Virus record (IMG/VR): IMGVR_UViG_3300007734_000761
Coordinates: 62,001-126,000 of that record
From: a virus
Direction: 5' to 3' (one strand)
Length of the DNA stretch: 64,000 bases
Shown here piece by piece: positions 1 through 64,000 of the stretch (within the stretch, counting starts at the first letter, position 1; every line of letters begins with the position of its first letter). The position numbers and the translations under genes are program-made. The notes below the pieces were generated by a model that saw nothing but the letters and a program-made list of their open reading frames with translations, was not told the DNA's origin and ran no database searches.

Positions 1-1194
1 TCTACAAACTAAAGTTTCAATTCCCATATTTAAGTTACGAATAATTGAAGGATACAAAGAAGTAAAATCTAAGTCACTAACCCACTCATATAAGCCTGGA
101 ACTGGGTCCTTTAAATAACCACCGGCATATTCTTCATTTGCACCTTTTAATGCGGGATTCATTGTAGTCGGCTTATTCGGTGAAACAATATCTTTACGGC
201 GCAAATATGTGAGAATAGCGCCCTCATTTAATGCAGTTGAATAATATATGTTCTCGTAAGATGTATGACACAAGTGACAAATATTTTTTGTTAATTCAAT
301 AAACTGAAGCTTGTTGTCTAGAGCAATTAAAATTTCAACGTCTCGTAAGTTATATTCAATAAATTTATTTACATCTTCTTGAAATAACCTGTCTAATGAT
401 CCTTCATATTCAATCTTACCTAACTTTACATATTTTTCACCAATAGCAGCAAGTGCATAACTTGGTTCTTGAGACATAATAAACTTCTTATGAAGCAACA
501 TATAGTCAAGATGATTGATTCCACTGATTTTAATTGTTTCTTCATCACCGTATCCTGTTGGTTTACAACGTTTTAGTGGACTCAATCTATTAGCGTGATC
601 ATTTCCCAACACATTACACATTCTGTAATACAAGTAAGGAATATCGAAAAACTCACTATTCCATCCACTTATGATTGTTGGATCACATTCTTCCCATTTA
701 CTTAAGAATCCTTTTAATAAGTCTTTTTCTGTACTATAAGGAATAATTTCTTTACCTTCTTCTTCTACTCTGTTGAGTTGTTTTTTTTCGTCAAGAATTA
801 AACAGTAGTATTTTTTTAAAGTTGAATCATAAAGAGCAATTGAAGTAATTTTCATTGGTGCTCTCTTAATGTATTCTATTGTCAATGCTCCACCAATTTC
901 ACACTCAATGTCTAAAAATACTACATTGTGCCATTTTGGTGTGTCATCACTTTCTTTATAAATGTCTACTAAAGCATTAGTTTCTGTTGGAATATCTATT
1001 TCATAAAATTTAGTTGGTTGGGTCTTGTCCATTTCGTGAGTTGGACTTACTCTTTTACCATCTAAAGTAAAAAATTCCCCATTATCATCTAACTTGTAAT
1101 ATGTTGGTTTGTAGTCTATTTCTTGCCATCCTAACTCATCATCTCTAATAATAACCTTTTTTGTATAATAATTATAATCTATAACTTGGTACAT
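1..1194 (-). CDS. DNA polymerase family B (T4 gp43-like), N-terminal 398 residues, cut by window edge
   Basis: I translated this from the minus strand; it stays open to base 1, so the C-terminal part of the polymerase lies outside the window. The start is the ATG at 1192-1194. The proofreading exonuclease is visible: Exo I as FLDIEC (D95, E97), Exo II as SGWNSEFFDIPYL and Exo III as YNLRDVEIL. Palm motif A, DLDFTSLYPSI, begins near residue 374. It is the replicative polymerase expected of a T4-like phage. A hairpin terminator lies just upstream, so it probably has its own promoter; TATATTATTAAT precedes the ATG. The family assignment is firm, and only completeness is unknown. Confidence 0.95.
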   Translation of the reverse strand, partial: MYQVIDYNYYTKKVIIRDDELGWQEIDYKPTYYKLDDNGEFFTLDGKRVSPTHEMDKTQPTKFYEIDIPTETNALVDIYKESDDTPKWHNVVFLDIECEIGGALTIEYIKRAPMKITSIALYDSTLKKYYCLILDEKKQLNRVEEEGKEIIPYSTEKDLLKGFLSKWEECDPTIISGWNSEFFDIPYLYYRMCNVLGNDHANRLSPLKRCKPTGYGDEETIKISGINHLDYMLLHKKFIMSQEPSYALAAIGEKYVKLGKIEYEGSLDRLFQEDVNKFIEYNLRDVEILIALDNKLQFIELTKNICHLCHTSYENIYYSTALNEGAILTYLRRKDIVSPNKPTTMNPALKGANEEYAGGYLKDPVPGLYEWVSDLDFTSLYPSIIRNLNMGIETLVCR

Positions 1195-1208
1195 ATTAAT
1201 AATATAAA

Positions 1209-1237
1209 AAAAGGCTTGGTAAATACCAAGCCCTTTT
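1209..1237 (-). terminator. Rho-independent terminator after the small fibre gene
   Basis: Stem ggcttggt/accaagcc (1213-1220 and 1225-1232), a 4-base loop, and an A run on the plus strand that becomes the U tract of the minus-strand transcript. It separates the fibre gene from DNA polymerase. Confidence 0.8.
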
Positions 1238-1256
1238 ACTTTTATATTTTTTAAAA

Positions 1257-1871
1257 TTAACCTTTAAATACCATTAAATATTTTGAACCACTTGCTGAAC
1301 CTGCACCACTTCCAGATAACCATAAAGAGCCTGTTACTAAAGGTTCTGTGGTAGGTAATCCTACTAACCTAATTGGAGATCCTGTTACAAAAAGTGAACC
1401 AGAAATAATAACAGTTTGAACTAAAGGACTAACAGATGAAGCTGTTTGAGCTGTTGCTACATAAGAAGCTGTATTTGCTGTTACTACATAAGAAGCAGTA
1501 CTAGCATTAGTAGCCCAAGAAGCAGTGCCAAATAAAGATCCAGTAACATTTCCTGTAATAGTACCTGCTCCAATTGTTAATCCACCATTTAATGTAACGG
1601 TTCCTGCTGCAGTTAAATTAGTTACGTTTAATGTACTAACAGTAGCTGTACCAATGTTAGAACTTGAAATACTTGCTGACCAAAATGATTGTGAAGTTCC
1701 AGACATATACACGTTACTTGATCCTGTGTATGCTGCTTCTTTAATTACATTAATAACACTGTCAATTGAGGCAGTTAAGTTACCAAAGTTAGTGTCCATT
1801 TGGGTATAGGTTAACGCTGAACCAGTAGATAACCTAGACGTGATTGTTGGGTTCGATGGAAAAGTAGGCAT
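1257..1871 (-). CDS. Small tail-fibre-like structural protein
   Basis: 204 residues rich in Ser, Thr, Gly and Ala. The N-terminal part carries the segment TQMDTNFGNL and later VIKEAAYTGS, which is echoed in the next gene (1927-3105). The middle holds short repeats of the type GTASWATNASTASYV that recur in phage fibre and whisker proteins. No enzymatic motif is visible. The ATATTTAT late-type motif lies 21 nt upstream of the ATG and a hairpin terminator follows the gene, so it is probably a late virion gene. Its position in the particle is unknown. Confidence 0.6.
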   Translation of the reverse strand: MPTFPSNPTITSRLSTGSALTYTQMDTNFGNLTASIDSVINVIKEAAYTGSSNVYMSGTSQSFWSASISSSNIGTATVSTLNVTNLTAAGTVTLNGGLTIGAGTITGNVTGSLFGTASWATNASTASYVVTANTASYVATAQTASSVSPLVQTVIISGSLFVTGSPIRLVGLPTTEPLVTGSLWLSGSGAGSASGSKYLMVFKG

Positions 1872-1892
1872 TTTATTAAATTTTTATCAGTA

Positions 1893-1900
1893 ATAAATAT
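1893..1900 (-). promoter_or_regulatory. ATATTTAT late-type motif
   Basis: 21 nt upstream of the 204-residue fibre ATG. Confidence 0.4.
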
Positions 1901-1926
1901 GTAATATTTTTTAAAAAATGAAAGAA

Positions 1927-3105
1927 TTATTTAATTTGGGTTACTGTGGCAATAATAGAAGGTACTCCAACGTTTCCATTTCCTCCTGATCCTGGGGTTG
2001 GTGCTTCAGTTAATGCCTGTACGTTGCCTCCATTAGCATACATAAACAATTCTAAATAATCTCCAGCTGTTAAATTAACTACAAAATTCCAAGCAGCAAC
2101 GTGTTTATCGTTAGCATTTTGTAAATATACACCAGTGTTGGTATAAGTTTGATTTACTCCATTCTTAGCTATCCATAAATAAGCTGTACGTGATCCTCCA
2201 CCTGAAGCTGCTACTTGAACCGAGAATTGAAAATTATACGTTCCTGTTCTAGTTACAGTCATCCTAGAATTGTTAGGTGCAATACCTAAAGTAACTCCAT
2301 CTGTAATATCAGTGGTATTAAAAGTTAATGATCCAGAAGTATTTTGAGCAATTGTTTGAGTAGTTCTATCAGAAAATGCCCCAACAGACAAATTTGAAAC
2401 TCCGTTGCTTGCATAAGAAGCTGTTATAGCATAACTAGCTGATGTGGCATATGATGCAGTTCCATTTAAACTACCAGATAATGATCCTGTAATTGATGTA
2501 AATACTCCTTTTGAAGCAGATAATGTCAAACTAATTCCATGTAATATATTTGTTGATGGGTTGTAGTAAGGACCATTAGAATCATCTGCTGCTAATTGAT
2601 AATAATTATTTAAAGCACCACTTGAATTTTTAAATACTAAATTATAATCGGTATTTGTAGAACTATTTTGAGCTACATAAATGTAACTAGCAGAAGTTGA
2701 AGCAGAAGCATAACTAGCTGAAATTGAACTAGTAGTAACATAAATAGAAGATGTAATAGCATTAGCTGCCCAAGAAGCTGTTCCTAAAAATCCAACTCCA
2801 GGATAACTTGATATTACTTGGCCACTAAAATTAGCCATACTACCTGTTAAACTTCCAGAAATTCCTACATTAGACGTAAATGTTTGTGGTTGAGTGAAAG
2901 TATTAGTTGAACCTGTGTAAGCAGCTCCTTTAATTACTTCTATAGTTTGATAACTGGCTGAGTTTAAACCATACCAGTTGTAGTCCATATTGCTGAAGGT
3001 TAATTGTCCATCAGAACCACTACCGGGTGCGTTAAAGCCATTATACCAAGGACTTATTTCTTGTCTAAAAAGTAAACTTGCTGTATTTGGGAAAGAAACT
3101 GACAT
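1927..3105 (-). CDS. Tail-fibre-like protein with C1q/TNF-like C-terminal domain
   Basis: 392 residues. The N-terminal 75 residues resemble the neighbouring fibre (segment VIKGAAYTGS), followed by Ala/Ser/Thr repeats such as SASYASASTSASYI and YATSASYAITASYAS. From about residue 245 the protein looks like a C1q/TNF-type jelly roll: the pattern TRTGTYNFQFSVQV, a strand with LWIAKNGV, and WNFVVNLTAGDYLELFM. Such domains form trimers and bind surface ligands. A receptor-binding or decoration role is inferred. The ATATTTAT motif lies 8 nt upstream of the ATG. Confidence 0.6.
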   Translation of the reverse strand: MSVSFPNTASLLFRQEISPWYNGFNAPGSGSDGQLTFSNMDYNWYGLNSASYQTIEVIKGAAYTGSTNTFTQPQTFTSNVGISGSLTGSMANFSGQVISSYPGVGFLGTASWAANAITSSIYVTTSSISASYASASTSASYIYVAQNSSTNTDYNLVFKNSSGALNNYYQLAADDSNGPYYNPSTNILHGISLTLSASKGVFTSITGSLSGSLNGTASYATSASYAITASYASNGVSNLSVGAFSDRTTQTIAQNTSGSLTFNTTDITDGVTLGIAPNNSRMTVTRTGTYNFQFSVQVAASGGGSRTAYLWIAKNGVNQTYTNTGVYLQNANDKHVAAWNFVVNLTAGDYLELFMYANGGNVQALTEAPTPGSGGNGNVGVPSIIATVTQIK

Positions 3106-3113
3106 AATATAGT

Positions 3114-3121
3114 ATAAATAT
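3114..3121 (-). promoter_or_regulatory. ATATTTAT late-type motif
   Basis: 8 nt upstream of the C1q-like fibre ATG. Confidence 0.4.
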
Positions 3122-4167
3122 TACACTATTAGTAGTTTCTCTACTTCTTTTATAGCTTGTTGTTTTGTTGTTTTAATTATTGTTTCTTCAATAATACCTG
3201 TGGCAATACAAAACTCATAAAATTCATCTACTTGTTCTTCATTAATATTAATATTATTAATTTTTATTAAAGATAATATTTGATTTTTATGAGGTATTGT
3301 GCTTCCTTTTTTACGATTATTATAAACAAAATTTAATAGCTTATATCTAGTTTCTATTGAAGGCTTATCATGTAAAAGATACTTCATTTCCATGTAACTA
3401 CCTATAATAAAATATCCGTGAAAACCAACACCAATTAAAATAATAAATTCTAAGAAAAATGTCATAAACACAAAAGCCATATCATTTTCTTTATTTTTAC
3501 TTAACTGAGTGTCTTGTTTAGCTCCTAATTTAATTTGGAGTGAGCTATCAACTAATTTTATTTTTTGGTCTCTTTCGTTTTCTAATTGTTTAATTTGTAA
3601 TTCATATTTACTAATAAGTTTTCTCTGTGCTCTATTATAAGTACCATTAGTGTCTGATTTTGTTAAAACCTTATCTAACTGTGATTGGTAAACCACTATT
3701 TTTTTATTGTATGGTTGAGCGATTGAGTCTAATGTTAATGACTGTTTAGTTTCAGTAGTAGATGTGATTGATTCTGTATTATCTATCAATCGATGAGCTC
3801 CATTTAAACTTAAATAAAAACTACCTGCTATTAAACCTATACAAACTAAAGCACCTAAAAATGTATTTACGGTTGGTTTTTTAGCTTTTAATACAGCAAT
3901 TACTAACTGTTCTAAAGCATATCGTTTAAACAATTCATATCCTGTTAAAAATAAAGCAACAAAAATTCCAAAGAATAAAGTTTGATTTGAAAACAATGGA
4001 GGAATTGAATCTGTTACATTCTTGATAAAGAAAAATCCAAATAAAATAAGAAAAATATTGCCTAAGAAGCTAAAATAATACAATACCTCTTTTAAGGTAT
4101 TAAAACTACTTTGAAAGGGTTGAATTTCTAGTTGATTTTTAAGTTTAAAGTATTTACTTAACTTCAT
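3121..4167 (-). CDS. Membrane protein with coiled coil, function unknown
   Basis: 348 residues. Four hydrophobic stretches look membrane-spanning: roughly residues 27-49 (YYFSFLGNIFLILFGFFFI), 62-80, 103-122 and 230-252. Between the third and fourth lies a charged, helical segment (about 145-220) with Lys/Glu/Gln heptad-like spacing, probably a coiled coil. The C-terminal 90 residues are soluble and mixed alpha/beta. No catalytic motif is recognised. It starts within the stop of the 58-residue gene upstream (ATGA overlap), so the two are translationally coupled. An inner-membrane role during infection is possible but unproven. Confidence 0.7.
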   Translation of the reverse strand: MKLSKYFKLKNQLEIQPFQSSFNTLKEVLYYFSFLGNIFLILFGFFFIKNVTDSIPPLFSNQTLFFGIFVALFLTGYELFKRYALEQLVIAVLKAKKPTVNTFLGALVCIGLIAGSFYLSLNGAHRLIDNTESITSTTETKQSLTLDSIAQPYNKKIVVYQSQLDKVLTKSDTNGTYNRAQRKLISKYELQIKQLENERDQKIKLVDSSLQIKLGAKQDTQLSKNKENDMAFVFMTFFLEFIILIGVGFHGYFIIGSYMEMKYLLHDKPSIETRYKLLNFVYNNRKKGSTIPHKNQILSLIKINNININEEQVDEFYEFCIATGIIEETIIKTTKQQAIKEVEKLLIV

Positions 4168-4340
4168 TTAAATTTGAATTTTTTATTTAGGTTCTTTTTT
4201 CTACGTGTGCACCCACAATCACGTTTTAAAATCTTAGTAAAAAACCAGTTTGTTAGAAGGTCTAGTTTAGTGTAAAAAGTAATCATAGCAATAAAATCAC
4301 CTAAACCTTCTAACTTTTGACCTGGTTTGTACCGTTCCAT
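4164..4340 (-). CDS. 58-residue protein with CGC motif and basic tail
   Basis: A small ORF found by hand. It begins MERYKPGQKLEGLGDF, has a hydrophobic helix (FIAMITFYTKLDLL), then KRDCGCTRRKKNLNKK at the C terminus. The gene fills the gap between the dCTP deaminase-like gene and the membrane protein, overlaps the latter by four bases (ATGA), and has ATATTTAT 6 nt upstream of its ATG. The two cysteines next to a basic tail suggest a metal- or nucleic-acid-binding peptide, but no function is recognised. Confidence 0.7.
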   Translation of the reverse strand: MERYKPGQKLEGLGDFIAMITFYTKLDLLTNWFFTKILKRDCGCTRRKKNLNKKFKFK

Positions 4341-4346
4341 TTTGTG

Positions 4347-4354
4347 ATAAATAT
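4347..4354 (-). promoter_or_regulatory. ATATTTAT late-type motif
   Basis: Located 6 nt upstream of the 58-residue gene and touching the stop codon of the dCTP deaminase-like gene. Confidence 0.35.
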
Positions 4355-4848
4355 CAATAATTTGTCACTCCTTGGAACTGACCGTTGTACAGCTCATCTG
4401 GGATTGGGTTTTTGATCATATAAAATTGACCAACTCGAGCGTTTTGTTCGATAAGAATCATGTCTGAATCTACGAACATGGTAGTTCCCATTACATCGGT
4501 TTCGAATCCTGGGTCCCAGATGGGGCTATTGATTTTGGCTCCACCTCGATAAATCGAGGAACGAGATGTAATAAATCCAGTAGCATTTTCTGGAATTTTT
4601 ACTCCCTCGTTAAAAGTAAGGGCATAAACACCTTTGGGGAGGCGATAAAAATCCTTACCATCAATTTTAGTTGTTTTTACTTCTTCAAAGTTATTAGGGT
4701 CTACAACAGTTTTGTCTTTGTAAACTACAACTCCTCCAAAGATTCGCTCAACTTTAGCGACTGACAAATCTACACCTACCTGATTAATTTTGTGATAATC
4801 AGTTGTCAGTTTTAGGTGTGGTTCTATTTGTTTTCCTGTAAGCAACAT
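4354..4848 (-). CDS. dCTP deaminase / dUTPase superfamily protein
   Basis: 164 residues from the ATG at 4846-4848 (MLLTGKQIEPHL). An upstream in-frame extension runs through folE and is rejected. The fold is recognisable from GVDLSVAKVE near the N terminus, the SRSSIYRGG signature, WDPGFE, and the C-terminal NARVGQFYMI strand. Enzymes of this superfamily deaminate dCTP to dUTP or hydrolyse dUTP to dUMP, feeding thymidylate synthesis. The DPGFE segment favours deaminase over plain dUTPase, but by eye I cannot decide. It lies 4 bases after folE and a short distance from thyX, consistent with a dNTP-supply operon. Confidence 0.8.
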   Translation of the reverse strand: MLLTGKQIEPHLKLTTDYHKINQVGVDLSVAKVERIFGGVVVYKDKTVVDPNNFEEVKTTKIDGKDFYRLPKGVYALTFNEGVKIPENATGFITSRSSIYRGGAKINSPIWDPGFETDVMGTTMFVDSDMILIEQNARVGQFYMIKNPIPDELYNGQFQGVTNY

Positions 4849-4852
4849 ATTC

Positions 4853-5545
4853 TTAGATTTGGTGTCCTCCGTTATTGATTTTAATTGAATCGAAGAACTC
4901 TTTACGTGCTTGATTAGCATTATCCATAAACACTCCACTTGCTTTAGTAGTAACCATAGAAGCACCTTGGTGTTTAACACCTCTACATGATACACAGTTG
5001 TGGCTCGCAACAATTGTTACAATAACACCACGATTACCTTCACAAATTTTGTCTACTGCTTGGTGAATTGCTGCAGTAAGTTGTTCTTGAATAGCACCTC
5101 TACGTCCGAAATGTTCTACAATGCGGTTCAATTTACTCAAACCAATAACACTTCCACCTTCACCTACTACATAACCAATATGAACTACACCTCCAATTGT
5201 TTGGTGGTGATGTGAACACATTGAAGTAAGAGGAATGTTACGTTCAATAACAATACCATCATAACCATCACTAGGAAAAGCTGTAATATCTGTCATGCTA
5301 TCGTAACGTCCTTTCCACAAGTCAAACACGTAAGCTTTAGCTACACGACGAGGTGTGTCTTGTGAGTTTGGATCATTACGCCAATCACATTTTAAAGCAT
5401 CAAGAAATTTACCATATGCTTCTGCTGCTTCATCTACCATTGACCATTTTTCTTTTTCGGTAAATGGATAACCTGGGGCAACTCCATTGGCATAACCCAT
5501 TTTTACAACTTCTAAATTTAATCGTAAACCTTCTTTATTTATCAT
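4853..5545 (-). CDS. folE: GTP cyclohydrolase I
   Basis: 230 residues. FolE converts GTP to 7,8-dihydroneopterin triphosphate, the first step towards folate and 7-deazaguanines. The zinc site is visible as C110-x2-H113 (MCSHHHQTIGG) and a cysteine in the NCVSCRGVKHQG stretch (C184, C187); VVHIGYV and the GLSKLNRIVEHF helix are typical of the family. Length matches bacterial type I enzymes. It overlaps the 61-residue membrane gene by 11 bases and sits in one cluster with queD, queE and queC, so its product most likely enters the preQ0 pathway for phage DNA modification. Confidence 0.93.
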   Translation of the reverse strand: MINKEGLRLNLEVVKMGYANGVAPGYPFTEKEKWSMVDEAAEAYGKFLDALKCDWRNDPNSQDTPRRVAKAYVFDLWKGRYDSMTDITAFPSDGYDGIVIERNIPLTSMCSHHHQTIGGVVHIGYVVGEGGSVIGLSKLNRIVEHFGRRGAIQEQLTAAIHQAVDKICEGNRGVIVTIVASHNCVSCRGVKHQGASMVTTKASGVFMDNANQARKEFFDSIKINNGGHQI

Positions 5546-5720
5546 TGTCTTTATTTTTTTCTTCTAATTTTATAAATTGTTTAGCGGTTGCAGAAGCAAC
5601 TACTGCTATCTGTAACCAAACTGCTTTTATTTCATCTTGTAACTTATTAATAGTATAATGAAGATAAGCTATTGAACCAAGTAAAATAATTCCTATTAAT
5701 ACTAAAATTTCTTCTGTCAT
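5535..5720 (-). CDS. 61-residue single-pass membrane protein
   Basis: One N-terminal hydrophobic segment (ILVLIGIILLGSIAYLHY) followed by an amphipathic helix and a charged tail (KLEEKNKDNDK). It overlaps the thioesterase gene upstream by four bases (ATGA) and folE downstream by 11 bases, which supports real, coupled translation. No function recognised; an N-in signal anchor with a coiled tail is the plain description. Confidence 0.65.
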   Translation of the reverse strand: MTEEILVLIGIILLGSIAYLHYTINKLQDEIKAVWLQIAVVASATAKQFIKLEEKNKDNDK

Positions 5721-6118
5721 AATTTTGATTCTGGGGTTTTAAACATTCTTTTTACTTGTTCTGAAATTGGAATAGGCATACCTTCCTCATCTACTCTTAC
5801 AAATGTCATATTGGTTGCAAGTAATACACTTTCATCTCCTCTAAATACGTTATATGCTCTTGCTTCAACATTAAATGTTGCTGATGTATTTCCTATTTTT
5901 ATCATTTTAGCATAAATTTTTACTAATTGTTTTTCTTTAGCAGGTTTTTTAAATACACATTGATCAAGAGCAATTGTAATCATATTTTGTGATCTGCAAT
6001 TTTCCATTGCGTAAGCGGCTAAAGCGGCATCTACCCAGCTAAGCAATTTGCCGCCGAATAGATTGCCGTGAAAGCCTAAATCTGATTTTTTAACTGGGTG
6101 TGTTACAAGTAAGTCCAT
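5717..6118 (-). CDS. Hotdog-fold acyl-CoA thioesterase (YciA-like)
   Basis: 133 residues, the usual length of a single-hotdog thioesterase. The segment GFHGNLFGGKLLSWVDAALA matches the central hotdog helix with its conserved GG-x6-D pattern, and SATFNVEARAYNV and TNMTFVRVDEEG match the following strands. Family members hydrolyse acyl-CoA esters. It shares one base with queE upstream and four with the small membrane gene downstream. A role in host lipid or CoA metabolism during infection is possible; nothing in the sequence ties it to the queuine-type pathway around it. Confidence 0.8.
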   Translation of the reverse strand: MDLLVTHPVKKSDLGFHGNLFGGKLLSWVDAALAAYAMENCRSQNMITIALDQCVFKKPAKEKQLVKIYAKMIKIGNTSATFNVEARAYNVFRGDESVLLATNMTFVRVDEEGMPIPISEQVKRMFKTPESKL

Positions 6119-6909
6119 CAGACAGCACGCTTTTGATCATAGGCAATGATGTGATCACGACCTGTCCAATTATATCCTTCTCTCATACACATTTCAATTG
6201 AAATAGGATACATTTCAATTAATGTTTCTCTTGTATCACCAGCAGGCATAACCCAAGTTTTTGACTTTGGAATTTCTAACGCTAATCTGAATTTTTCAAT
6301 TTCTTTCAAATTTTCTTCAGTACCATCCCAAACTGGTTTAAAATGGTAATCACTATGATAGTCAATCATTTGTTTAATTGCTACGTAATCTAACCTGTGT
6401 TTATTGTGTTGATCAATCATTTTTTGATCTACTAATTTTCCCATAGGCGTTTCAACTCCAATTTTAGGAACACTATTACTAAATTTAGGACTTAAACTAA
6501 TCAAACCAATAGGATAATCAGTTGCTACAAAGTGACTACCTTCAGTTTCAATAGTAATAAAAATACCTCTTTCATTAGCAAAATGTGTAAGTTCGTTACA
6601 CAAATCAGGTTGCATAGTAGGTGAACCACCAGTCAACATCATTTCTTTAATGTGTGGATTTTCATCATACATTTTAATAATGTCATTGAAACAATAAATA
6701 CCTTTTTCAGGGTGAATACTTGTGTACCAAGAATCACACCATCCACCTTCACCAAACCAACATCTGTGAGTGCAGCCTGTTGTGCGAATAGCAATTGTTG
6801 GTCTTCCTTGTCTACTACCCTCGCTTTGAACGCAAGGATAAATTTCTAACAAAGGTAATTTTTTACTATAATCAGTAATACGTCCTGGTTTTTTAAAATC
6901 TGTTGCCAT
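6118..6909 (-). CDS. queE: 7-carboxy-7-deazaguanine synthase-like radical SAM enzyme
   Basis: 263 residues. QueE uses S-adenosylmethionine and a 4Fe-4S cluster to convert 6-carboxytetrahydropterin to 7-carboxy-7-deazaguanine. The N-terminal EIYPCVQSEGSRQGRPT matches the QueE substrate-binding start, GCTHRCWFGEGGWCDSWY holds the cluster cysteines, and MMLTGGSPTMQPDL is the SAM-binding glycine motif. The cysteine spacing is C-x3-C-x7-C rather than the canonical C-x3-C-x2-C. Start and stop overlap queD and the thioesterase gene by one base each, indicating a tight operon. Confidence 0.88.
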   Translation of the reverse strand: MATDFKKPGRITDYSKKLPLLEIYPCVQSEGSRQGRPTIAIRTTGCTHRCWFGEGGWCDSWYTSIHPEKGIYCFNDIIKMYDENPHIKEMMLTGGSPTMQPDLCNELTHFANERGIFITIETEGSHFVATDYPIGLISLSPKFSNSVPKIGVETPMGKLVDQKMIDQHNKHRLDYVAIKQMIDYHSDYHFKPVWDGTEENLKEIEKFRLALEIPKSKTWVMPAGDTRETLIEMYPISIEMCMREGYNWTGRDHIIAYDQKRAV

Positions 6910-7421
6910 TAAAATTCGTAATTTGAGTTTGATTTGTATTCAAGTGATTGGTAATCTTTTTCTTCAAAGCTAGCTGAGTTACGTTCGTGTTCGTAAACTT
7001 CTACTTTACTTGCTTTTACTCGACCACCTGTTTCTTCTCTTAAGAATCTATTGATTTTGTAATACAAGAATTCAGCAAATCGTTCACAACCTACAGCAGG
7101 AACAATACGCAATTGAATTACTCCATCTTCATCCATTTTTTTAAATGTTTCCATGTATGGATCATCCATAGCTACAATTGTTGTGTGATCTAGCAACCAA
7201 GCAAAGTAATCTTTAGGCATTAATCCATCAATAGTATGAGTTGCTCGTTTCATTCCACCAAAATCCCAAACCCAGTTTCTATGATCTAATTCACCTTCAA
7301 ACCATACTCTAAAACTAACTGCATATCCATGCAAGAACCTACAATGAGTTCCTTCTGCTTTCCATTGACGGAAACAAGCTGAGTATCCATCAAATAATTT
7401 CGTTGATTTAAATATTTTCAT
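6909..7421 (-). CDS. queD: 6-pyruvoyl/6-carboxy-tetrahydropterin synthase-like protein
   Basis: 170 residues. The family (QueD/PTPS) converts dihydroneopterin triphosphate to 6-carboxytetrahydropterin. THCRFLHGYAVSF aligns with the catalytic-Cys and HGH segment, WVWDFGGMKR with the conserved DF strand, LLDHTT with the catalytic Asp-His, and YEHERNSASF with the C-terminal Glu. Two expected zinc histidines appear replaced (HGH reads HGY; the early AAH reads ACF), so the metal site may differ. The gene has TATATTATTAAC directly upstream of its ATG and may begin a transcript running through queE and folE. Confidence 0.85.
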   Translation of the reverse strand: MKIFKSTKLFDGYSACFRQWKAEGTHCRFLHGYAVSFRVWFEGELDHRNWVWDFGGMKRATHTIDGLMPKDYFAWLLDHTTIVAMDDPYMETFKKMDEDGVIQLRIVPAVGCERFAEFLYYKINRFLREETGGRVKASKVEVYEHERNSASFEEKDYQSLEYKSNSNYEF

Positions 7422-7445
7422 GTTAATAATATAATAAAAATTTTA

Positions 7446-8063
7446 TTAAAGCCCAAAAGCTTCAATTGTGTATTTAAATGGATTACCTTCAATATTTTTT
7501 ACTAAGTCTAACATTTGTTGTGCTAATTCTCTTACTTCAACTTGAGCATGTTCGCTGTTTCTTAATTGTTGAAAGTGCGCGAAACTACGCCAGTTAAACA
7601 TTACATCCATAGTAATTTGACTATTGAATGTTTTGAAAAAACGGGCAGATTCTTTCGCGCGCTTCCTACCTAATATAGGTGTAAGTTCTTCTAACGCTTG
7701 ATGGTAATATTGATTTGCTTGTTCTGTAAATGATATTAGCTTGTCAATCCAATCTTGTGGCCAGTCTTGTGGAATAAAAGTTTTATCTTCTTTTAGTTCT
7801 TTATATCGAGCACTTTCACCATTAATTGATACTCCAATTCTGTGTTTTAACAAATGAATGTGAGTTGCTTGATCTACATTTACTAAAAAATGTAAGCTAC
7901 TTTTTTCAAAGGGGGTGTGATGTCCTTCTGTTGCTAACATTGTTAATAACTTAGGAATACGGTCAATTTTTTCTTGTGATAAGTTTCGTGATGTTGAAGT
8001 CCACGCACTGCTAGCGTGGACTGAGTCATCACCATAATATCCTAATAATTCTACTTGGTTCAT
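7446..8063 (-). CDS. thyX: FAD-dependent thymidylate synthase ThyX
   Basis: 205 residues. ThyX methylates dUMP to dTMP using methylene-tetrahydrofolate and FAD. The signature RHRxxSxNxxSxRY appears as KHRIGVSINGESARY (residues 73-87), with Lys in place of the first Arg. Other family landmarks are TEGHHTPFEKSSLHFLV and the C-terminal NWRSFAHFQQLRNSEHAQVE. It overlaps the phosphoribosyltransferase gene by four bases. Together with the dCTP deaminase-like enzyme and the B12-dependent reductase it supplies dNTPs for phage replication. Confidence 0.95.
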   Translation of the reverse strand: MNQVELLGYYGDDSVHASSAWTSTSRNLSQEKIDRIPKLLTMLATEGHHTPFEKSSLHFLVNVDQATHIHLLKHRIGVSINGESARYKELKEDKTFIPQDWPQDWIDKLISFTEQANQYYHQALEELTPILGRKRAKESARFFKTFNSQITMDVMFNWRSFAHFQQLRNSEHAQVEVRELAQQMLDLVKNIEGNPFKYTIEAFGL

Positions 8064-8563
8064 TTGTAATAAATTGCTTTTTGATGTCTATTTCCTCCAT
8101 TTTCGTCATCCATACCGTAGCCTATGTACCAATAATCTTCATTAGAAACAGTCATGACACACATTTCGTCTTTGTATTTTTCGTTGTATTTTTTTAAAGC
8201 AAAAATACCTTCTACTGATTTTGCACCTTTATATTCATAATGAACTTTTAAGTACTCATAAGTAATACCTGTATCTAAAATATCATCAATTAAATACACA
8301 TGACGATCTTTTACGTCTACTCTACTGTCTAACAACATTTTAAAGCCTGTGTTTTCTGTGCCTGTATAAGATTTACAGTTTACAAAATCACAAATTATAT
8401 TCATGTTTTGAAGTTCTTCAAGTAAATCAGTATAAAACATAAATCCACCTCTCATTACTCCAATCATTATTAGAGGCTCTTGAGTAGAGTGACGAGTCAT
8501 AAGCTTTTCAGCTATCTTCATCACTCCCGCTCGTATTTGGTAAGGGGTAAGTAAAGTTTTCAT
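8060..8563 (-). CDS. Purine-type phosphoribosyltransferase (HPRT-like)
   Basis: 167 residues from the ATG at 8561-8563; an in-frame TTG 15 bases further upstream is less likely because the ATG has GGGAAG nearby and overlaps the upstream stop as ATGA. The PRPP-binding motif VYLIDDILDTGIT is clear, and PLIMIGVMRGGFMFYTDLL matches the N-terminal strand and loop of hypoxanthine-guanine phosphoribosyltransferases. The family joins a purine base to PRPP. It is flanked by thyX and a small membrane gene, in the middle of the 7-deazaguanine genes; salvage of guanine is the conservative reading. Confidence 0.85.
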   Translation of the reverse strand: MKTLLTPYQIRAGVMKIAEKLMTRHSTQEPLIMIGVMRGGFMFYTDLLEELQNMNIICDFVNCKSYTGTENTGFKMLLDSRVDVKDRHVYLIDDILDTGITYEYLKVHYEYKGAKSVEGIFALKKYNEKYKDEMCVMTVSNEDYWYIGYGMDDENGGNRHQKAIYYK

Positions 8564-8715
8564 ACTAATTCTTCCCAAATTCCAATTGCTTCGCTTGCAA
8601 TTAGAGTAAGTGCTGCTACTTCAACATCCCAGAACAAAAAGATATAACCTAATATTCTGACTGCTGATTTAATAAAACTAATTTGTTGATGTTTAATTGG
8701 ATCTGGATGTTTCAT
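8560..8715 (-). CDS. 51-residue membrane protein
   Basis: A small ORF read by hand. It starts MKHPDPIKHQQISFIKSAVR, continues with one or two hydrophobic segments (ILGYIFLFWDVEVAALTLIA) and ends EAIGIWEELV. It overlaps the 3' end of queC by 23 bases and the phosphoribosyltransferase start by four bases (ATGA), filling what would otherwise be an empty 130-base gap. The charged N terminus followed by hydrophobic helices suggests an inner-membrane peptide. Function unknown. Confidence 0.72.
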   Translation of the reverse strand: MKHPDPIKHQQISFIKSAVRILGYIFLFWDVEVAALTLIASEAIGIWEELV

Positions 8716-9571
8716 GTTCTTCTAATATTTGTTTTACGTATTCTACAACATAGTCCCAACCTACAGGGCCAAATTCATCTGCATAATTAACAGGATCTCT
8801 ACGACCTAACTTCATAAAAGCTTCAACACGTTCTACTGATGAAGCAGACTTATAATCGCTAAACCATTCTGTAGATGACAAAGTTTCACCACTCTTATCT
8901 TCCCAATAAATTGTATGTTGAATAGGCTTGTAAGATGTGTTTGTTCTTGAGTACACTTTATCAAAATTCAAGTGTAAAAATTCACAGCACCTCAAACCAT
9001 CTTTTAAAATACCAGCTTTATCATCATTAAGATAAGGAGTATAATACTTGACACGATTAGCATCCCAGTTACCAGCACAAAAAGCATCGTAATCAATATC
9101 TCGAAACTCCTGACGACAGTCCGGATAAATGGCATGATCCCCTGCATGGATGCCCATAGCGATTTCAACTTCTGTATTTTTTTCATTTGCTATACTTAAT
9201 GCTACTGATTGGATAATTGAACTAAAAATTTTGTTTCTGTTAGGTACTACTGTTGCTTTCATGTTTTCTTCAGCATAGTGACCTTCAGGAACTTCTGCTC
9301 CTCCGGTTACAAGTGCTGAACTAATTAATTGGCTTAAACCATCAAGTTTAATTACTTGATATTTAACTTTTGGATAATAGTACTCATCTTCATATCGAGA
9401 ATGAGAATTAATGTAGTTGACTAGTGCTTGAGCACGTTCAAGTTCAACTCTATGTTTTTGTCCATAATCAAAAGACAGTGCTGTTACTTCATAGCTCTCG
9501 GCAAGTAGATGGAGTAACAATGTGGAGCTGTCCATTCCTCCACTTAGTGATAAAACTGCTTGTTTATTCAT
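8693..9571 (-). CDS. queC: 7-cyano-7-deazaguanine (preQ0) synthase-like protein
   Basis: 292 residues. QueC makes preQ0 from 7-carboxy-7-deazaguanine with ATP and ammonia. The PP-loop SGGMDSST (residues 10-17), VTALSFDYGQKHR, VVPNRNKIFSS and GIHAGDHAIYPDCR are all characteristic. The C-terminal region that normally carries a four-cysteine zinc site is recognisable (TNTSYKP, then SSVERVEAF and RRDPV), but the cysteines are absent. It shares one base with the gene upstream. With FolE, QueD and QueE it completes a route from GTP to preQ0. Confidence 0.9.
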   Translation of the reverse strand: MNKQAVLSLSGGMDSSTLLLHLLAESYEVTALSFDYGQKHRVELERAQALVNYINSHSRYEDEYYYPKVKYQVIKLDGLSQLISSALVTGGAEVPEGHYAEENMKATVVPNRNKIFSSIIQSVALSIANEKNTEVEIAMGIHAGDHAIYPDCRQEFRDIDYDAFCAGNWDANRVKYYTPYLNDDKAGILKDGLRCCEFLHLNFDKVYSRTNTSYKPIQHTIYWEDKSGETLSSTEWFSDYKSASSVERVEAFMKLGRRDPVNYADEFGPVGWDYVVEYVKQILEEHETSRSN

Positions 9572-10002
9572 TATAATCTTATTGTTCTTAATGTTTTAAT
9601 AATAATATCTTCAGGTTCCAATTCACTTACTTCTGGATCTTTACTAGCGGCATAATCAATGCTTCCTTGTGTTTTTGTTTCAACCCAAAATACTTTTACC
9701 ATTTTACTTTTAATGATTGATCCTTCGTCGTTTCTTATAACTTTGATTACTGCTACTTCATGCTGGAATGTTTTTCCTTCTGATTCACTGTAGTCATGAG
9801 TTAGTGGAATATCTGTAAATTTTACTTTTGCTGGTTCAGGTTGAATATAACTTGAGGTACCTGGTGTTGATTGCCAGGGATTTATTTGTGTTAATGAATT
9901 GCCATTTATCCAACAAGCACCTGTTGTTGTAATACCAATGTTTCCTCCTGTTGTAGTAATTTGTCCTATTGGTGGATTTGGTGTTGTTAATGATGTTGCC
10001 AT
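9571..10002 (-). CDS. Hypothetical protein, two-part
   Basis: 143 residues. The first 50 are low-complexity Thr/Gly/Pro/Ile (ITTTGGNIGITTTGACW), unlike an enzyme and more like a virion-attached or displayed peptide. The remainder is a mixed alpha/beta segment with FQHEVAVIKVIRNDEG and VKVFWVETKTQGS, ending in a charged Glu/Asp-rich helix. It is coupled to queC (TAATG, one base shared). I do not recognise the family; the proximity to queC may simply reflect operon order. Confidence 0.55.
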   Translation of the reverse strand: MATSLTTPNPPIGQITTTGGNIGITTTGACWINGNSLTQINPWQSTPGTSSYIQPEPAKVKFTDIPLTHDYSESEGKTFQHEVAVIKVIRNDEGSIIKSKMVKVFWVETKTQGSIDYAASKDPEVSELEPEDIIIKTLRTIRL

Positions 10003-10003
10003 T

Positions 10004-10255
10004 TTAAATTCGATTTGCTTTACTTAAAAGACTAAAATACATGTGAACTATTTTACCTTTACCTGGTGAAGGTTCTGTTGAGCGTCCTAAAAACTCATTC
10101 ATAAGATTTTCAAAACTAGACATTTGATCTTTATTAGTATAATCAACATTTTCTAACATTCCAAGTGCTAGTTTTCTACTTTCTACATCTGGTGATATCA
10201 ACATTGACATCAAGGTGTCCCACATGTCTTCATCAAAGATTGTTCTGTTCTCCAT
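10004..10255 (-). CDS. Hypothetical 83-residue helical protein
   Basis: Mostly helical, acidic in the first half (FDEDMWDTLMSMLISPD) with a central LALGMLENVDYTNKDQM and a C-terminal GKIVHMYFSLLSKANRI. It overlaps the gene upstream by 23 bases and lies one base from the next start downstream, so it belongs to the same transcript. No catalytic motif or known domain is visible. Confidence 0.6.
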   Translation of the reverse strand: MENRTIFDEDMWDTLMSMLISPDVESRKLALGMLENVDYTNKDQMSSFENLMNEFLGRSTEPSPGKGKIVHMYFSLLSKANRI

Positions 10256-10445
10256 CGTTAAAATACTTGTCTAAAAAACTTTTTGGGTACATCATAATTT
10301 TTCCCTTGTATTTAGGGTTACTAACTTCTTTCATTACAACTGGTATTTTATTTGTTTTAGCAAGGTTATTTACTGCTGCTCCAAGTTCTCTGCCAGCTGC
10401 TTTTCCTAAATAATCGTATAGACTTAACATTTCTTCCATACACAT
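10233..10445 (-). CDS. Hypothetical 70-residue protein
   Basis: The start is placed at the ATG at 10443-10445 (MCMEEMLSLYDYLGKAAG) because the longer in-frame version would run through a terminator hairpin; the Met two codons later is an alternative. The sequence DYLGKAAGRELG, then YKGKIMMYPKSFLDKYF, looks like a compact conserved phage protein. Function not recognised. Confidence 0.6.
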   Translation of the reverse strand: MCMEEMLSLYDYLGKAAGRELGAAVNNLAKTNKIPVVMKEVSNPKYKGKIMMYPKSFLDKYFNDGEQNNL

Positions 10446-10448
10446 AGT

Positions 10449-10481
10449 GTAAAAAAAGGGTTGGTAAAAACCAACCCCTTT
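10449..10481 (-). terminator. Rho-independent terminator after the 64-residue gene
   Basis: Stem gggttgg/ccaaccc (10458-10464 and 10471-10477) with a 6-base loop; seven A on the plus strand at 10451-10457 give a U tract on the minus-strand transcript. Confidence 0.85.
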
Positions 10482-10500
10482 AAGTCGAACCAAAGTTAAT

Positions 10501-10695
10501 TTAGAAACCTTTAGTAGCTGTACCTGCTTCAATAGCTGCTAATGCTTTAGCTTCAGACAAAATAGTTGACATTTTGTTTCCGCTTGCATTTACACCTTTA
10601 GCAATGTATCCACCACGCTTGGTTTTTTCAATTGTAACTTCTGTGAAGGGAACATCCTTTTGTTTAGCCTTCAAATCATATGCTGTAAGAATCAT
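10501..10695 (-). CDS. Hypothetical 64-residue protein
   Basis: A small, Lys- and Ala-rich protein (MILTAYDLKAKQKDVPF ... AKALAAIEAGTATKGF) with a beta-type centre, VTIEKTKRGGYIAKGV. It starts 3 bases after the DpdA-like gene ends and is followed immediately by a strong terminator, so it is the last gene of that transcript. A small abundant accessory protein is plausible; no family recognised. Confidence 0.6.
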   Translation of the reverse strand: MILTAYDLKAKQKDVPFTEVTIEKTKRGGYIAKGVNASGNKMSTILSEAKALAAIEAGTATKGF

Positions 10696-10698
10696 ATT

Positions 10699-11478
10699 CT
10701 AAGATAAAAATTGTTTAAATGTGTTAATATTTTTTTCTGCTAACCAGAGTTTTCCTCTGTCTGTGCTAGTAAATATATCTTCTACTTTTACTTTTGGTTT
10801 AGTAAGAATATTTCTGTGTTTTTCGTAATCAATTCCTTCAAATGCACATGTTATTGGGTTTGATGTATCACAAGTTTTTATTTCAGGAAAAATTACACTA
10901 GGATAATATTTAAATTCTTCTGCTTGGTTACAACCCAACAAATGATGATGAACGTCTTTATCTAATTTACCTGTTTCTTTTAAGTAACTAATAAATTCTA
11001 ATCGACCTAATGTTTTTCTAGTTTCAAAATGTGCGTGAGTTGAAAAGTCATCATAAAATTGACCTAAATGATTAAAACCTATGTATTTTATTTCGTCTTT
11101 TGACAAAGTTTCATATAAATCTTCAGCTTCAAACATGTCTTTAGCTTGGAGTACAACCATAATTTTATTTGGATCAACTTTTGTTTTCCACTTTTGGTAG
11201 TTATCAAACGTAATATCACTGTCATTCCAACTATCAGGTGTAATAAAAATATCGGGTTGAATCGTTTCATAATAATACAACAATGTTGATTCATCTTTTA
11301 GATCATTTTCAAAAAGACCATTGTCCATAATAATAAATCTACCCTTTTTTCTTGCCTCAATAAAATGATTTAAATACTGTTCGTTTGTAGCGAATGTAGG
11401 TAAAAAATAATCGTAATCATTAAATTCAAAACTTTTTTCTAGCATAGCTAGAGGTACTTCGTGAGAAACTTTAATCAT
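10699..11478 (-). CDS. DpdA-like DNA 7-deazaguanine transglycosylase (putative)
   Basis: 259 residues. The protein reads as a TIM barrel related to tRNA-guanine transglycosylase and DpdA: alternating strands, IIMDNGLFE (residues 49-57) where TGT has its D-S-G-G substrate motif, VVLQAKD, IGFNHLGQ, HHHLLGCNQ (about 177-185) like the TGT His-Leu-Met-Gly strand, and CDTSNPITCAFEG with D204 as candidate nucleophile. DpdA proteins exchange guanine in DNA for a 7-deazaguanine. The neighbouring preQ0 genes supply such a base, which strengthens the call. TATAAT ends 6 nt before the ATG. Another TIM-barrel function remains possible. Confidence 0.6.
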   Translation of the reverse strand: MIKVSHEVPLAMLEKSFEFNDYDYFLPTFATNEQYLNHFIEARKKGRFIIMDNGLFENDLKDESTLLYYYETIQPDIFITPDSWNDSDITFDNYQKWKTKVDPNKIMVVLQAKDMFEAEDLYETLSKDEIKYIGFNHLGQFYDDFSTHAHFETRKTLGRLEFISYLKETGKLDKDVHHHLLGCNQAEEFKYYPSVIFPEIKTCDTSNPITCAFEGIDYEKHRNILTKPKVKVEDIFTSTDRGKLWLAEKNINTFKQFLS

Positions 11479-11484
11479 AACTAT

Positions 11485-11490
11485 ATTATA
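11485..11490 (-). promoter_or_regulatory. TATAAT-like box close to the DpdA-like gene start
   Basis: Read on the minus strand as TTATAATATAGTTATG; the box ends 6 nt before the ATG. If it is a -10 element the mRNA would be nearly leaderless. Confidence 0.3.
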
Positions 11491-11513
11491 ATAAAATTTA
11501 TTTAAGTATCCAA

Positions 11514-11792
11514 TTAACTAAAAATGTAAGAAGGAGCATTAGCTGAACCTGAGTATACTATAGCTATACCTGATGATTGAGTTACTTGAGTAATGTTCCC
11601 ATAAACCCCTACTCCCGCAGTATAAGTGACAGATCCAAGAGAACCACTTAAATTACTAACTTTAACGTTTGCTACAGTAGCTGTTATTGGATAATACCAA
11701 AAACAGTCAACAGATGCTGACACAGACCCACTTAAAATTGCTCCACCACCTAAACCATAGGGATGTTTTGAAATATCTATTTGTGATTGCAT
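11514..11792 (-). CDS. Small Ser/Gly-rich structural-type protein
   Basis: 92 residues with beta-strand and Ser/Gly-rich segments (GGGAILSGSVSASVDCF, NLSGSLGSVTYTAGVG), resembling the wording of the fibre proteins in this genome. It has its own ATATTTAT motif 17 nt upstream and a hairpin lies beyond that, so it forms an isolated transcription unit between the homing endonuclease and the DpdA-like gene. A small virion or decoration protein is a guess. Confidence 0.5.
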   Translation of the reverse strand: MQSQIDISKHPYGLGGGAILSGSVSASVDCFWYYPITATVANVKVSNLSGSLGSVTYTAGVGVYGNITQVTQSSGIAIVYSGSANAPSYIFS

Positions 11793-11809
11793 TTTAATTA
11801 TTATTTAAT

Positions 11810-11817
11810 ATAAATAT
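11810..11817 (-). promoter_or_regulatory. ATATTTAT late-type motif
   Basis: 17 nt upstream of the 92-residue Ser/Gly-rich gene, just after the hairpin at 11822-11843. Confidence 0.4.
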
Positions 11818-11818
11818 G

Positions 11819-11846
11819 AAAGGGAGCCAAACAATTGACTCCCCTT
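11819..11846 (-). terminator. Hairpin, likely terminator after the GIY-YIG gene
   Basis: Stem gggagcc/gactccc (11822-11828 and 11837-11843) with one G-U pair and an 8-base loop; the following U tract is short (TTTC), so it is weaker than the others. Confidence 0.55.
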
Positions 11847-11865
11847 CTACATGGGTGCAAGGTAT

Positions 11866-12390
11866 TTATCGGTGTAATGTATTTTTTATAGTTCCCCAAG
11901 ACACATTATATTCTTTACTCAAATCACAAATACGATATCCTTGATCATATTTATGTTTTATTTCATTAGATTGAATATCTGATAGCATTTTATTGCGATT
12001 CCATTTATTTACTCTAGGTTTTCTCATTTTTTGTTTTTGTTCTTCGGTATACGTAAAATCTTTTGGCATTCCTGCTGCCCATGGAGCCTTTCTTCCTTTA
12101 TATTTTTGTGATTGTTTTATTTTTGATTCTTCTTTCCATTCACTACTTCCTCCCCCGCCATTTGGGTTTGGATTTACTATTTCAAAACCCCATTGTCTAA
12201 ACTGTTCAATCCAATATTTTTCTAGGGGTGTCCAATCTTCCTTTTTTATAGAGTTGATTTCATCAATAATAGTATAAGTAATGTGACCACCGTATGTTTT
12301 ACGGTGATCACTTACTCGTTTTGTAGGATTTTTTGTTTTACCTACATAAACTTTATTACTTTCTATTTCAACTAAATAAATATAAGTCAT
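11866..12390 (-). CDS. GIY-YIG family (homing) endonuclease
   Basis: 174 residues. The GIY-YIG nuclease signature appears as YIYLVEIESNKVYVGKT near residue 3, with conserved Lys-Arg and His in NPTKRVSDHRK and the catalytic Glu in PLEKYWIEQF. The central part is basic (KYKGRKAPW) and the C terminus has a helix-turn-helix-like end (DLSKEYNVSWGTIKNTL) suited to DNA recognition. This matches free-standing phage homing endonucleases of the Seg/Mob kind. It shares one base with the reductase gene upstream and may have inserted there. Confidence 0.85.
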   Translation of the reverse strand: MTYIYLVEIESNKVYVGKTKNPTKRVSDHRKTYGGHITYTIIDEINSIKKEDWTPLEKYWIEQFRQWGFEIVNPNPNGGGGSSEWKEESKIKQSQKYKGRKAPWAAGMPKDFTYTEEQKQKMRKPRVNKWNRNKMLSDIQSNEIKHKYDQGYRICDLSKEYNVSWGTIKNTLHR

Positions 12391-14240
12391 TATACTACTT
12401 CGCAGGCCCCACCACTACAAGCTTGCTGATCAACCAAACTTGTATTGTCACTCATTTCAACAACATTTCTTAAATCAATTGTGTGAAGATTTACTGATAA
12501 TTTTTCAAATTGTTCTTCGGTAATTGATTCAAAAGGAGCTTGTTTGTAAGTTCCTAAGTCTTCAGGTAAGAATGACATAGCATTGTATGTATCTCTGTTA
12601 TTCCATACCCATTGTCCTACTTGAGCCCACTCACCTTGTTTTACGTTGATTGTACAAGATACGTTATTGTAATTTTCTCCTTTTCTGTGTCCTGCTCTTA
12701 CCCATTCTAAATTAAATCGTTTTGTTCTTTCCAACAAATCAAATGTAGATTCAGCTCTTGTAATAGCACTTTCTGGAGAAGATTGAGGCACTGAAATGAC
12801 AGCTTGTTGAGTAGGTTTAAAAATATCATCTTCTACCAATTCTGGATGATAGATACTTAAATAAGTGTAAATTGCTTCGTTTTTACCAACTCTAATACGA
12901 CGAATATAATGATTATCGTGCCAAGCATGAATGCCACTTGAACAACCCAACACTAAACTACTAGTTCCACTAGGTTTTACTGTAGTAACACGAGCAGCTT
13001 TGTTAACATTAATTAATTTAGCTATTCTTTCATTTTCGTCTTTAGCAGCTTTTGCTCCTTGTTTCAAGTTAATTTTATCTAACTTTCCACTAGCAATACC
13101 TGTAATTCCTACTCCCAATAAAGCATCACGTTCTGTTGTTTTTTTCCAAATGTCACGTAAATAATGGAAATCAGTGTAACTAGCTTGTAATGTACCAATA
13201 AATGCAGCTGCTTTACTACGAGCATTAAAGTCGTCTTGGTCAACTACATCTGTAGCGTTAATTTCACACAAGTTACAGAATTGATAAGGTCTCAAAGCAA
13301 TTTCAGCACATGGGTTAGTTCCATAATCTTTATCGTTTGAAAATAAAAATCCTGGTTCACCAGCGTTACTTGCTTCTACTTTTTCCCACAATTTCATAAA
13401 TTCGTCTTCTGTGATTTTATGACGCATAACTACGGCTGAGTTATTAGCTCTACCACGTTGTGGACTGTTTTCCCACCAATTTCCAAATTTACATGTCAAC
13501 ATTTCTTCATCGTCAAAATCAAACAATGAAATCAATGCTGCTCTACGAATACCTCCTGACAATACAGCATCAGCTAAATGACAAAGAATATCGTGACATT
13601 CCAAAGGTGTCAATTTTTCACCTGATTGTTTGCGATCAAGGATTAATTGTACTTGAAACAATACTTCTTTTAAAGGTTCTGGTCCTGGTGCTTTACCTCC
13701 GGCGGTAACCAACTGTTCTCCTTTAGGACGAATGTCTCTAAAGTCAAAACGAGGACGAGCACCACCTTTTAAATAAGCTTTCATTAACATGTGAACAGCG
13801 TCTGCCCATCCTTCAATAGAGTCGTTAATTAAATAGCGCTTTTCGCGTGTTGGAATTTTAATTTCGGGCAACTTGTCAACATGATGACTTTGTACCGAAA
13901 ATCCAACACCACAACCGCTAAGAAGCAAAAACATTGCTTCACTAAAACTTCTAAAATCATCAACAGGTAAGAAGCTACAGTTAAACATCCTTGCGTTGTT
14001 GATTTCAGCAGGTTTACCAGCAAATTGTAAACTTCTCATTGAAGGAAGAACCTTTTTTGCGTAAACCATTTTATAGACTTCTTCAATTTCATCTTTTAAT
14101 TGAGGAAATTTTTGCAAATGCATTGATTTGTTTCGGTCTACTATTTCTTCCCAAGTCTCACGGCGAGACTTTTCGGGAATGTGACGAGCATACTTCATGT
14201 ATGTTGTAATGTCCGATAATATACTTTGTGATGTGTTCAT
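12390..14240 (-). CDS. nrdJ: Adenosylcobalamin-dependent (class II) ribonucleotide reductase
   Basis: 616 residues. It reduces ribonucleotides to deoxyribonucleotides with a B12 radical, independent of oxygen. Seen in the sequence: LLSGCGVGFSVQ around the first active-site Cys, GGIRRAALISLF, TNPCAEIALRPYQFCNLCEIN (loop with the radical Cys), TTVKPSGTSSLVLG, and a C-terminal redox pair C608/C613 (ACSGGACEVV). Size and single-subunit layout fit monomeric class II enzymes. No class I small subunit is present in the window. The ATATTTAT motif lies 18 nt upstream. Confidence 0.9.
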   Translation of the reverse strand: MNTSQSILSDITTYMKYARHIPEKSRRETWEEIVDRNKSMHLQKFPQLKDEIEEVYKMVYAKKVLPSMRSLQFAGKPAEINNARMFNCSFLPVDDFRSFSEAMFLLLSGCGVGFSVQSHHVDKLPEIKIPTREKRYLINDSIEGWADAVHMLMKAYLKGGARPRFDFRDIRPKGEQLVTAGGKAPGPEPLKEVLFQVQLILDRKQSGEKLTPLECHDILCHLADAVLSGGIRRAALISLFDFDDEEMLTCKFGNWWENSPQRGRANNSAVVMRHKITEDEFMKLWEKVEASNAGEPGFLFSNDKDYGTNPCAEIALRPYQFCNLCEINATDVVDQDDFNARSKAAAFIGTLQASYTDFHYLRDIWKKTTERDALLGVGITGIASGKLDKINLKQGAKAAKDENERIAKLINVNKAARVTTVKPSGTSSLVLGCSSGIHAWHDNHYIRRIRVGKNEAIYTYLSIYHPELVEDDIFKPTQQAVISVPQSSPESAITRAESTFDLLERTKRFNLEWVRAGHRKGENYNNVSCTINVKQGEWAQVGQWVWNNRDTYNAMSFLPEDLGTYKQAPFESITEEQFEKLSVNLHTIDLRNVVEMSDNTSLVDQQACSGGACEVV

Positions 14241-14258
14241 AATCTTATTTTTGGGTCA

Positions 14259-14266
14259 ATAAATAT
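14259..14266 (-). promoter_or_regulatory. ATATTTAT motif before nrdJ
   Basis: 18 nt upstream of the reductase ATG, in the 33-base gap after the helicase gene. Confidence 0.35.
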
Positions 14267-14273
14267 CTTTAAA

Positions 14274-15650
14274 TTAAATTGAATCTGAGAAGTCTGAAAG
14301 TTTATTTCTAAGTTTTTGAATGTCTGAATTGTCCCAGTCACTTGATTTAGTAGACTGGTTAAAAGTTTTGGTTGGTGCAATGTCTACTCCTTCATTGTTA
14401 TCATCTAAATCAACGTGTCCAGTAGTTGTGTCTACTTTTGCATTGTAAGTAAGACCATCCATTCCATAACGATTTTTCATTACGTGGAGCCTTCCAGTTC
14501 CATTTACTTTATCTTCTTTTTTTCTTGATAAAGACAAACAAAAATCTGAAATCATAATTTTGTCATAACTACCTGCTGCTTTGTCACCTTGAATAATATC
14601 ATCTTGAGCTCCAGCTCTATTTACTTGACTTACACTCCAAATAGGAATATTTAAGTCTCTTGCTAAACCTTTTGTAGCTACATAAACATCATCGATTTCA
14701 TCTTTTCTGTCAAAGCTTCTTTTTGGAGATCTTAATAAATCAATATAATCAATAATAACTAAGTCTGGTTTTAAGTCCATGTCATTAAGTTTTTGAATGT
14801 GGGATTCTAAAGTTTGAATTGTTGCTTTTCCCATACTAAACTCTTTTACTACTAACTTACCTTCCAGTCTATTGATCTCATTTTCAATTTTCTTTCTATG
14901 TAAATGAATTTGGTTTACAGGCTCATTAGCAAAAAATGCATCAAATCTCTTACCTACATAAACCTCACCTAATTCTAATGTATAATATACAACATTAAAA
15001 CCTAATTTTACAGCATGTCCTGCTACAGCTACCATCATCCAACTTTTACCTCCACCAGGATTACCAAATACTAGACCTAAATCTCCACCTCCTAAACCTC
15101 CCATAAGAAGTTTATTGATGTCTTCCCAAGGTGTAGGAACGATTTGTCTAGCATCTGGTCTGTATCTGGATTCTACATCTTTACTGTACTCGTGACCGAT
15201 GTTTTTATCCATTCCTGCTTTCAAAGCACTATCAATTAAAGATCTAATGTCATCATACATTCCTGAATTGAGTAGATCTACACTAGTAAGAAGTGCTTTT
15301 TTAAGTTGTTGGTTTTTACAAAAATTACTAAACTCTTCTCTTACATATTCTACATCACTGTTTTCTATTCTGTAAGACTCACGTAATTGTTCAATAACAT
15401 TAGTTTTTAACAAGTCATTGTCTAACTTTTTTACTTCAATTTGTAAAGCTTCTAAAGTAGGACTTGTATGATAATGATCAAAATACTTTAAAGTTCTTGT
15501 TACAATCCATTGTAAAGATGAATTATCAAAATACTCTTCTTGAATTGTATCTCTAATGTTTAGTAAGAACTCTTTATTTGTTAAGAGTTGATTGATTACC
15601 TTGAGTTGAAAAGGTAACCCGTATTGCGATAACTTATTGAATGAAACCAT
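14274..15650 (-). CDS. Replicative DNA helicase (T4 gp41 / DnaB-like)
   Basis: 458 residues. The N-terminal 170 residues are helical as in gp41/DnaB; the RecA-like core has Walker A GNPGGGKS (196-203), Walker B DLVIIDYIDLL, a SVSQVNRAG sensor segment and a late MKNRYGMDG. This is the hexameric 5'-3' helicase that works with the primase at the fork. It lies beside the exonuclease, UvsX and SSB genes. TATAAT ends 11 nt before the ATG. The last 45 residues are acidic and Ser/Thr-rich, possibly a partner-binding tail. Confidence 0.93.
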   Translation of the reverse strand: MVSFNKLSQYGLPFQLKVINQLLTNKEFLLNIRDTIQEEYFDNSSLQWIVTRTLKYFDHYHTSPTLEALQIEVKKLDNDLLKTNVIEQLRESYRIENSDVEYVREEFSNFCKNQQLKKALLTSVDLLNSGMYDDIRSLIDSALKAGMDKNIGHEYSKDVESRYRPDARQIVPTPWEDINKLLMGGLGGGDLGLVFGNPGGGKSWMMVAVAGHAVKLGFNVVYYTLELGEVYVGKRFDAFFANEPVNQIHLHRKKIENEINRLEGKLVVKEFSMGKATIQTLESHIQKLNDMDLKPDLVIIDYIDLLRSPKRSFDRKDEIDDVYVATKGLARDLNIPIWSVSQVNRAGAQDDIIQGDKAAGSYDKIMISDFCLSLSRKKEDKVNGTGRLHVMKNRYGMDGLTYNAKVDTTTGHVDLDDNNEGVDIAPTKTFNQSTKSSDWDNSDIQKLRNKLSDFSDSI

Positions 15651-15672
15651 AACTTTTTTATATTATAATAAT

Positions 15673-16713
15673 TTATTTTTTAGAAGACATAAGATGAGTA
15701 AAAACATTTACTAACCAATTTTCTACATTTGGAATTGAATTACCTAATAAATCTTGTTGATACATTGTAAGAAACTTTGATTTATCCATTGTGTTTTTAG
15801 GTTGAGAAATTAAATCTTCTAATTCTAAAATCATCATTTCTGATAGATTTGGATTATGTAGATCCATTAGTCTTTCATTGATTTTTAGTTGATAACTAAA
15901 CATATCTACACTTTCATACATTGTTCCTTTTGTAGTTTTACTTTTTTCTAAAATATCTTTTAAATTAATTGTTTGTTCTCCTACTAATTCTGGGAAGTTT
16001 TTAATGAGTTTTTTAGGGCCTAACTTAGGAACACCAGGAACATTGTCACTTGAATCACCTAATAAGATTTTTACTTGAAGATAGTTTTGAGGTGGAACAC
16101 CATATTCTTCTTTTACTTTATTAGGATCATAAAACTTCTTTTTAGTAGGTGAGTAAACTGTAATTTTTGGACTTACTAACTGTAAAAAGTCTTGATCTGA
16201 AGACATAATTACTACATCGTGAGTAGGTGCAAATTTCGTGGCAAGATAAGCCATTGTATCGTCTGCTTCTGCTCTGTCAATGGCACACATATCTAAAGGA
16301 AGACATTGTAAATATTCCACGAGTCTTAACAACTGGTTTTCTATTGATTCTGACTCATCTTCTTGGCTTGAAAATCCATCAAAGTTAGTAATTCGTTTTA
16401 GTTTACGGGTTCCTTTATAATCCGGATACAAGTTTTTCTTGTTGAGAGTTGAACCTTCACCTTCAAACGCAATAATAACTCTCGTAGGGTTAGTATGTTT
16501 TATAGCATAACCTACTGATTTTAAGAAACCAGTGAGACCTCCAATGTGATTACCTTTAGGATTTATGTGATTAATAATAGCAAATGAACGTAAAAATGTA
16601 TTCATTGCATCAATAATAAGTACCTTAGGTTGCAAAACAGGACTATTGTCCTGTCTTGCTTTACTAAGTTTATTAATAATCGCTTGAAAATCTGGATCGA
16701 TATTATTCTCCAT
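15673..16713 (-). CDS. 5'-3' exonuclease / RNase H (T4 Rnh, FEN family)
   Basis: 346 residues. The FEN-family active-site acidics are visible: VLIIDAMNTFLRSF near residue 30, VIIAFEGEGS, AIDRAEADDTMAYLA, IMSSDQDFLQL and the helix-three-turn GDSSDNVPGVPKLGPKK. The enzyme removes RNA primers and flaps on the lagging strand. It starts inside the 3' end of uvsX (11-base overlap) and ends 22 bases before the helicase gene. It could act with the short PolA-like polymerase encoded nearby, which lacks its own 5' nuclease. Confidence 0.92.
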   Translation of the reverse strand: MENNIDPDFQAIINKLSKARQDNSPVLQPKVLIIDAMNTFLRSFAIINHINPKGNHIGGLTGFLKSVGYAIKHTNPTRVIIAFEGEGSTLNKKNLYPDYKGTRKLKRITNFDGFSSQEDESESIENQLLRLVEYLQCLPLDMCAIDRAEADDTMAYLATKFAPTHDVVIMSSDQDFLQLVSPKITVYSPTKKKFYDPNKVKEEYGVPPQNYLQVKILLGDSSDNVPGVPKLGPKKLIKNFPELVGEQTINLKDILEKSKTTKGTMYESVDMFSYQLKINERLMDLHNPNLSEMMILELEDLISQPKNTMDKSKFLTMYQQDLLGNSIPNVENWLVNVFTHLMSSKK

Positions 16714-17785
16714 CGTTTACGGCTAAAATACCATTTTTACTTTCATCCCACTCAGATAAGTCTTCTTTAATTTCAAAGTCACCTGCTCCTAATATTGTTA
16801 GCCACTCGTCTTTGTGTTCTTTTTTATATTGATCTACTGCCTTTGGATCATCATCAATAAAACCATGTACTGTTATTATAGTTGTTCCTTTAGTAGTTAC
16901 ACCAGTAACGTGATTTTTATCACACATAATACGAGTACGTTTAGCAAACTCAACGTCTTTACCATTTTTAGTAGCTTTCAACTTACTTGTTCCACTGTTT
17001 GTAACGTTTCCAAATGTTACAATCAAACTTGCGTCAAAAAACATTGTATCACCACCTTTATTTCTCATACGAGGTTGAGACATTGGAGTTTCTGCTGGTG
17101 ATACCCATATTTTATTTACTACTACCATTGTATTTGTATATGGTGTATTAGATTTTCTTGACAAAATGATTTTTTGGTTAATAAAGTTACCAAACTGTTG
17201 ACTCATTGCACCAGCATTCCACTGAGGGTTATTTGAGTTTTTTTCAATACTCATTGAACAAGGTATTGAACCAACTGAATCCCATAAAAATAACAAATCA
17301 TGTGGTAATCTTCCTTTAGCCTGTTCATCTAACAAATCAGCAATAAAACTAGCTACATCTTCAATAGTATTAAGTGAACTTCTGTCTACGTAAATAAAAT
17401 TACCTGTGTAATCTACAATTTCTCCAGTTTCTTCATCTATTACTTCTTCCATTTGGAAGCCCATTTGACGAGCATGATCCCAATTCCATTTCATTTCAGT
17501 AATAATGAACACAGGCAATACACCCATTTTTTGGGCTGATACAGCTGCTTCAATCAATGCTGTTGTTTTACCAGTATCACTATGGCCACGTAACAAGGTT
17601 ATATGGCCCATAGGAATACCGGGTAATGAAAGAACGTCTTGAAATGCTGCTGAAAGTGGAATCCAACGTTGATCTTTAAATGTTACTTGATTGTTACTCA
17701 AGTTTTTTGATTTTTTAAACGATTCAAGGTTAAAGTTTCCTTTGACAGCACCAGAAATAGCTTCTGTTAGTTTTTTCTTAGCCAT
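16703..17785 (-). CDS. uvsX: UvsX/RecA recombinase
   Basis: 360 residues. Walker A GHSDTGKT (67-74), a Walker B-like strand LLFLWDSVGSIP, and MVVVNKIWVSPAETP followed by GGDTMFFDASLIVTFG correspond to RecA-fold loops in T4 UvsX. It forms filaments on single-stranded DNA and drives recombination-dependent replication and repair. It lies 10 bases after the SSB gene and overlaps the exonuclease gene, so these proteins are made together. Confidence 0.93.
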   Translation of the reverse strand: MAKKKLTEAISGAVKGNFNLESFKKSKNLSNNQVTFKDQRWIPLSAAFQDVLSLPGIPMGHITLLRGHSDTGKTTALIEAAVSAQKMGVLPVFIITEMKWNWDHARQMGFQMEEVIDEETGEIVDYTGNFIYVDRSSLNTIEDVASFIADLLDEQAKGRLPHDLLFLWDSVGSIPCSMSIEKNSNNPQWNAGAMSQQFGNFINQKIILSRKSNTPYTNTMVVVNKIWVSPAETPMSQPRMRNKGGDTMFFDASLIVTFGNVTNSGTSKLKATKNGKDVEFAKRTRIMCDKNHVTGVTTKGTTIITVHGFIDDDPKAVDQYKKEHKDEWLTILGAGDFEIKEDLSEWDESKNGILAVNDGE

Positions 17786-17795
17786 TTTTTACAGA

Positions 17796-18644
17796 TTAGA
17801 AAGGTAAATCGTTGTCTTCATCGTCAAATTTAGATGGAGCTTTAGCGTCAGTAAATAAAGCATCAAACTCATCTTCATTAAACGAAGACTTTTTCTTAAC
17901 AGGAGTTGCATAACTTGTAACTACTGGGGTTGTTGGTTGCTCAACTTCTTCTGTTTCTGATTCTTCACCATCTGCTTCGGGATTCAACCAAGTCAACAAA
18001 ATACCTTTCATTTCATCATACTCGTACTTTTTGTACAGAGCTAAAATTTCAGGTTGTTCATTCATCCACGTTTTAGCTTGTGCACTGTTATCACTCAAAG
18101 GAGTAATTTTAGTACGAGGACGTACTGTAGATTTATTGTACTTAGTACCAGTTACTTCAGGTCCCACAGTTTCAATAGTCAAATCACGACCTTCATAAAT
18201 GTCAGAAAAGTCTCCGATGTCTTCGTCAGCAACCATGCTTAACAATTCAAGGTAAGTTTCTTTACCAAATTCCCACAAACGAACACCTTTTTCTTCTTCA
18301 CCCCTAACAATAACTGGAGCAAATACTCGCATTTTAGGTTCGATTTTCTTAGCTAACTGCCAATTTTCTTTTTCTGATGACTTACGAAGTTGACTTGCAA
18401 ATTCTACAATAGGATCTTTTTCACCAAAGTTAGTCAAAGCAATCATTGAACGATTAGCTACACCATAGTGAAAATAAACCTCTTTAAAAGGATTTGATTT
18501 GTCAAACTTACTAGGAACGACACGAATAATTTGTTTACCTACAGCAGGTTTCCAGAAATTTTTTGCTCTTTCTTCTTTGTTTTGAGAGCCCCCTTTCTTG
18601 TTTTGAAGGGAATTCAAGCGATTTTTGATTTGATTAATATCCAT
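17796..18644 (-). CDS. Single-stranded DNA-binding protein (T4 gp32-like)
   Basis: 282 residues. The N terminus is basic (LNSLQNKKGGSQNKEERA, a LAST-like self-association segment), followed by FWKPAVGKQIIRVVPS and an OB-type core (EPKMRVFAPVIVRGEEEKGVRLWEFG shown in part), and a strongly acidic C-terminal tail ending DDEDNDLPF, typical for partner binding. The His/Cys zinc motif of T4 gp32 is absent: no suitable cysteines are present. Placement directly upstream of uvsX agrees with the assignment. Confidence 0.85.
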   Translation of the reverse strand: MDINQIKNRLNSLQNKKGGSQNKEERAKNFWKPAVGKQIIRVVPSKFDKSNPFKEVYFHYGVANRSMIALTNFGEKDPIVEFASQLRKSSEKENWQLAKKIEPKMRVFAPVIVRGEEEKGVRLWEFGKETYLELLSMVADEDIGDFSDIYEGRDLTIETVGPEVTGTKYNKSTVRPRTKITPLSDNSAQAKTWMNEQPEILALYKKYEYDEMKGILLTWLNPEADGEESETEEVEQPTTPVVTSYATPVKKKSSFNEDEFDALFTDAKAPSKFDDEDNDLPF

Positions 18645-18696
18645 AACAATTTTATTATTTCTCTATTAATATAACAAATAAAAGACTAAAAGCCAA

Positions 18697-19134
18697 TTAT
18701 ATATTAATAATCTTGTAAATTTTTGTGTTTAGAATGCGGAGATCAGGACCTTGAGTTAATAATATACTATTTTGATAGTCACTCCAGTTTATTCTAAATT
18801 GATTATCTAACATACCATTATTTAGTTCTTTAATTAAAGTATTTAAAGCATTAATAGTATATAAAGTATTTGATTCTTTTTTTCTATGTAACAAAATAGT
18901 ATTTTCAGGTATTTCGTTAACTGAATTTTCTGTATCTATGTTGTAAGTTATAATATATTCAGTTGTTTGTGGACTTTCTAATACAAACATTTTATCATAT
19001 AATATAGCGTAACGTGAAGTTATACCAGCAATGGTATCTAATAAACGATTTTGGGCTGTAAACGAACACAGTAACTTATTCTTCATGTCAAATGGAATAC
19101 TGTTAATAAATATCGAAGAAATATCATAAACCAT
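18697..19134 (-). CDS. Hypothetical protein coupled to the PolA-like gene
   Basis: 145 residues, mixed alpha/beta. Visible segments are SIPFDMKNKLLCSF, YIITYNIDTENS, NTILLHRKKESNTLYTIN and the C-terminal RILNTKIYKIINI. The start overlaps the PolA-like gene by 11 bases, so both proteins are likely made in fixed proportion. I see no known motif and it does not resemble T4 RegA despite a similar position near replication genes. A polymerase accessory role is a guess from the coupling alone. Confidence 0.6.
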   Translation of the reverse strand: MVYDISSIFINSIPFDMKNKLLCSFTAQNRLLDTIAGITSRYAILYDKMFVLESPQTTEYIITYNIDTENSVNEIPENTILLHRKKESNTLYTINALNTLIKELNNGMLDNQFRINWSDYQNSILLTQGPDLRILNTKIYKIINI

Positions 19135-20410
19135 AGTCTAGTCCTTTCTTCATCTTTGTTGTATAGCCTGTACTTTCTAACAATTCTTTTATTTTAGTTA
19201 CTGTTTCAATTCCGTCTTCTTTACTAAAGTCTATAAGTATAGAATCATATGTGTAAAGAATTATTTTACTCTTTTTAGTTTCTAAAAAGTCTAATACTTT
19301 TCCAACTAATTCTACATTACTTTTAGTTTCTAAACTTTGAATGTAATAATTAAATATTTTAGTTGGACTTAATTCATCAGACTTATGTAAAATTCTACCA
19401 GTTGCCAATTTTACTCGGTTTTCTTGATTGTAAATTAACCACATTTTTTTAATTAGTCCATTGACTTGTCCAAAGTATACTTTATTTCTGTGTTCTTCTT
19501 TAATTCCTCCATAAAGATTTTTGAACGTAATTTCCTTCGCTTCTTCTTTTGATACTCCAAGTATTTCTGATATATCAGCATAGGGATCACTACTGAATTT
19601 AAAATTAAAAAGGGAACCAATAAGGGAAGGATGGTAAGCAGAGAAGTCATATTCTATTAAGTAATCGTTGTTGGGGATAAATACATTTCTCGCGCCGTTT
19701 TCTTTGGGAAGTGCGGCGAAATTAATGTTGTTAAATGCGTTGCTCGGTCTTGTAGTAATGTTGTAAAGATTGTACGAAGTATGTATTTTATTTTTATTGA
19801 TACTGTAGTCTTCAAATGTAGGTTCAAAAAAGTGATTGAATTTAGTTGGACTAATTTTAATGCCTTCTTGTTCAATTCTTTTAAAAACACTAGTATATTC
19901 TTTATCAAACCAAACATTTGGTCTGTAATTCATGTGTTGTTTAATTTGATTAAAAACATGGTCCCATTTTTCTAAGTGTTTAGTAACGGGGATTATACTA
20001 TTGATATTGTTTCTAAAATAGTGTTCTCTGTAAAAATGTGTGTGAGCTGGTGTATCATACTCATCTGCTTTAAAAACTTTATTGGTTTTATTTAAAATGT
20101 TGAATTGAATGTCTGTTGTTTCTAAAGTAGAAGGTAAAAAGTAATCGTGAAACTTTTTGTCTAAAACATAAATAAGTTTGTGTTTATTTAAAAAGTCTAA
20201 CACATCTGACCAGTCTAAATTAAATGTTTCACTGTGATTAATAGGAAAAATGTAGCCTTTACTATTTAAACAGTGATAATAAACAGCTACTATGTTGTTA
20301 AATTTAGGATGAAAACAATCATTGCCTGGAATGATTTGAACAAAACAAGAATCTTCACAGTATTCTTGTAGTCTTTCTAATTGTAGTTTTGTTTCAATAA
20401 TTGCATGCAT
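19124..20410 (-). CDS. Short family A (PolA-type) DNA polymerase-like protein
   Basis: 428 residues from the ATG at 20408-20410; an upstream in-frame extension lies in the terminator and is rejected. Palm motifs of family A are readable: ARNVFIPNNDYLIEYDFSAY then HPSLIGSL (motif A, with its Asp), KEITFKNLYGGI (finger O-helix, Lys/Phe/Tyr-Gly) and ILYTYDSILIDF (motif C, with Ser replacing the usual Glu after Asp). About 200 N-terminal residues may be a decayed exonuclease domain. It is far shorter than Pol I. Gap-filling or repair is inferred, given a separate family B replicase. Confidence 0.72.
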   Translation of the reverse strand: MHAIIETKLQLERLQEYCEDSCFVQIIPGNDCFHPKFNNIVAVYYHCLNSKGYIFPINHSETFNLDWSDVLDFLNKHKLIYVLDKKFHDYFLPSTLETTDIQFNILNKTNKVFKADEYDTPAHTHFYREHYFRNNINSIIPVTKHLEKWDHVFNQIKQHMNYRPNVWFDKEYTSVFKRIEQEGIKISPTKFNHFFEPTFEDYSINKNKIHTSYNLYNITTRPSNAFNNINFAALPKENGARNVFIPNNDYLIEYDFSAYHPSLIGSLFNFKFSSDPYADISEILGVSKEEAKEITFKNLYGGIKEEHRNKVYFGQVNGLIKKMWLIYNQENRVKLATGRILHKSDELSPTKIFNYYIQSLETKSNVELVGKVLDFLETKKSKIILYTYDSILIDFSKEDGIETVTKIKELLESTGYTTKMKKGLDYGL

Positions 20411-20429
20411 AACCTTTATTAATAATATA

Positions 20430-20459
20430 AAAAAAGGCTTGGTAAAAACCAAGCCTCTC
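20430..20459 (-). terminator. Rho-independent terminator after the 577-residue gene
   Basis: Stem ggcttgg/ccaagcc (20436-20442 and 20449-20455), 6-base loop, and a plus-strand A run at 20429-20435. It separates the late virion block from the replication block. Confidence 0.85.
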
Positions 20460-20461
20460 TA

Positions 20462-22195
20462 TTATTCTATAATTCCTGCTAATTTTTGTAAGCGCTGAAT
20501 TTCTTCTTTTGTTATAGTGTATGTTATATTTCCTACATTAGGACTAGTAGTACTTACACTAGGAGAAAGTGACTTACTTGGATTTACTTTTGGGTCTAAC
20601 ACATCTTTAGGATCATCAATAGGAGGATGAGCCATTTTTTCTTGTGAAGACTTATCTTTATTTTGTTTTTCCCATTCAATAAATGTTTTTTGCCATCTGT
20701 TTCTTGCTTTAAAGAAAGCTGATTTAATAGCATTTTTATTTTTCTTAAAGTCTTCTGGGAGTAAAGGAACTATTACTCTTACTAACAATTCAGTCCACTC
20801 TTTTTCATTATTTACTTTTAATAAAGCTTGTTTTAATGAACTATTTTGATTAATAATTTTCATTAAAAGAGCAATATCGTTTGGAATATTTACTTCTTTA
20901 ATTAAATTAGAAGTTCTAGTTAATCCTCTATTAATGTTAGATCCTCCACTAGACACTTGGAATTCAGGATTTACAGTTCCTACTAAAGCTAAAAGTAAAG
21001 CTTCTAATTCAGTTTCATTATCTATGTTTCCTATTATGTTTTTTAAACTAGTGTCTGTTTTAACTCTATCAGCTACAGATTGTATATCGGGATTATCTGC
21101 TTTTTCTCTTCCAGGTTCAGTGCCTGTAGAAGATGGAGTATCTCCTCCTGGCATTTTAGGCAATCCCATGTCTTTTACATAAGTTTGCCAAACTGCTGTT
21201 GCTTTTTCAGGAGTACCAGGTACTACTTTAGTTTTTACTACAGTTCCTTGATCAACATCACCTGTTTTATTTGGTTTACCTACTTCTTTAGCAGTGTCAG
21301 AGGTAATTTTTACAGTGTGGGTACCTTTTTCAGTTTTAATTTTTACTAAGTCACCTTCTTCTGTTACTTTATATCCTCTTGATTCTGCTTCTTTTTTAAT
21401 GTCTTCTTTAGCTACTGCTTTAAAACTATTTGCTCTAGCGTCATCTAATTTTTTACCATCTACTGCTTTATTTTCATTATCTGGATCAGAGGGTTGATGG
21501 CTATAAGTAGAAGTTGCATTTACTTCTACGTCATTTCCATCATCGACAACGTCTACAACATTATCAGCAAATTGTTTTGTGTCTTGTCTTTCTTGACCCT
21601 TAATAGCATATCCTGATGTTTTATATGAAATATGCATAGCCTCTTCTCCATCTCCAGGATCATCTAATGAAGGATTTAGGTTTGTTGCTTTTTGTATATT
21701 ACCAGCATCATTAAAATCAGCAGTATTTAATTTATCTAATTTATTTTGAGCTTGTTGGACTTGTGTTGTATTTTGTTTAATATTATTATCATTTTTAAAA
21801 GCAGTAACAATAGGTCCATATAATGAATTAGCGGCAATTATTAAAGCCAAAGCACCAGTTACAATTCTTTTCCAAAGAGGTGTTTTTACTAATTTATTGT
21901 TTGGTGCTAAATTAGCTACTTTATCATCAAATTGATCTTTAGTTAAATTTAAATCAGCTGGGGTGAGTTTTTGAGCTACCTTACCAGCAGCATTTTTTTC
22001 TTGGTCAGATAAAGTGTTCCAATAATCTGCTGCTTCTTCTCCTGTGTCTTCTTCAGCTTCATTTAATTGAAATAAAATTTCTTTTAAAGTTAAATGAGAT
22101 TTTTGCTCTAGAAAAATTTCGAATTTATGTTTATCAGGTGCTAATCCTGCTAAAACTTGCATTCTCTGCGTTTCATTATTTGGTAAAGTACTCAT
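20462..22195 (-). CDS. Putative internal virion protein with LAGI-type end motifs
   Basis: 577 residues. It begins with TQRMQVLAGLAPDKHK and ends EIQRLQKLAGIIE; the same kind of tail (RMQQLAGIITK) ends the prohead core protein of this phage. After an acidic first 100 residues there is one hydrophobic helix (IVTGALALIIAANSLYGPIV, about 112-131), then a long Asp/Asn/Lys-rich region and a helical C-terminal part. No enzyme motif recognised. ATATTTAT lies 11 nt upstream. The shared tags suggest packaging in the head with the scaffold, an inference. Confidence 0.5.
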   Translation of the reverse strand: MSTLPNNETQRMQVLAGLAPDKHKFEIFLEQKSHLTLKEILFQLNEAEEDTGEEAADYWNTLSDQEKNAAGKVAQKLTPADLNLTKDQFDDKVANLAPNNKLVKTPLWKRIVTGALALIIAANSLYGPIVTAFKNDNNIKQNTTQVQQAQNKLDKLNTADFNDAGNIQKATNLNPSLDDPGDGEEAMHISYKTSGYAIKGQERQDTKQFADNVVDVVDDGNDVEVNATSTYSHQPSDPDNENKAVDGKKLDDARANSFKAVAKEDIKKEAESRGYKVTEEGDLVKIKTEKGTHTVKITSDTAKEVGKPNKTGDVDQGTVVKTKVVPGTPEKATAVWQTYVKDMGLPKMPGGDTPSSTGTEPGREKADNPDIQSVADRVKTDTSLKNIIGNIDNETELEALLLALVGTVNPEFQVSSGGSNINRGLTRTSNLIKEVNIPNDIALLMKIINQNSSLKQALLKVNNEKEWTELLVRVIVPLLPEDFKKNKNAIKSAFFKARNRWQKTFIEWEKQNKDKSSQEKMAHPPIDDPKDVLDPKVNPSKSLSPSVSTTSPNVGNITYTITKEEIQRLQKLAGIIE

Positions 22196-22206
22196 AATAA
22201 TATAAT

Positions 22207-22214
22207 ATAAATAT
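22207..22214 (-). promoter_or_regulatory. ATATTTAT late-type motif
   Basis: 11 nt upstream of the putative internal virion protein gene, overlapping the stop of the 203-residue gene. Confidence 0.4.
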
Positions 22215-22825
22215 TACGGTCTATAATAAAGAATTAAATCAACTAAATAATTCTCAATACCTGGTATTAACTTTTTAGCTTCATTAATACTTCTTAAATT
22301 AGAATCTATAACTCCACCTTGCATTAATATACCATTTTCCTTTACATCATATAAAGGTCCACTAATTTTCCAAAGCACTTCAGCAAAATTAAAATACTTT
22401 GAGAAATTACTATTAAAATAATTATAAAATGTAGATTTATTAGTTTCTACAATATAAAGCTTACTGCTTAACTTATAGTCTAAAATGTACCTAGTGTAAT
22501 ATGTTTGAACATATTCTTCACTAGTAGGAGGTAAACTATCGTTAGTAGGAATACTTAACCCAATAGAACTTTGAGGATTTGTATTTAAATTATTATAAGA
22601 CGATGCTAATGTACTAATTCCTAAATCTGCTGGAACTGGGTTTGATTTATTAAAAGCTGGATTTAATTTTTGTGAATCATTAGTATGAGTTTTACCGGTG
22701 TATGCGTTTCCATATTTGTCTTTATGATAATACCCTACATAAAATGCCTGATTTGTAGCATAATAATACTCATTTCCATAAGTATAAAAAGTTTCTGGTA
22801 ATATGACACTAGGTGGTAAATACAT
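22214..22825 (-). CDS. Hypothetical virion protein (baseplate block)
   Basis: 203 residues, Tyr/Asn-rich, no transmembrane segment and no catalytic motif. It opens MYLPPSVILPETFYTYGNE and includes YTRYILDYKLSSKLYIVE and a C-terminal helix KKLIPGIENYLVDLILYY. It lies 6 bases after the large baseplate-type gene and is transcribed with it, so a small baseplate or hub component is the likely role. I do not recognise a family. Confidence 0.5.
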   Translation of the reverse strand: MYLPPSVILPETFYTYGNEYYYATNQAFYVGYYHKDKYGNAYTGKTHTNDSQKLNPAFNKSNPVPADLGISTLASSYNNLNTNPQSSIGLSIPTNDSLPPTSEEYVQTYYTRYILDYKLSSKLYIVETNKSTFYNYFNSNFSKYFNFAEVLWKISGPLYDVKENGILMQGGVIDSNLRSINEAKKLIPGIENYLVDLILYYRP

Positions 22826-22831
22826 TTTATA

Positions 22832-25800
22832 TTATTTTCTGCGTTCTCCTCTTTCGTTATATAAAGTTTGATATTGTTTTTCAGTAACAGAATTTAATGG
22901 GTATGTTACATTCTTTTTAATAGCAAATGTGGTAACTGATGGTAAGTTCCCTACTTTTAATGTAGCTTGTCTAGTCCAAGGAATAGTACCTGCTAATGTT
23001 TGACCTATATTAAATCCGTTTTTCCACCAAGTATTACCTGCGGTTCCTTGTGTATTTTGAAACTCAGATCCAGCTCCTCCGGCAATAGCATCAACTATAT
23101 TAAAAGTAAAAGGCCCAACAACATTATCATCAATAGCATATGGATGTCCTAATGAAGTAGATTTACCATACATTGTTAAACCATTAAGAGGTATTAAATC
23201 ACTTAAACGAGTGTTAGCACTATTTTCAATAGGAATAGGATAATTCCATGCTATTTGTGCTTGATTCATTGAAGTTTTAGTTTTAATAAAACGATCTAAT
23301 CTTGATTTCAAAATAGGTAAATTAAATCCATTTGTAAGATCTTCTTGAGGATATATTCTAGTGTCGTTAGGTGAAACTGTATTTTCTGTAATTGTGATGT
23401 TTACTACAGGTATTGTCGAATTTATAACTGTATTTACTCTATCTTTTGATGGAGTATACAACAACACATCAAAATTTAAATTACCATTATCACCAGCATA
23501 AATAGATCTATCACTATTATTAGGCACAAAAACATCATAAGATGATAATAATTCTGCTTGAATACTATTTAAAAGATCTTCAAATTCTTGAGTATAACTT
23601 TGTTCTCCAACAGAAGAAACATTGCCTGCTAATTGGTCTAATAAATTTCCTAATGTTTGGTTATTAGCAATGACAGTGTTACTTCTAAGTGGGTATTCAC
23701 TTTTAAAAACTTGAACCCAATCTCTTACAAAATCTTTAAATTTATTTATTCCATATTTTGAATTTGCATTAGAAGAATCATAATCTAAAAAGAATTTTAC
23801 ATTATTAGTCCAATATTCTTGTACTGAGGTTTGATTATAATTTAAAAGAGTATTTTCTATTACTTCATTGAAAGTTCTCAATGGTTTATCAAATGTTAAG
23901 TTTCTTACAACTAAACTAGAAAAATTAGGATCTTCATATCTAGAGTAAGCATATCCAATAATAGCTCTTGTTGCTTGATATACTAAGAAATCTTGAAGTA
24001 TTGGGTAAATTAAAGCTTTTGCTTGTAAAGCAGCTACGTACTTACCAAATCCTTCTCTTTTTATATCAATAAAATCTTGGAATTCTTTTCTATCTTGGTC
24101 TAAAATACAAATTTGAGTTTCTAACTCAGTTTCCCAATCGTTTTTAGTAAGTCTATGATTAATTTGAGTAATTACAAATCCTAATTGTTTATCATAATAG
24201 TTTTTAGGTAATACATTTTGTTTTACTGTAAAAATTTGTCCTACTACAATTCCTCCAATTCCGTCTAATGTTATTCTTAATTTAAAAGGAATTAAAGCTT
24301 TAAAATTTAATTCACTATTATAACGCAACATAGATTGTTTTAAAATACTACTTGGATTTGCTTGACCTGTTGTATCTATTTTAATTTTATATTCATTACT
24401 ACTCCTTCCAGGAATTAGAGTACCAATTAAATAATCTCTAGCATAAAGCATAAAATTATATAACTTTTGATAAAAAACATCTTCTGGTTTTCCTTGGGGA
24501 TTATCAAATTCTTCTCCTTGCCATTTATTTAAAGCTATTCTGTCTTCTAAACCAGCATTTAAATAAACTTGACTTGAATTATACACATCTGCTAAGTTAG
24601 CTCTACTTTGAGCAGCTATAGCTACAATAGTACTTTGGTTTTCAAATATTTGACTTTGAATACTTACGTTTCTACAAATACTTCCTAAACCTAATAAATC
24701 AAATTGGTATTTTTGATCAGATTTACTATCAGGTCCATTTTCTAAGTAATAATAATCTACTACCTTCATAGTACCTTGAGTTTTACCTACAGTACTTAAT
24801 CCAAAGTTATTTAAACCTCCTAAACTATTTGATATTTTATTTAAAACGTTTTTTATGTAATCTAACATGATAACTCCTTCATCATTTGAAGAATTTTTCA
24901 TGTCTTTGTATGTTTGTAACAACATACTAATATTAACAAAAATATTTTTAATTTTTCCCGCTTTTAAAGTTTCGTCATAAAATTGGTATGTAGTAGGACC
25001 TATAATATATTTATCTCCATTTTCAAATTGATACATAGGAGGATTAATTCCGTTTACACGAGGATCAAAATCTCCTTCATATCCAATAAAAGACATTTCT
25101 ACTTTAAAGGCACCATTATTTTTAACTTGACAAATTCCGGGATTTACAGAAACTGTGTCTTTACAAGCTAAACATAAATCATTGTCTCCAGGTAATTGGA
25201 ATTTTACTAAAGGTACAGGGACAGTAGAACTTTTTTTACTGTCTGACTTTACATTGAAATAAGACATTACAATAGCTAACCAAACGTCTAAAGTTAAATA
25301 TTCATAGTATCTTCCAGTTTCTGAAGGTTCTTGGAATTCTACTTCTTGTACTTGTGGAGCTCCATCTATTTGATTAGCCTGATTTGGGTAATAAGTTTTA
25401 ACAGTTTGTTTAATAGTATCTTTTGAAACATAATTAGCATTATAGTCCCAATTTCCTCTATATTCATTTTCACCTAAAGCAGTACCTCCATCATAAGATT
25501 TACTATCTACTTCAGCTTTTAAACTTAACAAAACGTTTTCATAATCATCATATACATAAGTAGAAGGAGCCGTAGCATCAGCCAATATCGTACCTACCTT
25601 ATTATTTACATTTGATGACATTTTAATAGTATTAATAGCTTCACCCATTGAAATTAATGTAGTGGTACATTCATAACCACCATTAGTCATCATAGTCCAG
25701 TTAAAGTTTTTTACGTAACCTAACATCCCATCGTAATTATGACGATATTTCTTACGTAAAGCTTCTAACTTATCATACACATCTTGTTGACTTAAGTTTT

Positions 25801-26500
25801 CAAAAGGATTTATTGTGGTACCATTAAAAATAGTAGGATATATATCATCTTTAGTTAAATTACTACTTTTTCTTTTAGATGGAGTAAAGTTTTGAACAAA
25901 ATTATCATTATAGTCTATATATTGAGACCAACCCCATTCCAAAAGAACTGAGTATCCAGGTCTCATAAATAAAATTTCTAATTCATTTAATTGATTTGTG
26001 TCCCAAGCATAGAATTTTATTGTTGTTTCAAATAAACTACCATAAGCTCCTAAAGTTCTTAAGTTTACTTCAGTAATACCAGGCATTGGTCTAATACCAA
26101 ATGTTCTAAAATAGTCAGGATCAGGAGTATTATCTGCTCTTACGTCAATATTTCCTCCATATGCTGCTTGAGGGGTACCTACTCCATATCTTAAAATACC
26201 ATCTAAACCAGTTCCATTAGTTTTAGTATATAAAGTTCCTCCTTCTAAAATGTATTTTTTACTAAGTTGTTCATTAGTGTAATGATTATCAGGAACTACA
26301 CTTAATTTTCCTTTTCCATCAGTAGCAAGTTTATTTCCTGATGTGTAATTAACAAAACTAGTCATTCTTACCCAACTATTTTTACTTAAATACCAAGGTA
26401 ATAATTCATTTCTTCTGTTATTTTTACCACTTACAACTAAAGTTCTAGCTTGTAATTGGGTTTGTATAGAGTCTTCGAGAGTTTCTTTAAAAATTGACAT
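22832..26500 (-). CDS. Large baseplate-type protein (possible hub component)
   Basis: 1222 residues, the largest gene of the baseplate block. Around residues 150-190 the run TTIKFYAWDTNQLNELEILF followed by RPGYSVLLEWGW resembles the first barrel of baseplate hub proteins (T4 gp27 type). Residues about 735-800 (LRITLDGIGGIVVGQIFTV, then FVITQINHRLTKNDWETELE) match the late-control/hub-like strand pattern. Three cysteines in a short stretch (CLACKDTVSVNPGIC) may bind metal. It follows the LysM-type gp53-like gene directly. Structural role is fairly safe; exact equivalence is not. Confidence 0.55.
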   Translation of the reverse strand: MSIFKETLEDSIQTQLQARTLVVSGKNNRRNELLPWYLSKNSWVRMTSFVNYTSGNKLATDGKGKLSVVPDNHYTNEQLSKKYILEGGTLYTKTNGTGLDGILRYGVGTPQAAYGGNIDVRADNTPDPDYFRTFGIRPMPGITEVNLRTLGAYGSLFETTIKFYAWDTNQLNELEILFMRPGYSVLLEWGWSQYIDYNDNFVQNFTPSKRKSSNLTKDDIYPTIFNGTTINPFENLSQQDVYDKLEALRKKYRHNYDGMLGYVKNFNWTMMTNGGYECTTTLISMGEAINTIKMSSNVNNKVGTILADATAPSTYVYDDYENVLLSLKAEVDSKSYDGGTALGENEYRGNWDYNANYVSKDTIKQTVKTYYPNQANQIDGAPQVQEVEFQEPSETGRYYEYLTLDVWLAIVMSYFNVKSDSKKSSTVPVPLVKFQLPGDNDLCLACKDTVSVNPGICQVKNNGAFKVEMSFIGYEGDFDPRVNGINPPMYQFENGDKYIIGPTTYQFYDETLKAGKIKNIFVNISMLLQTYKDMKNSSNDEGVIMLDYIKNVLNKISNSLGGLNNFGLSTVGKTQGTMKVVDYYYLENGPDSKSDQKYQFDLLGLGSICRNVSIQSQIFENQSTIVAIAAQSRANLADVYNSSQVYLNAGLEDRIALNKWQGEEFDNPQGKPEDVFYQKLYNFMLYARDYLIGTLIPGRSSNEYKIKIDTTGQANPSSILKQSMLRYNSELNFKALIPFKLRITLDGIGGIVVGQIFTVKQNVLPKNYYDKQLGFVITQINHRLTKNDWETELETQICILDQDRKEFQDFIDIKREGFGKYVAALQAKALIYPILQDFLVYQATRAIIGYAYSRYEDPNFSSLVVRNLTFDKPLRTFNEVIENTLLNYNQTSVQEYWTNNVKFFLDYDSSNANSKYGINKFKDFVRDWVQVFKSEYPLRSNTVIANNQTLGNLLDQLAGNVSSVGEQSYTQEFEDLLNSIQAELLSSYDVFVPNNSDRSIYAGDNGNLNFDVLLYTPSKDRVNTVINSTIPVVNITITENTVSPNDTRIYPQEDLTNGFNLPILKSRLDRFIKTKTSMNQAQIAWNYPIPIENSANTRLSDLIPLNGLTMYGKSTSLGHPYAIDDNVVGPFTFNIVDAIAGGAGSEFQNTQGTAGNTWWKNGFNIGQTLAGTIPWTRQATLKVGNLPSVTTFAIKKNVTYPLNSVTEKQYQTLYNERGERRK

Positions 26501-26508
26501 AACATTTT

Positions 26509-26805
26509 TTAACTATTTAAAGCATTAAAATCATCTAAAATTCGAGCAAGGTTTTGAGGTATTCTTATTTGAACACCAATTGGAGGATATAAAGAATCCC
26601 TATTTAAATTATTGGCTTGTTGAAGTATCCAATATAAAGTTGGATCTCCATAAAATTGAGCTGCTAAATTATCTAATCTATCTCCCTGCATAGATATAAT
26701 ATAAAAATCCTCAATGGTAAAGTCAATAGGAGGATACTTAGTAGAACCAAAATATCTTGGCCCACTAGTTTCTTTTCTTATTAATGTTGAAGGATATCTA
26801 TTCAT
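26509..26805 (-). CDS. Baseplate wedge protein, T4 gp53-like with LysM fold
   Basis: 98 residues. DFYIISMQGDRLDNLAAQFY then GDPTLYWILQQANNL is the LysM-type pattern of gp53/gpX proteins, followed by PPIGVQIRIP. In T4, gp53 clamps wedges together around the hub. It shares one base with the 666-residue gene upstream and precedes the large hub-like gene. The compact size and motif make this a good match. Confidence 0.78.
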   Translation of the reverse strand: MNRYPSTLIRKETSGPRYFGSTKYPPIDFTIEDFYIISMQGDRLDNLAAQFYGDPTLYWILQQANNLNRDSLYPPIGVQIRIPQNLARILDDFNALNS

Positions 26806-28805
26806 TAGTTTTGTACTATATTTCTAGGTTCAACTGTTATCATTGTAGAAGTTTGAACTTTATTTAAGAATGGTATAAATGGAGATTGGAGAGAGTTTTG
26901 TTGAGTTGGTGGGAATTGAACAGGTCCTATAGCTGGGTCGCCAACCGTTTGAACTCCTCCAGGTGAGTTGGTAATAACACTTTCTTGAGGTAAATAATAA
27001 TTAGGATGACCTATTTTAAAATTAGGAGTAACAAACGTAGCAGTATGTTCTTTATCTCTTTTATTTTTACGAGGTAAGAAATTATGAATAGGATTAAATA
27101 CCATACTAATTTTCATGTATGTTGGAATCTCATGTTGATAAGAATCTTTACCAGTAGTAACATTTGTTCCAGATCTTCCTGAATTTCTGAATTCAGGTTC
27201 ACTCAATTGAATTTCCCAAGGAGCAGCTCCATCACCCACTAAGTTAGTAATGTTCATACTTGTAAATACTCCAGGTTGTTGATAAATGTAATCTCCAATA
27301 GTTAAGTAAGCATAATTACCTCTCATTTGGTTTCTATCATTATAATCAGGAGCAAAACTAGACATTAAATAGTTTAATTTAGTGTAAATAGCAGGCATTT
27401 CATATTTTGAATGTGCCATTAATATAAAACTAAAATTTACAGTTCTTGCATAGTTTTCATAAGCATAAAACGGCTCACCTCTACCCATATAATTAAATGT
27501 CTTCCAGTTAGTTTTAAAATCGTCTGTAAGACTATCTAAATAAGCTCTGAATGCTAATACATCTGTATTTATAGTACTAGCAAATACAGGAAGGTCATTA
27601 TTTAATAATTCAATTCTAAATTTAACAATATCTCTACCATAATTTCCACCTGTTTTACTTTGTACTTCTTCTGGGGTATATAATCCACTATAAATTAAAT
27701 TACTATCTACTCCGTTTGTAGGATTTGTTGCAGGATTTGAGTTGCCATAAAATACTGATCTAGGAGTAATAGTTAAAACGTTTATTGAATCTACAGGAAA
27801 GCTAGGACCTACTGTATTTTTTGGATCAGCAGGTGTAGTCATTCCTATTCTTTGGTGAAGATTAAATCTTTGATAATCTTCAGCATTAGGATTTTCGTAT
27901 TGTTTTCTAAAATCTAAAGGATATCTAGCTTGATTTTTAATGTTAGAAGTAGCAGTACCTAAATTTGGGCTACTAACATTAAAATCTGCTACAGCTGGTG
28001 TAATTAAAGGATTTTTACTTTCAACACTTCCATAACTAGTAATTGTTTGATAATTCCAAGGTCTAAATCCTAAATTTTGTGCTGTTTCTGCTGGGTTATT
28101 TCCAAAAGGACTTTTATTAGTTACACCAGTGTTTAATCCAAAACTATCACTGTATGTTTCGTTTCTAGTTTTTCCTAAACCATAAAATGAATTTGGACCT
28201 CCATTATATTGAAATAAAGATATAGAACTATATGAATTTTCACCAGTTAAAGTTCCATAGTATTTATCTAGTCTACTTAAAAAATTACCACCATTACTAG
28301 TATTTAAACTAATATATCCTGTGTCATTTGTAGGACTTAAACCATGGCGAGTAAAATGTAAACCTAATGCGTTACCTGCTACTGATGCTAAAGTATTTGT
28401 TCCTATAGGATTGTAAATTCTAGGGCCGTTTAATTGAAACTGTTTAGGATCATAAGCTGTATCGGGATTTGATAATTGTAATCCAGATTGTTTAGCTAAC
28501 CATAATGGTCCATTAGGAATATCAGTAAAAAATGCTCCTATTCTAGCTGTGTCTCTAACAATTGCTAAACCAGTATTGTAAACTCCTGAAGGATCACCTT
28601 CTCTAAATTTAAGGTCATCAGGAAATCCACCTTCATATCCTAATCTTATGTAAGGAGACTTTGAGTTTAATTTTTTATTTGTGCCAGGATAAACAGGAAT
28701 TGATGTTTGATTAAAAGGAGACACATTAGTTCCACCACCAAAATAGGTGTATTCAACTTGACCCGTTTGTTGGGCCTTTTCAAATATCTCCTTTAAACTA
28801 GCCAT
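26805..28805 (-). CDS. Baseplate/tube-initiator-like structural protein
   Basis: 666 residues. The C-terminal third contains YMGRGEPFYAYENYARTVNF followed by SFILMAHSKYEMPAIYTKLN, and later IQLSEPEF and PTYMKISMVFNPIHNF, a pattern like tail-tube-related baseplate proteins that start tube polymerisation (T4 gp48/gp54 type). The N-terminal half is Gly/Asn/Pro-rich without motifs. It lies between the 111-residue gene and gp53-like gene with one-base overlaps on both sides. The structural role is likely; the precise counterpart is inferred. Confidence 0.5.
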   Translation of the reverse strand: MASLKEIFEKAQQTGQVEYTYFGGGTNVSPFNQTSIPVYPGTNKKLNSKSPYIRLGYEGGFPDDLKFREGDPSGVYNTGLAIVRDTARIGAFFTDIPNGPLWLAKQSGLQLSNPDTAYDPKQFQLNGPRIYNPIGTNTLASVAGNALGLHFTRHGLSPTNDTGYISLNTSNGGNFLSRLDKYYGTLTGENSYSSISLFQYNGGPNSFYGLGKTRNETYSDSFGLNTGVTNKSPFGNNPAETAQNLGFRPWNYQTITSYGSVESKNPLITPAVADFNVSSPNLGTATSNIKNQARYPLDFRKQYENPNAEDYQRFNLHQRIGMTTPADPKNTVGPSFPVDSINVLTITPRSVFYGNSNPATNPTNGVDSNLIYSGLYTPEEVQSKTGGNYGRDIVKFRIELLNNDLPVFASTINTDVLAFRAYLDSLTDDFKTNWKTFNYMGRGEPFYAYENYARTVNFSFILMAHSKYEMPAIYTKLNYLMSSFAPDYNDRNQMRGNYAYLTIGDYIYQQPGVFTSMNITNLVGDGAAPWEIQLSEPEFRNSGRSGTNVTTGKDSYQHEIPTYMKISMVFNPIHNFLPRKNKRDKEHTATFVTPNFKIGHPNYYLPQESVITNSPGGVQTVGDPAIGPVQFPPTQQNSLQSPFIPFLNKVQTSTMITVEPRNIVQN

Positions 28806-29140
28806 TAATATCTTCCTTCAATCGGACCTTTACCTCCAGCATAGTTTCTTGAGTATGGACCCCAAGGAGCTATACGACCCTCATATCCAGGTTGAAAACT
28901 TACTGGAGGGTTAGAAGCAGGTTTGAAGTAAGGATAAAATGGAATTTGAGTAGATAAACGACCAGTAAGTAAGTCTTGTGATGCTAATAAAGTATTTGTT
29001 GGAGGTACTCCTACAAATGCTTGTATTCTTGATGTCATCATTTGACCCTCATTTTCAAACTCTGGTCCTTTGTTACCAGCTAATCCATAAACACTAGTTG
29101 TAATTGGATCTAATAATCTGTCTTTTAATGCAATTGCCAT
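28805..29140 (-). CDS. Hypothetical 111-residue virion protein
   Basis: A Gly/Pro-rich protein without helices of note: MAIALKDRLLDPITTSVYGL, a central RIQAFVGVPPTNTLLASQD, and a C terminus FQPGYEGRIAPWGPYSRNY. It sits between the tape measure and the tube-initiator-like gene, shares one base with the latter, and has ATATTTAT 14 nt upstream. A baseplate or tape-measure-cap component is plausible. Confidence 0.5.
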   Translation of the reverse strand: MAIALKDRLLDPITTSVYGLAGNKGPEFENEGQMMTSRIQAFVGVPPTNTLLASQDLLTGRLSTQIPFYPYFKPASNPPVSFQPGYEGRIAPWGPYSRNYAGGKGPIEGRY

Positions 29141-29154
29141 GGTTTTATTTTGGT

Positions 29155-29162
29155 ATAAATAT
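29155..29162 (-). promoter_or_regulatory. ATATTTAT late-type motif
   Basis: 14 nt upstream of the 111-residue virion gene, in the 25-base gap after the tape measure gene. Confidence 0.4.
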
Positions 29163-29165
29163 TAA

Positions 29166-31514
29166 TTAAGCTGTTCTTGTATTAATTTTCATTTGTGATT
29201 CTGTATTAAATCGAGACATTTGTTGGCCTCCTACATTCGTTGTATTTTCGTTTGTAAGAGTTATATTAATATTTCTGTCTCCTCTAGCTCCTGAGTTAGG
29301 GATATTAATCCCTCCACCACCTCCGGCTCCACTAACATTAGCTTCTCCATCAGATAAAGAATTAATAATAGCATATCCGGCGGCAGCGGCGGCGGCAGCA
29401 ACAACTAAACCTAATCCTCCAGTCAACACAGCATTCATAAATGTTGCTTCGGCTGCTAATGCTGCAAATTTAGGAATTGCTTTAGCAATACCTAATCCTA
29501 CATTATATATCCCAGTCACCATTTTTATTCCTATAATACCTGCTATACTACCTACTATAAATTTAAGAGTTCCTGCTTGACCTAACAATGTTGCCATTCT
29601 ATCAATTAAATCTCCAAAAGGTCCATTTACTGCATTAGCTACAGTTTCTGATAGTTTTTCAATAGCCAGTTGGAATTTAGTTTGATTATCTATTTGAGCT
29701 GCTTGTTTAGCTAATTCTTCTCCATTTGCTGCTCGAGCTAATTCGGCATTTAATTTAGTATAATCTCCAGTTCTAGCTGCTTCTCTCGCAACTTCCTCAA
29801 AAGCAGCTTGTGTTTCAAATGCTGTTCCTTTTAAAAGTTCTTGTTGTTTTAAAGAAGTTGCTAATTCATCTGTGGTTAAGCCAATAGCTGCTGCTAAACT
29901 CTTTTGTTGAAGAACGTTGAGTTGTTGATATTCTTCAATTCCTCCAACGTTATCCATTAATTCTTTTGCAGCTTTAGCACTGTCTCCCATTAAAGCGTAG
30001 TATCTAGCTTGTTCTAAGTTAAGAGCTTTACCTGTTAATAATTCTGCTTCTAATTCTTTACTTAAACTTCCTGCAAAATCATCAACTAAACTACTTCCCA
30101 TTTTTGCAGTTTGTTCTAAAGTTAAGCCTAAAAGTTGAGCTTGAGTAACAGCTTCAGCTAAAAGTGTTGGGTTATTTTTATATTGAGCGGCTAACTGACC
30201 TCCTATTTTAGCTACATCTGATAAAACTTTTCTGTAGTCTAATGTTATTCCTGTTGCTTTTCTAGTGTTTACTACTTGATCACCAATAGCTACTGCTGTT
30301 TGGTGAGCAGTCATGTTATTTAACTTGCCTATACCATAAATTTTAGCACCTTCTTCACCTTGAAGACCCATGCCTTTTACAATTTCTATTTGGTCAATTC
30401 GACTTTGAGCAGTAAATAATGCTCCTGTTCCTAAACTTTTATTTAATTCGTTGTTAGCTTCTATTTGATTTTTAATACTAGCTTGAGTACTAGAAACGTT
30501 TTTATTTATTTGTGATGCTTCGAAGCTGGTTTCTTGAAAGCTATCTGCTAAAATTCTAGCTCCTTCTTTACTTACTTGTACAGACTTACCAAATTCAGTT
30601 AAAGTTTTATCTAAAGCTAAAACATTTTTTAATATAGCATTAAAACTAATTCCAATAGCATCAAGTTGTGTATTAATAAAATTAAGACTAGCTTGTATTC
30701 CGGGGAATTCTTTGATTTTATTAATGTAAAGTAAAGTATAAGATACTATTTTTTGGAAAAAAGTAAGTTGTTGTTTTAAAATATCTAATTCATCTTGGTG
30801 GTTTCTAACAGTATTACGAGAAATGTCCATTTGTTTTTGAGCTAAAGCAAATGCTTGTAATTGTGCTATTTCTTCTTGTGATAAGTTTTTAAGTAATTGT
30901 CCTTTACCAGTATTGATCTGGTTGACAACTTCCATTTGTTTTTTGAGCTCTCTTACTACTAGTCCAGCGTTTAAATATTCTTTTCTTGCTGCTTCTATTT
31001 TTTGTGGATCAGTTCCTGTTCTTCTAACGTCATCGTAAGCTAATCTTTTTTCAGTTAATTCATTTATTTTTTCGTCTATTTTATATCTAGCAGTTAAACC
31101 GTTTATATACTGTTGAGCTAACTTTTGTGCTTTAGTTGCTTCGGTGCTGTTAATGTCACCTAATTTTTTTTCAATATCAATTGATTTTTGTTTATTTTCT
31201 GCAAATTCCTTTCCAGCTTTTTTAATTTTGTCATTTAATTCAGCATATCTTGTAGAATATTCATTAGTTTTCTTTAAAGCTTCTAACTGGTCTTTAATAG
31301 CCTCAGATAAAGATTGAGCTTCATCTTTAGCACTTTTAAATGCATCAGAAATAGATTTTAATTTATCAACTTGAGTACTATATCTTTGATTTAAACGTTC
31401 AGCAAGATTTTCTTGATCTTTTAATTCATCTGTTAACTTTTGGGAATAACCCAACTGTTGTCTAGATTTATCTACACTGTCATTTTGTAACTGATCAATT
31501 GTGCCTGTCGCCAT
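29166..31514 (-). CDS. Tail tape measure protein
   Basis: 782 residues. The first 330 are long charged helices with heptad spacing (QQLGYSQKLTDELKDQEN, KLKSISDAFKSAKDEAQ), followed by repeated Ala/Leu helices and hydrophobic segments (IVGSIAGIIGIKMVTGIY, GGLGLVVAAAAAAAGYAII) and a Gly-rich linker near the C terminus. This is the layout of tape measure proteins, which set tail length and may enter the membrane on ejection. It follows the small gene that lies after the gp26-like chaperone, the usual position. Confidence 0.8.
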   Translation of the reverse strand: MATGTIDQLQNDSVDKSRQQLGYSQKLTDELKDQENLAERLNQRYSTQVDKLKSISDAFKSAKDEAQSLSEAIKDQLEALKKTNEYSTRYAELNDKIKKAGKEFAENKQKSIDIEKKLGDINSTEATKAQKLAQQYINGLTARYKIDEKINELTEKRLAYDDVRRTGTDPQKIEAARKEYLNAGLVVRELKKQMEVVNQINTGKGQLLKNLSQEEIAQLQAFALAQKQMDISRNTVRNHQDELDILKQQLTFFQKIVSYTLLYINKIKEFPGIQASLNFINTQLDAIGISFNAILKNVLALDKTLTEFGKSVQVSKEGARILADSFQETSFEASQINKNVSSTQASIKNQIEANNELNKSLGTGALFTAQSRIDQIEIVKGMGLQGEEGAKIYGIGKLNNMTAHQTAVAIGDQVVNTRKATGITLDYRKVLSDVAKIGGQLAAQYKNNPTLLAEAVTQAQLLGLTLEQTAKMGSSLVDDFAGSLSKELEAELLTGKALNLEQARYYALMGDSAKAAKELMDNVGGIEEYQQLNVLQQKSLAAAIGLTTDELATSLKQQELLKGTAFETQAAFEEVAREAARTGDYTKLNAELARAANGEELAKQAAQIDNQTKFQLAIEKLSETVANAVNGPFGDLIDRMATLLGQAGTLKFIVGSIAGIIGIKMVTGIYNVGLGIAKAIPKFAALAAEATFMNAVLTGGLGLVVAAAAAAAGYAIINSLSDGEANVSGAGGGGGINIPNSGARGDRNINITLTNENTTNVGGQQMSRFNTESQMKINTRTA

Positions 31515-31518
31515 GTTA

Positions 31519-31526
31519 ATAAATAT
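31519..31526 (-). promoter_or_regulatory. ATATTTAT late-type motif
   Basis: Only 4 nt upstream of the tape measure ATG. Confidence 0.3.
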
Positions 31527-31531
31527 TTACG

Positions 31532-31765
31532 TTATGATTTTTTTACCTTACTTATAAAATCAGGAACATTTGTAGATTTAGCATATGATTTAGCATCCAT
31601 AGTATTAGATCCTTTCATTGCTTTTTCTTCAGCTTCAGCCTTTTTCTGTAGAAATTCGTTGATTTTCTTGATGTGATAACGACGAGTCATAATAGGCATT
31701 TGCCAAACTTCACTGTAAATAAAACCACCGCCTCCATGATAAGTTAAATCATGAACTTCGGTCAT
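31532..31765 (-). CDS. Small tail-assembly protein (possible gp51/chaperone counterpart)
   Basis: 77 residues: MTEVHDLTYHGGGGFIYSEV, WQMPIMTRRYHIKKINEFL, then a Lys/Glu-rich helix and SKVKKS. It lies between the gp26-like gene and the tape measure, the place where contractile-tail phages encode assembly chaperones. No frameshift signal joins it to the preceding gene: that gene ends in its own stop, 10 bases away. Function is inferred only from position. Confidence 0.5.
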   Translation of the reverse strand: MTEVHDLTYHGGGGFIYSEVWQMPIMTRRYHIKKINEFLQKKAEAEEKAMKGSNTMDAKSYAKSTNVPDFISKVKKS

Positions 31766-31775
31766 AAAAGTAGAC

Positions 31776-32534
31776 CTATAAGCTGGCGTCAGGCCAAAGA
31801 AAGTTTAGATTCATAGGTACAGAGACACCCTCCACAATGTCTCCTTTACTGTCTTCATAGTTAAAAACCATGTCTAAGTCAGGTGTAATTTCATTTATAT
31901 GTTTGCGAAAAGCGCGTGAATCTTGCAACAACATATTATCCACGAATAAACGAATTTTTTCTGCGTTAGAGTCACCGTTTACCGCGATAATTTGGTATTT
32001 TAAACGTGTGGTTACATCAAAACTTTCTTGAGGATACAACTTCTTTAAACCTCTAAGTTCTTCTTCAATTTTACTTTCATCACCGTGAGTTAAAAGTTTA
32101 AAAGTAACTGTTACTTTACTTTGAGGAAGATTAAAATTAAATTCATTTTTTCCTTTAATAAATAAAGTTTCGTTAATTTTCTTGTCTTTTAATTCACTTA
32201 AATTAATAGTTGTTGAAATTTTCTTTCCGTATTTGTCTGTTACTTCTACTGGGTATTCTGCTCCATAACCTAAAATACGTGCTGCTACTAAAATAGCATT
32301 TTTGTCTCCTAAAATCAATTCACTGTAATCAATTTTACTTACAATCATACTTTGTAAAAGTTTGTCAACTACAATTCCTTTTTCAAGAAAATTTTGGTTA
32401 GTTAGAATGTCTTCTTCTTTAGCAGACATGTACTTTAGTTCAATAGTTCCTGAACTTAATGGACTAGATTCTGGATAAACTAAACCTTTACTAGGTAAGT
32501 CAATAACTTCTGTTGGAAATTTAAATTCGCTCAT
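31776..32534 (-). CDS. T4 gp26-type baseplate hub assembly protein
   Basis: 252 residues. VIDLPSKGLVYPESSPLSSG is the conserved opening of the T4 baseplate (gp26) family, followed by ELKYMSAKEEDILTN, VTVTFKLLTHGDESKIEEEL and a C-terminal PMNLNFLWPDASL. These proteins assist hub assembly and act near the tape measure. It has ATATTTAT 15 nt upstream and lies after the terminator that follows the tube gene. Confidence 0.75.
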   Translation of the reverse strand: MSEFKFPTEVIDLPSKGLVYPESSPLSSGTIELKYMSAKEEDILTNQNFLEKGIVVDKLLQSMIVSKIDYSELILGDKNAILVAARILGYGAEYPVEVTDKYGKKISTTINLSELKDKKINETLFIKGKNEFNFNLPQSKVTVTFKLLTHGDESKIEEELRGLKKLYPQESFDVTTRLKYQIIAVNGDSNAEKIRLFVDNMLLQDSRAFRKHINEITPDLDMVFNYEDSKGDIVEGVSVPMNLNFLWPDASL

Positions 32535-32549
32535 AATAACTTATTTATA

Positions 32550-32557
32550 ATAAATAT
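32550..32557 (-). promoter_or_regulatory. ATATTTAT late-type motif
   Basis: 15 nt upstream of the gp26-like gene and downstream of the tube-gene terminator, so it would restart transcription. Confidence 0.45.
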
Positions 32558-32565
32558 ATACAAAC

Positions 32566-32595
32566 AAAAAAAGTCTGGCAAAAGCCAGACTTCCT
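32566..32595 (-). terminator. Rho-independent terminator after the tail tube gene
   Basis: Perfect stem agtctggc/gccagact (32572-32579 and 32584-32591), 4-base loop, U tract on the minus strand. Confidence 0.9.
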
Positions 32596-32617
32596 TTGTA
32601 TCTTTTGAGTATATATT

Positions 32618-33106
32618 TTAGTAGTTCAGGATGCAATAATCCATAGCAAGAGTCAAAGTAATGTCTTTCAACGATTCACCTTGACTCCAATCACCTTCAC
32701 CGAAATTGGCTTGTTTGATAAATGCACCTTTAATGATCCACTCACCTACAACATCACCAACAGGACCTAATTCACTCAATGTAATATCTTTTTTATAGAA
32801 ATCTGAGTAACCATCACGGCCTGTTACTGATTCGTGTGATAAACGAATCCATTCCATTACTACCTGTTCACCTGAAGGTGTTACAGGATCGTAAAGGTTC
32901 ATTGTCATGTCCTGCCATTCAGCTTTTCCCTTAATTTTACGATATACGTTAATATGGTCAACTTTAATTGAGTTTAAGTTAACTTCAGGGAATTTTACTT
33001 TATGAACTAAGTAAGCAGGAACACCTTGAATAGTCATTAAAAAGCGGTTTTGAACTTTTGGTTCAAAAGCTGTAAACATTATTTCGTTAGGGTTTAATAC
33101 TGGCAT
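32618..33106 (-). CDS. Tail tube protein (T4 gp19-like)
   Basis: 162 residues, the size of gp19. FEPKVQNRFLMTIQGVPAYL then VHKVKFPEVNLNSIKVDHIN, WQDMTMNLYDPVTPSG and GEWIIKGAFIKQANFGEGDW match the tube-fold strands of T4-like gp19. It forms the inner tube of the contractile tail. It lies directly after the sheath gene and is followed by a strong terminator, consistent with high expression of a major virion protein. Confidence 0.93.
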   Translation of the reverse strand: MPVLNPNEIMFTAFEPKVQNRFLMTIQGVPAYLVHKVKFPEVNLNSIKVDHINVYRKIKGKAEWQDMTMNLYDPVTPSGEQVVMEWIRLSHESVTGRDGYSDFYKKDITLSELGPVGDVVGEWIIKGAFIKQANFGEGDWSQGESLKDITLTLAMDYCILNY

Positions 33107-33128
33107 TGTCTTATGTTTTTATCTTGTT

Positions 33129-33136
33129 ATAAATAT
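33129..33136 (-). promoter_or_regulatory. ATATTTAT late-type motif
   Basis: 22 nt upstream of the tail tube ATG, between the sheath stop codon and the tube gene. Confidence 0.45.
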
Positions 33137-33137
33137 G

Positions 33138-35333
33138 TTAAGCTCCAAAAGTTACACCAGTTGGGGTAATGTTAAAGGTAATGTAGATAAATTCAACTGT
33201 TTTAGCAGGTTGAATGTAAATAGCTCCTACCAATTGGTTTCTGTCAATTACATCAGGAGTGTTGTTACTATCATCCATTACTACCTTATATGCATAAAGA
33301 CCTTGTCTTTGTTGCACTGATTCCATGTATGGGTTAACTTGTGAAACGAAGTTATTTCTTGTAGTTAAAGTATTTTGTTCGAACAACAAGCTTTCTGCAA
33401 CTGCTCTAACATATCTCTTTAAGTTGATCAACAAACGACGAACGTTTACGCGATCCAAAGCACTAGCTTTAGTTTGTAATGTTTTCTGACCGTAAGCTAC
33501 CAAACCAACACCAGGGAAACTAGCAATTGGGTTAACTTTATTTTGGTATAAAGTATCGCGATCGTTTGTGCCTAATTTTCTTTCAGCTTGTAAAGCACCT
33601 CCAACACCACCTCTGTTCAAACCAGCAGGAGCGAACCACTCAGCACTTACTCTATCGTTAAATGCATAAACACCAGGCATTACTGTTGAAGCTGGAACCC
33701 AAACTAATTTACCTGTAGCAGCACTTAATACTTGAACCCAAGGCCAATAAGCCGCTGCATAGTTAGTATTTAATTGGTTAGCTAAAACACCAGGAGTGTT
33801 AATTGTAGCTCCATATCCTACTAAGTCGGCAATATAAAAACAATCACCTCTTTCTTCAGCCATAGTAATATATTGAGATACTACTGTTGATTGATATTGT
33901 TGTGTAATACCAGGAGCTGAAAGTAATGAGAAGTTGTATTCGTCTGGGTTAGCTAAGATATCATCAACTATAGTGTAATCTGAAGCTACTAATCCTTGAG
34001 TAACTGTGCTGATGTTTTGATATAAATTAGTTGTATAATCTAAATCATTTCCAATAGCACCACCAAAACTACCAGATCCAGTTGTTGGGATTGAATTATA
34101 GTATTGAGTTTTAGCAATACCGTTGTTATTAAAATAGTTATAAGTTGGTGTTAATACTTCTTTTACTCTTACATAGCGAGAAGCATTAGCATATGATCCA
34201 CTACCTTGAATGTAATATTGACCTGTTGAGCTATCATAAGCTACTGTTTGGCTGTAATTACCTACTACTGCTTCAATATAGTTAGCTTGATTAGGATCTA
34301 AACTTACGTTAGTGAAACTTTCTAATACATTAGGGTTTGTTGTTGTGTCATCACCTTGACGAATTAACAATGTAAACGTACCACTAGCTGTGTCAGGACT
34401 AACAATTTGCCATCTTACGTTATCCATACTACCACTTATTAAGGCACCATTTGATTGAAGTCCTTGGTTATTATTCATAATAACTCCTTCAGAAATAGTT
34501 TCTAAAGTAAATGCGTATCCTGGATTTCCATTAACACCATTTGCTGTAGTTCCTAATAAGCCTGTACCGTTATCAACATACCCAATAAGAGCATAATTAG
34601 CATCATAATAAGGAACTGGATCATCTAATGAAACATAAGCTCCGTTATAAGCAGCTCCTTGAAGAGATGCAGTTAATGCAATTGTGTTATTACCAGAATT
34701 ATAATTAACTGTAAATAAACCAGCTCCACTTGAACCTAAAACAGTATTCATTTTAGCTTGAAGATTTTGGTTTAATATTACTCTACTATCTGATCCACTA
34801 TTCCAAGCATAGAAGTAAACTAATCCATCAGCATCATCTTGAGGAACTGTTCCACTTCCTGAAGTGTTTACAGCAATAAATTTATACCAAGAAGTTCCAA
34901 ATACAAAGTTTGTTTGGAAGTTTGGAGTTACTTCACTTGAAGGAACACTAGTTAAATTTTGATAAGTATTTAATGTAAAGCTGCAACTAGCATAAGCTCC
35001 ATTTACTGCTGATACTTGGTTACCTATACTAGAAGTAGCTGAAGTATATGAACCAGATGTTACTCTAGTTACTAAAATACTTTCACCACCTTGTTGGAAG
35101 TAATTGTAAGCAGCTATAGAAGTTAAAAATTCATAGTTAGCTGATGCGCTTTCAAATAAATCACCAAATTTACTTTGGAAATCACTGTAAGTTGTTACAA
35201 GAGTTGGAATATTAACACGACCTTTAACAGTAGGGCCTATTAAAGCTAATCCTGCTGTAATAGGGCCTGAAGTTATTTGAGAGGTGTCGTTTTCTCTCAA
35301 TGATACACCCGGAGATAATAGTACTTCTGCCAT
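33138..35333 (-). CDS. Tail sheath protein (T4 gp18-like)
   Basis: 731 residues. The N terminus VLLSPGVSLRENDTSQ is the linker/strand shared by sheath proteins; the conserved C-terminal domain includes FPGVGLVAYGQKTLQTKAS, LDRVNVRRLLINLKRYVRA, AESLLFEQNTLTTRN and AKTVEFIYITFNITPTG. The central 350 residues are a variable, Ser/Thr/Asn-rich insertion exposed on the surface in other sheaths. It contracts to drive the tube into the cell. Confidence 0.95.
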   Translation of the reverse strand: MAEVLLSPGVSLRENDTSQITSGPITAGLALIGPTVKGRVNIPTLVTTYSDFQSKFGDLFESASANYEFLTSIAAYNYFQQGGESILVTRVTSGSYTSATSSIGNQVSAVNGAYASCSFTLNTYQNLTSVPSSEVTPNFQTNFVFGTSWYKFIAVNTSGSGTVPQDDADGLVYFYAWNSGSDSRVILNQNLQAKMNTVLGSSGAGLFTVNYNSGNNTIALTASLQGAAYNGAYVSLDDPVPYYDANYALIGYVDNGTGLLGTTANGVNGNPGYAFTLETISEGVIMNNNQGLQSNGALISGSMDNVRWQIVSPDTASGTFTLLIRQGDDTTTNPNVLESFTNVSLDPNQANYIEAVVGNYSQTVAYDSSTGQYYIQGSGSYANASRYVRVKEVLTPTYNYFNNNGIAKTQYYNSIPTTGSGSFGGAIGNDLDYTTNLYQNISTVTQGLVASDYTIVDDILANPDEYNFSLLSAPGITQQYQSTVVSQYITMAEERGDCFYIADLVGYGATINTPGVLANQLNTNYAAAYWPWVQVLSAATGKLVWVPASTVMPGVYAFNDRVSAEWFAPAGLNRGGVGGALQAERKLGTNDRDTLYQNKVNPIASFPGVGLVAYGQKTLQTKASALDRVNVRRLLINLKRYVRAVAESLLFEQNTLTTRNNFVSQVNPYMESVQQRQGLYAYKVVMDDSNNTPDVIDRNQLVGAIYIQPAKTVEFIYITFNITPTGVTFGA

Positions 35334-35354
35334 TTTATTAGATTGTTTCTAGTA

Positions 35355-35362
35355 ATAAATAT
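35355..35362 (-). promoter_or_regulatory. ATATTTAT late-type motif
   Basis: 21 nt upstream of the tail sheath ATG. Confidence 0.45.
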
Positions 35363-35391
35363 GAAAAAGAACCTACAAAACGCTATTAAAT

Positions 35392-37668
35392 CTAAATATT
35401 TGGTAAAGAATTAAATACAGTTAAAGGAGAAATAGATTTTTCACAAATATGTTGTTTATCTGTTCCTTTCCATATAGGACACCAATCCCAATCTCCAGGA
35501 TCAAAAGTAAAATTAACATTGTTCCAACATGAATTACAAGCATGTTCATTTTGAATTCTTATATTGTTACTTAAAAACTCATGGTCTTTTTGTGAGAAAC
35601 CACTTATCATTACTGTTTGTTTTCCTAAAGCCCAATTTATCCATGACAAACCTGAACTAAGTCCTATTAAAAATTTGGCGTTATATAAAATATCCATAGA
35701 TTCATTTAATGTTTTACCATGAATATTTAAATTACCTTTTATGTTGTATGGTTTACTTGTAAGAGTAACTACAGTGTAACCTAATTCACGCAACATTTTA
35801 GATAATACTACCCAACTATCATAAGGCCATTCTTTACAACCAGTTGTTGACTCAGGAGCTATAACTATATAATCAGCTTTTGTTGATTTAGGCTTTAAAG
35901 TAAAATTTATTCCATAGTTTAATTCTTTAAATTCTAAACCTAAAATATCAGATGCTGTTTTTTGTAAAGGCTGAGTATTTGGATAATTAGGATAATAATC
36001 AAACTTATCCCACTTTCCAGATTCTCCCTTCATCCATCCTATTCTATATACTACATAACATTCTGTAGAATTTCCAGGTTCTATAAATTCAATATCTTTA
36101 TAAGCATCTAAACCTTTAAACCAACTGTTATGGAATGTACTTAAAATTACTTTACAGTTATGTTTTTTAGCAAATTCAACGGCATATGGAGTCCAAGCAA
36201 CTGTGTCACCTATACTTTTTGATTCTAATCCAATTAATACACGTTTATTAGTTAAATTAAATTCATCTACAACACTTCCATTAACTTTAATTTTCCATTT
36301 AGTATAATATTTTCTAGAACATAAAGTCCACATATTATTTTTAATAGTATCTTTATGAATTACATTGTTATTTTCATCTAAAAATTCAATGTCGTATTTT
36401 TCATCAATGTCACCTATGATTTCAACTTTAGGACCATCAATATAACTAATTTTTATTTCATTTTTTTGAGGAATATAAGGATATTTTTTATTAAATTCTA
36501 ATATTGTTTTAAAACCAATTTCACCTATTTTCTCCCAGCTAAATTGTTCTCTTATTTTATTAGAATCTTCAATAGCATTTTTCTTTAAATCACTATTAAA
36601 GTTATATGCTAATCTCATTTTTTTAGATAAATCTTCAAAATCTGGTTCATAATAATTACCTGTATATCCATTAAAATGATTATATGAAGAATTACTTGCT
36701 GGTTTTTCGCCTAATATGTTTACTGGTATTCCTTTACCTTCTGCAAATTCTAATTGACCTGAGCAATTAGAATAAATTGATGGGATCCCACAAGCCATTG
36801 CTTCTATTAAAGGTAAGTTCCATCCTTCTGAACGAGCACAAGACAGAAATACATTACATGATTTTAGTATTTTAATGTATTCTTCTCTTTGAGGAAAATG
36901 AATTATTTTTATTCTTTCATCTTCTAAACCATAATATTTTAGTCTATTTTCTGTAGTTTCTAAATTGTCTCCTGAAAATGGATTATCTATAGAAACAATT
37001 AAGTCAACAGGTTCGTCTTTATCAAATGTTTTAAGAAATGTTTCAATAATTTCTTTAGTTGATTTTCTGTAATCCCATCTTCCTGCTAAAAAGAATTTAA
37101 ATCTACCATCTGAGGTTAACTCATGAGTAGTCTTTTCAGGAAAAAAGATATTAATATCAACTCCTTCAGGAACAACTTTGATTTTATCAGGATCATATCC
37201 TTGAGCAATAGTTACATCACGTTGCCATTTTGAAGGAACCCACATTTCATCAAATTCTTTTAATTTATTAAAGAAATTTTCGGGTTGAAGAGTAGTTTCC
37301 CATACATTATATGCGATTTTAGGTCCTTTATAATCATCGTAAAATAAATGATGGTCAGTTTCACATAAAACAATATTTAAATCTTGACGAAATTCTTTAG
37401 AATTATCAGGATAAATTTTATAATTACTTCTACTTCCATCATTATTCCAAAGAATTTGTTCATATAAAATAGATTTATCTACTTCATTAATATAAGGTTC
37501 ATTATTATGAGGAGTTTCATTATAACCATCCCAACTTTTTCCTATAGTAAAATTTCTAACTTTCAGTTGTAAATGTTTAGATATTTCTCTAAAAAAATCT
37601 CTAGTATGTTGATTATAACCTGTAGTTCCTATATAAGAACCATGTATATATACTTTGGGTTTATTCAT
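35392..37668 (-). CDS. Glycosyltransferase fusion: GT4 domain + TibC-type (BAHT) O-heptosyltransferase domain
   Basis: 758 residues with two catalytic parts. Residues about 1-355 are a GT4 enzyme: YNVWETTLQPENF, VPEGVDINIFFP, FFLAGRWDYRKSTKE and SEGWNLPLIEAMACGIPS with the E-x7-E pattern. Residues about 365-758 match bacterial autotransporter heptosyltransferases: a small strand domain (KVEIIGDIDEKYDIEF, IKNNMWTLCSRKYYTKW), a GT9-like fold (VLIGLESKSIGDTVAW, IGLSSGLSWINWALGK) and the metal finger C711-x2-C714-x15-C730-x11-C742. TibC-family enzymes glycosylate Ser in repeat adhesins. The giant Ser/Thr fibre encoded nearby is the obvious substrate, an inference. Confidence 0.85.
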   Translation of the reverse strand: MNKPKVYIHGSYIGTTGYNQHTRDFFREISKHLQLKVRNFTIGKSWDGYNETPHNNEPYINEVDKSILYEQILWNNDGSRSNYKIYPDNSKEFRQDLNIVLCETDHHLFYDDYKGPKIAYNVWETTLQPENFFNKLKEFDEMWVPSKWQRDVTIAQGYDPDKIKVVPEGVDINIFFPEKTTHELTSDGRFKFFLAGRWDYRKSTKEIIETFLKTFDKDEPVDLIVSIDNPFSGDNLETTENRLKYYGLEDERIKIIHFPQREEYIKILKSCNVFLSCARSEGWNLPLIEAMACGIPSIYSNCSGQLEFAEGKGIPVNILGEKPASNSSYNHFNGYTGNYYEPDFEDLSKKMRLAYNFNSDLKKNAIEDSNKIREQFSWEKIGEIGFKTILEFNKKYPYIPQKNEIKISYIDGPKVEIIGDIDEKYDIEFLDENNNVIHKDTIKNNMWTLCSRKYYTKWKIKVNGSVVDEFNLTNKRVLIGLESKSIGDTVAWTPYAVEFAKKHNCKVILSTFHNSWFKGLDAYKDIEFIEPGNSTECYVVYRIGWMKGESGKWDKFDYYPNYPNTQPLQKTASDILGLEFKELNYGINFTLKPKSTKADYIVIAPESTTGCKEWPYDSWVVLSKMLRELGYTVVTLTSKPYNIKGNLNIHGKTLNESMDILYNAKFLIGLSSGLSWINWALGKQTVMISGFSQKDHEFLSNNIRIQNEHACNSCWNNVNFTFDPGDWDWCPIWKGTDKQHICEKSISPLTVFNSLPNI

Positions 37669-37676
37669 TTATAAAA

Positions 37677-38624
37677 TTAATTATATGTTATAACGTTTCT
37701 AGGTATACTATTAATAATAGTATTGTATTCTATAACTTCATCATTAAATATAACTTTAAAAGAATCAATATTTAAATCAAACCTTTGAGGAATTAAACTT
37801 TCTATATTATAAATTTCTTGATTATTAAGTAATACTTTTAAATTACCATCTTTTATATCATATAAAACAAAAGAAAATTTATCTACCCAATGATTAGATC
37901 CAAAGACAGTTTCTTCTTTAGTGCTAAAAAATATTTTATAATTTTCACTTTGAGAAAAATTAAATAAATTATTATCACACCCATTTATATATGTAATTAA
38001 ATCTTTAACGGGAAATTCTGATTTAGACATAGGAATGTCTTCTAATATAATCTCAATAAAGTCTTCAGCAAAACCATTTAGTCTTATATATTCGTCTTTA
38101 TTTATTTTACTTAAAAACTTTATTAAATTTTCTTTACCAAAATTTATAAAAAGAGGAGATACATTCCATTGATCAAGAGGATCATTAGGATTTATAGCAT
38201 GGTATGTAATATTTGTTTTATTATTTAATATGTCTTGGGTTAGTTTATCTGATACAATTATATCATAAGTAATATGGTAAAAAATATCATAATCATATGT
38301 TAATGCTATTTCTGATAATTTTTTCATTTGATATACTGCTGCCCAACCATAATCATCTATATCTCTATGAAGAATAATTTCTTTATCATATTGATTCTTT
38401 TGTTTCCACCAGAAAGTATTAGCTCTTTCGGGCCAATACAAAAGTGGGTTTTCTTTTGTTTGAAAATAAAAATCAAAGTGTTTAGTTACAGCGGGTTCAA
38501 GAGGAATACAACTATTTACCATTACATCTACTCCTAAAGATTTGAAAGTTTTAGCACCTTCTACAAGAACATGAATTTTTTCTGGAGTATCACAATAAGT
38601 GCTTACTAAAGCTATTTTTTTCAT
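37677..38624 (-). CDS. Putative GT-A-like glycosyltransferase
   Basis: 315 residues from the ATG at 38622-38624 (MKKIALVSTYCDTPEK); an upstream GTG start would overlap the methyltransferase and is rejected. A Rossmann-type first strand is followed by KTFKSLGVDVMVNSCIP, and HRDIDDYG may be a metal-binding Asp-x-Asp site, then YDIFYHITYDIIVSD. The C-terminal 65 residues are a beta segment. It lies one base after the methyltransferase and 8 bases before the GT fusion. The glycosyltransferase call rests on the Asp motif and context. Confidence 0.5.
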   Translation of the reverse strand: MKKIALVSTYCDTPEKIHVLVEGAKTFKSLGVDVMVNSCIPLEPAVTKHFDFYFQTKENPLLYWPERANTFWWKQKNQYDKEIILHRDIDDYGWAAVYQMKKLSEIALTYDYDIFYHITYDIIVSDKLTQDILNNKTNITYHAINPNDPLDQWNVSPLFINFGKENLIKFLSKINKDEYIRLNGFAEDFIEIILEDIPMSKSEFPVKDLITYINGCDNNLFNFSQSENYKIFFSTKEETVFGSNHWVDKFSFVLYDIKDGNLKVLLNNQEIYNIESLIPQRFDLNIDSFKVIFNDEVIEYNTIINSIPRNVITYN

Positions 38625-38625
38625 T

Positions 38626-39210
38626 TTATTTTTGAATAAAACCAATCCCACCCCAATTAGAATCTGCTAAAAACCAAGTTTTTTCACCTTGTAATTCATT
38701 CCAAAAAGTATCAACAAAACATCCTTGAACATGGTGGTTTTCGGTATCTTTAATATCATGAAAACCAATCCATCCCCCAGGCTTAACAAATTCTTTATAC
38801 ATATGATAATCTAATTTTACACCTAAATGTGAATGATCACCATCAATAAATAAAAAGTCTAACTTTCTGTCTCCTATAATAGATTTAACAGAATTATACA
38901 TAGATTCAGCATGAGAATCTCCATCTAAAATATGAACATTTGATCCTAAGCTATAAAGTTTACTATTTCTAGCTTGAATATTAAAAGTATTTTTACCCCA
39001 CGGACCGTGAGCCCAATCTACACTTATTCGAAGACCATCAGGATCTGATACTCTGCTCCAACACACAAAAGTTCCTCCTTGATCTGTTCCTATTTCCATA
39101 AAATTTTTAACGTTTAATTTTTTTACAAATTCAAGAGCATTTTCAATTTCATAAGGATTTTGCATCATTCCTAAATGATAGGCTTCATCAATAATTTCTT
39201 TATTAGTCAT
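38626..39210 (-). CDS. Class I SAM-dependent methyltransferase (CmcI-like)
   Basis: 194 residues. NFMEIGTDQGGTFVCWSRV is the SAM-binding glycine motif, VHILDGDSHAES and LDFLFIDGDHSHLGVKLDY are the acidic strand motifs, and VKPGGWIGFHDI the following strand. The family resembles Methyltransf_24/cephalosporin hydroxylase-like proteins that often modify sugars in surface-polysaccharide clusters. It lies between an FkbM methyltransferase and the GT-A-like protein, so methylation of a transferred sugar is likely. Confidence 0.8.
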   Translation of the reverse strand: MTNKEIIDEAYHLGMMQNPYEIENALEFVKKLNVKNFMEIGTDQGGTFVCWSRVSDPDGLRISVDWAHGPWGKNTFNIQARNSKLYSLGSNVHILDGDSHAESMYNSVKSIIGDRKLDFLFIDGDHSHLGVKLDYHMYKEFVKPGGWIGFHDIKDTENHHVQGCFVDTFWNELQGEKTWFLADSNWGGIGFIQK

Positions 39211-39217
39211 ACTGGTT

Positions 39218-39223
39218 ATTATA
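39218..39223 (-). promoter_or_regulatory. TATAAT-like box before the CmcI-like methyltransferase
   Basis: Reads TTATAATAACCAGTATG on the minus strand; the box ends 7 nt before the ATG. Confidence 0.25.
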
Positions 39224-39234
39224 ATAATTTTATT

Positions 39235-39972
39235 TTATTTTTCCAAATTTAATTTAATATTGTTATAATCTTCAAATTTAGGATGAATTGCTATAAAATC
39301 AGAATTAAATTCAGTATTAGGAATAGGGTAAATTTTATATCCTATATTTTTTAAAAATTTAAATACATCATCTTGATATTCTGAGAGAGTTTCAAATAAT
39401 ATGATTGGATGATTTTGTTTAATTGTTTTTATGGCTCCTTGTAAAGTTTTAAGTTCATAGCCTTCTACATCTATTTTTATAAAATGAGGAGATAAATTAT
39501 AACTATCTAAGGTTTTTATGTTAATGTTATTTATTTCTAAATCATCTTCTAAAGATCTTCCACCATAGTTAATTACATCAACATTTCTATTTCCTTCCCA
39601 ATTAACACTACTGTGTTTCCATAAGTCTCCAAAACTACTTTTTTTATTGGTTTCTCCTAAGCCTACATTAAAACAAGTTATTTTATTATCTAATCCATTT
39701 AAAAATACATTTCCACAAAGTTGATTAAATAATGGGAGTTGAGGTTCAAAAGCATAAACTTGTTTAGAATAAAAACCAAAGTTTACAGTATGAAATCCCA
39801 TATGAGCTCCAATGTCTAAAACTACATAATGAGACTTTAATATAGATTTATATAATTCAATTATTTCTGGTTCCCAGATATGTTCGTTATAGATTCTATA
39901 TCCAATGAAATCTTTAGTATTAGTTAAAAAAGAACCATTATTAGTATTTACTATCCAGCAACCTTCTTTCAT
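39235..39972 (-). CDS. FkbM-family methyltransferase
   Basis: 245 residues. SHYVVLDIGAHMGFHTVNFG is the SAM-binding motif, followed by VYAFEPQLPLFNQL, CFNVGLGETN and FIKIDVEGYELKTLQGA, the FkbM signature. FkbM enzymes O-methylate sugars or small molecules. The gene begins 2 bases after the TPR-methyltransferase ends and continues the modification island. The substrate is not visible from sequence; a fibre-linked sugar is a reasonable inference. Confidence 0.87.
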   Translation of the reverse strand: MKEGCWIVNTNNGSFLTNTKDFIGYRIYNEHIWEPEIIELYKSILKSHYVVLDIGAHMGFHTVNFGFYSKQVYAFEPQLPLFNQLCGNVFLNGLDNKITCFNVGLGETNKKSSFGDLWKHSSVNWEGNRNVDVINYGGRSLEDDLEINNINIKTLDSYNLSPHFIKIDVEGYELKTLQGAIKTIKQNHPIILFETLSEYQDDVFKFLKNIGYKIYPIPNTEFNSDFIAIHPKFEDYNNIKLNLEK

Positions 39973-39973
39973 A

Positions 39974-41194
39974 TTATTTCAACATATAATTATCAGCCTT
40001 TTTAACACTATTAGAATTATCAATCATTAAGTTTAATATTTCTGGGTTAATTAAATCAGGGTGTACCCACCAGTCTTCAAAAGTACTATTTTTATCTGGT
40101 GCGATGTCACCAACAACCATAATATATCCCTGATTAGTTAAAAATTGCCGTGATTTTTCTCTATAAAGTTTAGTGTTGTCAGCATAGTAATCATGTTCAT
40201 ATGTAATTGCAGCAAACTTGTATTTGTCAAAGGGAATTTGTTGTAATACTTTATATGTAATTTCTGCTGGTTCACAGTCTATTTGAAGATAATCTATATT
40301 GTGTTTAAAATTAAGATTATTAAATAATTCAGCATAATTTAATGTTAAAGCATCTTGAGTTAATGCTAAATTATTTCTTATTTTTTGGAATTTTTTTATT
40401 TCTTCGGGATTTATATCTATTGAAACTCCATTCCATTTAAATTCTTTTTCTAATAAATAAGTGTTATTATTTAGTATAGGATCAGCACAACCTATTTCTA
40501 CATATGTTCCTTCTTGTTTACCATCTAACATACTTAAAACAAACATATCTTGATAGGTTTGAGAGTAATTTTTTTCTATAGTGTCTGAATTTGCAAATTT
40601 ATACTTTAAATTTTTATGTTGATCTTTAGTATAAGGTAATTTATAAAATCTTTCACCGTTTAGTCCTGCTAAGTTTTTATGAGCTAATCTAGTATGTTCG
40701 TCTGTTAAATTATAGTTTTTAAGTAAATCTTCAAATAAAAATCTAGCCTCATTACAATTACCAACCCACCAAGTAGTTACAGCTTTTTGAAATTGAGGTA
40801 GAAAATTGTAATAATCTATATTAGTTAATGTTGGTTTATAATTATCTTTATATAATAAAGCCATACAAGCTGCTGTGTATGATTCTCTTCTATTTTGGTC
40901 ATTCTCTAAAAAAGAACTTAAAAAACACCAAGCTTCAGGTCTAGTAGGATTACAGTTAATAGCATTTAAAATAGCATTTTTTACAGATTTTGGTCGTCTT
41001 CCTATATATTTTATACACGATATTATTTTAAGTAAAGCTTCATAAACTAAATCTTTATCATTACTAAATTCAGCAGTTCTTAAATAATAAGTTAAAGCAG
41101 TAGCTTTATGATTTTCTAAATCATATTCATATCCTAACCAAAAATTAACTTCTGGGTCGTAAGGATTATTTATAAATTTTATTAAATTATCCAT
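39974..41194 (-). CDS. TPR-like domain fused to FkbM-type methyltransferase
   Basis: 406 residues. The first 200 are paired helices typical of tetratricopeptide-like repeats (YDPEVNFWLGYEYDLEN, KATALTYYLRTAEFSND, RPEAWCFLSSFLEN). From about residue 208 a methyltransferase follows: NYSQTYQDMFVLSMLDGKQE, GTYVEIGCADPILNNNTYLL, WNGVSIDINPEEIKKF, HNIDYLQIDCEPAEITY. TPR fusions of this sort often position a modifying enzyme on a peptide or fibre substrate. It overlaps the GH130-like gene by 8 bases. Confidence 0.8.
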   Translation of the reverse strand: MDNLIKFINNPYDPEVNFWLGYEYDLENHKATALTYYLRTAEFSNDKDLVYEALLKIISCIKYIGRRPKSVKNAILNAINCNPTRPEAWCFLSSFLENDQNRRESYTAACMALLYKDNYKPTLTNIDYYNFLPQFQKAVTTWWVGNCNEARFLFEDLLKNYNLTDEHTRLAHKNLAGLNGERFYKLPYTKDQHKNLKYKFANSDTIEKNYSQTYQDMFVLSMLDGKQEGTYVEIGCADPILNNNTYLLEKEFKWNGVSIDINPEEIKKFQKIRNNLALTQDALTLNYAELFNNLNFKHNIDYLQIDCEPAEITYKVLQQIPFDKYKFAAITYEHDYYADNTKLYREKSRQFLTNQGYIMVVGDIAPDKNSTFEDWWVHPDLINPEILNLMIDNSNSVKKADNYMLK

Positions 41195-42170
41195 TTATTA
41201 TTTCTTCAAAAACTTTTTCAGGTATAGTTAAGGCAAAAGCAGCATTATCTTGAAATCCAAAAGTAATTACAATATTATTATCTATATTTGTTGCCCCACA
41301 AGCAAATTCTATTTTTGCGGTCATAAAATTAAAACTATCTGATGTTTTAACTATATTTCCTTGTTTATCCCATACTATTATTCTATGAGTATAAACAGCA
41401 TCTTTATTATTATTTTCATTACGCCATAAATCTACTTCATGAATTATTCCTATATCATATTTTTTCCAAGAAATAATTTGAGAATTGCCTCTAAGTTGAT
41501 AAGGAGTATTTATTTTAAATTCTTCACCTTGAAATGTTATTTCACTTTTTCCTGTAATAGGATCTACTTTTACTATTTGAGTTGGATTAGTCCATCTTAT
41601 ATAATGATAAGGCTTATCTAAGATAGGCATCCAATTTTTTTCACAGTAAGAATACTCATCTATAGGGGGTTGGATTCTTAATCTTGAAATTTCTTGAACA
41701 ATATCACCTTTAAATATGATTTGAGATAATTCCATTCTGCCTTCTCCATTAGGAGTAGTATCTCGTCTTACACCAGTTAAATATAATTTATTATCCCATT
41801 TAACTAAACGAGCATCTTCTAGTCCAACAAATTCCCAAATAGGAGTTTTGTCAAAATAACGTGTGTCTACTTTATAAGTTTTTTTTACAGATAAATCATT
41901 ATTCAAAACACATAAATAATTTATTGTTTTTAATCTAGCATCATCTTCTGGGTTTAAATAAGCTAAAGGTCCCCAATGAGACTGATATTTTTGTTCATTA
42001 GGGCAATGATACAAAGAATATTCTACATGTCTTACAACACATAGTATTTCATCATCTATAAAAATAGAAGGATTACATATACCTGTACCTCCTGTTAAAT
42101 CAGCAGATATTTTAAGAGGCATTATAGAACCTCCTTTATCTAAAACTAATTTTACTAAATTATCTATCAT
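41187..42170 (-). CDS. GH130-like five-bladed propeller protein
   Basis: 327 residues. ICNPSIFIDDEILCVVRHVE, FVGLEDARLVKWDNKLYLTG and a later EKNWMPILDKPYHYIRW with EFACGATNIDN give the blade pattern of GH130/GH32-like enzymes, which act on mannosides or related glycans as phosphorylases or hydrolases. The EDAR motif commonly holds catalytic or binding residues in GH130. It overlaps the 2OG oxygenase gene by four bases. A glycan-trimming or glycan-binding role is inferred from the island. Confidence 0.65.
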   Translation of the reverse strand: MIDNLVKLVLDKGGSIMPLKISADLTGGTGICNPSIFIDDEILCVVRHVEYSLYHCPNEQKYQSHWGPLAYLNPEDDARLKTINYLCVLNNDLSVKKTYKVDTRYFDKTPIWEFVGLEDARLVKWDNKLYLTGVRRDTTPNGEGRMELSQIIFKGDIVQEISRLRIQPPIDEYSYCEKNWMPILDKPYHYIRWTNPTQIVKVDPITGKSEITFQGEEFKINTPYQLRGNSQIISWKKYDIGIIHEVDLWRNENNNKDAVYTHRIIVWDKQGNIVKTSDSFNFMTAKIEFACGATNIDNNIVITFGFQDNAAFALTIPEKVFEEIING

Positions 42171-42754
42171 TTGTAAGATTCACCTCCTGCCCAAAGTACT
42201 AAGCTTCTTCTTAAACCTGATGTTAATGGTGTTACTCTATGTAAAATAAAAGATGGAAATAAAACTACAGCTCCTTTTTTACGAGGAACAGCAAACGAAC
42301 CATTTCCAGGATGTAATTCTAAATCTCCACCAACATATTCATTAGGGTCTGATAATTGAACAACTACTGATACTTTTCTGTGGTTAATGCCATCAGGACC
42401 TATGTCTAAGTGCCAATCATAATGACCACCATTACCCTCATATTCTGTGTATTGAATATTATCTATAATTGTATGTAAATTAAATCCCCATAAAGTTTTA
42501 TTAGCTTCAGTAACATAACTAGTTATTCTATCATAAACCCATGCCCATTGTTGTTCATATGATAACCACTTAACATTACTTTTTCTTACTGATTCATTTG
42601 GATCGTTTCCAACAATCTGTGCTTTTTGAAATGAGTATTTTTTAGAATCTTTAATAATTTTATCTACTTCTTCTGAAGTAAATCCGTTTTCAAACCAATA
42701 ATAATTAGTTTGATTGATTTCACGATTAAGGGGAAATATAGGCTTTAATTCCAT
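42167..42754 (-). CDS. 2-oxoglutarate/Fe(II) dioxygenase, prolyl-4-hydroxylase-like (PKHD type)
   Basis: 195 residues. The iron ligands are readable as H125-x-D127 in HYDWHLDIG and H182 in LFPSFILHRVTPL, and the 2-oxoglutarate Arg in SGLRRSLVLW (192/193). VSVVVQLSDPNEYVGGDLEL is the central family strand pair. Relatives hydroxylate proline or other residues in proteins. It is the first gene of the modification island and is encoded 39 bases after the LamG adhesin and next to a collagen-like fibre, which makes peptidyl-proline a sensible candidate substrate. Cyanophage and other phage relatives with unknown substrates are also common. Confidence 0.85.
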   Translation of the reverse strand: MELKPIFPLNREINQTNYYWFENGFTSEEVDKIIKDSKKYSFQKAQIVGNDPNESVRKSNVKWLSYEQQWAWVYDRITSYVTEANKTLWGFNLHTIIDNIQYTEYEGNGGHYDWHLDIGPDGINHRKVSVVVQLSDPNEYVGGDLELHPGNGSFAVPRKKGAVVLFPSFILHRVTPLTSGLRRSLVLWAGGESYK

Positions 42755-42761
42755 AACACAT

Positions 42762-42767
42762 ATTATA
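42762..42767 (-). promoter_or_regulatory. TATAAT-like box before the 2OG oxygenase
   Basis: Reads GTTATAATATGTGTTATG on the minus strand; the box ends 7 nt before the ATG and would start the modification island. Confidence 0.3.
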
Positions 42768-42793
42768 ACATTTATTTTTTAAATAACCAAGTT

Positions 42794-43687
42794 TTATAAA
42801 CCAAATCTTCCTCTTATAGCATCCCAGTTTTGAGCTACTTCTCCAGCAGATAATTCTCTATCGTACATATGGAAAGCAGCAATGTTTCCTGTTAGTCGTC
42901 TAAAATCATATCTAGGGTCACCTCCTAATACTAAAGTATTACCTCCGTTATTTATAATTCCATTTCCTCCACCCGCTGTTCCTGATAAACTACCATTTAA
43001 ATAAATTTTTGTGGCTGTATTACTATATGTACCTACTACTTGATACCAGTTTCCTGCTGTTAAATTAACACCTGTAGTTGCTGCTATAATATTATAACTT
43101 CCTGGAGGATTAGCATTTACATAAAATGAAAGACTTGTAGAACCTAAAGTACCATTTGGATGAAGTAACCACATATTAGATGTTACCCAATCATCTGTAT
43201 TATAAGTTGATTGACCTGCTCCTGCTCCTATAGCCCAAGAACCATTAGCTTTTATCCATATTTCAACTGTAAACTCATTTAAAGGATTAGGACCAGGATT
43301 AGATCCTATATAATCATCAGCACCATCAAAAGTAAAAGATCCACCATTTGTAGGATCCCATCCTCCCCCATTATATAAAGTTCCATCATATGATGGAAAA
43401 CCTCCAGCAACGTCTGTTATACTAGTTCCAAATCCAGGATATGAACCTATAGTAGGCCAAGCATCATAGTTTAATATTAACCCAGATGTTACTATCCATT
43501 GTCCTGTATATCCATACCATTGGTTTGGAGAATAATTAGCACCTCCTGGATTTGTGGGTTGAATGTAACTATAGGCATTTAAAGCACCATAAGTTCCATT
43601 ATAAGCATCTTGTAAATTAAAACTACTACCAGCTCCAAATTCGGAACGAATTTGTCCATATGATATTTGTCCTGAGTAAGGTAACAT
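42794..43687 (-). CDS. Adhesin with LamG/concanavalin-like domain
   Basis: 297 residues. The N-terminal YSGQISYGQIRSEFGAGSSF segment is a virion-attachment type found in phage fibre genes. From about residue 73 a laminin-G-like beta sandwich follows: GGSFTFDGADDYIGSNPG, LNEFTVEIWIKANG, WYQVVGTYSNTATKIYLNGS and NIAAFHMYDRELSAGEV. Such domains bind sugars. The start shares one base with the end of the collagen-like gene, so the two are probably co-expressed as parts of the same fibre network. Confidence 0.75.
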   Translation of the reverse strand: MLPYSGQISYGQIRSEFGAGSSFNLQDAYNGTYGALNAYSYIQPTNPGGANYSPNQWYGYTGQWIVTSGLILNYDAWPTIGSYPGFGTSITDVAGGFPSYDGTLYNGGGWDPTNGGSFTFDGADDYIGSNPGPNPLNEFTVEIWIKANGSWAIGAGAGQSTYNTDDWVTSNMWLLHPNGTLGSTSLSFYVNANPPGSYNIIAATTGVNLTAGNWYQVVGTYSNTATKIYLNGSLSGTAGGGNGIINNGGNTLVLGGDPRYDFRRLTGNIAAFHMYDRELSAGEVAQNWDAIRGRFGL

Positions 43688-46080
43688 TATTTATTTTTTA
43701 ATATTTCAACTTCTGCTTTAAGTTCTTTAATAGCTTGTATCAATAAAGGTACTAATCTATCATAAAGAACTGTTTTATATTCACCCCATTCAGCTATTAC
43801 TTCAGGCATTACAGATTCAATTTCTTGAGCTATAACCCCAACTTCACGTTTACCTACTCTTGATGGAGCCATTTCTTCTGCTTCTGGAGTCCAATTAAAT
43901 CTAACACCTCTAATATGATCCATTAAATCTAAAGCTGAATCAATATTTTCTACATTTGTTTTTAATCTACCATCTGAGAAGAAGGCTATAATATTACCTG
44001 TAGCTCTAATTTCTCCAGCAATACCTGGTGCAGGAGTATTTACTCCTAATGAATTAATTTGAGCATCTGAGTTAGTTGTAAATCCACCTGTTGTTCCTTG
44101 AGCACCTGTAGGGCCAGGACCTCCTGTAGGACCTGTTGGGCCTGGAGAACCAGTAGGACCTGCTGGGCCTTGAGGACCAGTAGCACCTTGAGGACCTGTA
44201 CATCCTGTAGCACCTGGAGCACCTGTGTTACCTTGTGGACCTTGTGGACCTAAAGGACCTGTAGGACCCGTAGCTCCTTGAGCTCCAGTAGCGCCTTGAG
44301 GACCTGTAGGACCTGTTGGACCAGTTGGACCTGTAGCGCCTGCAAATCCTTGAACACCTTGTGGACCTGTTGGACCAGTTGGACCTGTACTTCCTTGAAC
44401 TCCTGGAGCGCCTGTTGGACCTTGAGGACCTGCTGGACCTTGAGGACCAGTTGCACCTGTGGATCCTTGGGCACCTGTAGCGCCTTGTGGACCTGTTGCT
44501 CCGGTTGTACCCTGAGCGCCTGTAGCGCCTTGTGGACCTTGTGGACCTGTTGCACCTTGAGGACCTGTTGCACCAGTTGTACCCTGAGCGCCTGTAGCGC
44601 CTTGAGGACCAGTTGATCCTGTAGCGCCTTGAGCACCAGTTGAACCTTGAGGACCGGTTGCACCCGCAAAACCTTGTACACCTTGTGGGCCAGTAGGACC
44701 TGTTGGACCTGTAGTTCCTTGAACTCCTGGGGCACCTGTGCTACCTTGTGGACCAGTAGGACCCGTAGGACCTGTTGCACCAGTAGTACCTTGAGCGCCT
44801 GTATTACCTTGAGGACCCTGTGGGCCAGTAGCACCTTGTGCACCTGTATTACCTTGAGGACCTTGTGGGCCTGTTGCTCCTGTAGCGCCTTGAGCACCAG
44901 TTGAACCTTGAGGACCTGTTGCACCAGTAGTACCTTGAGCTCCCGTATTTCCTTGTGGACCTTGAGGACCAGTAGGACCTGTAGCACCTACTATACCTTG
45001 AACACCTTGAGGACCTTGTGGACCTGTAGGGCCAGTTGTACCTTGAACTCCTGGAGCACCTGTAGGGCCTTGAGGACCTAAAGGACCTGTTGGGCCTGTA
45101 GTACCTTGTGCACCTGTTGCGCCTTGTGGACCTTGAGGACCTAAAGGACCTGTTGGACCCGTAGCGCCTTGAGCACCTGTAGCACCTTGAGGACCTGTTG
45201 CACCAGCGAAACCTTGTACACCTTGTGGACCTTGAGCTCCTTGAGGACCAGTAGTTCCTTGTATTCCAGGTGCTCCAGTAGTACCAGTTGTACCTTGTGC
45301 TCCTGTATTACCTTGAGGACCTTGAGCACCCGTTGTACCTTGAGCTCCTTGAGGACCTTGTGGACCTAACGGACCTGTTGGACCAGTAGCTCCTTGAGCT
45401 CCTGTATTACCTTGAGGACCTTGAGCTCCAGTAGTACCTTGTGCGCCTGTGTTACCTTGAGGACCAGTTGCTCCTGTAGTACCTTGAGCTCCGGTTGCTC
45501 CAGTAGCACCTACAATACCTTGAACACCTTGAGGACCTTGAGCTCCTACAGCACCTTGAATACCTTGAGGACCTTGAGGACCTAATGGACCAGTAGCTCC
45601 TTGAGCTCCAGTGTTACCTTGTGGACCTTGAGGACCTGTAGTACCTTGAGCGCCTGTATTTCCTTGAGGGCCTTGAGCACCTGTAGCGCCTTGAGCACCA
45701 GTTGAACCTTGAGGACCAGTAGTTCCTTGAGCTCCTGTAGCACCTTGTGGACCAGTTGTACCTTGAGCTCCTGTAGCACCTTGTGGACCAGTAGCACCTT
45801 GAGGGCCAGTTGGACCTGTTGTTCCTTGAGCACCTGTATTACCTTGAGGACCTTGAGGACCTGTTGCACCTTGAGGACCAGTTGCTCCAGTAGGTCCTGT
45901 AGAACCCTGAGCTCCTGTAGCACCTTGAATACTTGCTGCTGGTCCTCCATTTACAGAAATACTTACTCCTTGAGCAACTGCTGGTGTTCCAGTTGTTTGC
46001 ATAGTCAGTGTAACGGTTTGAGTACCATCAACAAACTTTAATATACCTGTAGCGGGTGTTATTTGGACGTTTTTTGCCAT
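43687..46080 (-). CDS. Collagen-like fibre with C-terminal S74 intramolecular chaperone
   Basis: 797 residues. After a 52-residue N-terminal beta domain, residues about 53-664 are near-perfect Gly-X-Y triplets ([17 protein letters not shown] type), roughly 204 triplets with Pro mostly in the X position. Residues about 702-797 are a peptidase S74 chaperone: SDGRLK with Ser702 and Lys707 spaced as in the known auto-cleaving dyad, then [15 protein letters not shown] and [15 protein letters not shown]. Such domains trimerise the fibre and cut themselves off. ATATTTAT lies 6 nt upstream. The 2OG oxygenase gene is close by. Confidence 0.9.
43926..45926 (-). repeat. Gly-X-Y coding repeat (collagen-like), about 200 triplets
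   Basis: Nine-base periodic DNA encoding [15 protein letters not shown] and GNT triplets. The repeat creates spurious open frames on both strands that should not be annotated. Confidence 0.9.
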
Positions 46081-46086
46081 TTATAT

Positions 46087-46094
46087 ATAAATAT
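46087..46094 (-). promoter_or_regulatory. ATATTTAT late-type motif
   Basis: 6 nt upstream of the collagen-like fibre ATG, in the 14-base gap after the giant fibre gene. Confidence 0.35.
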
Positions 46095-49000
46095 TTATTC
46101 TCTAATATATTCTGTTATTAATTTATCTACATCTTTACGTTCACCGTATACTACATAATAACAATCTATATTACCTTCTTCAATTCCTATTGTCACTTTT
46201 TCAGGATTAGCTGATATTACATATAAGTTTTGTGGTTTACCTATTGAGGTTAAAGTTACTGTTATAGAATCTTCATGTACTAAATCAGTCCAATAATATG
46301 GTAATTCAATAGTGTTGTTATTAGTTAATCTACCTCTAACATATACACCAATTTCTGGACCTTCAAGTACTGAGTATCTTAATCTCCAAGGTTCTTTTTT
46401 AGTTGGGTGAATAATGTCAAAGTTTTTAATATTACCATTAATAATATCAAAATTAAGAACTCCACCAACAACAGCTCCACCAGGATTTATTGAACCTGCT
46501 CCTAAATCTAAGTTTCCTCCACCAGTGTCTATAGCACCCCCATTAGTATCAATACTACCACCTGCTAAATTAAGATTAGCACCACTATTTAAATTAAGTG
46601 TTGATCCATCAAATGTTAAATTAGCTTCACCATTAATTGTAGATGTACCTGTAGCGGTTAATACATAATTATCTGTATTATTAGTAATAGTAGTTGTACC
46701 TGATGTACCCGATGAACCACTTGAGCCAGATGTACCTGAACTTCCGCTAGTTCCATTTATACCTGATGTACCTGATGAACCTGAACTTCCACTTGTTCCT
46801 GAAGAACCGCTCGTTCCTGAAGTACCTGAAGCTCCGCTAGCTCCTGAAGTACCTGATGAACCACTTGAACCTGAAGTGCCACTTGAACCTGATGAGCCAC
46901 TTGTTCCTGATGAACCACTAGATCCAGATGTGCCTGAAGAACCGCTAGAACCTGAAGTTCCGCTTGAACCACTAGTACCGCTTGAACCTGAAGAACCGCT
47001 AGAACCTGATGTACCAGATGAACCTGAGCTGCCGCTCGTTCCTGATGAACCACTTGATCCACTTGTTCCTGAAGAACCTGAAGAACCACTTGTGCCTGAA
47101 GAACCTGAGGAACCACTTGTGCCTGAAGTACTATTAACTCCGCTTATACCAGAAGTACCAGATGATCCTGATGTTCCACTTGATCCACTTGAACCACTAG
47201 TTCCAGAAGAACCTGAGCTTCCACTTGTTCCTGATGAACCACTAGAACCTGATGTACCAGAAGAACCGCTTGTTCCACTTGAACCTGAAGAGCCTGATGT
47301 TCCACTTGATCCACTAGAACCTGAAGTGCCTGAACTTCCTGAAGTTCCTGATGATCCACTTGTTCCTGAGCTTCCGCTTGAACCTGAAGTGCCTGAACTA
47401 CCTGATGAACCTGATGTACCGCTTGAACCTGAAGAACCACTAGTACCTGAAGAACCTGATGTGCCAGATGATCCACTTGTTCCTGAGTTACCTGATGAAC
47501 CTGATGTTCCTGAACTTCCACTAGAACCACTAGTACCAGATGAACCTGAAGAACCACTTGTTCCGCTTGATCCTGAAGAACCTGATGTGCCTGATGATCC
47601 ACTTGAGCCAGATGTTCCAGAAGTACCGTTAACTCCACTTATACCTGATGTACCTGAGCTGCCACTTGATCCGCTTGTTCCTGAGGAACCTGAAGAACCG
47701 CTTGTTCCTGAACTTCCACTTGAACCTGATGTTCCACTTGATCCACTTGTTCCTGATGAACCCGAAGTTCCTGATGAACCACTTGATCCACTTGTTCCTG
47801 AAGAACCTGAACTTCCTGAAGTACCGCTTGAACCTGATGTGCCACTTGAGCCAGATGTTCCAGAAGAACCTGATGAACCAGACGTTCCTGAAGAACCGCT
47901 AGAACCTGAAGTACCACTTGAACCAGACGTTCCTGAACTACCTGATGTTCCACTTGTTCCAGATGCACCAGAATTTCCAGAAGAACCACTAGAACCTGAT
48001 GTTCCGCTTGAACCTGAACTACCTGAAGTTCCGCTTGAGCCTGATGTTCCTGAAGAACCGCTAGAACCTGAAGTTCCACTTGAACCTGATGAACCAGATG
48101 TTCCTGAAGAACCAGATGTTCCACTAGAACCTGAACTTCCGCTAGTTCCTGAAGAACCTGAAGAACCAGACGTTCCTGAAGAACCGCTAGAACCTGAAGT
48201 GCCAGAACTTCCACTTGAACCAGATGTTCCTGAACTACCACTAGTACCTGATGTACCGTTTACTCCGCTTATACCTGATGTTCCTGAAGATCCTGAGGAA
48301 CCTGATGTTCCACTAGAACCTGAAGAGCCTGATGTGCCAGAGCTACCTGATGTGCCTGATGAACCTGAAGTGCCACTAGAACCACTTGATCCACTTGTTC
48401 CAGATGAACCTGAACTTCCACTTGTTCCAGATGAACCTGATGAGCCACTAGTTCCTGATGATCCGCTTGTTCCTGATGATCCACTTGTACCTGAACTTCC
48501 ACTAGAACCACTAGTACCAGATGAACCTGAGCTTCCTGAAGTGCCTGAAGAACCTGATGTACCACTTGAGCCGCTAGAACCTGATGTTCCTGATGATCCT
48601 GAAGTACCAGATGAACCTGAAGTTCCACTTGAGCCGCTTGATCCAGATGTACCTGAAGAACCTGAGCTTCCACTTGTTCCTGATGAACCACTAGTTCCAC
48701 TTGAGCCAGAAGTACCAGATGAACCAGAAGTTCCTGAAGTACCATTAACACCACTTATACCTGAAGTGCCAGAACTACCACTAGTTCCACTTGAACCTGA
48801 TGTTCCACTAGAACCAGATGTTCCTGATGAACCACTAGTTCCTGAAGAGCCTGAGCTTCCGCTTGTTCCTGATGAACCACTAGTTCCACTTGAGCCAGAC
48901 GAACCTGAAGTTCCACTTGAGCCAGATGAACCTGAAGTTCCAGATGAACCTGATGTTCCTGAACTTCCTGAAGTGCCTGATGATCCTGAACTTCCGCTAG

Positions 49001-52000
49001 TTCCTGATGAACCACTTGAACCTGATGTGCCACTACTACCTGATGAGCCACTTGTTCCGCTTGAACCTGAAGAACCTGATGTACCACTTGATCCACTTGT
49101 TCCACTTGAACCACTAGTACCGGATGAGCCTGAGCTTCCACTTGTACCAGAACTGCCTGAACTGCCTGAAGTTCCAGAAGATCCACTAGTTCCGCTTGAT
49201 CCTGAAGAACCTGATGTACCTGAAGTGCCATTAACACCACTTATACCTGAAGTACCTGATGATCCTGAAGATCCTGATGTACCCGAACTACCAGACGAAC
49301 CTGAAGTGCCTGAAGAACCTGATGTACCTGAGCTACCGCTAGTTCCTGATGAACCACTTGTTCCACTTGAACCTGAACTTCCTGATGTACCCGATGAACC
49401 ACTTGAGCCAGATGTACCTGAACTTCCGCTAGTTCCACTTGAACCTGAAGTTCCTGATGAACCTGACGAGCCACTAGTTCCAGATGAACCTGATGTTCCA
49501 CTTGAACCACTTGTTCCACTAGAGCCTGATGTTCCTGAAGAACCTGAAGAACCACTTGTTCCAGATGAACCACTTGAACCAGATGTTCCTGAACTACCAC
49601 TAGTACCTGATGTACCATTTACTCCGCTTATACCTGATGTTCCACTTGAACCTGATGAACCTGATGTTCCACTAGAACCAGATGATCCTGATGTACCTGA
49701 ACTACCACTTGAGCCAGATGTTCCAGAAGACCCACTAGAACCTGAAGTTCCACTTGAACCTGATGTGCCTGAACTGCCAGAAGTTCCTGAGCTTCCACTT
49801 GTACCTGAAGTTCCTGAGCTACCGCTTGAACCTGAAGTACCTGAACTACCTGATGTTCCAGATGAACCGCTTGAACCTGAAGTGCCCGATGAACCGCTTG
49901 AACCTGATGTTCCGCTTGAACCTGAAGTGCCTGAGCTGCCACTTGAACCTGAGGTTCCGCTTGAACCTGATGTTCCTGAGGTGCCATTTACACCACTTAT
50001 ACCTGATGTACCAGATGAACCTGAAGTACCTGATGAGCCACTTGAACCACTAGTACCAGAAGAACCTGAACTACCTGATGTTCCTGAACTTCCACTAGTT
50101 CCACTTGAACCTGATGTTCCTGAACTTCCTGAAGTACCTGATGATCCCGAAGAACCACTAGTACCAGAAGAACCTGATGAACCTGATGTGCCAGAGCTAC
50201 CTGATGTGCCTGAACTACCTGAAGTACCACTAGAGCCTGATGTTCCTGAAGAACCTGAAGAACCACTTGTGCCTGATGAACCTGAACTTCCACTTGTACC
50301 AGAAGAACCTGATGAACCAGATGTGCCTGATGAACCTGAACTTCCACTTGTACCAGAAGATCCACTAGATCCTGAGGTGCCAGATGAACCTGAAGTGCCA
50401 GAAGAACCACTAGTACCTGATGTACCATTTACTCCGCTTATACCTGATGTTCCTGATGAACCTGATGTTCCTGATGAACCTGATGTTCCTGATGAACCAG
50501 AGCTACCTGAAGTTCCTGATGAACCTGATGTTCCACTAGAACCACTTGTTCCACTTGATCCTGAACTACCACTAGTACCTGAAGATCCACTTGAGCCACT
50601 AGTACCTGAAGAACCTGAAGTACCTGAAGAACCACTAGTACCTGAACTACCACTTGAGCCAGATGTTCCTGAGCTACCTGATGAACCTGATGTACCTGAA
50701 GATCCACTAGTACCTGAAGAGCCTGAAGTACCTGAAGAACCAGAGCTACCTGAAGTACCTGATGAACCTGATGAACCTGAAGTACCACTTGAACCTGATG
50801 TTCCTGAACTGCCAGAAGTACCTGAGCTTCCACTTGAACCTGAAGTTCCTGAACTGCCAGAAGTACCTGAGCTTCCACTTGAACCTGAAGTTCCTGAACT
50901 GCCAGAAGTACCTGAGCTTCCACTTGAACCTGACGTACCACTTGAGCCAGAAGTTCCAGAAGTTCCATTAACTCCACTTATACCTGAAGTGCCTGAAGAT
51001 CCGGATGTACCTGAACTGCCACTTGAGCCAGATGTACCTGAAGAGCCACTTGAACCTGATGTTCCTGATGAACCTGAAGATCCTGAAGTACCTGATGAAC
51101 CGCTTGTTCCACTAGAACCAGATGATCCTGATGTACCTGAACTGCCAGAAGTACCACTTGAACCTGAAGAACCACTTGTTCCACTTGAACCACTTGAACC
51201 TGAGGTGCCACTTGATCCGCTTGTTCCGCTAGAACCCGATGTTCCTGATGAACCACTTGTTCCTGATGAACCGCTTGAACCTGAAGTACCTGATGTACCA
51301 TTTACTCCGCTTATACCTGAAGTACCTGAAGATCCTGATGTACCTGAAGAACCTGATGTTCCTGAAGATCCACTTGAGCCAGATGTTCCTGATGAACCTG
51401 AGCTGCCTGAGGTTCCTGAAGAACCGCTAGTACCGCTTGAACCTGAACTTCCACTTGTTCCACTTGAACCTGATGAACCGGAAGTACCACTACTACCGCT
51501 TGTACCTGATGAACCTGATGATCCTGAAGTACCAGATGAGCCACTTGTTCCTGAAGAACCAGATGTCCCTGAACTTCCTGAAGAACCTGATGTTCCACTT
51601 GAACCACTTGTTCCTGATGAACCAGAGCTGCCTGATGTTCCTGAAGAACCTGAGGTTCCTGATGAGCCACTTGTTCCTGATGAACCTGAAGATCCTGAAG
51701 TACCTGATGAACCGCTTGTTCCTGATGAACCACTAGTACCTGAAGTACCATCTACTCCACTTATACCTGATGTACCACTAGATCCTGAAGATCCTGAAGT
51801 ACCTGATGAACCACTTGAGCCAGATGTTCCTGATGAACCTGATGAACCGCTAGTACCACTTGAACCTGAAGTACCAGATGAACCTGATGTTCCAGAAGAA
51901 CCACTAGTACCTGATGATCCACTAGATCCTGAAGTACCAGATGAACCTGATGAACCTGAGGTTCCTGAAGAACCGCTAGTTCCACTTGAACCTGAGGTTC

Positions 52001-55000
52001 CACTAGAACCCGATGAACCTGAAGTTCCTGAACTTCCTGATGAACCTGATGTGCCGCTTGAACCGCTAGTACCTGATGAACCTGATGTTCCTGATGAGCC
52101 ACTAGTTCCTGAAGAACCGCTTGAACCTGAGGTGCCACTTGAACCACTAGATCCTGAAGTGCCAGATGAACCTGAAGAGCCTGAAGTACCAGATGAACCT
52201 GACGTTCCAGATGAACCTGAAGTTCCAGATGTACCATTTACACCACTTATACCTGATGTACCACTAGATCCTGAAGATCCTGAAGTACCTGATGAACCTG
52301 AAGAACCTGATGTTCCTGAAGAACCTGAGGTTCCTGAAGAACCGCTTGAGCCAGAGGAACCTGAAGATCCGCTTGTTCCACTTGAACCTGAAGACCCAGA
52401 TGTTCCTGATGAACCTGAACTTCCTGAAGTGCCACTTGAACCAGATGTTCCGGATGAACCACTTGTACCACTTGAACCTGAAGAACCTGAGGTTCCAGAT
52501 GAACCTGATGATCCTGAAGTGCCACTACTTCCACTAGTTCCTGAAGAGCCTGAAGTACCAGATGATCCTGAAGATCCTGAAGTTCCACTTGAACCTGAAG
52601 AACCTGAGGTGCCACTTGAACCTGAAGAACCTGAGGTACCACTTGAACCAGAAGTTCCGCTTGAGCCACTAGTACCTGACGAACCGCTAGTGCCTGATGT
52701 ACCATCCACACCACTTATACCTGAAGTACCTGAGCTACCTGAAGTTCCGGATGAACCACTTGAACCAGAAGTTCCGGATGAACCTGAAGTACCACTAGAG
52801 CCTGATGTTCCTGATGAACCACTTGAACCACTTGTTCCGGATGATCCGGAAGTGCCTGATGAACCACTAGTACCTGACGATCCGCTTGAACCAGACGTTC
52901 CTGATGAACCACTTGAACCAGAAGTTCCTGAAGAACCGCTAGTTCCACTTGATCCTGAAGTGCCACTTGAACCTGAAGATCCTGATGTTCCTGATGAACC
53001 ATTTGTTCCACTAGAACCAGATGATCCTGATGTGCCAGATGAACCTGAACTACCACTTGTTCCACTTGAACCTGAAGAACCTGAAGTTCCAGATGAACCT
53101 GATGAGCCACTGGTTCCTGAAGAACCAGAAGTTCCGCTTGAGCCACTAGTACCTGATGTACCGTCAACTCCACTTATACCTGAAGTACCTGAGCTACCGC
53201 TCGTACCTGATGAACCACTTGAGCCAGATGTACCACTAGATCCTGAAGAACCTGATGTTCCACTAGAACCGCTAGTTCCAGATGAGCCTGATGTACCTGA
53301 ACTTCCACTAGTTCCTGATGAACCACTTGAACCACTTGAACCAGAAGTTCCTGAAGAACCACTTGTTCCACTTGAACCACTTGTTCCTGATGAACCTGAC
53401 GTTCCAGATGAACCAGATGTCCCTGAACTTCCTGAAGAACCTGATGTTCCACTTGAACCTGAAGTACCAGATGAACCTGAACTTCCACTAGTTCCTGAAG
53501 AACCAGAAGATCCTGAAGTACCTGATGAACCTGACGTTCCAGATGAACCTGACGTTCCAGATGAACCTGAGCTACCTGCGGTTCCTGAAGAACCACTTGT
53601 CCCAGATGAACCAGAAGTACCTGACGTACCATCAACTCCACTTATACCTGAAGTGCCGCTTGAACCTGAAGTACCAGATGAACCTGAACTTCCGCTAGTT
53701 CCTGATGAACCACTTGAGCCAGATGTACCAGAAGAACCGCTTGTTCCACTTGAACCTGATGTTCCTGAAGAACCTGATGAACCCGAGGTACCTGAACTGC
53801 CACTAGTACCTGATGAACCTGAAGTGCCAGATGAACCTGATGAACCTGAAGTTCCTGAAGAACCTGAGCTGCCTGATGTGCCAGATGAACCTGAGGTTCC
53901 TGAAGAACCACTAGAACCAGACGTTCCTGAGCTGCCTGATGTACCACTAGAACCGCTAGTGCCTGATGAACCTGAAGATCCTGAAGTGCCTGATGAGCCA
54001 CTTGAACCACTTGTACCACTTGAACCTGAAGATCCTGAAGTACCTGATGAACCAGAGGTGCCACTTGAGCCGCTAGTTCCGGATGAACCAGAAGTACCTG
54101 ACGTGCCATCTACTCCACTTATACCTGAAGTACCTGAGCTGCCTGAACTACCTGATGTGCCTGAACTACCAGAGCTGCCTGATGTGCCTGAACTGCCGCT
54201 TGAACCAGATGTACCTGATGAACCACTAGTACCTGAACTACCTGACGTACCACTTGAGCCAGAAGATCCTGAAGTACCAGAACTACCTGACGAACCACTA
54301 GTCCCACTTGAACCTGAACTTCCACTTGTTCCTGATGAACCTGAACTTCCTGACGTACCACTTGAGCCAGAAGTGCCAGAACTACCTGATGTTCCTGATG
54401 AACCACTTGAGCCAGATGTACCTGATGTGCCATCTACTCCACTTATACCTGAAGTACCACTACTTCCTGAGGAACCAGAAGTACCTGATGAACCACTTGT
54501 TCCTGATGAACCTGAAGTGCCACTTGATCCACTAGAACCTGATGTTCCTGAAGAACCTGACGTACCACTTGAGCCGCTTGAACCACTTGTTCCACTTGAA
54601 CCTGATGAACCTGAAGTACCACTAGAACCAGATGTTCCACTACTACCACTTGTACCATCAATCCCAGAAGTACCTGATGAACCACTTGTGCCTGAACTAC
54701 CTGATGTTCCTGATGTTCCGTTTATACCTGAAATTCCAGAAGTTCCTGAGCTGCCACTTGAACCTGAAGTACCACTAGAACCAGAACTACCTGATGTTCC
54801 TGAACTTCCTGAAGAACCTGAGGTTCCACTACTACCACTTGTACCTGATGATCCTGAACTACCTGATGTTCCTGAACTGCCGCTCGTTCCTGATGAACCT
54901 GATGTACCTGAAGATCCTGAAGTGCCTGATGAGCCTGAAGATCCTGAAGTACCGGAACTACCTGAAGTGCCACTTGAACCTGATGTACCACTTGAACCAC

Positions 55001-56489
55001 TAGTGCCTGAGGATCCTGAAGTACCTGATGAGCCACTAGAACCAGAAGTTCCTGAACTACCTGAAGTTCCTGATGAACCTGATGAACCATCAACTCCACT
55101 TAAACCTGAAGTACCCGAAGTACCAGATGAGCCTGATGAGCCACTAGTACCTGATGATCCACTTGTTCCTGAAGAACCTGAACTACCTGACGTGCCACTT
55201 GAGCCAGATGTTCCCGAACTTCCACTTGAACCACTTGTACCTGATGAACCTGAGCTTCCTGAAGTACCAGACGAACCTGATGTTCCTGAACTTCCGCTAG
55301 TTCCACTTGAACCTGAACTTCCACTAGTTCCTGAAGAACCGCTTGAGCCAGATGTTCCCGAACTTCCACTAGTTCCTGAAGAACCGCTTGAGCCAGATGT
55401 ACCTGATGAACCACTTGTTCCACTACTTCCTGAAGTGCCAGATGAGCCTGAGCTACCTGAAGTACCAGATGAACCACTTGTTCCTGAGCTTCCGCTTGTA
55501 CCGGATGAACCTGATGAACCGCTAGTTCCACTTGAACCTGAACTTCCGCTAGTTCCTGAAGAACCACTTGAGCCAGATGTACCTGACGAACCGCTTGTTC
55601 CTGAAGAACCACTTGTTCCACTTGAACCAGATGAACCAGATGTTCCTGAGCTTCCACTTGTTCCACTTGAACCTGAAGTACCTGAAGAACCACTTGAACC
55701 TGAAGTACCTGAAGAACCACTTGAGCCAGATGTGCCTGATGAACCGCTAGTTCCTGATGAACCAGATGTTCCACTTGTTCCGCTTGAACCTGATGTTCCT
55801 GAAGTGCCAGATGAACCGCTAGTACCTGATGAACCACTAGAACCTGATGTTCCACTTGAACCACTTGTACCTGATGAACCAGATGTGCCTGATGAACCTG
55901 AGCTGCCACTTGTACCAGATGAGCCAGATGTTCCTGATGAACCTGACGTGCCTGAACTACCCGAAGTGCCAGAAGAACCAGATGTACCATTTGTACCTGA
56001 AGTACCGTTTGTGCCAGATGTTCCACTAGTTCCTGAAGTTCCTGAACTACCACTAGTTCCTGAGGTTCCTGAACTGCCACTAGTACCTGATGTTCCACTT
56101 GTGCCAGATGTACTAAAATCAGCTATTGGAGCATATGTAAATTGTCCAGAACTAGTATCATATGTTATAAAATAACCTGATGAAGAGTTTTCACTTACTC
56201 CTAAAACTATAAAAGGATTTGAACCTGAAATTAATAATGATCCAGTAATTACAGCTGAACCTGAAAACGGAAATCCTGCTCCTCCACTACCTGAAGAAGC
56301 TATTCCATAACTAACTAATCCTGTTGCTGGATCATATGTTAAATTATATGAGGCTGAAAGATCATTTTCTACTCCAATAAGTGTTAATGGGTTTGAGCCT
56401 GAAATTATTACACTCTCACTAATGCTACCTGTAATAGATAAATCATTAGATAAATACCACCCTAACTGTTCTGGTCTTACTCTTGCCAT
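46095..56489 (-). CDS. Giant Gly-Ser/Thr-Ser triplet fibre (3464 residues) with tail-fibre C-terminal domain
   Basis: Residues 1-126 hold two copies of a beta module (ISGSNPLTLIGVENDLS and ISGSNPFIVLGVSENSS, each followed by a Tyr-rich strand). Residues about 127-3264 are uninterrupted triplets G-T-S or G-S-S, about 1046 of them, with Gly strictly every third position and no proline; modules of the type GISGVNGTSGTSG recur through it. The last 200 residues are a beta-rich stem then a phage fibre domain (WRLRYSVLEGPEIGVYVRGR, IELPYYWTDLV). About two thirds of the repeat is Ser or Thr, a dense potential O-glycosylation surface. It follows the gp15-like gene by one base. Confidence 0.85.
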   Translation of the reverse strand: MARVRPEQLGWYLSNDLSITGSISESVIISGSNPLTLIGVENDLSASYNLTYDPATGLVSYGIASSGSGGAGFPFSGSAVITGSLLISGSNPFIVLGVSENSSSGYFITYDTSSGQFTYAPIADFSTSGTSGTSGTSGSSGTSGTSGSSGTSGTSGTSGTNGTSGTNGTSGSSGTSGSSGTSGSSGTSGSSGTSGSSGSSGTSGSSGTSGSSGTSGSSGSSGTSGSSGTSGTSGSSGTSGTSGSSGTSGSSGTSGSSGSSGTSGSSGSSGTSGSSGTSGSSGTSGSSGSSGTSGSSGTSGSSGTSGSSGSSGTSGSSGSSGTSGSSGSSGTSGSSGTSGSSGTSGSSGSSGTSGSSGTSGSSGTSGSSGSSGTSGSSGTSGSSGSSGTSGSSGSSGTSGSSGTSGSSGTSGSSGSSGTSGSSGSSGTSGSSGTSGSSGSSGTSGSSGTSGSSGSSGTSGTSGLSGVDGSSGSSGTSGSSGTSGSSGSSGTSGSSGTSGSSGTSGSSGTSGSSGTSGSSGSSGTSGSSGTSGSSGTSGSSGTSGSSGSSGTSGSSGTSGSSGSSGTSGSSGSSGTSGSSGSSGTSGISGINGTSGTSGSSGTSGSSGTSGIDGTSGSSGTSGSSGTSGSSGSSGTSGSSGSSGTSGSSGTSGSSGSSGTSGSSGTSGSSGTSGSSGSSGTSGISGVDGTSGTSGSSGSSGTSGSSGTSGSSGTSGSSGSSGTSGSSGSSGTSGSSGSSGTSGSSGSSGTSGSSGTSGSSGTSGSSGSSGTSGSSGSSGTSGSSGSSGTSGISGVDGTSGTSGSSGTSGSSGTSGSSGTSGSSGSSGTSGSSGSSGTSGSSGSSGTSGSSGTSGSSGTSGSSGSSGTSGSSGTSGSSGSSGTSGSSGSSGTSGSSGTSGSSGTSGSSGSSGTSGSSGTSGSSGTSGSSGSSGTSGSSGSSGTSGSSGTSGISGVDGTSGTSGSSGTSGSSGTAGSSGSSGTSGSSGTSGSSGTSGSSGSSGTSGSSGSSGTSGSSGTSGSSGSSGTSGSSGTSGSSGTSGSSGTSGSSGTSGSSGSSGSSGTSGSSGTSGSSGTSGSSGTSGSSGSSGTSGSSGSSGTSGSSGTSGISGVDGTSGTSGSSGTSGSSGTSGSSGSSGTSGSSGSSGTSGSSGSSGTSGSSGSSGTNGSSGTSGSSGSSGTSGSSGTSGSSGTSGSSGSSGTSGSSGSSGTSGSSGTSGSSGTSGSSGSSGTSGSSGTSGSSGTSGSSGSSGTSGSSGTSGISGVDGTSGTSGSSGTSGSSGTSGSSGTSGSSGSSGTSGSSGSSGTSGSSGSSGTSGSSGTSGSSGTSGSSGSSGTSGSSGSSGTSGSSGTSGSSGTSGSSGSSGTSGSSGSSGTSGSSGSSGSSGSSGTSGSSGTSGSSGSSGTSGSSGSSGTSGISGVNGTSGTSGSSGTSGSSGTSGSSGSSGTSGSSGSSGTSGSSGSSGTSGSSGTSGSSGTSGSSGTSGSSGSSGTSGSSGSSGTSGSSGTSGSSGTSGSSGSSGTSGSSGSSGTSGSSGTSGSSGTSGSSGTSGSSGSSGTSGSSGSSGTSGSSGSSGTSGISGVDGTSGTSGSSGTSGSSGTSGSSGSSGTSGSSGTSGSSGTSGSSGSSGTSGSSGTSGSSGSSGTSGSSGTSGSSGTSGSSGSSGTSGSSGTSGSSGSSGTSGSSGSSGTSGSSGTSGSSGSSGTSGSSGSSGTSGSSGTSGSSGTSGISGVNGTSGTSGSSGSSGTSGSSGTSGSSGTSGSSGTSGSSGSSGTSGSSGSSGTSGSSGTSGSSGSSGTSGSSGTSGSSGSSGTSGSSGSSGTSGSSGSSGTSGSSGTSGISGVNGTSGTSGSSGTSGSSGSSGTSGSSGTSGSSGSSGTSGSSGTSGSSGSSGTSGSSGTSGSSGTSGSSGSSGTSGSSGSSGTSGSSGTSGSSGTSGSSGSSGTSGSSGSSGTSGSSGTSGSSGTSGSSGSSGTSGSSGSSGTSGSSGTSGSSGTSGSSGSSGTSGSSGTSGSSGTSGISGVNGTSGTSGSSGTSGSSGTSGSSGSSGTSGSSGSSGTSGSSGSSGTSGSSGSSGTSGSSGSSGTSGSSGTSGSSGTSGSSGTSGSSGSSGTSGSSGSSGTSGSSGTSGSSGTSGSSGTSGSSGSSGTSGSSGSSGTSGSSGTSGISGVNGTSGTSGSSGTSGSSGSSGTSGSSGTSGSSGSSGTSGSSGSSGTSGSSGTSGSSGSSGTSGTSGSSGTSGSSGTSGSSGTSGSSGSSGTSGSSGSSGTSGSSGSSGTSGSSGSSGTSGISGVNGTSGTSGSSGTSGSSGSSGTSGSSGSSGTSGSSGTSGSSGTSGSSGTSGSSGSSGTSGSSGTSGSSGTSGSSGSSGTSGSSGSSGTSGSSGTSGSSGTSGSSGTSGSSGSSGTSGSSGSSGTSGISGVNGTSGTSGSSGSSGTSGSSGTSGSSGSSGTSGSSGSSGTSGSSGTSGSSGTSGSSGSSGTSGSSGSSGTSGSSGSSGTSGSSGSSGTSGSSGTSGSSGTSGSSGSSGTSGSSGSSGTSGSSGTSGSSGSSGTSGSSGTSGSSGTSGSSGTSGSSGTSGISGVNGTSGTSGSSGTSGSSGTSGSSGTSGSSGSSGTSGSSGSSGTSGSSGTSGSSGTSGSSGSSGTSGSSGTSGSSGSSGTSGSSGSSGTSGSSGTSGSSGTSGSSGSSGTSGSSGSSGTSGSSGSSGTSGSSGTSGSSGTSGSSGSSGTSGSSGSSGTSGISGVNGTSGTSGSSGTSGSSGSSGTSGSSGSSGTSGSSGSSGTSGSSGSSGTSGSSGTSGSSGSSGTSGSSGSSGTSGSSGTSGSSGSSGTSGSSGSSGNSGASGTSGTSGSSGTSGSSGTSGSSGSSGTSGSSGSSGTSGSSGTSGSSGTSGSSGSSGTSGSSGSSGTSGSSGTSGSSGTSGSSGSSGTSGSSGSSGTSGSSGSSGTSGISGVNGTSGTSGSSGSSGTSGSSGSSGTSGSSGSSGTSGSSGSSGTSGSSGNSGTSGSSGTSGSSGTSGSSGSSGTSGSSGSSGTSGSSGSSGTSGSSGTSGSSGTSGSSGSSGTSGSSGSSGTSGSSGTSGSSGSSGTSGSSGSSGTSGSSGSSGTSGSSGTSGISGVNSTSGTSGSSGSSGTSGSSGSSGTSGSSGSSGTSGSSGSSGTSGSSGSSGSSGTSGSSGTSGSSGSSGTSGSSGSSGTSGSSGSSGTSGSSGSSGTSGASGASGTSGTSGSSGTSGSSGSSGTSGINGTSGSSGTSGSSGSSGTSGTTTITNNTDNYVLTATGTSTINGEANLTFDGSTLNLNSGANLNLAGGSIDTNGGAIDTGGGNLDLGAGSINPGGAVVGGVLNFDIINGNIKNFDIIHPTKKEPWRLRYSVLEGPEIGVYVRGRLTNNNTIELPYYWTDLVHEDSITVTLTSIGKPQNLYVISANPEKVTIGIEEGNIDCYYVVYGERKDVDKLITEYIRE
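46698..56111 (-). repeat. 9.4 kb nine-base-periodic repeat encoding G-[T/S]-S triplets
   Basis: The protein is almost invariant while the DNA uses many synonymous codons (GGT, GGA, GGC; TCA, AGT, AGC, TCT; ACA, ACT, ACG). About 19 spacer modules (GISGVNG, GISGVDG, GLSGVDG, GINGTSG) divide it into units of roughly 280-630 bases; their plus-strand mark cttatacc occurs near 47143, 47640, 48270, 48758, 49240, 49628, 49998, 50438 and onwards to 54445. Confidence 0.92.
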
Positions 56490-56490
56490 C

Positions 56491-57720
56491 TTATTGGAAT
56501 TTTCCTATTATTAATACAGAATCTGGGTTAGGGCTTGAAGGTGAATTTAATTCAAATCCTAAACCAGACAATGATGTGTTAAACGTAAATACTATATCAT
56601 TTCCAATTTGTTGTAAATTAAAGAAATTAGGTTCTGTGTTAATTCCGTTTATTAATACAATAAATTGATTTTTTCCTGTTGGTGGTAATGGGTCAGGAGC
56701 AACCATAATTTGTTTACCATATAAAGTAGCTTGATTCGTACTAGTTACAATAGCTAAAGCTGAATTATTTGTATTTAAATATTGTGATACTGCTGCAAAT
56801 GATGCTGGGGTTATTATTGGTGGACTTAGTGGATTCACATTCGTTATTTTTGGTTTTTTTACATTTACTGGAATTATTAAATCATCTACTGCATATTCGT
56901 TAAAAATTACTTGACCTTTACTTACATATGCCATATCATGTGATAAATATGCATTTATAGTGTCGGGTATTAAATAACCATGTAATTTCATTGTGATTTT
57001 ACTAACAACAGTTCTTTCTTCTTCTGCTGAGTATTGAACAGATGTTGGAAAAGACTCTATATTTACTCTAAAATAATAACGATTTTTATCTCCCCAATAA
57101 CTATTTTCAGCATATTGTACAGCTTCAAGTATTCTATTGGATTGTTCTACAAAATCTGCATAAATATTTAATTCATATGTAATAGTAACATAATCTGGGT
57201 GTGCTACCACCATCATTTCTTTTACTGGTTGGCGATTATTTAACACATTAAAATTATCATAAGCATTTTTATTGGTAAATTGTCTTTCAAAAACATGAAC
57301 GTTTTGAGCTAAATTACCATCAAGATTTCTACCTACATTACGATTTTTTGTTACATCTGTTCTGTTAACTACAATAAGAGGAGCAATAATTTTACCACTT
57401 ACATCACGTAAAAATCCTTCTTTTTGCATTGCTACCCATCTTTCAGGATAAGCATATATTACAGGAACATCAATAAGTTCTGTATTACTGTATACTGTAG
57501 GTTTAATGTTATTTTTAATATGTTCTAATACAGCCGTATCAATATCAATTAATTTAACACTAAAATTTTTCTCTCTAGTGCCTTTTTGTGATACTTTTAA
57601 AGCTCTATTAGGTTTACTAACCATAGGCTCTTTACCATAACTAGCAAGTTCATAAGGTACAATTTTATCTTGTACTTCTTGTGCGGGAGTTTTAGGTATA
57701 GGTTTTCTTACTTGAGCCAT
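56491..57720 (-). CDS. Tail completion / sheath stabiliser (T4 gp15/gp3-like, putative)
   Basis: 409 residues. The central part (VIYAYPERWVAMQKEGF, PLIVVNRTDVTKNRNVGRN, VVAHPDYVTITYELNIYADF, SNRILEAVQYAENSYWGDKN) resembles T4-like tail terminator proteins, in which paired beta strands bind the sheath and neck. Gene order agrees: it follows gp13- and gp14-like genes and precedes fibre genes. The C-terminal 120 residues form an extra beta domain not seen in T4 gp15. Medium confidence. Confidence 0.55.
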   Translation of the reverse strand: MAQVRKPIPKTPAQEVQDKIVPYELASYGKEPMVSKPNRALKVSQKGTREKNFSVKLIDIDTAVLEHIKNNIKPTVYSNTELIDVPVIYAYPERWVAMQKEGFLRDVSGKIIAPLIVVNRTDVTKNRNVGRNLDGNLAQNVHVFERQFTNKNAYDNFNVLNNRQPVKEMMVVAHPDYVTITYELNIYADFVEQSNRILEAVQYAENSYWGDKNRYYFRVNIESFPTSVQYSAEEERTVVSKITMKLHGYLIPDTINAYLSHDMAYVSKGQVIFNEYAVDDLIIPVNVKKPKITNVNPLSPPIITPASFAAVSQYLNTNNSALAIVTSTNQATLYGKQIMVAPDPLPPTGKNQFIVLINGINTEPNFFNLQQIGNDIVFTFNTSLSGLGFELNSPSSPNPDSVLIIGKFQ

Positions 57721-58334
57721 TATTGTATTTTATAAGGTAAAATATTAAGTTTAATAGGTCTAGTCATTATTGTATCTAATTCAAATACTAAACTTTGACC
57801 TCTTTTATTTAAACTACTACTTTCAAAATTAGAAGCACCATAGATATATTGATCATCATTACCGAAATCAATCCAGTTTTCGTTTACATTATAAACTTCA
57901 TAGTATCTTTCTCTATCTAAAATAATGTCTCCTACTTCAGGCATTACTCCAATTTTAAGCATCATTTCATGTACAAACCAGAATTGAGATTTTTGTGTAT
58001 TACTTACACCATAATCTTCTACTATTTGAAGTTCATCACCTCTATCAATATAACATTTAATAAGAACAGGTTGATAGTACCATTTTGAAGTACTTTCACC
58101 ATAGATATTTGTAGATGAATTAGTAGCACTTATTTTATAATAAGGCACTTGCATTGACATTAATCTTTTATAAGCTTCTGTAATAGAAGTTACTTGAAAA
58201 TCAATGTCATTACCTGGAGCAAAGGGCATAGGTCTAGCTAATCCATCTGGTTGAGATGGTAAAGCTTCATAATCACCGGGGGTGGTAACTTTTTGGCCTG
58301 GTACTCTGAAAAATGCTCCTGGTTTGTTAGTCAT
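57720..58334 (-). CDS. Neck protein (T4 gp14-like)
   Basis: 204 residues. VLIKCYIDRGDELQIVEDYG, WFVHEMMLKIGVMPEVGDII and RYYEVYNVNENWIDFGNDDQ match the gp14-family pattern in which a beta barrel with a PEVGDII turn follows an acidic strand. It shares one base with each neighbour. The neck connects head and tail. The order gp13, gp14, gp15 is the T4 order. Confidence 0.7.
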   Translation of the reverse strand: MTNKPGAFFRVPGQKVTTPGDYEALPSQPDGLARPMPFAPGNDIDFQVTSITEAYKRLMSMQVPYYKISATNSSTNIYGESTSKWYYQPVLIKCYIDRGDELQIVEDYGVSNTQKSQFWFVHEMMLKIGVMPEVGDIILDRERYYEVYNVNENWIDFGNDDQYIYGASNFESSSLNKRGQSLVFELDTIMTRPIKLNILPYKIQ

Positions 58335-59935
58335 TATAGAATGTAAATAGGTGAAGGTAAAGGTATATTATTCATAATAGCATTGTTAGCATCATCTTCA
58401 GCTTTTTGTCTTTCTAACTGTTTTTGTTTTGAAGTTTCATCTAATAAAACTCTAAGTTCTTCTAATAATGCTGCTTTATCTGCTTGAGATTGACTCATCA
58501 AATCACTACTAGACATAGCTCCTACTTTTGGAACTTCTGCTGCAGGATATTTACCTCTTGAATAACCTAAAATCTCTTTACAAATTGCTAATACATACCT
58601 CATAATCCATGATTTACCTATTGAATTAATTCTAGAATATGTTGGGTTTGCATAAGGTACATTAGATACATCTGTTATGATAGGTTTATCATACGGAGGA
58701 ACGTTACTATTTTGATTTTGGTTTTGTTGTAAAACATCACTTTCTTTAGCAAACTCAAGCCATAATTTATTTCCATTTCCTGGAGGAATAGGGAATATAG
58801 TAAGTATATTATTATTTACACTAAAACTATATCCATTGTATCTTACATCCATCTGCATATTCCATTCTTGTATTCTTTGTATGTCAAAATACACAGGCCA
58901 CTGAATGTATGAATTATATCCATATCCACCATAAAATCCAAACATATCAGCGGTAGCACCTACACCTCCTAAACCAGGGTATGGGCTTGTCATCCATGCT
59001 TGAGCAGGAGGAGCTTGATAAAATACTCTAACTACTACAGGATTATCTTTTAAACTAATAAGACTTTCACTAACAAACAATGTTTTTAAGTCATACGTTT
59101 GTTGACCATCTATTAGGTCAATACTCGCGCTATATACTGGAATATCGCGTATGAAAGCTTGGTCCGCATAATTATTGGCGATTCTTATAGTTCCACCTAA
59201 AGTTCGGTCAATAAGTCGAGTATTCATATTATAATCTGACTTATAAGCTATATATTGTACTACTTGAGTTGTAGGTGTTATACTAGCATTAGGATCTACA
59301 TCTAAAATATAATTATTATTTACATAACTAGCAGATACATAAAAATAATCTGCAGAATTAATAAAAGGAAGAGGATTTTTTACAACAAAATAAACATTTC
59401 CACCTTTCATGTAAGTATATTGGGGTAAAAAATTACCACACTGATTTTCAATGCCAAAAGATTGTACTAAACTGAAGTCAGCTCTAGACATTGATGGAAT
59501 AACACTAGCAGAAACTACATAAAATATACTTCCACTATTAATAGCCCATTGCATTTCTGGGGCCGATGTAAAATCTGAAGCTACAGCTACTTCTGGTGGG
59601 CTAAACGATAAAGAAGCATTAAAGTAACTTACATTATATTCACATAAAAAACTATCTGTGTAACTACCTTCTATTGATAAGTAGTTTTCTCTTACTTTAT
59701 AAAGATAAACTTCATTACCATAAGTAGTTACTGCTTCTTCCATAGCAGCATATATTTGAAAATCTACAAGTTCAACGTCAACTACACCAAAACCTAAACG
59801 TCGGGTTACATAAAAACAAGCACGTTGTGCATCGTTTTGAAACGTTGGATCATTATCATAGTAACCGAAAGGAGTATTACCAGGAACTGGTAATAGATCG
59901 GATGTGGATAGGGCGTAATTGTAATCTTGAGACAT
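58334..59935 (-). CDS. Neck protein (T4 gp13-like, enlarged)
   Basis: 533 residues. Near the N terminus, RACFYVTRRLGFGVVDVELV then DFQIYAAMEEAVTTYGNEVY matches the gp13 helical connector motif. The C-terminal part (ILTIFPIPPGNGNKLWLEFA, SWIMRYVLAICKEILGYSRGKY) resumes the connector-like helices. A 250-residue beta-rich insertion lies between, making it longer than T4 gp13 (about 310). The gene has ATATTTAT 8 nt upstream and follows phoH by 15 bases. Confidence 0.72.
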   Translation of the reverse strand: MSQDYNYALSTSDLLPVPGNTPFGYYDNDPTFQNDAQRACFYVTRRLGFGVVDVELVDFQIYAAMEEAVTTYGNEVYLYKVRENYLSIEGSYTDSFLCEYNVSYFNASLSFSPPEVAVASDFTSAPEMQWAINSGSIFYVVSASVIPSMSRADFSLVQSFGIENQCGNFLPQYTYMKGGNVYFVVKNPLPFINSADYFYVSASYVNNNYILDVDPNASITPTTQVVQYIAYKSDYNMNTRLIDRTLGGTIRIANNYADQAFIRDIPVYSASIDLIDGQQTYDLKTLFVSESLISLKDNPVVVRVFYQAPPAQAWMTSPYPGLGGVGATADMFGFYGGYGYNSYIQWPVYFDIQRIQEWNMQMDVRYNGYSFSVNNNILTIFPIPPGNGNKLWLEFAKESDVLQQNQNQNSNVPPYDKPIITDVSNVPYANPTYSRINSIGKSWIMRYVLAICKEILGYSRGKYPAAEVPKVGAMSSSDLMSQSQADKAALLEELRVLLDETSKQKQLERQKAEDDANNAIMNNIPLPSPIYIL

Positions 59936-59943
59936 AGTCGATG

Positions 59944-59951
59944 ATAAATAT
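59944..59951 (-). promoter_or_regulatory. ATATTTAT late-type motif
   Basis: 8 nt upstream of the gp13-like neck gene. Confidence 0.4.
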
Positions 59952-60664
59952 TAATCTCTTAATGTTTTATAAATTTCTAAGATTGGTTCTACTATTGGAT
60001 GGCGATGATTTGTTTTAAGATGAAAATGACTAACACCATCAATAGCAGCTACTGCTTTACTTACAAAATATAATCCTGAGTCTTTTTTGAATTTTAAGTC
60101 AATTTGTCCAACATCACCAACAATACACATTTTTGATCCTTCACATAAACGAGTAATAGCAAGTTCCATTTGTGAATCGGTAATGTTTTGAGCTTCATCT
60201 AAAATAATAAAGCTATTACTAAAATTTCGACCTCTCATAAAAGCAAATGGAATAATTTCTATTCTTCCTTCAGCAAACTCTTTATCGATTTTTTCTTTAT
60301 TGTATAATCGATACATGTTATCATAGATAGGGGCAATAAATGGATCTAATTTATCTTTTAATCCACCTGGAAGAAAACCAATGTCTTCTTTAGCTGTTAC
60401 TACAGGTCTAGCTACAATAATCTTTTCTATTTCTTTGTTAAACAATAAATCTAAAGCTGCTTGACAAGCTACTAATGTTTTACCACTACCTGCAGCACCT
60501 GTTAATACTGAAATTGTGTTGTCGTAAATAATTCCTTTTGCTTGTTTTTGTTCTTGATTTAAAGATACATTAAATTTGATTGGATTTTTTGGTTTACGTT
60601 TTTCTTTAAATTTGTCGTGGTGAGTTGCTACTGCATTTACCACACTTTCTACATTATTGTCCAT
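59951..60664 (-). CDS. phoH: PhoH-like ATPase
   Basis: 237 residues from the ATG at 60662-60664 (MDNNVESVVNAVATHH); an in-frame TTG five codons upstream is less likely. Walker A is GAAGSGKT, Walker B IILDEAQN, with VARPVVTAKEDIGFLPG, FMRGRNFSNS and VGDVGQIDL typical of PhoH. PhoH proteins are RNA/ATP-binding helicase-like enzymes frequent in phages with uncertain role. It sits between the capsid gene terminator and the neck genes. Confidence 0.93.
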   Translation of the reverse strand: MDNNVESVVNAVATHHDKFKEKRKPKNPIKFNVSLNQEQKQAKGIIYDNTISVLTGAAGSGKTLVACQAALDLLFNKEIEKIIVARPVVTAKEDIGFLPGGLKDKLDPFIAPIYDNMYRLYNKEKIDKEFAEGRIEIIPFAFMRGRNFSNSFIILDEAQNITDSQMELAITRLCEGSKMCIVGDVGQIDLKFKKDSGLYFVSKAVAAIDGVSHFHLKTNHRHPIVEPILEIYKTLRD

Positions 60665-60678
60665 AACTTTGTGTGGCA

Positions 60679-60686
60679 ATAAATAT
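60679..60686 (-). promoter_or_regulatory. ATATTTAT late-type motif
   Basis: 14 nt upstream of phoH and directly downstream of the capsid-gene terminator, so it could restart transcription. Confidence 0.45.
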
Positions 60687-60688
60687 GA

Positions 60689-60716
60689 AAAAAAGACCCG
60701 CCGAAGCGGGTCTTAA
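60689..60716 (-). terminator. Strong terminator with UUCG tetraloop after the capsid gene
   Basis: Perfect 8-bp stem agacccgc/gcgggtct (60694-60701 and 60706-60713). On the minus-strand RNA the loop is UUCG closed by C-G, followed by seven U. Confidence 0.95.
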
Positions 60717-60737
60717 TTAATTTAGATCAGACTATGA

Positions 60738-62474
60738 TTAAACTACTTGCAAGTCAGCAACTTCGATCTTACCGTAGTAATCAGGACGGAGCATTTTCTT
60801 AGCGTAGCGAGTCATTACACCTTTACGTGGTGTGAATGTTGTAGGATCATAGATCAATGGAGTCATGATCAATGGAACATAAGGAGCATAAACGGCACCA
60901 GTTTCCAAGAACTGAGTTCCTTTGTAACCCAACAAGATAGTATTCCACTTCATGTAAGGGTTTTTGTACACCTTGTAACGACCATTGATTGAACCGATTT
61001 TCTGAACACCAAATGCATATTTCATTGTTTCTGCATCTGCGTTATCAGCAGCGAATCCAGGGATTGATTCCAAAATAGTAGCAACTGAAGGAGAAATTAC
61101 CATAAAGTTAGCACCACCACGTAATGTTTTCTGGTGGATCAAGTTAGAAACTTTTTGTAATTTAATTCCTAAAGTTTGGAACCAAGACATTTGGTTGTAG
61201 TAAACACCAGCTGTATTGCTTGTGAAAGCAGTACCGTTTGAGTTGATTTGATTACCAACTTGAGCACTCCAGTATTGAGTGTTAGAAGCAGCAGCACCTG
61301 TGATCAACATACCTAAAATTTCAAGGTCAATTTCCATTGAAATTTGCTCAGATAACATTGAAGTCAATTCAGCTTCAGCGTCTAAGTTTTGGTATGCATT
61401 CAAGTCTTGAGCGAATTCAGGAGTCCACTGAGCTTTCAATTTACGAGTTTCAGCAGTAATACTATCAGAAACTAACTTAATGTTTAATTCAGGGAATTCG
61501 ATGTCGCTATATGACTGTACGTTAGGAGATGCTAATGGGTTTCCACCGGCTTCGTAATCACCAACGTTGAATGGGTTCATAGAACCTTGTTTCAAGAAAG
61601 TTACTGTTGTAGCAACGTTAACTGTACTTCCGCTTAACAAACGATTTGCAAGAGCTGCGCTAGAAGCAGATACGTAGAAAGTAGTAGCAGTATTAGTAAT
61701 TGTAGTGTAATCAGCCAAAATACTATTAGCATTAATAGAAGCTGTAGGAGCAACTAAGTAGAAAGCTTGAACACCAAATACGTCTACAGAAGCTGTAGTA
61801 TAACCGCTAGCAATACCTTGAGCAATAGCTTGAGCGTTAATTTGAACGTTAGGAATAACTACTTGATAAATTTGACCAGCATTACAAGAGTTAATGTAAT
61901 TAGAATCGAAATTGATTAAGTAGAAGTTTGAACCAGTTGTAATTTGAGTTACAGCAGAAGCAGATACACCAGAAGCTGAGAATTCGTTACGAGAGTATCC
62001 AAATCTACCAGCACCATAGTAACCACCTTCAGCTAAGTTGTCGAAGTTACTGTTACCAAATCCTGGAGCTGGAGTACCATAAAGTGAATCACCAGAAGTA
62101 AATGGAGTTTTAGTAGTACCATACTGGAAGTCCAAGTAGAAAATAAGACCAGTTGGCATTTGCATTGGCTGAACAGAAACGAATTCTTTAGCCACTACTT
62201 GTCCAAAAATCTTACGTACCATTGGAAGAGCAACACCAGCCCATTGGTAACCTTGACCAGTTGTAAAACCAGAAGTAGCACCAGCAGTAGTGTTTGTTTC
62301 AACGATAAGTTCCTTGGCTTGGTTTTCGAGCAACATCGACATGTTTGTTTTGTCGTATCCGCTCAAACCTTCCAATAAACCAGATTTAGCCCATTTGTTT
62401 GCTAAACGAGTCGCGTCGCCTTGCAAAGACTGCCATGGGTTAGCAGATTCGAGAAGTTGATTAATTGTTGACAT
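60738..62474 (-). CDS. Major capsid protein (T4 gp23-like)
   Basis: 578 residues. The N-terminal helix NQLLESANPWQSLQGDATRL precedes the conserved LENQAKELIVETNTTAGATS and YQWAGVALPMVRKIFGQVVA then KEFVSVQPMQMPTGLIFYLD of gp23. The later segments ELNIKLVSDSITAETRKLKA, WTPEFAQDLNAYQNLDAEAE and the C-terminal GVMTRYAKKMLRPDYYGKIE are also typical. A 130-residue Ser/Thr/Ala-rich insertion in the middle is probably a surface loop. The strong terminator after the gene fits very high expression. Confidence 0.95.
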   Translation of the reverse strand: MSTINQLLESANPWQSLQGDATRLANKWAKSGLLEGLSGYDKTNMSMLLENQAKELIVETNTTAGATSGFTTGQGYQWAGVALPMVRKIFGQVVAKEFVSVQPMQMPTGLIFYLDFQYGTTKTPFTSGDSLYGTPAPGFGNSNFDNLAEGGYYGAGRFGYSRNEFSASGVSASAVTQITTGSNFYLINFDSNYINSCNAGQIYQVVIPNVQINAQAIAQGIASGYTTASVDVFGVQAFYLVAPTASINANSILADYTTITNTATTFYVSASSAALANRLLSGSTVNVATTVTFLKQGSMNPFNVGDYEAGGNPLASPNVQSYSDIEFPELNIKLVSDSITAETRKLKAQWTPEFAQDLNAYQNLDAEAELTSMLSEQISMEIDLEILGMLITGAAASNTQYWSAQVGNQINSNGTAFTSNTAGVYYNQMSWFQTLGIKLQKVSNLIHQKTLRGGANFMVISPSVATILESIPGFAADNADAETMKYAFGVQKIGSINGRYKVYKNPYMKWNTILLGYKGTQFLETGAVYAPYVPLIMTPLIYDPTTFTPRKGVMTRYAKKMLRPDYYGKIEVADLQVV

Positions 62475-62493
62475 TTTATTTTAATGTGTTTTT

Positions 62494-63894
62494 TTATTTT
62501 GTAATAATACCAGCTAATTGTTGCATTCTTGTAATTTGATCATCTGTACTGATAATAGGTGACTTAGCTGTTGTACCACCTACGATACTAGAAGCAAATG
62601 ATTTGTGTTCTTTCAAAGTAGTTTTAGAACTTACTTTAGAAGTTTTTACTGTGTTTTTCAATACTTCGTAAATGTTTTTAGCTTCAGTTAAAGTTTGTGC
62701 TTTATCAAAGCTATTAACAACATTTACTTTTTGGTTTTCAGTTAAGTTGCTTGCTTTAAACAATTTATTTACATAAATCAATTTAGCATTTAACAAATTA
62801 ACTTCATTTAATTGGCTACGAAGACTCTTAATTACATTGATTGCTTCTTCTAATTCTTTTTCTTTTTCTTTCTTTTTAGCTTCATCTACTTCTTTAACTT
62901 TTTCGTTGAGCTTCATAGAAAGTTTATTTTTGTAAGCACCATTTAAACCAGATTTCTTGTCACCAGCTGCACCATATGGTGCACCGATTTTGTTTTTAGA
63001 TTTACCTAAACCAAAAGGAGCATTAGCTTTCTTATCGTAAGCTTCGTCTAATTCTTTTTCTTTCTTACCACCTTTGTACTTAGCACGCTCATCAAGCTCT
63101 TCTTTTTCTTTTTTCTTTCTTTCGTAAAGAGCAAATAATTCGTCTAATTCTTCTTCTTTTGACTTTTTCTTTTTAGGTTTTTCTTCAGTCTCTTCTTCGG
63201 TTTCGTCTTCGATGTCTAAGTCGAATTCATCGTCACCTCCAGCGTCCATGTCCGTCATGTCCATGTCTGTCTCTTCGTCTCCAGCAGCACCAGCTTCACC
63301 ACCCATGACAGCTCTAATAGCGTCTTGGATCATGTCGCGAAGTTCGTCTACTGTTACTTCGTCGATGCTCTCACCTCCACTAGCTTTTTCAAACATAGTG
63401 TTTTCTTCGAGTTCTTCTTTACCTTCTTCCATTTCATCATCGCCTTCATAAATTTCATTGGCTTCTTCTTCAAGCTCACGTAAGATTTCTTCAAGATCGT
63501 AATCTTCTTCTAAATCTTCTTCGCTCATTTCAGAATTCATTTCCATCATGTCGTCGTCTTCTTCAGAAAGAGAATTGAAAAGTTCTTCAAGATCGAGTTC
63601 TTCCATGTTGTCATAGTCTTCTTCAAGTTCGTCTTTTCCTTCTTCCATTTCTTCAGTTTCATCTAATGAATCAATGAGATTGTCTTTGTCTACGATGTAC
63701 GTAGCTTTTTCTTTAAGCTCTTCCTCTTTCTTTTCTTCTAATTCGTCAGCTTCCATTACACGTCTTTCAAACATGCTCTGAATGCGAGGCATAAAAGATT
63801 CTTCAAGGGCGGCTTTTGCGTTAGCGACGGCAACTTCACGTAAAGTTTTGGCGTCAGCAATTGCGTCTTTAAATAATTGTTGGTTGTTTGACAT
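62494..63894 (-). CDS. Prohead core/scaffold protein (T4 gp22-like)
   Basis: 466 residues. DAIADAKTLREVAVANAKAA near the N terminus and LLNAKLIYVNKLFKASNLTE with NSFDKAQTLTEAKNIYEVL near the C terminus match T4-like gp22. Between them lies a very acidic, Glu/Asp/Met-rich coiled region (residues about 50-235) followed by a Lys/Glu-rich helix. The end, RMQQLAGIITK, recurs in the 577-residue protein. It lies 19 bases upstream of the capsid gene, the usual scaffold-capsid order. Confidence 0.88.
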   Translation of the reverse strand: MSNNQQLFKDAIADAKTLREVAVANAKAALEESFMPRIQSMFERRVMEADELEEKKEEELKEKATYIVDKDNLIDSLDETEEMEEGKDELEEDYDNMEELDLEELFNSLSEEDDDMMEMNSEMSEEDLEEDYDLEEILRELEEEANEIYEGDDEMEEGKEELEENTMFEKASGGESIDEVTVDELRDMIQDAIRAVMGGEAGAAGDEETDMDMTDMDAGGDDEFDLDIEDETEEETEEKPKKKKSKEEELDELFALYERKKKEKEELDERAKYKGGKKEKELDEAYDKKANAPFGLGKSKNKIGAPYGAAGDKKSGLNGAYKNKLSMKLNEKVKEVDEAKKKEKEKELEEAINVIKSLRSQLNEVNLLNAKLIYVNKLFKASNLTENQKVNVVNSFDKAQTLTEAKNIYEVLKNTVKTSKVSSKTTLKEHKSFASSIVGGTTAKSPIISTDDQITRMQQLAGIITK

Positions 63895-64000
63895 TTGTTT
63901 TTTTTGTTTCGCACTGTCTATTAGAGAGACAATATAAGATTTTTAATTTGTGCGACAGAATATTAAAGATTCTGTATGGATACCCATAAATATATAGGGC
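63895..64000 (-). other. Upstream region of the scaffold gene
   Basis: 106 bases without a gene, ending at the window edge. It holds an ATATTTAT motif (63986-63993) and a short inverted repeat agaat/attct (around 63957-63974). Any promoter for the capsid operon may lie here. Confidence 0.4.
63986..63993 (-). promoter_or_regulatory. ATATTTAT motif upstream of the capsid operon
   Basis: 91 nt before the scaffold ATG, farther than at the other sites. Confidence 0.3.

Follow-up and report, generated by a model that had tools for sequence, protein, structure and literature searches.

The window analysed here is a 64-kb stretch of DNA, corresponding to bases 62001-126000 of a 176,311-base IMG/VR virus record. 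Among isolates, its tail tube is most similar to those of Flavobacterium phage immuto (66%) and Microcystis phage Mel-JY01 (59%), and its tail sheath is 46-48% identical to the sheaths of the same two phages. This likeness in both tube and sheath suggests that the window derives from a T4-like phage of Bacteroidota. A search for tRNA genes in the 64-kb window gave none.

Positions 35392-56489 of the minus strand are occupied by three fibre genes and seven enzyme genes, which form one tight run up to the tail sheath gene (33138..35333, minus strand; PF17482 1.5e-11, phrog_23 4.6e-75). From 57720 downward, the genes encode a 409-aa protein, a giant fibre, a collagen-like fibre, a LamG protein, a 2OG oxygenase, a 327-aa protein, three methyltransferases, a GT-A-like protein, a fusion enzyme and the sheath. 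The gaps between the consecutive genes from 57720 to 33138 range from -26 to +58 bases, consistent with the original prediction that the enzymes are contiguous with three fibre genes on one strand. The coordinates, strand and gene order of that prediction are also right. A scan for promoters and terminators gave little above chance and no clear signal interrupting the enzyme genes, and a megablast comparison with 50,697 phage records gave no match to the island. The same record has a second island of sugar enzymes at ~26.6-37.7 kb (L083), far from the fibres, that contains GT2, FkbM, C-methyltransferase, RmlD-like and two GT4 genes.

The giant fibre (46095..56489, minus strand; 3464 aa) matches PHROG tail-fibre families. 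It has 568 GSS and 427 GTS triplets (~995 together), and the 2041 Ser and Thr that we counted within ~3200 residues agree with the roughly 2000 Ser/Thr repeat sites predicted originally. The N-terminal ~125 aa and the C-terminal ~190 aa are unique. Within the repeat, Gly occupies each third residue through a long run (~1045 triplets), as expected of a collagen-like protein, and the Y position is nearly always Ser. The proline fraction, however, is 0.00, while collagen-like proteins are rich in proline or hydroxyproline at X and Y, and we therefore do not assume a triple helix. Units of the form G-I-S-G-V-[ND] interrupt the repeat, mostly at a spacing of 108-180 aa, and this regularity looks as if the fibre had a modular build.

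Despite the triplet in the protein, the giant fibre gene has no DNA tandem repeats with a score of at least 400. Its codons thus appear to have drifted while selection kept the protein repeat, which argues against an assembly artefact. An antisense open frame of 3099 codons (46876-56175, plus strand), rich in repeats of the P-E-P-L-V-P-D type, lies over the giant fibre and is most simply a by-product of repeat codon use.

The second fibre gene (43687..46080, minus strand; 797 aa) encodes a collagen-like protein that consists mainly of [12 protein letters not shown] triplets. Ser or Thr occupies 96 of its Y positions and 27 of its X positions, Lys is absent from Y, and the C-terminal domain is common to fibres of sister phages. 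The third gene (42794..43687, minus strand; 297 aa) encodes a LamG/concanavalin-like fibre or adhesin protein (PF13385 3.7e-22). Both genes were confirmed.

The fusion gene (35392..37668, minus strand; 758 aa) encodes a GT4 domain (residues ~1-395) followed by a TibC domain (~403-755). Residues 403-755 match positions 10-371 of the 374-position TIGR04414 model (2.6e-63; 214.2 bits, cut-off 200), and the C-terminal half also matches TibC in the PDB (4rap, 5e-37). In an AlphaFold model of this part (pLDDT 87.7), the top PDB matches are TibC chains, with a TM score of up to 0.82 over 372 columns. Neither the HMM search nor the structure comparison pointed to an unrelated family. Judged by sequence and model together, the C-terminal half is a true member of the TibC/AAH (BAHT) family. 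The N-terminal half matches PF00534 (1.5e-13), which completes the GT4 plus TibC-like fusion that had been proposed.

The BAHT family is defined by glycosylation of Ser in proteins, and its iron finger takes part in substrate recognition (PMC4358343). In TibC, the essential residues are the base Asp110, Thr226, Lys230 (donor phosphate), Arg286 and Trp305 (sugar binding), while Cys339/342/358/370 bind iron; Arg286 contacts adenine and is required for TibC activity (PMC4358343). The catalytic and donor-site equivalents in the window are D488, T608, K612 and W676. The Cys finger, C711-x2-C714-x15-C730-x11-C742, has exactly the spacing given in the original prediction, and it is predicted to bind iron. 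These features are strongly conserved in an alignment of 91 phage TibC-type domains: Asp in 91/91, Lys in 90/91, Trp in 91/91, Thr or Ser in all, and the Cys finger in 88/91. The position of Arg286, by contrast, is Ser in the window and mostly Val, Thr or Ile in homologues, with Arg in 8/91, and the position of Pro300 is Ser or Gly in the phage domains. Because neither residue is conserved, the donor may not be ADP-heptose. The replacement of Arg286 lowers the case for heptose, although the domain still passes the TIGR04414 cut-off. HldE contains a cytidylyltransferase domain, CTP_transf_like, that would be a sign of the phage's own heptose supply. We found no such domain in the record; the host could still supply the sugar. 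Overall, Ser O-glycosylation is well supported by sequence as the chemistry of the TibC half, and heptose as its sugar is not established.

The GT4 half has the E-x7-E motif of this family at E281/E289. These two residues, together with R197 and K202, are invariant in 35 aligned sequences, where homologues are 58-85% identical to the window's sequence. From its sequence, the GT4 half looks active. Given an intact GT4 beside the TibC half, a two-step glycan is the natural inference.

A scan of viral sequences found at least 140 stretches that encode the fusion, of which we kept 80 loci. In close relatives, the sheath is the fixed right-hand neighbour of the fusion, often with an ORF of ~83 aa between them. 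On the upstream side, some loci have a G-[TS]-S fibre and others a set of collagen-like fibres. Ten dereplicated loci extend at least 12 kb beyond the enzyme in this direction; nine have a G-[TS]-S fibre, and the tenth (L007) begins inside a collagen-like fibre. Some contigs at first seemed to lack the fibre, because contigs or flanks ended inside collagen-like fibres. In all eight that could be extended (G006, G007, G009, G010, G011, G014, G016 and G017), a G-[TS]-S fibre occurs farther upstream. Frequent occurrence of the fusion without a Ser/Thr-rich fibre, which would have spoken against the original prediction, therefore did not appear; the impression of it was an artefact that was gone once contigs were extended, and we rejected it.

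The coupling also holds in reverse. Among the matches listed, we took 50 records of at least ~20 kb that were chosen solely by the G-[TS]-S DNA pattern. TIGR04414 was present in 22 of these, 21 above the cut-off, and in 9/11 of those of at least 100 kb. As a background, 50 records anchored on the tail tube and 26 anchored on the capsid protein were used, again among the matches listed. In this anchored set, full-length TibC occurs in 3/4 fibre-bearing and 2/72 fibre-less records (p 6e-4, a value that ignores phage relatedness). For records of at least 100 kb among the matches listed, the comparison is 9/11 fibre-bearing versus 0/6 fibre-less anchored (p 0.002, likewise ignoring relatedness). 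The fourth fibre-bearing anchored record (G137) lacks full-length TibC and ends just beyond the fibre. Of the two fibre-less records with TibC, one (G117) is a 10.5-kb fragment from a near relative of the window and the other (G079) has a weaker Ser/Thr fibre. The survey covers related phages and fragment contigs, and its DNA pattern misses divergent repeats. Within this scope, the fusion and the G-[TS]-S fibre form the specific, recurrent pair that the original prediction implied.

There are two counter-examples. In one 148-kb record (G027), G-[TS]-S fibres occur without a TIGR04414 match, and the nearest GT-like gene is ~12 kb downstream. The other (G058) has a G-[TS]-S fibre with other GT-like genes instead of TibC. 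Separately, three records without a G-[TS]-S fibre (G084, G119 and G120) encode sub-threshold TibC-like proteins of ~350 aa. Their match breaks off short of the Cys finger, a suggestive contrast to the fibre-bearing phages.

The TibC domains of the survey are 30-51% identical to that of the window. Some stand alone (~360-420 aa); others are joined to GT4 (~700-780 aa) or belong to chains of 1200-1500 aa. That the pair recurs across such different TibC proteins argues for a functional tie. In distant phages, a G-[TS]-S fibre accompanies a TibC gene in surroundings other than the T4-like sheath region. Among bacterial genome contigs, 4/17 candidates encode a relative, all of them in metagenome bins, and 2/3 of those with a TibC domain also show a G-[TS]-S fibre. 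Two contigs from bins labelled bacterium and Bacteroidetes (L383, L385) have the fusion or a relative together with a G-[TS]-S fibre, and are probably phage contigs binned with their hosts.

A cultured isolate, Microcystis phage Mel-JY01 (PP395634), carries the fusion-fibre pair, judging from its deposited sequence. Its enzyme is a GT4-insert-TibC protein of 1227 aa that was deposited as 'methyltransferase FkbM'. Just upstream is a G-[TS]-S fibre frame (bases 2-3049, plus strand) that is open at the start of the record. The deposited annotation of this region (PP395634.1, L089, 1-3052) consists of two antisense hypothetical proteins and a short frame.

We consider it likely that the locus is a phage-encoded module for fibre maturation, in which the fusion O-glycosylates the phage's own G-[TS]-S fibre. 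During infection, the TibC half would use a nucleotide sugar as donor to glycosylate Ser, and perhaps Thr, of the repeats, and the GT4 half would probably add a second sugar. We infer the acceptor and the order of the sugars from the enzyme's family and its genomic partner. The TibC-type domain, its intact active site and the recurrent pairing all support the original prediction that the phage glycosylates its own fibre. The heptose of TibC/AAH enzymes, cited in that prediction, has fared less well as the sugar, given the replaced Arg286 and the lack of a CTP_transf_like domain in the record.

The TibC half might instead glycosylate another phage or host protein, such as the collagen-like fibre, the LamG adhesin or a host adhesin, with the closeness to the G-[TS]-S fibre reflecting hitch-hiking in a tail module. 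The collagen-like fibre of the window has many Thr among its Ser/Thr Y positions, and a bacterial collagen-like protein, BclA, is glycosylated (PMC8968730). However, the enzyme is kept in G-[TS]-S loci that have no collagen-like fibre (e.g. L059, L073 and L053), and in distant phages the TibC gene and the fibre are paired away from a T4-like sheath. We regard a different acceptor as highly unlikely, and return to modification of the G-[TS]-S fibre.

Other enzymes of the island could contribute to such a modification. The gene beside the fusion (37677..38651, minus strand; 324 aa) encodes a probable GT-A-fold glycosyltransferase. It has no sequence match in profile libraries or the PDB, and the GT-A-like protein of the original prediction was recovered by its predicted fold: the model (pLDDT 86) gives weak matches to GT-A enzymes (LH3, GlcAT-P, SpsA and a PBCV-1 capsid GT; best E 1.3e-4, TM ~0.4-0.5). 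Of the three methyltransferases predicted, two are solid, namely a class I enzyme (38626..39210, minus strand; 194 aa; PF13578, Methyltransf_24, 6.9e-15) and an FkbM-family enzyme (39235..39972, minus strand; 245 aa; TIGR01444 9.9e-25). The third (39974..41194, minus strand; 406 aa) is weakly FkbM-like (PF05050 0.00045, just below the cut-off), and its N-terminal TPR-like part is marginal. The GT-A-like enzyme and the methyltransferases may lengthen the glycan or cap it; methylation of the fibre is guesswork.

Next to the third methyltransferase is a conserved 327-aa protein (41187..42170, minus strand), which is followed by the TPR-FkbM gene in every locus seen. We tried GH130 as an identity for this protein and rejected it (Pfam E 0.055; 12.8 bits versus 26; no meaningful PDB relative), so the GH130-like propeller of the original prediction is not supported. 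The glycan trimming attributed to it is likewise unsupported, as the 327-aa and TPR-FkbM genes form a two-gene cassette (39974-42170) that also adjoins the sheath in phages in which we saw no TibC (L251, L271 and L275).

Several cargo genes thus have no assigned function, which would fit enzymes that are a passing genomic assemblage or partly decayed, with no role at the fibre. But the catalytic residues of both halves of the fusion are invariant among the 35 aligned sequences, the frames are intact and the fusion occurs in at least 140 viral stretches. We find such an assemblage barely credible.

The glycosyltransferases and methyltransferases could alternatively alter glycans on the host surface (LPS O-chain or capsule) to prevent superinfection, and lie beside the fibres as part of a general host-interaction cluster. 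A cluster of this kind was described in pelagimyophages and cyanomyophages, where a variable island of fibres and glycosyltransferases occupies the same T4-like structural region and, in the accessible part of the paper, the authors infer modification of the host O-chain (PMC7029224). The TibC-type fusion, the repeat fibres and their pairing are not reported in that part. Consistent with action on the host, the glycosyltransferase and methyltransferase cargo around the fusion differs from phage to phage, and the second sugar-enzyme island lies far from the fibres. Yet the fusion itself is constant, and it tracks the type of fibre sequence, not the phage lineage. Glycosylation of Ser in proteins defines its family, whose iron finger helps to recognise the substrate. 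Other cargo enzymes likewise track fibre residues, as described below. Remodelling of the host surface is therefore, in our estimate, unlikely. We favour the fibre as the target because the constant member of the island belongs to a protein-acting family and its presence follows the fibre sequence.

Such tracking is seen in a set of 25 dereplicated loci with visible Gly-X-Y fibres. The 2OG-Fe(II) oxygenase of the window (42167..42754, minus strand; 195 aa; PF13640 8.4e-15, phrog_61 1.7e-38) is PKHD/prolyl-hydroxylase-like. Its nearest solved relatives are PKHD/PiuC enzymes (PKHD-type hydroxylase 3dkq, 1e-10), and activity on peptidyl-proline is predicted. An oxygenase of this type occurs in 11/11 loci with Pro-bearing collagen-like fibres and in 2/14 others, both of which have some Pro (p 2e-5, ignoring relatedness). 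It tracks Pro-bearing collagen-like fibres, not G-[TS]-S ones. The prolyl-hydroxylase-like enzyme of the original prediction is confirmed as a 2OG-Fe(II) oxygenase. It probably hydroxylates the Pro-bearing collagen-like fibre.

Sister phages whose fibres have Lys in the Y position encode a further enzyme, a 775-aa chain with a GT4 domain, a COLGALT1-like domain (3.3e-12) and an LH3-like lysyl-hydroxylase domain (8e-26). The chain matches a solved procollagen lysyl hydroxylase and glycosyltransferase, 6ax6 (7.7e-25), which we take to be the mimivirus enzyme. It occurs in 9/11 of the Pro-collagen loci and 0/14 others. It is absent from the window phage and from one other (L005), both of which have no Lys in fibre Y positions. 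The match is imperfect, as Lys makes up only ~1% of Y positions in one locus (L056) and its near copies, which nevertheless encode the chain. The chain adjoins collagen-like fibres at L068:5541-7865 and in relatives (L042, L051 and L056). From its domains, it looks like animal-style collagen modification in a bacteriophage.

These observations could reflect a widespread class among aquatic phages, with a modular kit matched to the residues of Gly-X-Y fibres: TibC-GT4 for Ser/Thr, the LH3/COLGALT1-like chain for Lys and the 2OG oxygenase for Pro. Such a kit would give densely glycosylated, partly hydroxylated collagen-like rods. We judge the case for this broader proposal to be about evenly balanced. 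As for the effect on the fibre, a dense glycan would stiffen or shield the long proline-free Gly-X-Y rod, or alter its binding. In a vent worm, glycosylated Thr can stabilise a proline-poor collagen helix. By analogy, a Gly-X-Y chain without proline might become a stiff rod once glycosylated.

Separate precedents exist for glycosylation of phage virions, for TibC-type enzymes and for collagen-like proteins with sugars. Like the TibC/AAH systems (TIGR04414; PDB 4rap and 4rb4), the phage enzyme has a whole TibC domain with the Asp, the Thr/Lys/Trp donor site, the four-Cys finger and the predicted fold, and it adjoins a Ser-rich repeat protein. It differs in being phage-borne and fused to GT4, in lacking conserved Arg286 and Pro300, and in having a Gly-X-Y fibre as its partner instead of a beta-helix autotransporter. 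TibC-family enzymes assemble into a dodecameric ring and heptosylate Ser of an autotransporter, whereas the acceptor proposed here is a phage fibre.

In mycobacteriophages, glycans occur on the capsid and tail tube (Freeman et al. 2023, cited in PMC12619734). The glycans are likewise on virion proteins, but these are the capsid and tail tube, while the acceptor proposed here is a fibre. To our knowledge, no TibC family takes part in mycobacteriophage virion glycosylation. Bacterial collagen-like proteins of the BclA type have a Gly-X-Y repeat with sugars (PMC8968730). BclA is a bacterial spore protein; the phage repeat, by contrast, is proline-free. The enzymes that glycosylate BclA are not of the TibC family, as far as we know. 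The lysine-modifying chain, which in the sister phages lies beside collagen-like fibres, resembles mimivirus L230 and animal LH3/COLGALT1 in its domains, but it is fused to an extra GT4.

Our search covered mainly open-access papers. Within this scope, we found no report of a GT4-fused TibC-family enzyme in a phage with a Ser/Thr Gly-X-Y fibre as its partner, and nothing that links either TibC or lysyl hydroxylase to phage fibres. We know of no earlier TibC-family system for phage fibre glycosylation. If our reading is correct, the locus would represent such a system, and both its enzyme and its acceptor repeat would be defined, with a cultured phage as an example. It would explain why aquatic phages have such long Ser/Thr fibres without proline, and would offer a second reading for glycosyltransferases that are now taken as modifiers of the host surface. 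Together with the lysine-modifying fusion of the sister phages, it would bring animal-like collagen modification chemistry into the viruses of bacteria.

Follow-up and report, generated by a model that had tools for sequence, protein, structure and literature searches.

A proline-free, collagen-patterned serine/threonine array in a probable tail-fibre gene of a T4-like phage

The locus and its structural genes

The window analysed here is a stretch of 64,000 nucleotides, corresponding to bases 62001-126000 of a virus record of 176,311 bases, and its relevant features are collected in Table 1. A gene for a tail-fibre-like protein, most of which is a Gly-X-Y array, lies with the Gp23 major capsid gene on one side and the tail sheath gene on the other. 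The capsid protein is 49% identical to that of Flavobacterium phage immuto, and the 'putative tail fiber-like protein' of immuto carries the same C-terminal domain and occupies the same slot between the capsid and sheath genes. By gene order and homology, the gene belongs to the tail region of a T4-like phage, and its location together with its homology to annotated fibre proteins is what would be looked for in a tail-fibre gene. Both collagen-like genes of the window gave matches above the cut-off to Pfam Collagen (PF01391), while a Pfam search with the N-terminal region returned no match. An open frame of 3099 aa runs antisense to the array (46876-56175, plus strand) and was rejected, since it is the minus-strand frame that shows the Gly period, runs the same way as its neighbours and is conserved at its ends; the antisense frame is probably a side effect of the repeat's codon pattern.

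Table 1. Features of the collagen-patterned gene and its neighbours (window coordinates)
Feature	Position	Strand	Remarks
Tail-fibre-like protein, whole gene, 3464 aa	46095..56489	-	ORF; co-directional with adjacent structural genes
N-terminal region, 128 aa	56106..56489	-	Two-fold internal repeat, seen by eye; 4 of the 7 records searched have relatives
997 unbroken Gly-X-Y triplets (aa 129-3119)	47133..56105	-	Pro-free
Gly-to-Ser break, aa 3120	47130..47132	-	Only break in the array
48 further Gly-X-Y triplets	46692..47123	-	Past the break
Linker	46449..46691	-	Joins array to C-terminal domain
C-terminal domain, 117 aa	46095..46448	-	All-beta model
Second collagen-like gene, 797 aa	43687..46080	-	Pro-containing; Peptidase_S74 (endosialidase chaperone) tip, Pfam Peptidase_S74
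Laminin_G_3 / concanavalin-A-like lectin domain protein	42794..43687	-
2OG-Fe(II) oxygenase	42167..42754	-	Nearest solved sequences are PKHD-type hydroxylases
327-aa protein	41187-42170	-	Without Pfam match
FkbM-type methyltransferase	39974..41194	-	Below Pfam cut-off; weak glycosyltransferase PHROG match
FkbM methyltransferase	39235..39972	-
Methyltransf_24 family protein	38626..39210	-
Double glycosyltransferase, 758 aa	35392..37668	-	Glycos_transf_1 + Glyco_transf_9; relatives adjoin collagen-pattern genes

A model of the C-terminal domain, built from 47 sequences, is all-beta (pLDDT 85.4, pTM 0.67). The best structural matches to its residues 31-108 are the C-terminal domains of tail fibres and tailspikes, with Z values of 8.1 to 5.3 (Pam1 tailspike, 8.1; K64-1 depolymerase, 6.0; R2 pyocin fibre, 5.8; AP22 gp53 fibre, 5.8), and H-type lectins follow at 5.0-5.3; these values are middling, and according to the tool's own warning a Z below 8 can mean a common arrangement. 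Foldseek with the same model gave no match at E < 0.001, and none was found when a profile of the domain was compared with the sequences of solved structures. H-type lectins and fibre or spike tips of this kind are trimers, which fits a shaft of three chains. The C-terminal part of the protein was matched in 45 phage records, among them cyanophages and immuto. Four of these named-phage relatives were examined (immuto gp218 and cyanophage homologues); they have the C-terminal domain in common with the window gene and, for immuto, the position in the gene order, but they carry no long Gly-X-Y array, against 1046 triplets here. Gly-X-Y runs of at least 8 triplets, several of them exceeding 400, occur in 11 of 80 listed viral-contig loci that have the domain.

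Composition, age and relatives of the array

Gly occupies 1045 of 1046 consecutive third positions, the near-unbroken period that marks a collagen pattern. The array holds no Pro, a residue in which collagens are usually, though not obligatorily, rich, and all 13 Pro of the protein are in its ends; Lys is also absent. Position X is taken by Ser (568) and Thr (432), the remainder being Ile, Val, Asn, Ala or Leu, and position Y by Ser (1019), Asn (16), Asp (8), Thr (1) and Ala (1), so that 97% of the X and Y residues are Ser or Thr. As in Bucl3-type repeats, GSS (568) and GTS (427) triplets predominate, making up 95% of the 1045; the others are mainly GIS-GV(N/D) spacers, which recur about every 50 triplets with the Gly phase retained. 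The initial annotation had described about 1046 triplets without Pro, with X and Y almost only Ser or Thr even in the spacers. The count and the lack of Pro are borne out, with coordinates that were off by 6 bases; the composition holds for the array but not for the spacers, which are in phase and not of Ser/Thr only. Its broader claim, a collagen-patterned, Pro-free Ser/Thr shaft encoded in a phage structural gene, is supported.

A 38-base pattern for Gly-(S/T)-(S/T) matched the window 184 times, where 100 shuffles gave a mean of 0 matches, and the array is therefore not a product of chance. Identical 15-residue stretches within it (55,043 pairs) share a mean of 67.1% of their bases, where 66.8% would be expected if codons were drawn independently. 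Synonymous sites are saturated: the copies are old and their DNA has drifted while the amino-acid pattern was kept, which argues against recent slippage. The two main triplets are also not randomly ordered. One or two GSS separate successive GTS in 367 of 398 gaps, compared with about 156 expected from 1000 shuffles, and adjacent GTS-GTS pairs number 28 where shuffling predicts 172. In 48 long arrays of the wider class, GTS neighbours were depleted in 31 (z < -2) and enriched in 5 (z > 2), so this spacing is common, not universal.

The nearest relatives among the listed matches have main arrays of 1046 (G001), 1037 (G002), 1053 (G108) and about 1053 triplets (G003, frame-broken), where G003 is, judged by its ends, of the same lineage as G108. 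In G001 and G002 an inserted domain is preceded by 73 and 66 additional triplets, and array totals across the window and these near relatives range from 1046 to 1119 triplets. The frame break in G003 (L016, 5519-5528) is absent from the same lineage in G108 and is likely a sequencing or assembly error. Three lineages are represented (window; G001/G002; G108/G003), and between them the order of Thr and Ser triplets is 0.45-0.49 identical in registers matched at the start or the end and the same at other offsets, so that conservation of register between relatives was rejected. The length of the main run stays within about 1.5% in the three lineages while the order of triplets has been remade, which suggests selection on the length of the array.

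More distant arrangements also occur. An N-terminally related gene (L114) has 329 triplets, and another with an 87% identical N-terminal stretch (L500) has 717 Ser/Thr triplets followed by Pro-type segments and an S74-like tip, the tip being identified by eye because it looks like the S74 protein of the window. Within the L500 chain, stretches of Ser/Thr and of Pro-type triplets alternate; one passage between them (GAQGAAGTSGSSG) is in unbroken Gly phase, and the others go via a short GVSIT step. These joins are the best sequence evidence that Ser/Thr and Pro-type triplets may share one chain architecture. The whole stretch (L500, 9271-18999) looks as if the two adjoining fibre genes of the window had been fused.

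The pattern is found well beyond these relatives. A search of viral contigs for seven Gly-(S/T)-(S/T) triplets gave at least 120 stretches; 77 of the 80 loci listed from it yielded a frame, a few being trivial short repeats, and 35 of 40 further viral loci had a Ser/Thr run of at least 20 triplets. In the bacterial genomes scanned, runs of that length were seen at 8 of 119 loci. A tblastn search of phages with the repeat peptide gave no match, for which the low-complexity filter is the likely cause. Thr placement was counted in a pool of 162 genes, reduced to 128 distinct ones (85 Ser/Thr type, 34 Pro type and 9 unclassed), with loci L174-L213 left out. The 85 Ser/Thr-type viral genes comprise 18,554 triplets with 67 Pro, and have Thr 7932 times at X and 529 times at Y, X exceeding Y in 81 genes; shared descent of the repeats is possible, so these are not to be read as 85 independent events. 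Since the search pattern permitted Ser or Thr at either position, the preference was not built in. The 34 Pro-type genes of the same pool have Thr 416 times at X and 1073 times at Y (Y above X in 22, X above Y in 11). Published bacterial collagens place Thr at Y, where it accounts for 48.3% of residues in those of Gram-positives and for 31.6% across all bacteria (PMC8968730; PMC3368898), and the placement read from the Ser/Thr viral genes is the reverse. Two Burkholderia genomes have GTS-dominated runs of 87 and 68 triplets (L337, L351) with Thr almost only at X, so the habit is not confined to viruses. Judged from these sequences, Pro-free Ser/Thr Gly-X-Y viral proteins are a widespread and little-described class outside the usual composition rules of collagens; in the open-access literature, to which the search was largely confined, with most subscription papers outside its scope, no paper on such repeats in phages was found.

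Glycosyltransferases and the neighbouring cassette

Downstream of the array gene lie the second, Pro-containing fibre gene and a set of putative modifying enzymes. The oxygenase is encoded two genes after the Pro-type collagen and could hydroxylate that fibre. By eye, the first part of the cassette order is kept in L016, through the oxygenase and an FkbM-like protein. The L016 counterpart of the 327-aa protein presumably resembles GH130-type phosphorylases, to go by a motif that we recognize in it, and the corresponding cassette of this contig also has a radical-SAM-like protein (16440-17285), identified by eye from its cysteine motif. In G004, a 59% identical relative of the double glycosyltransferase is found on the same strand, downstream of the Ser/Thr gene of that contig.

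Type-1 glycosyltransferases (PF00534) are present in 25 of 50 contigs with Ser/Thr repeats and in 2 of 50 controls. The former were taken from 80 listed loci, 17 of which were removed as weak, duplicate or off-type, leaving 63, and 13 more because their runs were short or contained Pro or their contig was already represented; the controls were 50 of 69 loci that have the C-terminal domain without Gly-X-Y runs. Matches above cut-off numbered 41 in 3.39 Mb of Ser/Thr contigs, against 2 in 1.53 Mb of controls, and among contigs of 20-130 kb only, 17 of 31 compared with 1 of 21 had a match; some of the controls belong to other phage groups, and host lineage could explain part of this enrichment. 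Of the 41 frames, 24 are 600-880 aa long, the size of the double enzyme. Within contigs, PF00534 genes lie only a little nearer to the Ser/Thr gene than random placement would put them (15 of 25 at 10 kb or less, 10.6 expected), and this proximity was rejected as stand-alone evidence because it is too weak. At two loci (L145 and L146, in contigs G036 and G037) a very large glycosyltransferase frame, of 1527 and 1458 aa respectively, lies on the strand opposite to a long Ser/Thr array and no more than about 4 kb from it.

The association was also followed from the enzyme, in 156 loci from searches with the enzyme and the tail sheath. Collagen-pattern genes were found at 39 of 92 loci with the double enzyme (21 of Ser/Thr and 18 of Pro type), against 0 of 64 tail-sheath loci without it. 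With the glycosyltransferase genes lying in the same cassette and being enriched on contigs with such arrays, glycosylation of the shaft is plausible. A different role for the enzymes is a real possibility, which we hold at less than even weight: the glycosyltransferases and methyltransferases would act on host surface sugars during infection, excluding other phages, and not on the fibre, hence their place in a variable host-recognition region. This has been proposed for pelagimyophages, whose host-recognition cluster is described as containing tail fibres and many glycosyltransferases (PMC7029224). It would also suit the many enzyme loci that have no Ser/Thr gene nearby: of the 50 enzyme loci whose available upstream flank measures 3 kb or more, 22 have no collagen-pattern gene in it and 18 have one of Pro type. 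When 37 enzyme-bearing contigs were re-examined (16 with Pro type as nearest collagen, 4 with a known Ser/Thr gene and 17 with neither kind in the flank), Ser/Thr arrays were present elsewhere in 9 of the 16 and 4 of the 17. Action on host sugars accounts less readily for the enrichment on Ser/Thr contigs, or for the direct adjacency seen at 9 loci (4 clusters at 95% identity), where a relative of the double enzyme starts about 70 bases past a Ser/Thr Gly-X-Y gene.

A fibre model and its comparison with known collagens

Very probably, the array serves as the shaft of a tail fibre. The balance of probability tips, by a little, towards a homotrimeric tail fibre of a T4-like phage, with a collagen-patterned shaft, a lectin-like knob and, probably, a decoration of sugars. 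In such a fibre the N-terminal region would provide attachment, and three parallel chains would form the shaft, with Gly in the core and two outward-facing edges, one of Thr/Ser (X) and the other of Ser (Y). The lectin-like C-terminal knob would hold the three chains together as a trimer and make contact with the cell, where it may bind a receptor. Lacking Pro, the shaft could fold without cis-trans prolyl delays, and it would be held by its length, its trimeric ends and hydration. O-linked sugars on Thr and Ser at X, added by the phage glycosyltransferases of the same cassette, would probably stiffen or coat it. Taking the collagen rise as about 0.86 nm per triplet (PMC7824840), a triple-helical array of 1046 triplets would be about 0.9 micrometre long. 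A point against the model is that published bacterial collagens do not use its combination of Thr at X and Ser at Y.

Whether the array forms a rod at all has to be weighed. Unmodified Gly-Ser linkers are commonly disordered, and the array might be a flexible, unstructured (mucin-like) tether, glycosylated or not, that keeps the knob on a long and soft leash, the three-residue period merely reflecting the origin of the repeat. The lack of a conserved Thr/Ser order between relatives at any offset would agree with this. We nevertheless consider a tether rather unlikely, as it would have no need for Gly at 1045 of 1046 positions when synonymous sites are saturated, for separate X and Y rules across 85 genes, or for in-phase alternation with Pro-type triplets. 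Improbable, in turn, is another fold with a three-residue period, the polyglycine-II or PPII bundle known from the snow-flea antifreeze protein and a phage adhesin. It could accommodate the absence of Pro and a Thr/Ser pattern that puts Thr on one edge only, but a parallel bundle of chains of about 3100 residues would presumably be hard to fold, and the in-phase joins in L500 favour collagen. That a short repeat was inflated by assembly or sequencing is exceedingly improbable, for although repeats are hard to assemble and the L016 array has its frame break, independent contigs have similar totals, the DNA copies are too diverged to be confused and the G003 lineage is unbroken in G108, so that the collapse or expansion for which the initial annotation had proposed a check is not borne out (main runs of 1037-1053 triplets).

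The trimeric fibre model can be extended, more tentatively, to a widespread class of phage glyco-collagens with Pro-free fibres of Gly-(Thr/Ser)-Ser. Thr at X of every second or third triplet would be the sugar site for double glycosyltransferases, a length of about 1046 triplets would be selected in the lineage while triplet order is free, and the product would be a rod of about 0.9 micrometre that sets the reach of the virion. If this is true, phages build collagen-patterned rods without the Pro thought to stabilise the helix, on a scale (about 3100 residues of repeat) that would carry them most of a micrometre out from the virion. They would offer a natural, genetically simple test of the minimal needs of the collagen helix and of sugars replacing Pro, a reason for the glycosyltransferases often present in phage host-recognition regions, and a case in which the length of a shaft is seemingly selected and the order of its sequence is not.

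In the glyco-threonine collagens of the annelid and vent-worm cuticle type, the sugar-bearing Thr stands at Y. The array has Thr 432 times at X and once at Y, and the analogy with animal glyco-threonine collagens drawn in the initial annotation is thus not supported in its known form. Sugar may also not be strictly required, since for a (GAS)19 repeat, also free of Pro and produced in E. coli, a shallow triple-helix CD signal at 25 C has been described (PMC7682875), which makes a Pro-free triple helix feasible. Pro-free Gly-Ala-Ser and Gly-Thr-Ser repeats are already known, having been published for Burkholderia; what is new lies in the composition rule, the scale of the array and the association with the enzymes. 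Bucl3 of Burkholderia shares the Pro-free GTS and GSS triplets of the array, but is a bacterial surface protein with 38-63 triplets, against 1046 in a phage gene here, and the melting predicted for the Bucl proteins, Bucl3 included, is given as 20-35 C (PMC4565658). The (GAS)n repeat of Burkholderia Bucl8 is likewise free of Pro, consists of small residues and has Ser at Y, but it has about 20 triplets, carries Ala at X and is part of an efflux-pump protein (PMC7682875). Mimivirus resembles the window in encoding both a collagen and a modifying enzyme (the L230 hydroxylase/glycosyltransferase), but the target there is Lys, which the array lacks, and the enzyme families are different (PMC9614988). 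The EPclA side-tail proteins of E. coli prophages are phage tail proteins, too, with a Gly-X-Y shaft between end domains, and were found to be trimeric in experiment; their shaft is short, with Pro at 48% of X and Thr at 20% of Y, whereas the array has no Pro and has its Thr at X (PMC3368898).
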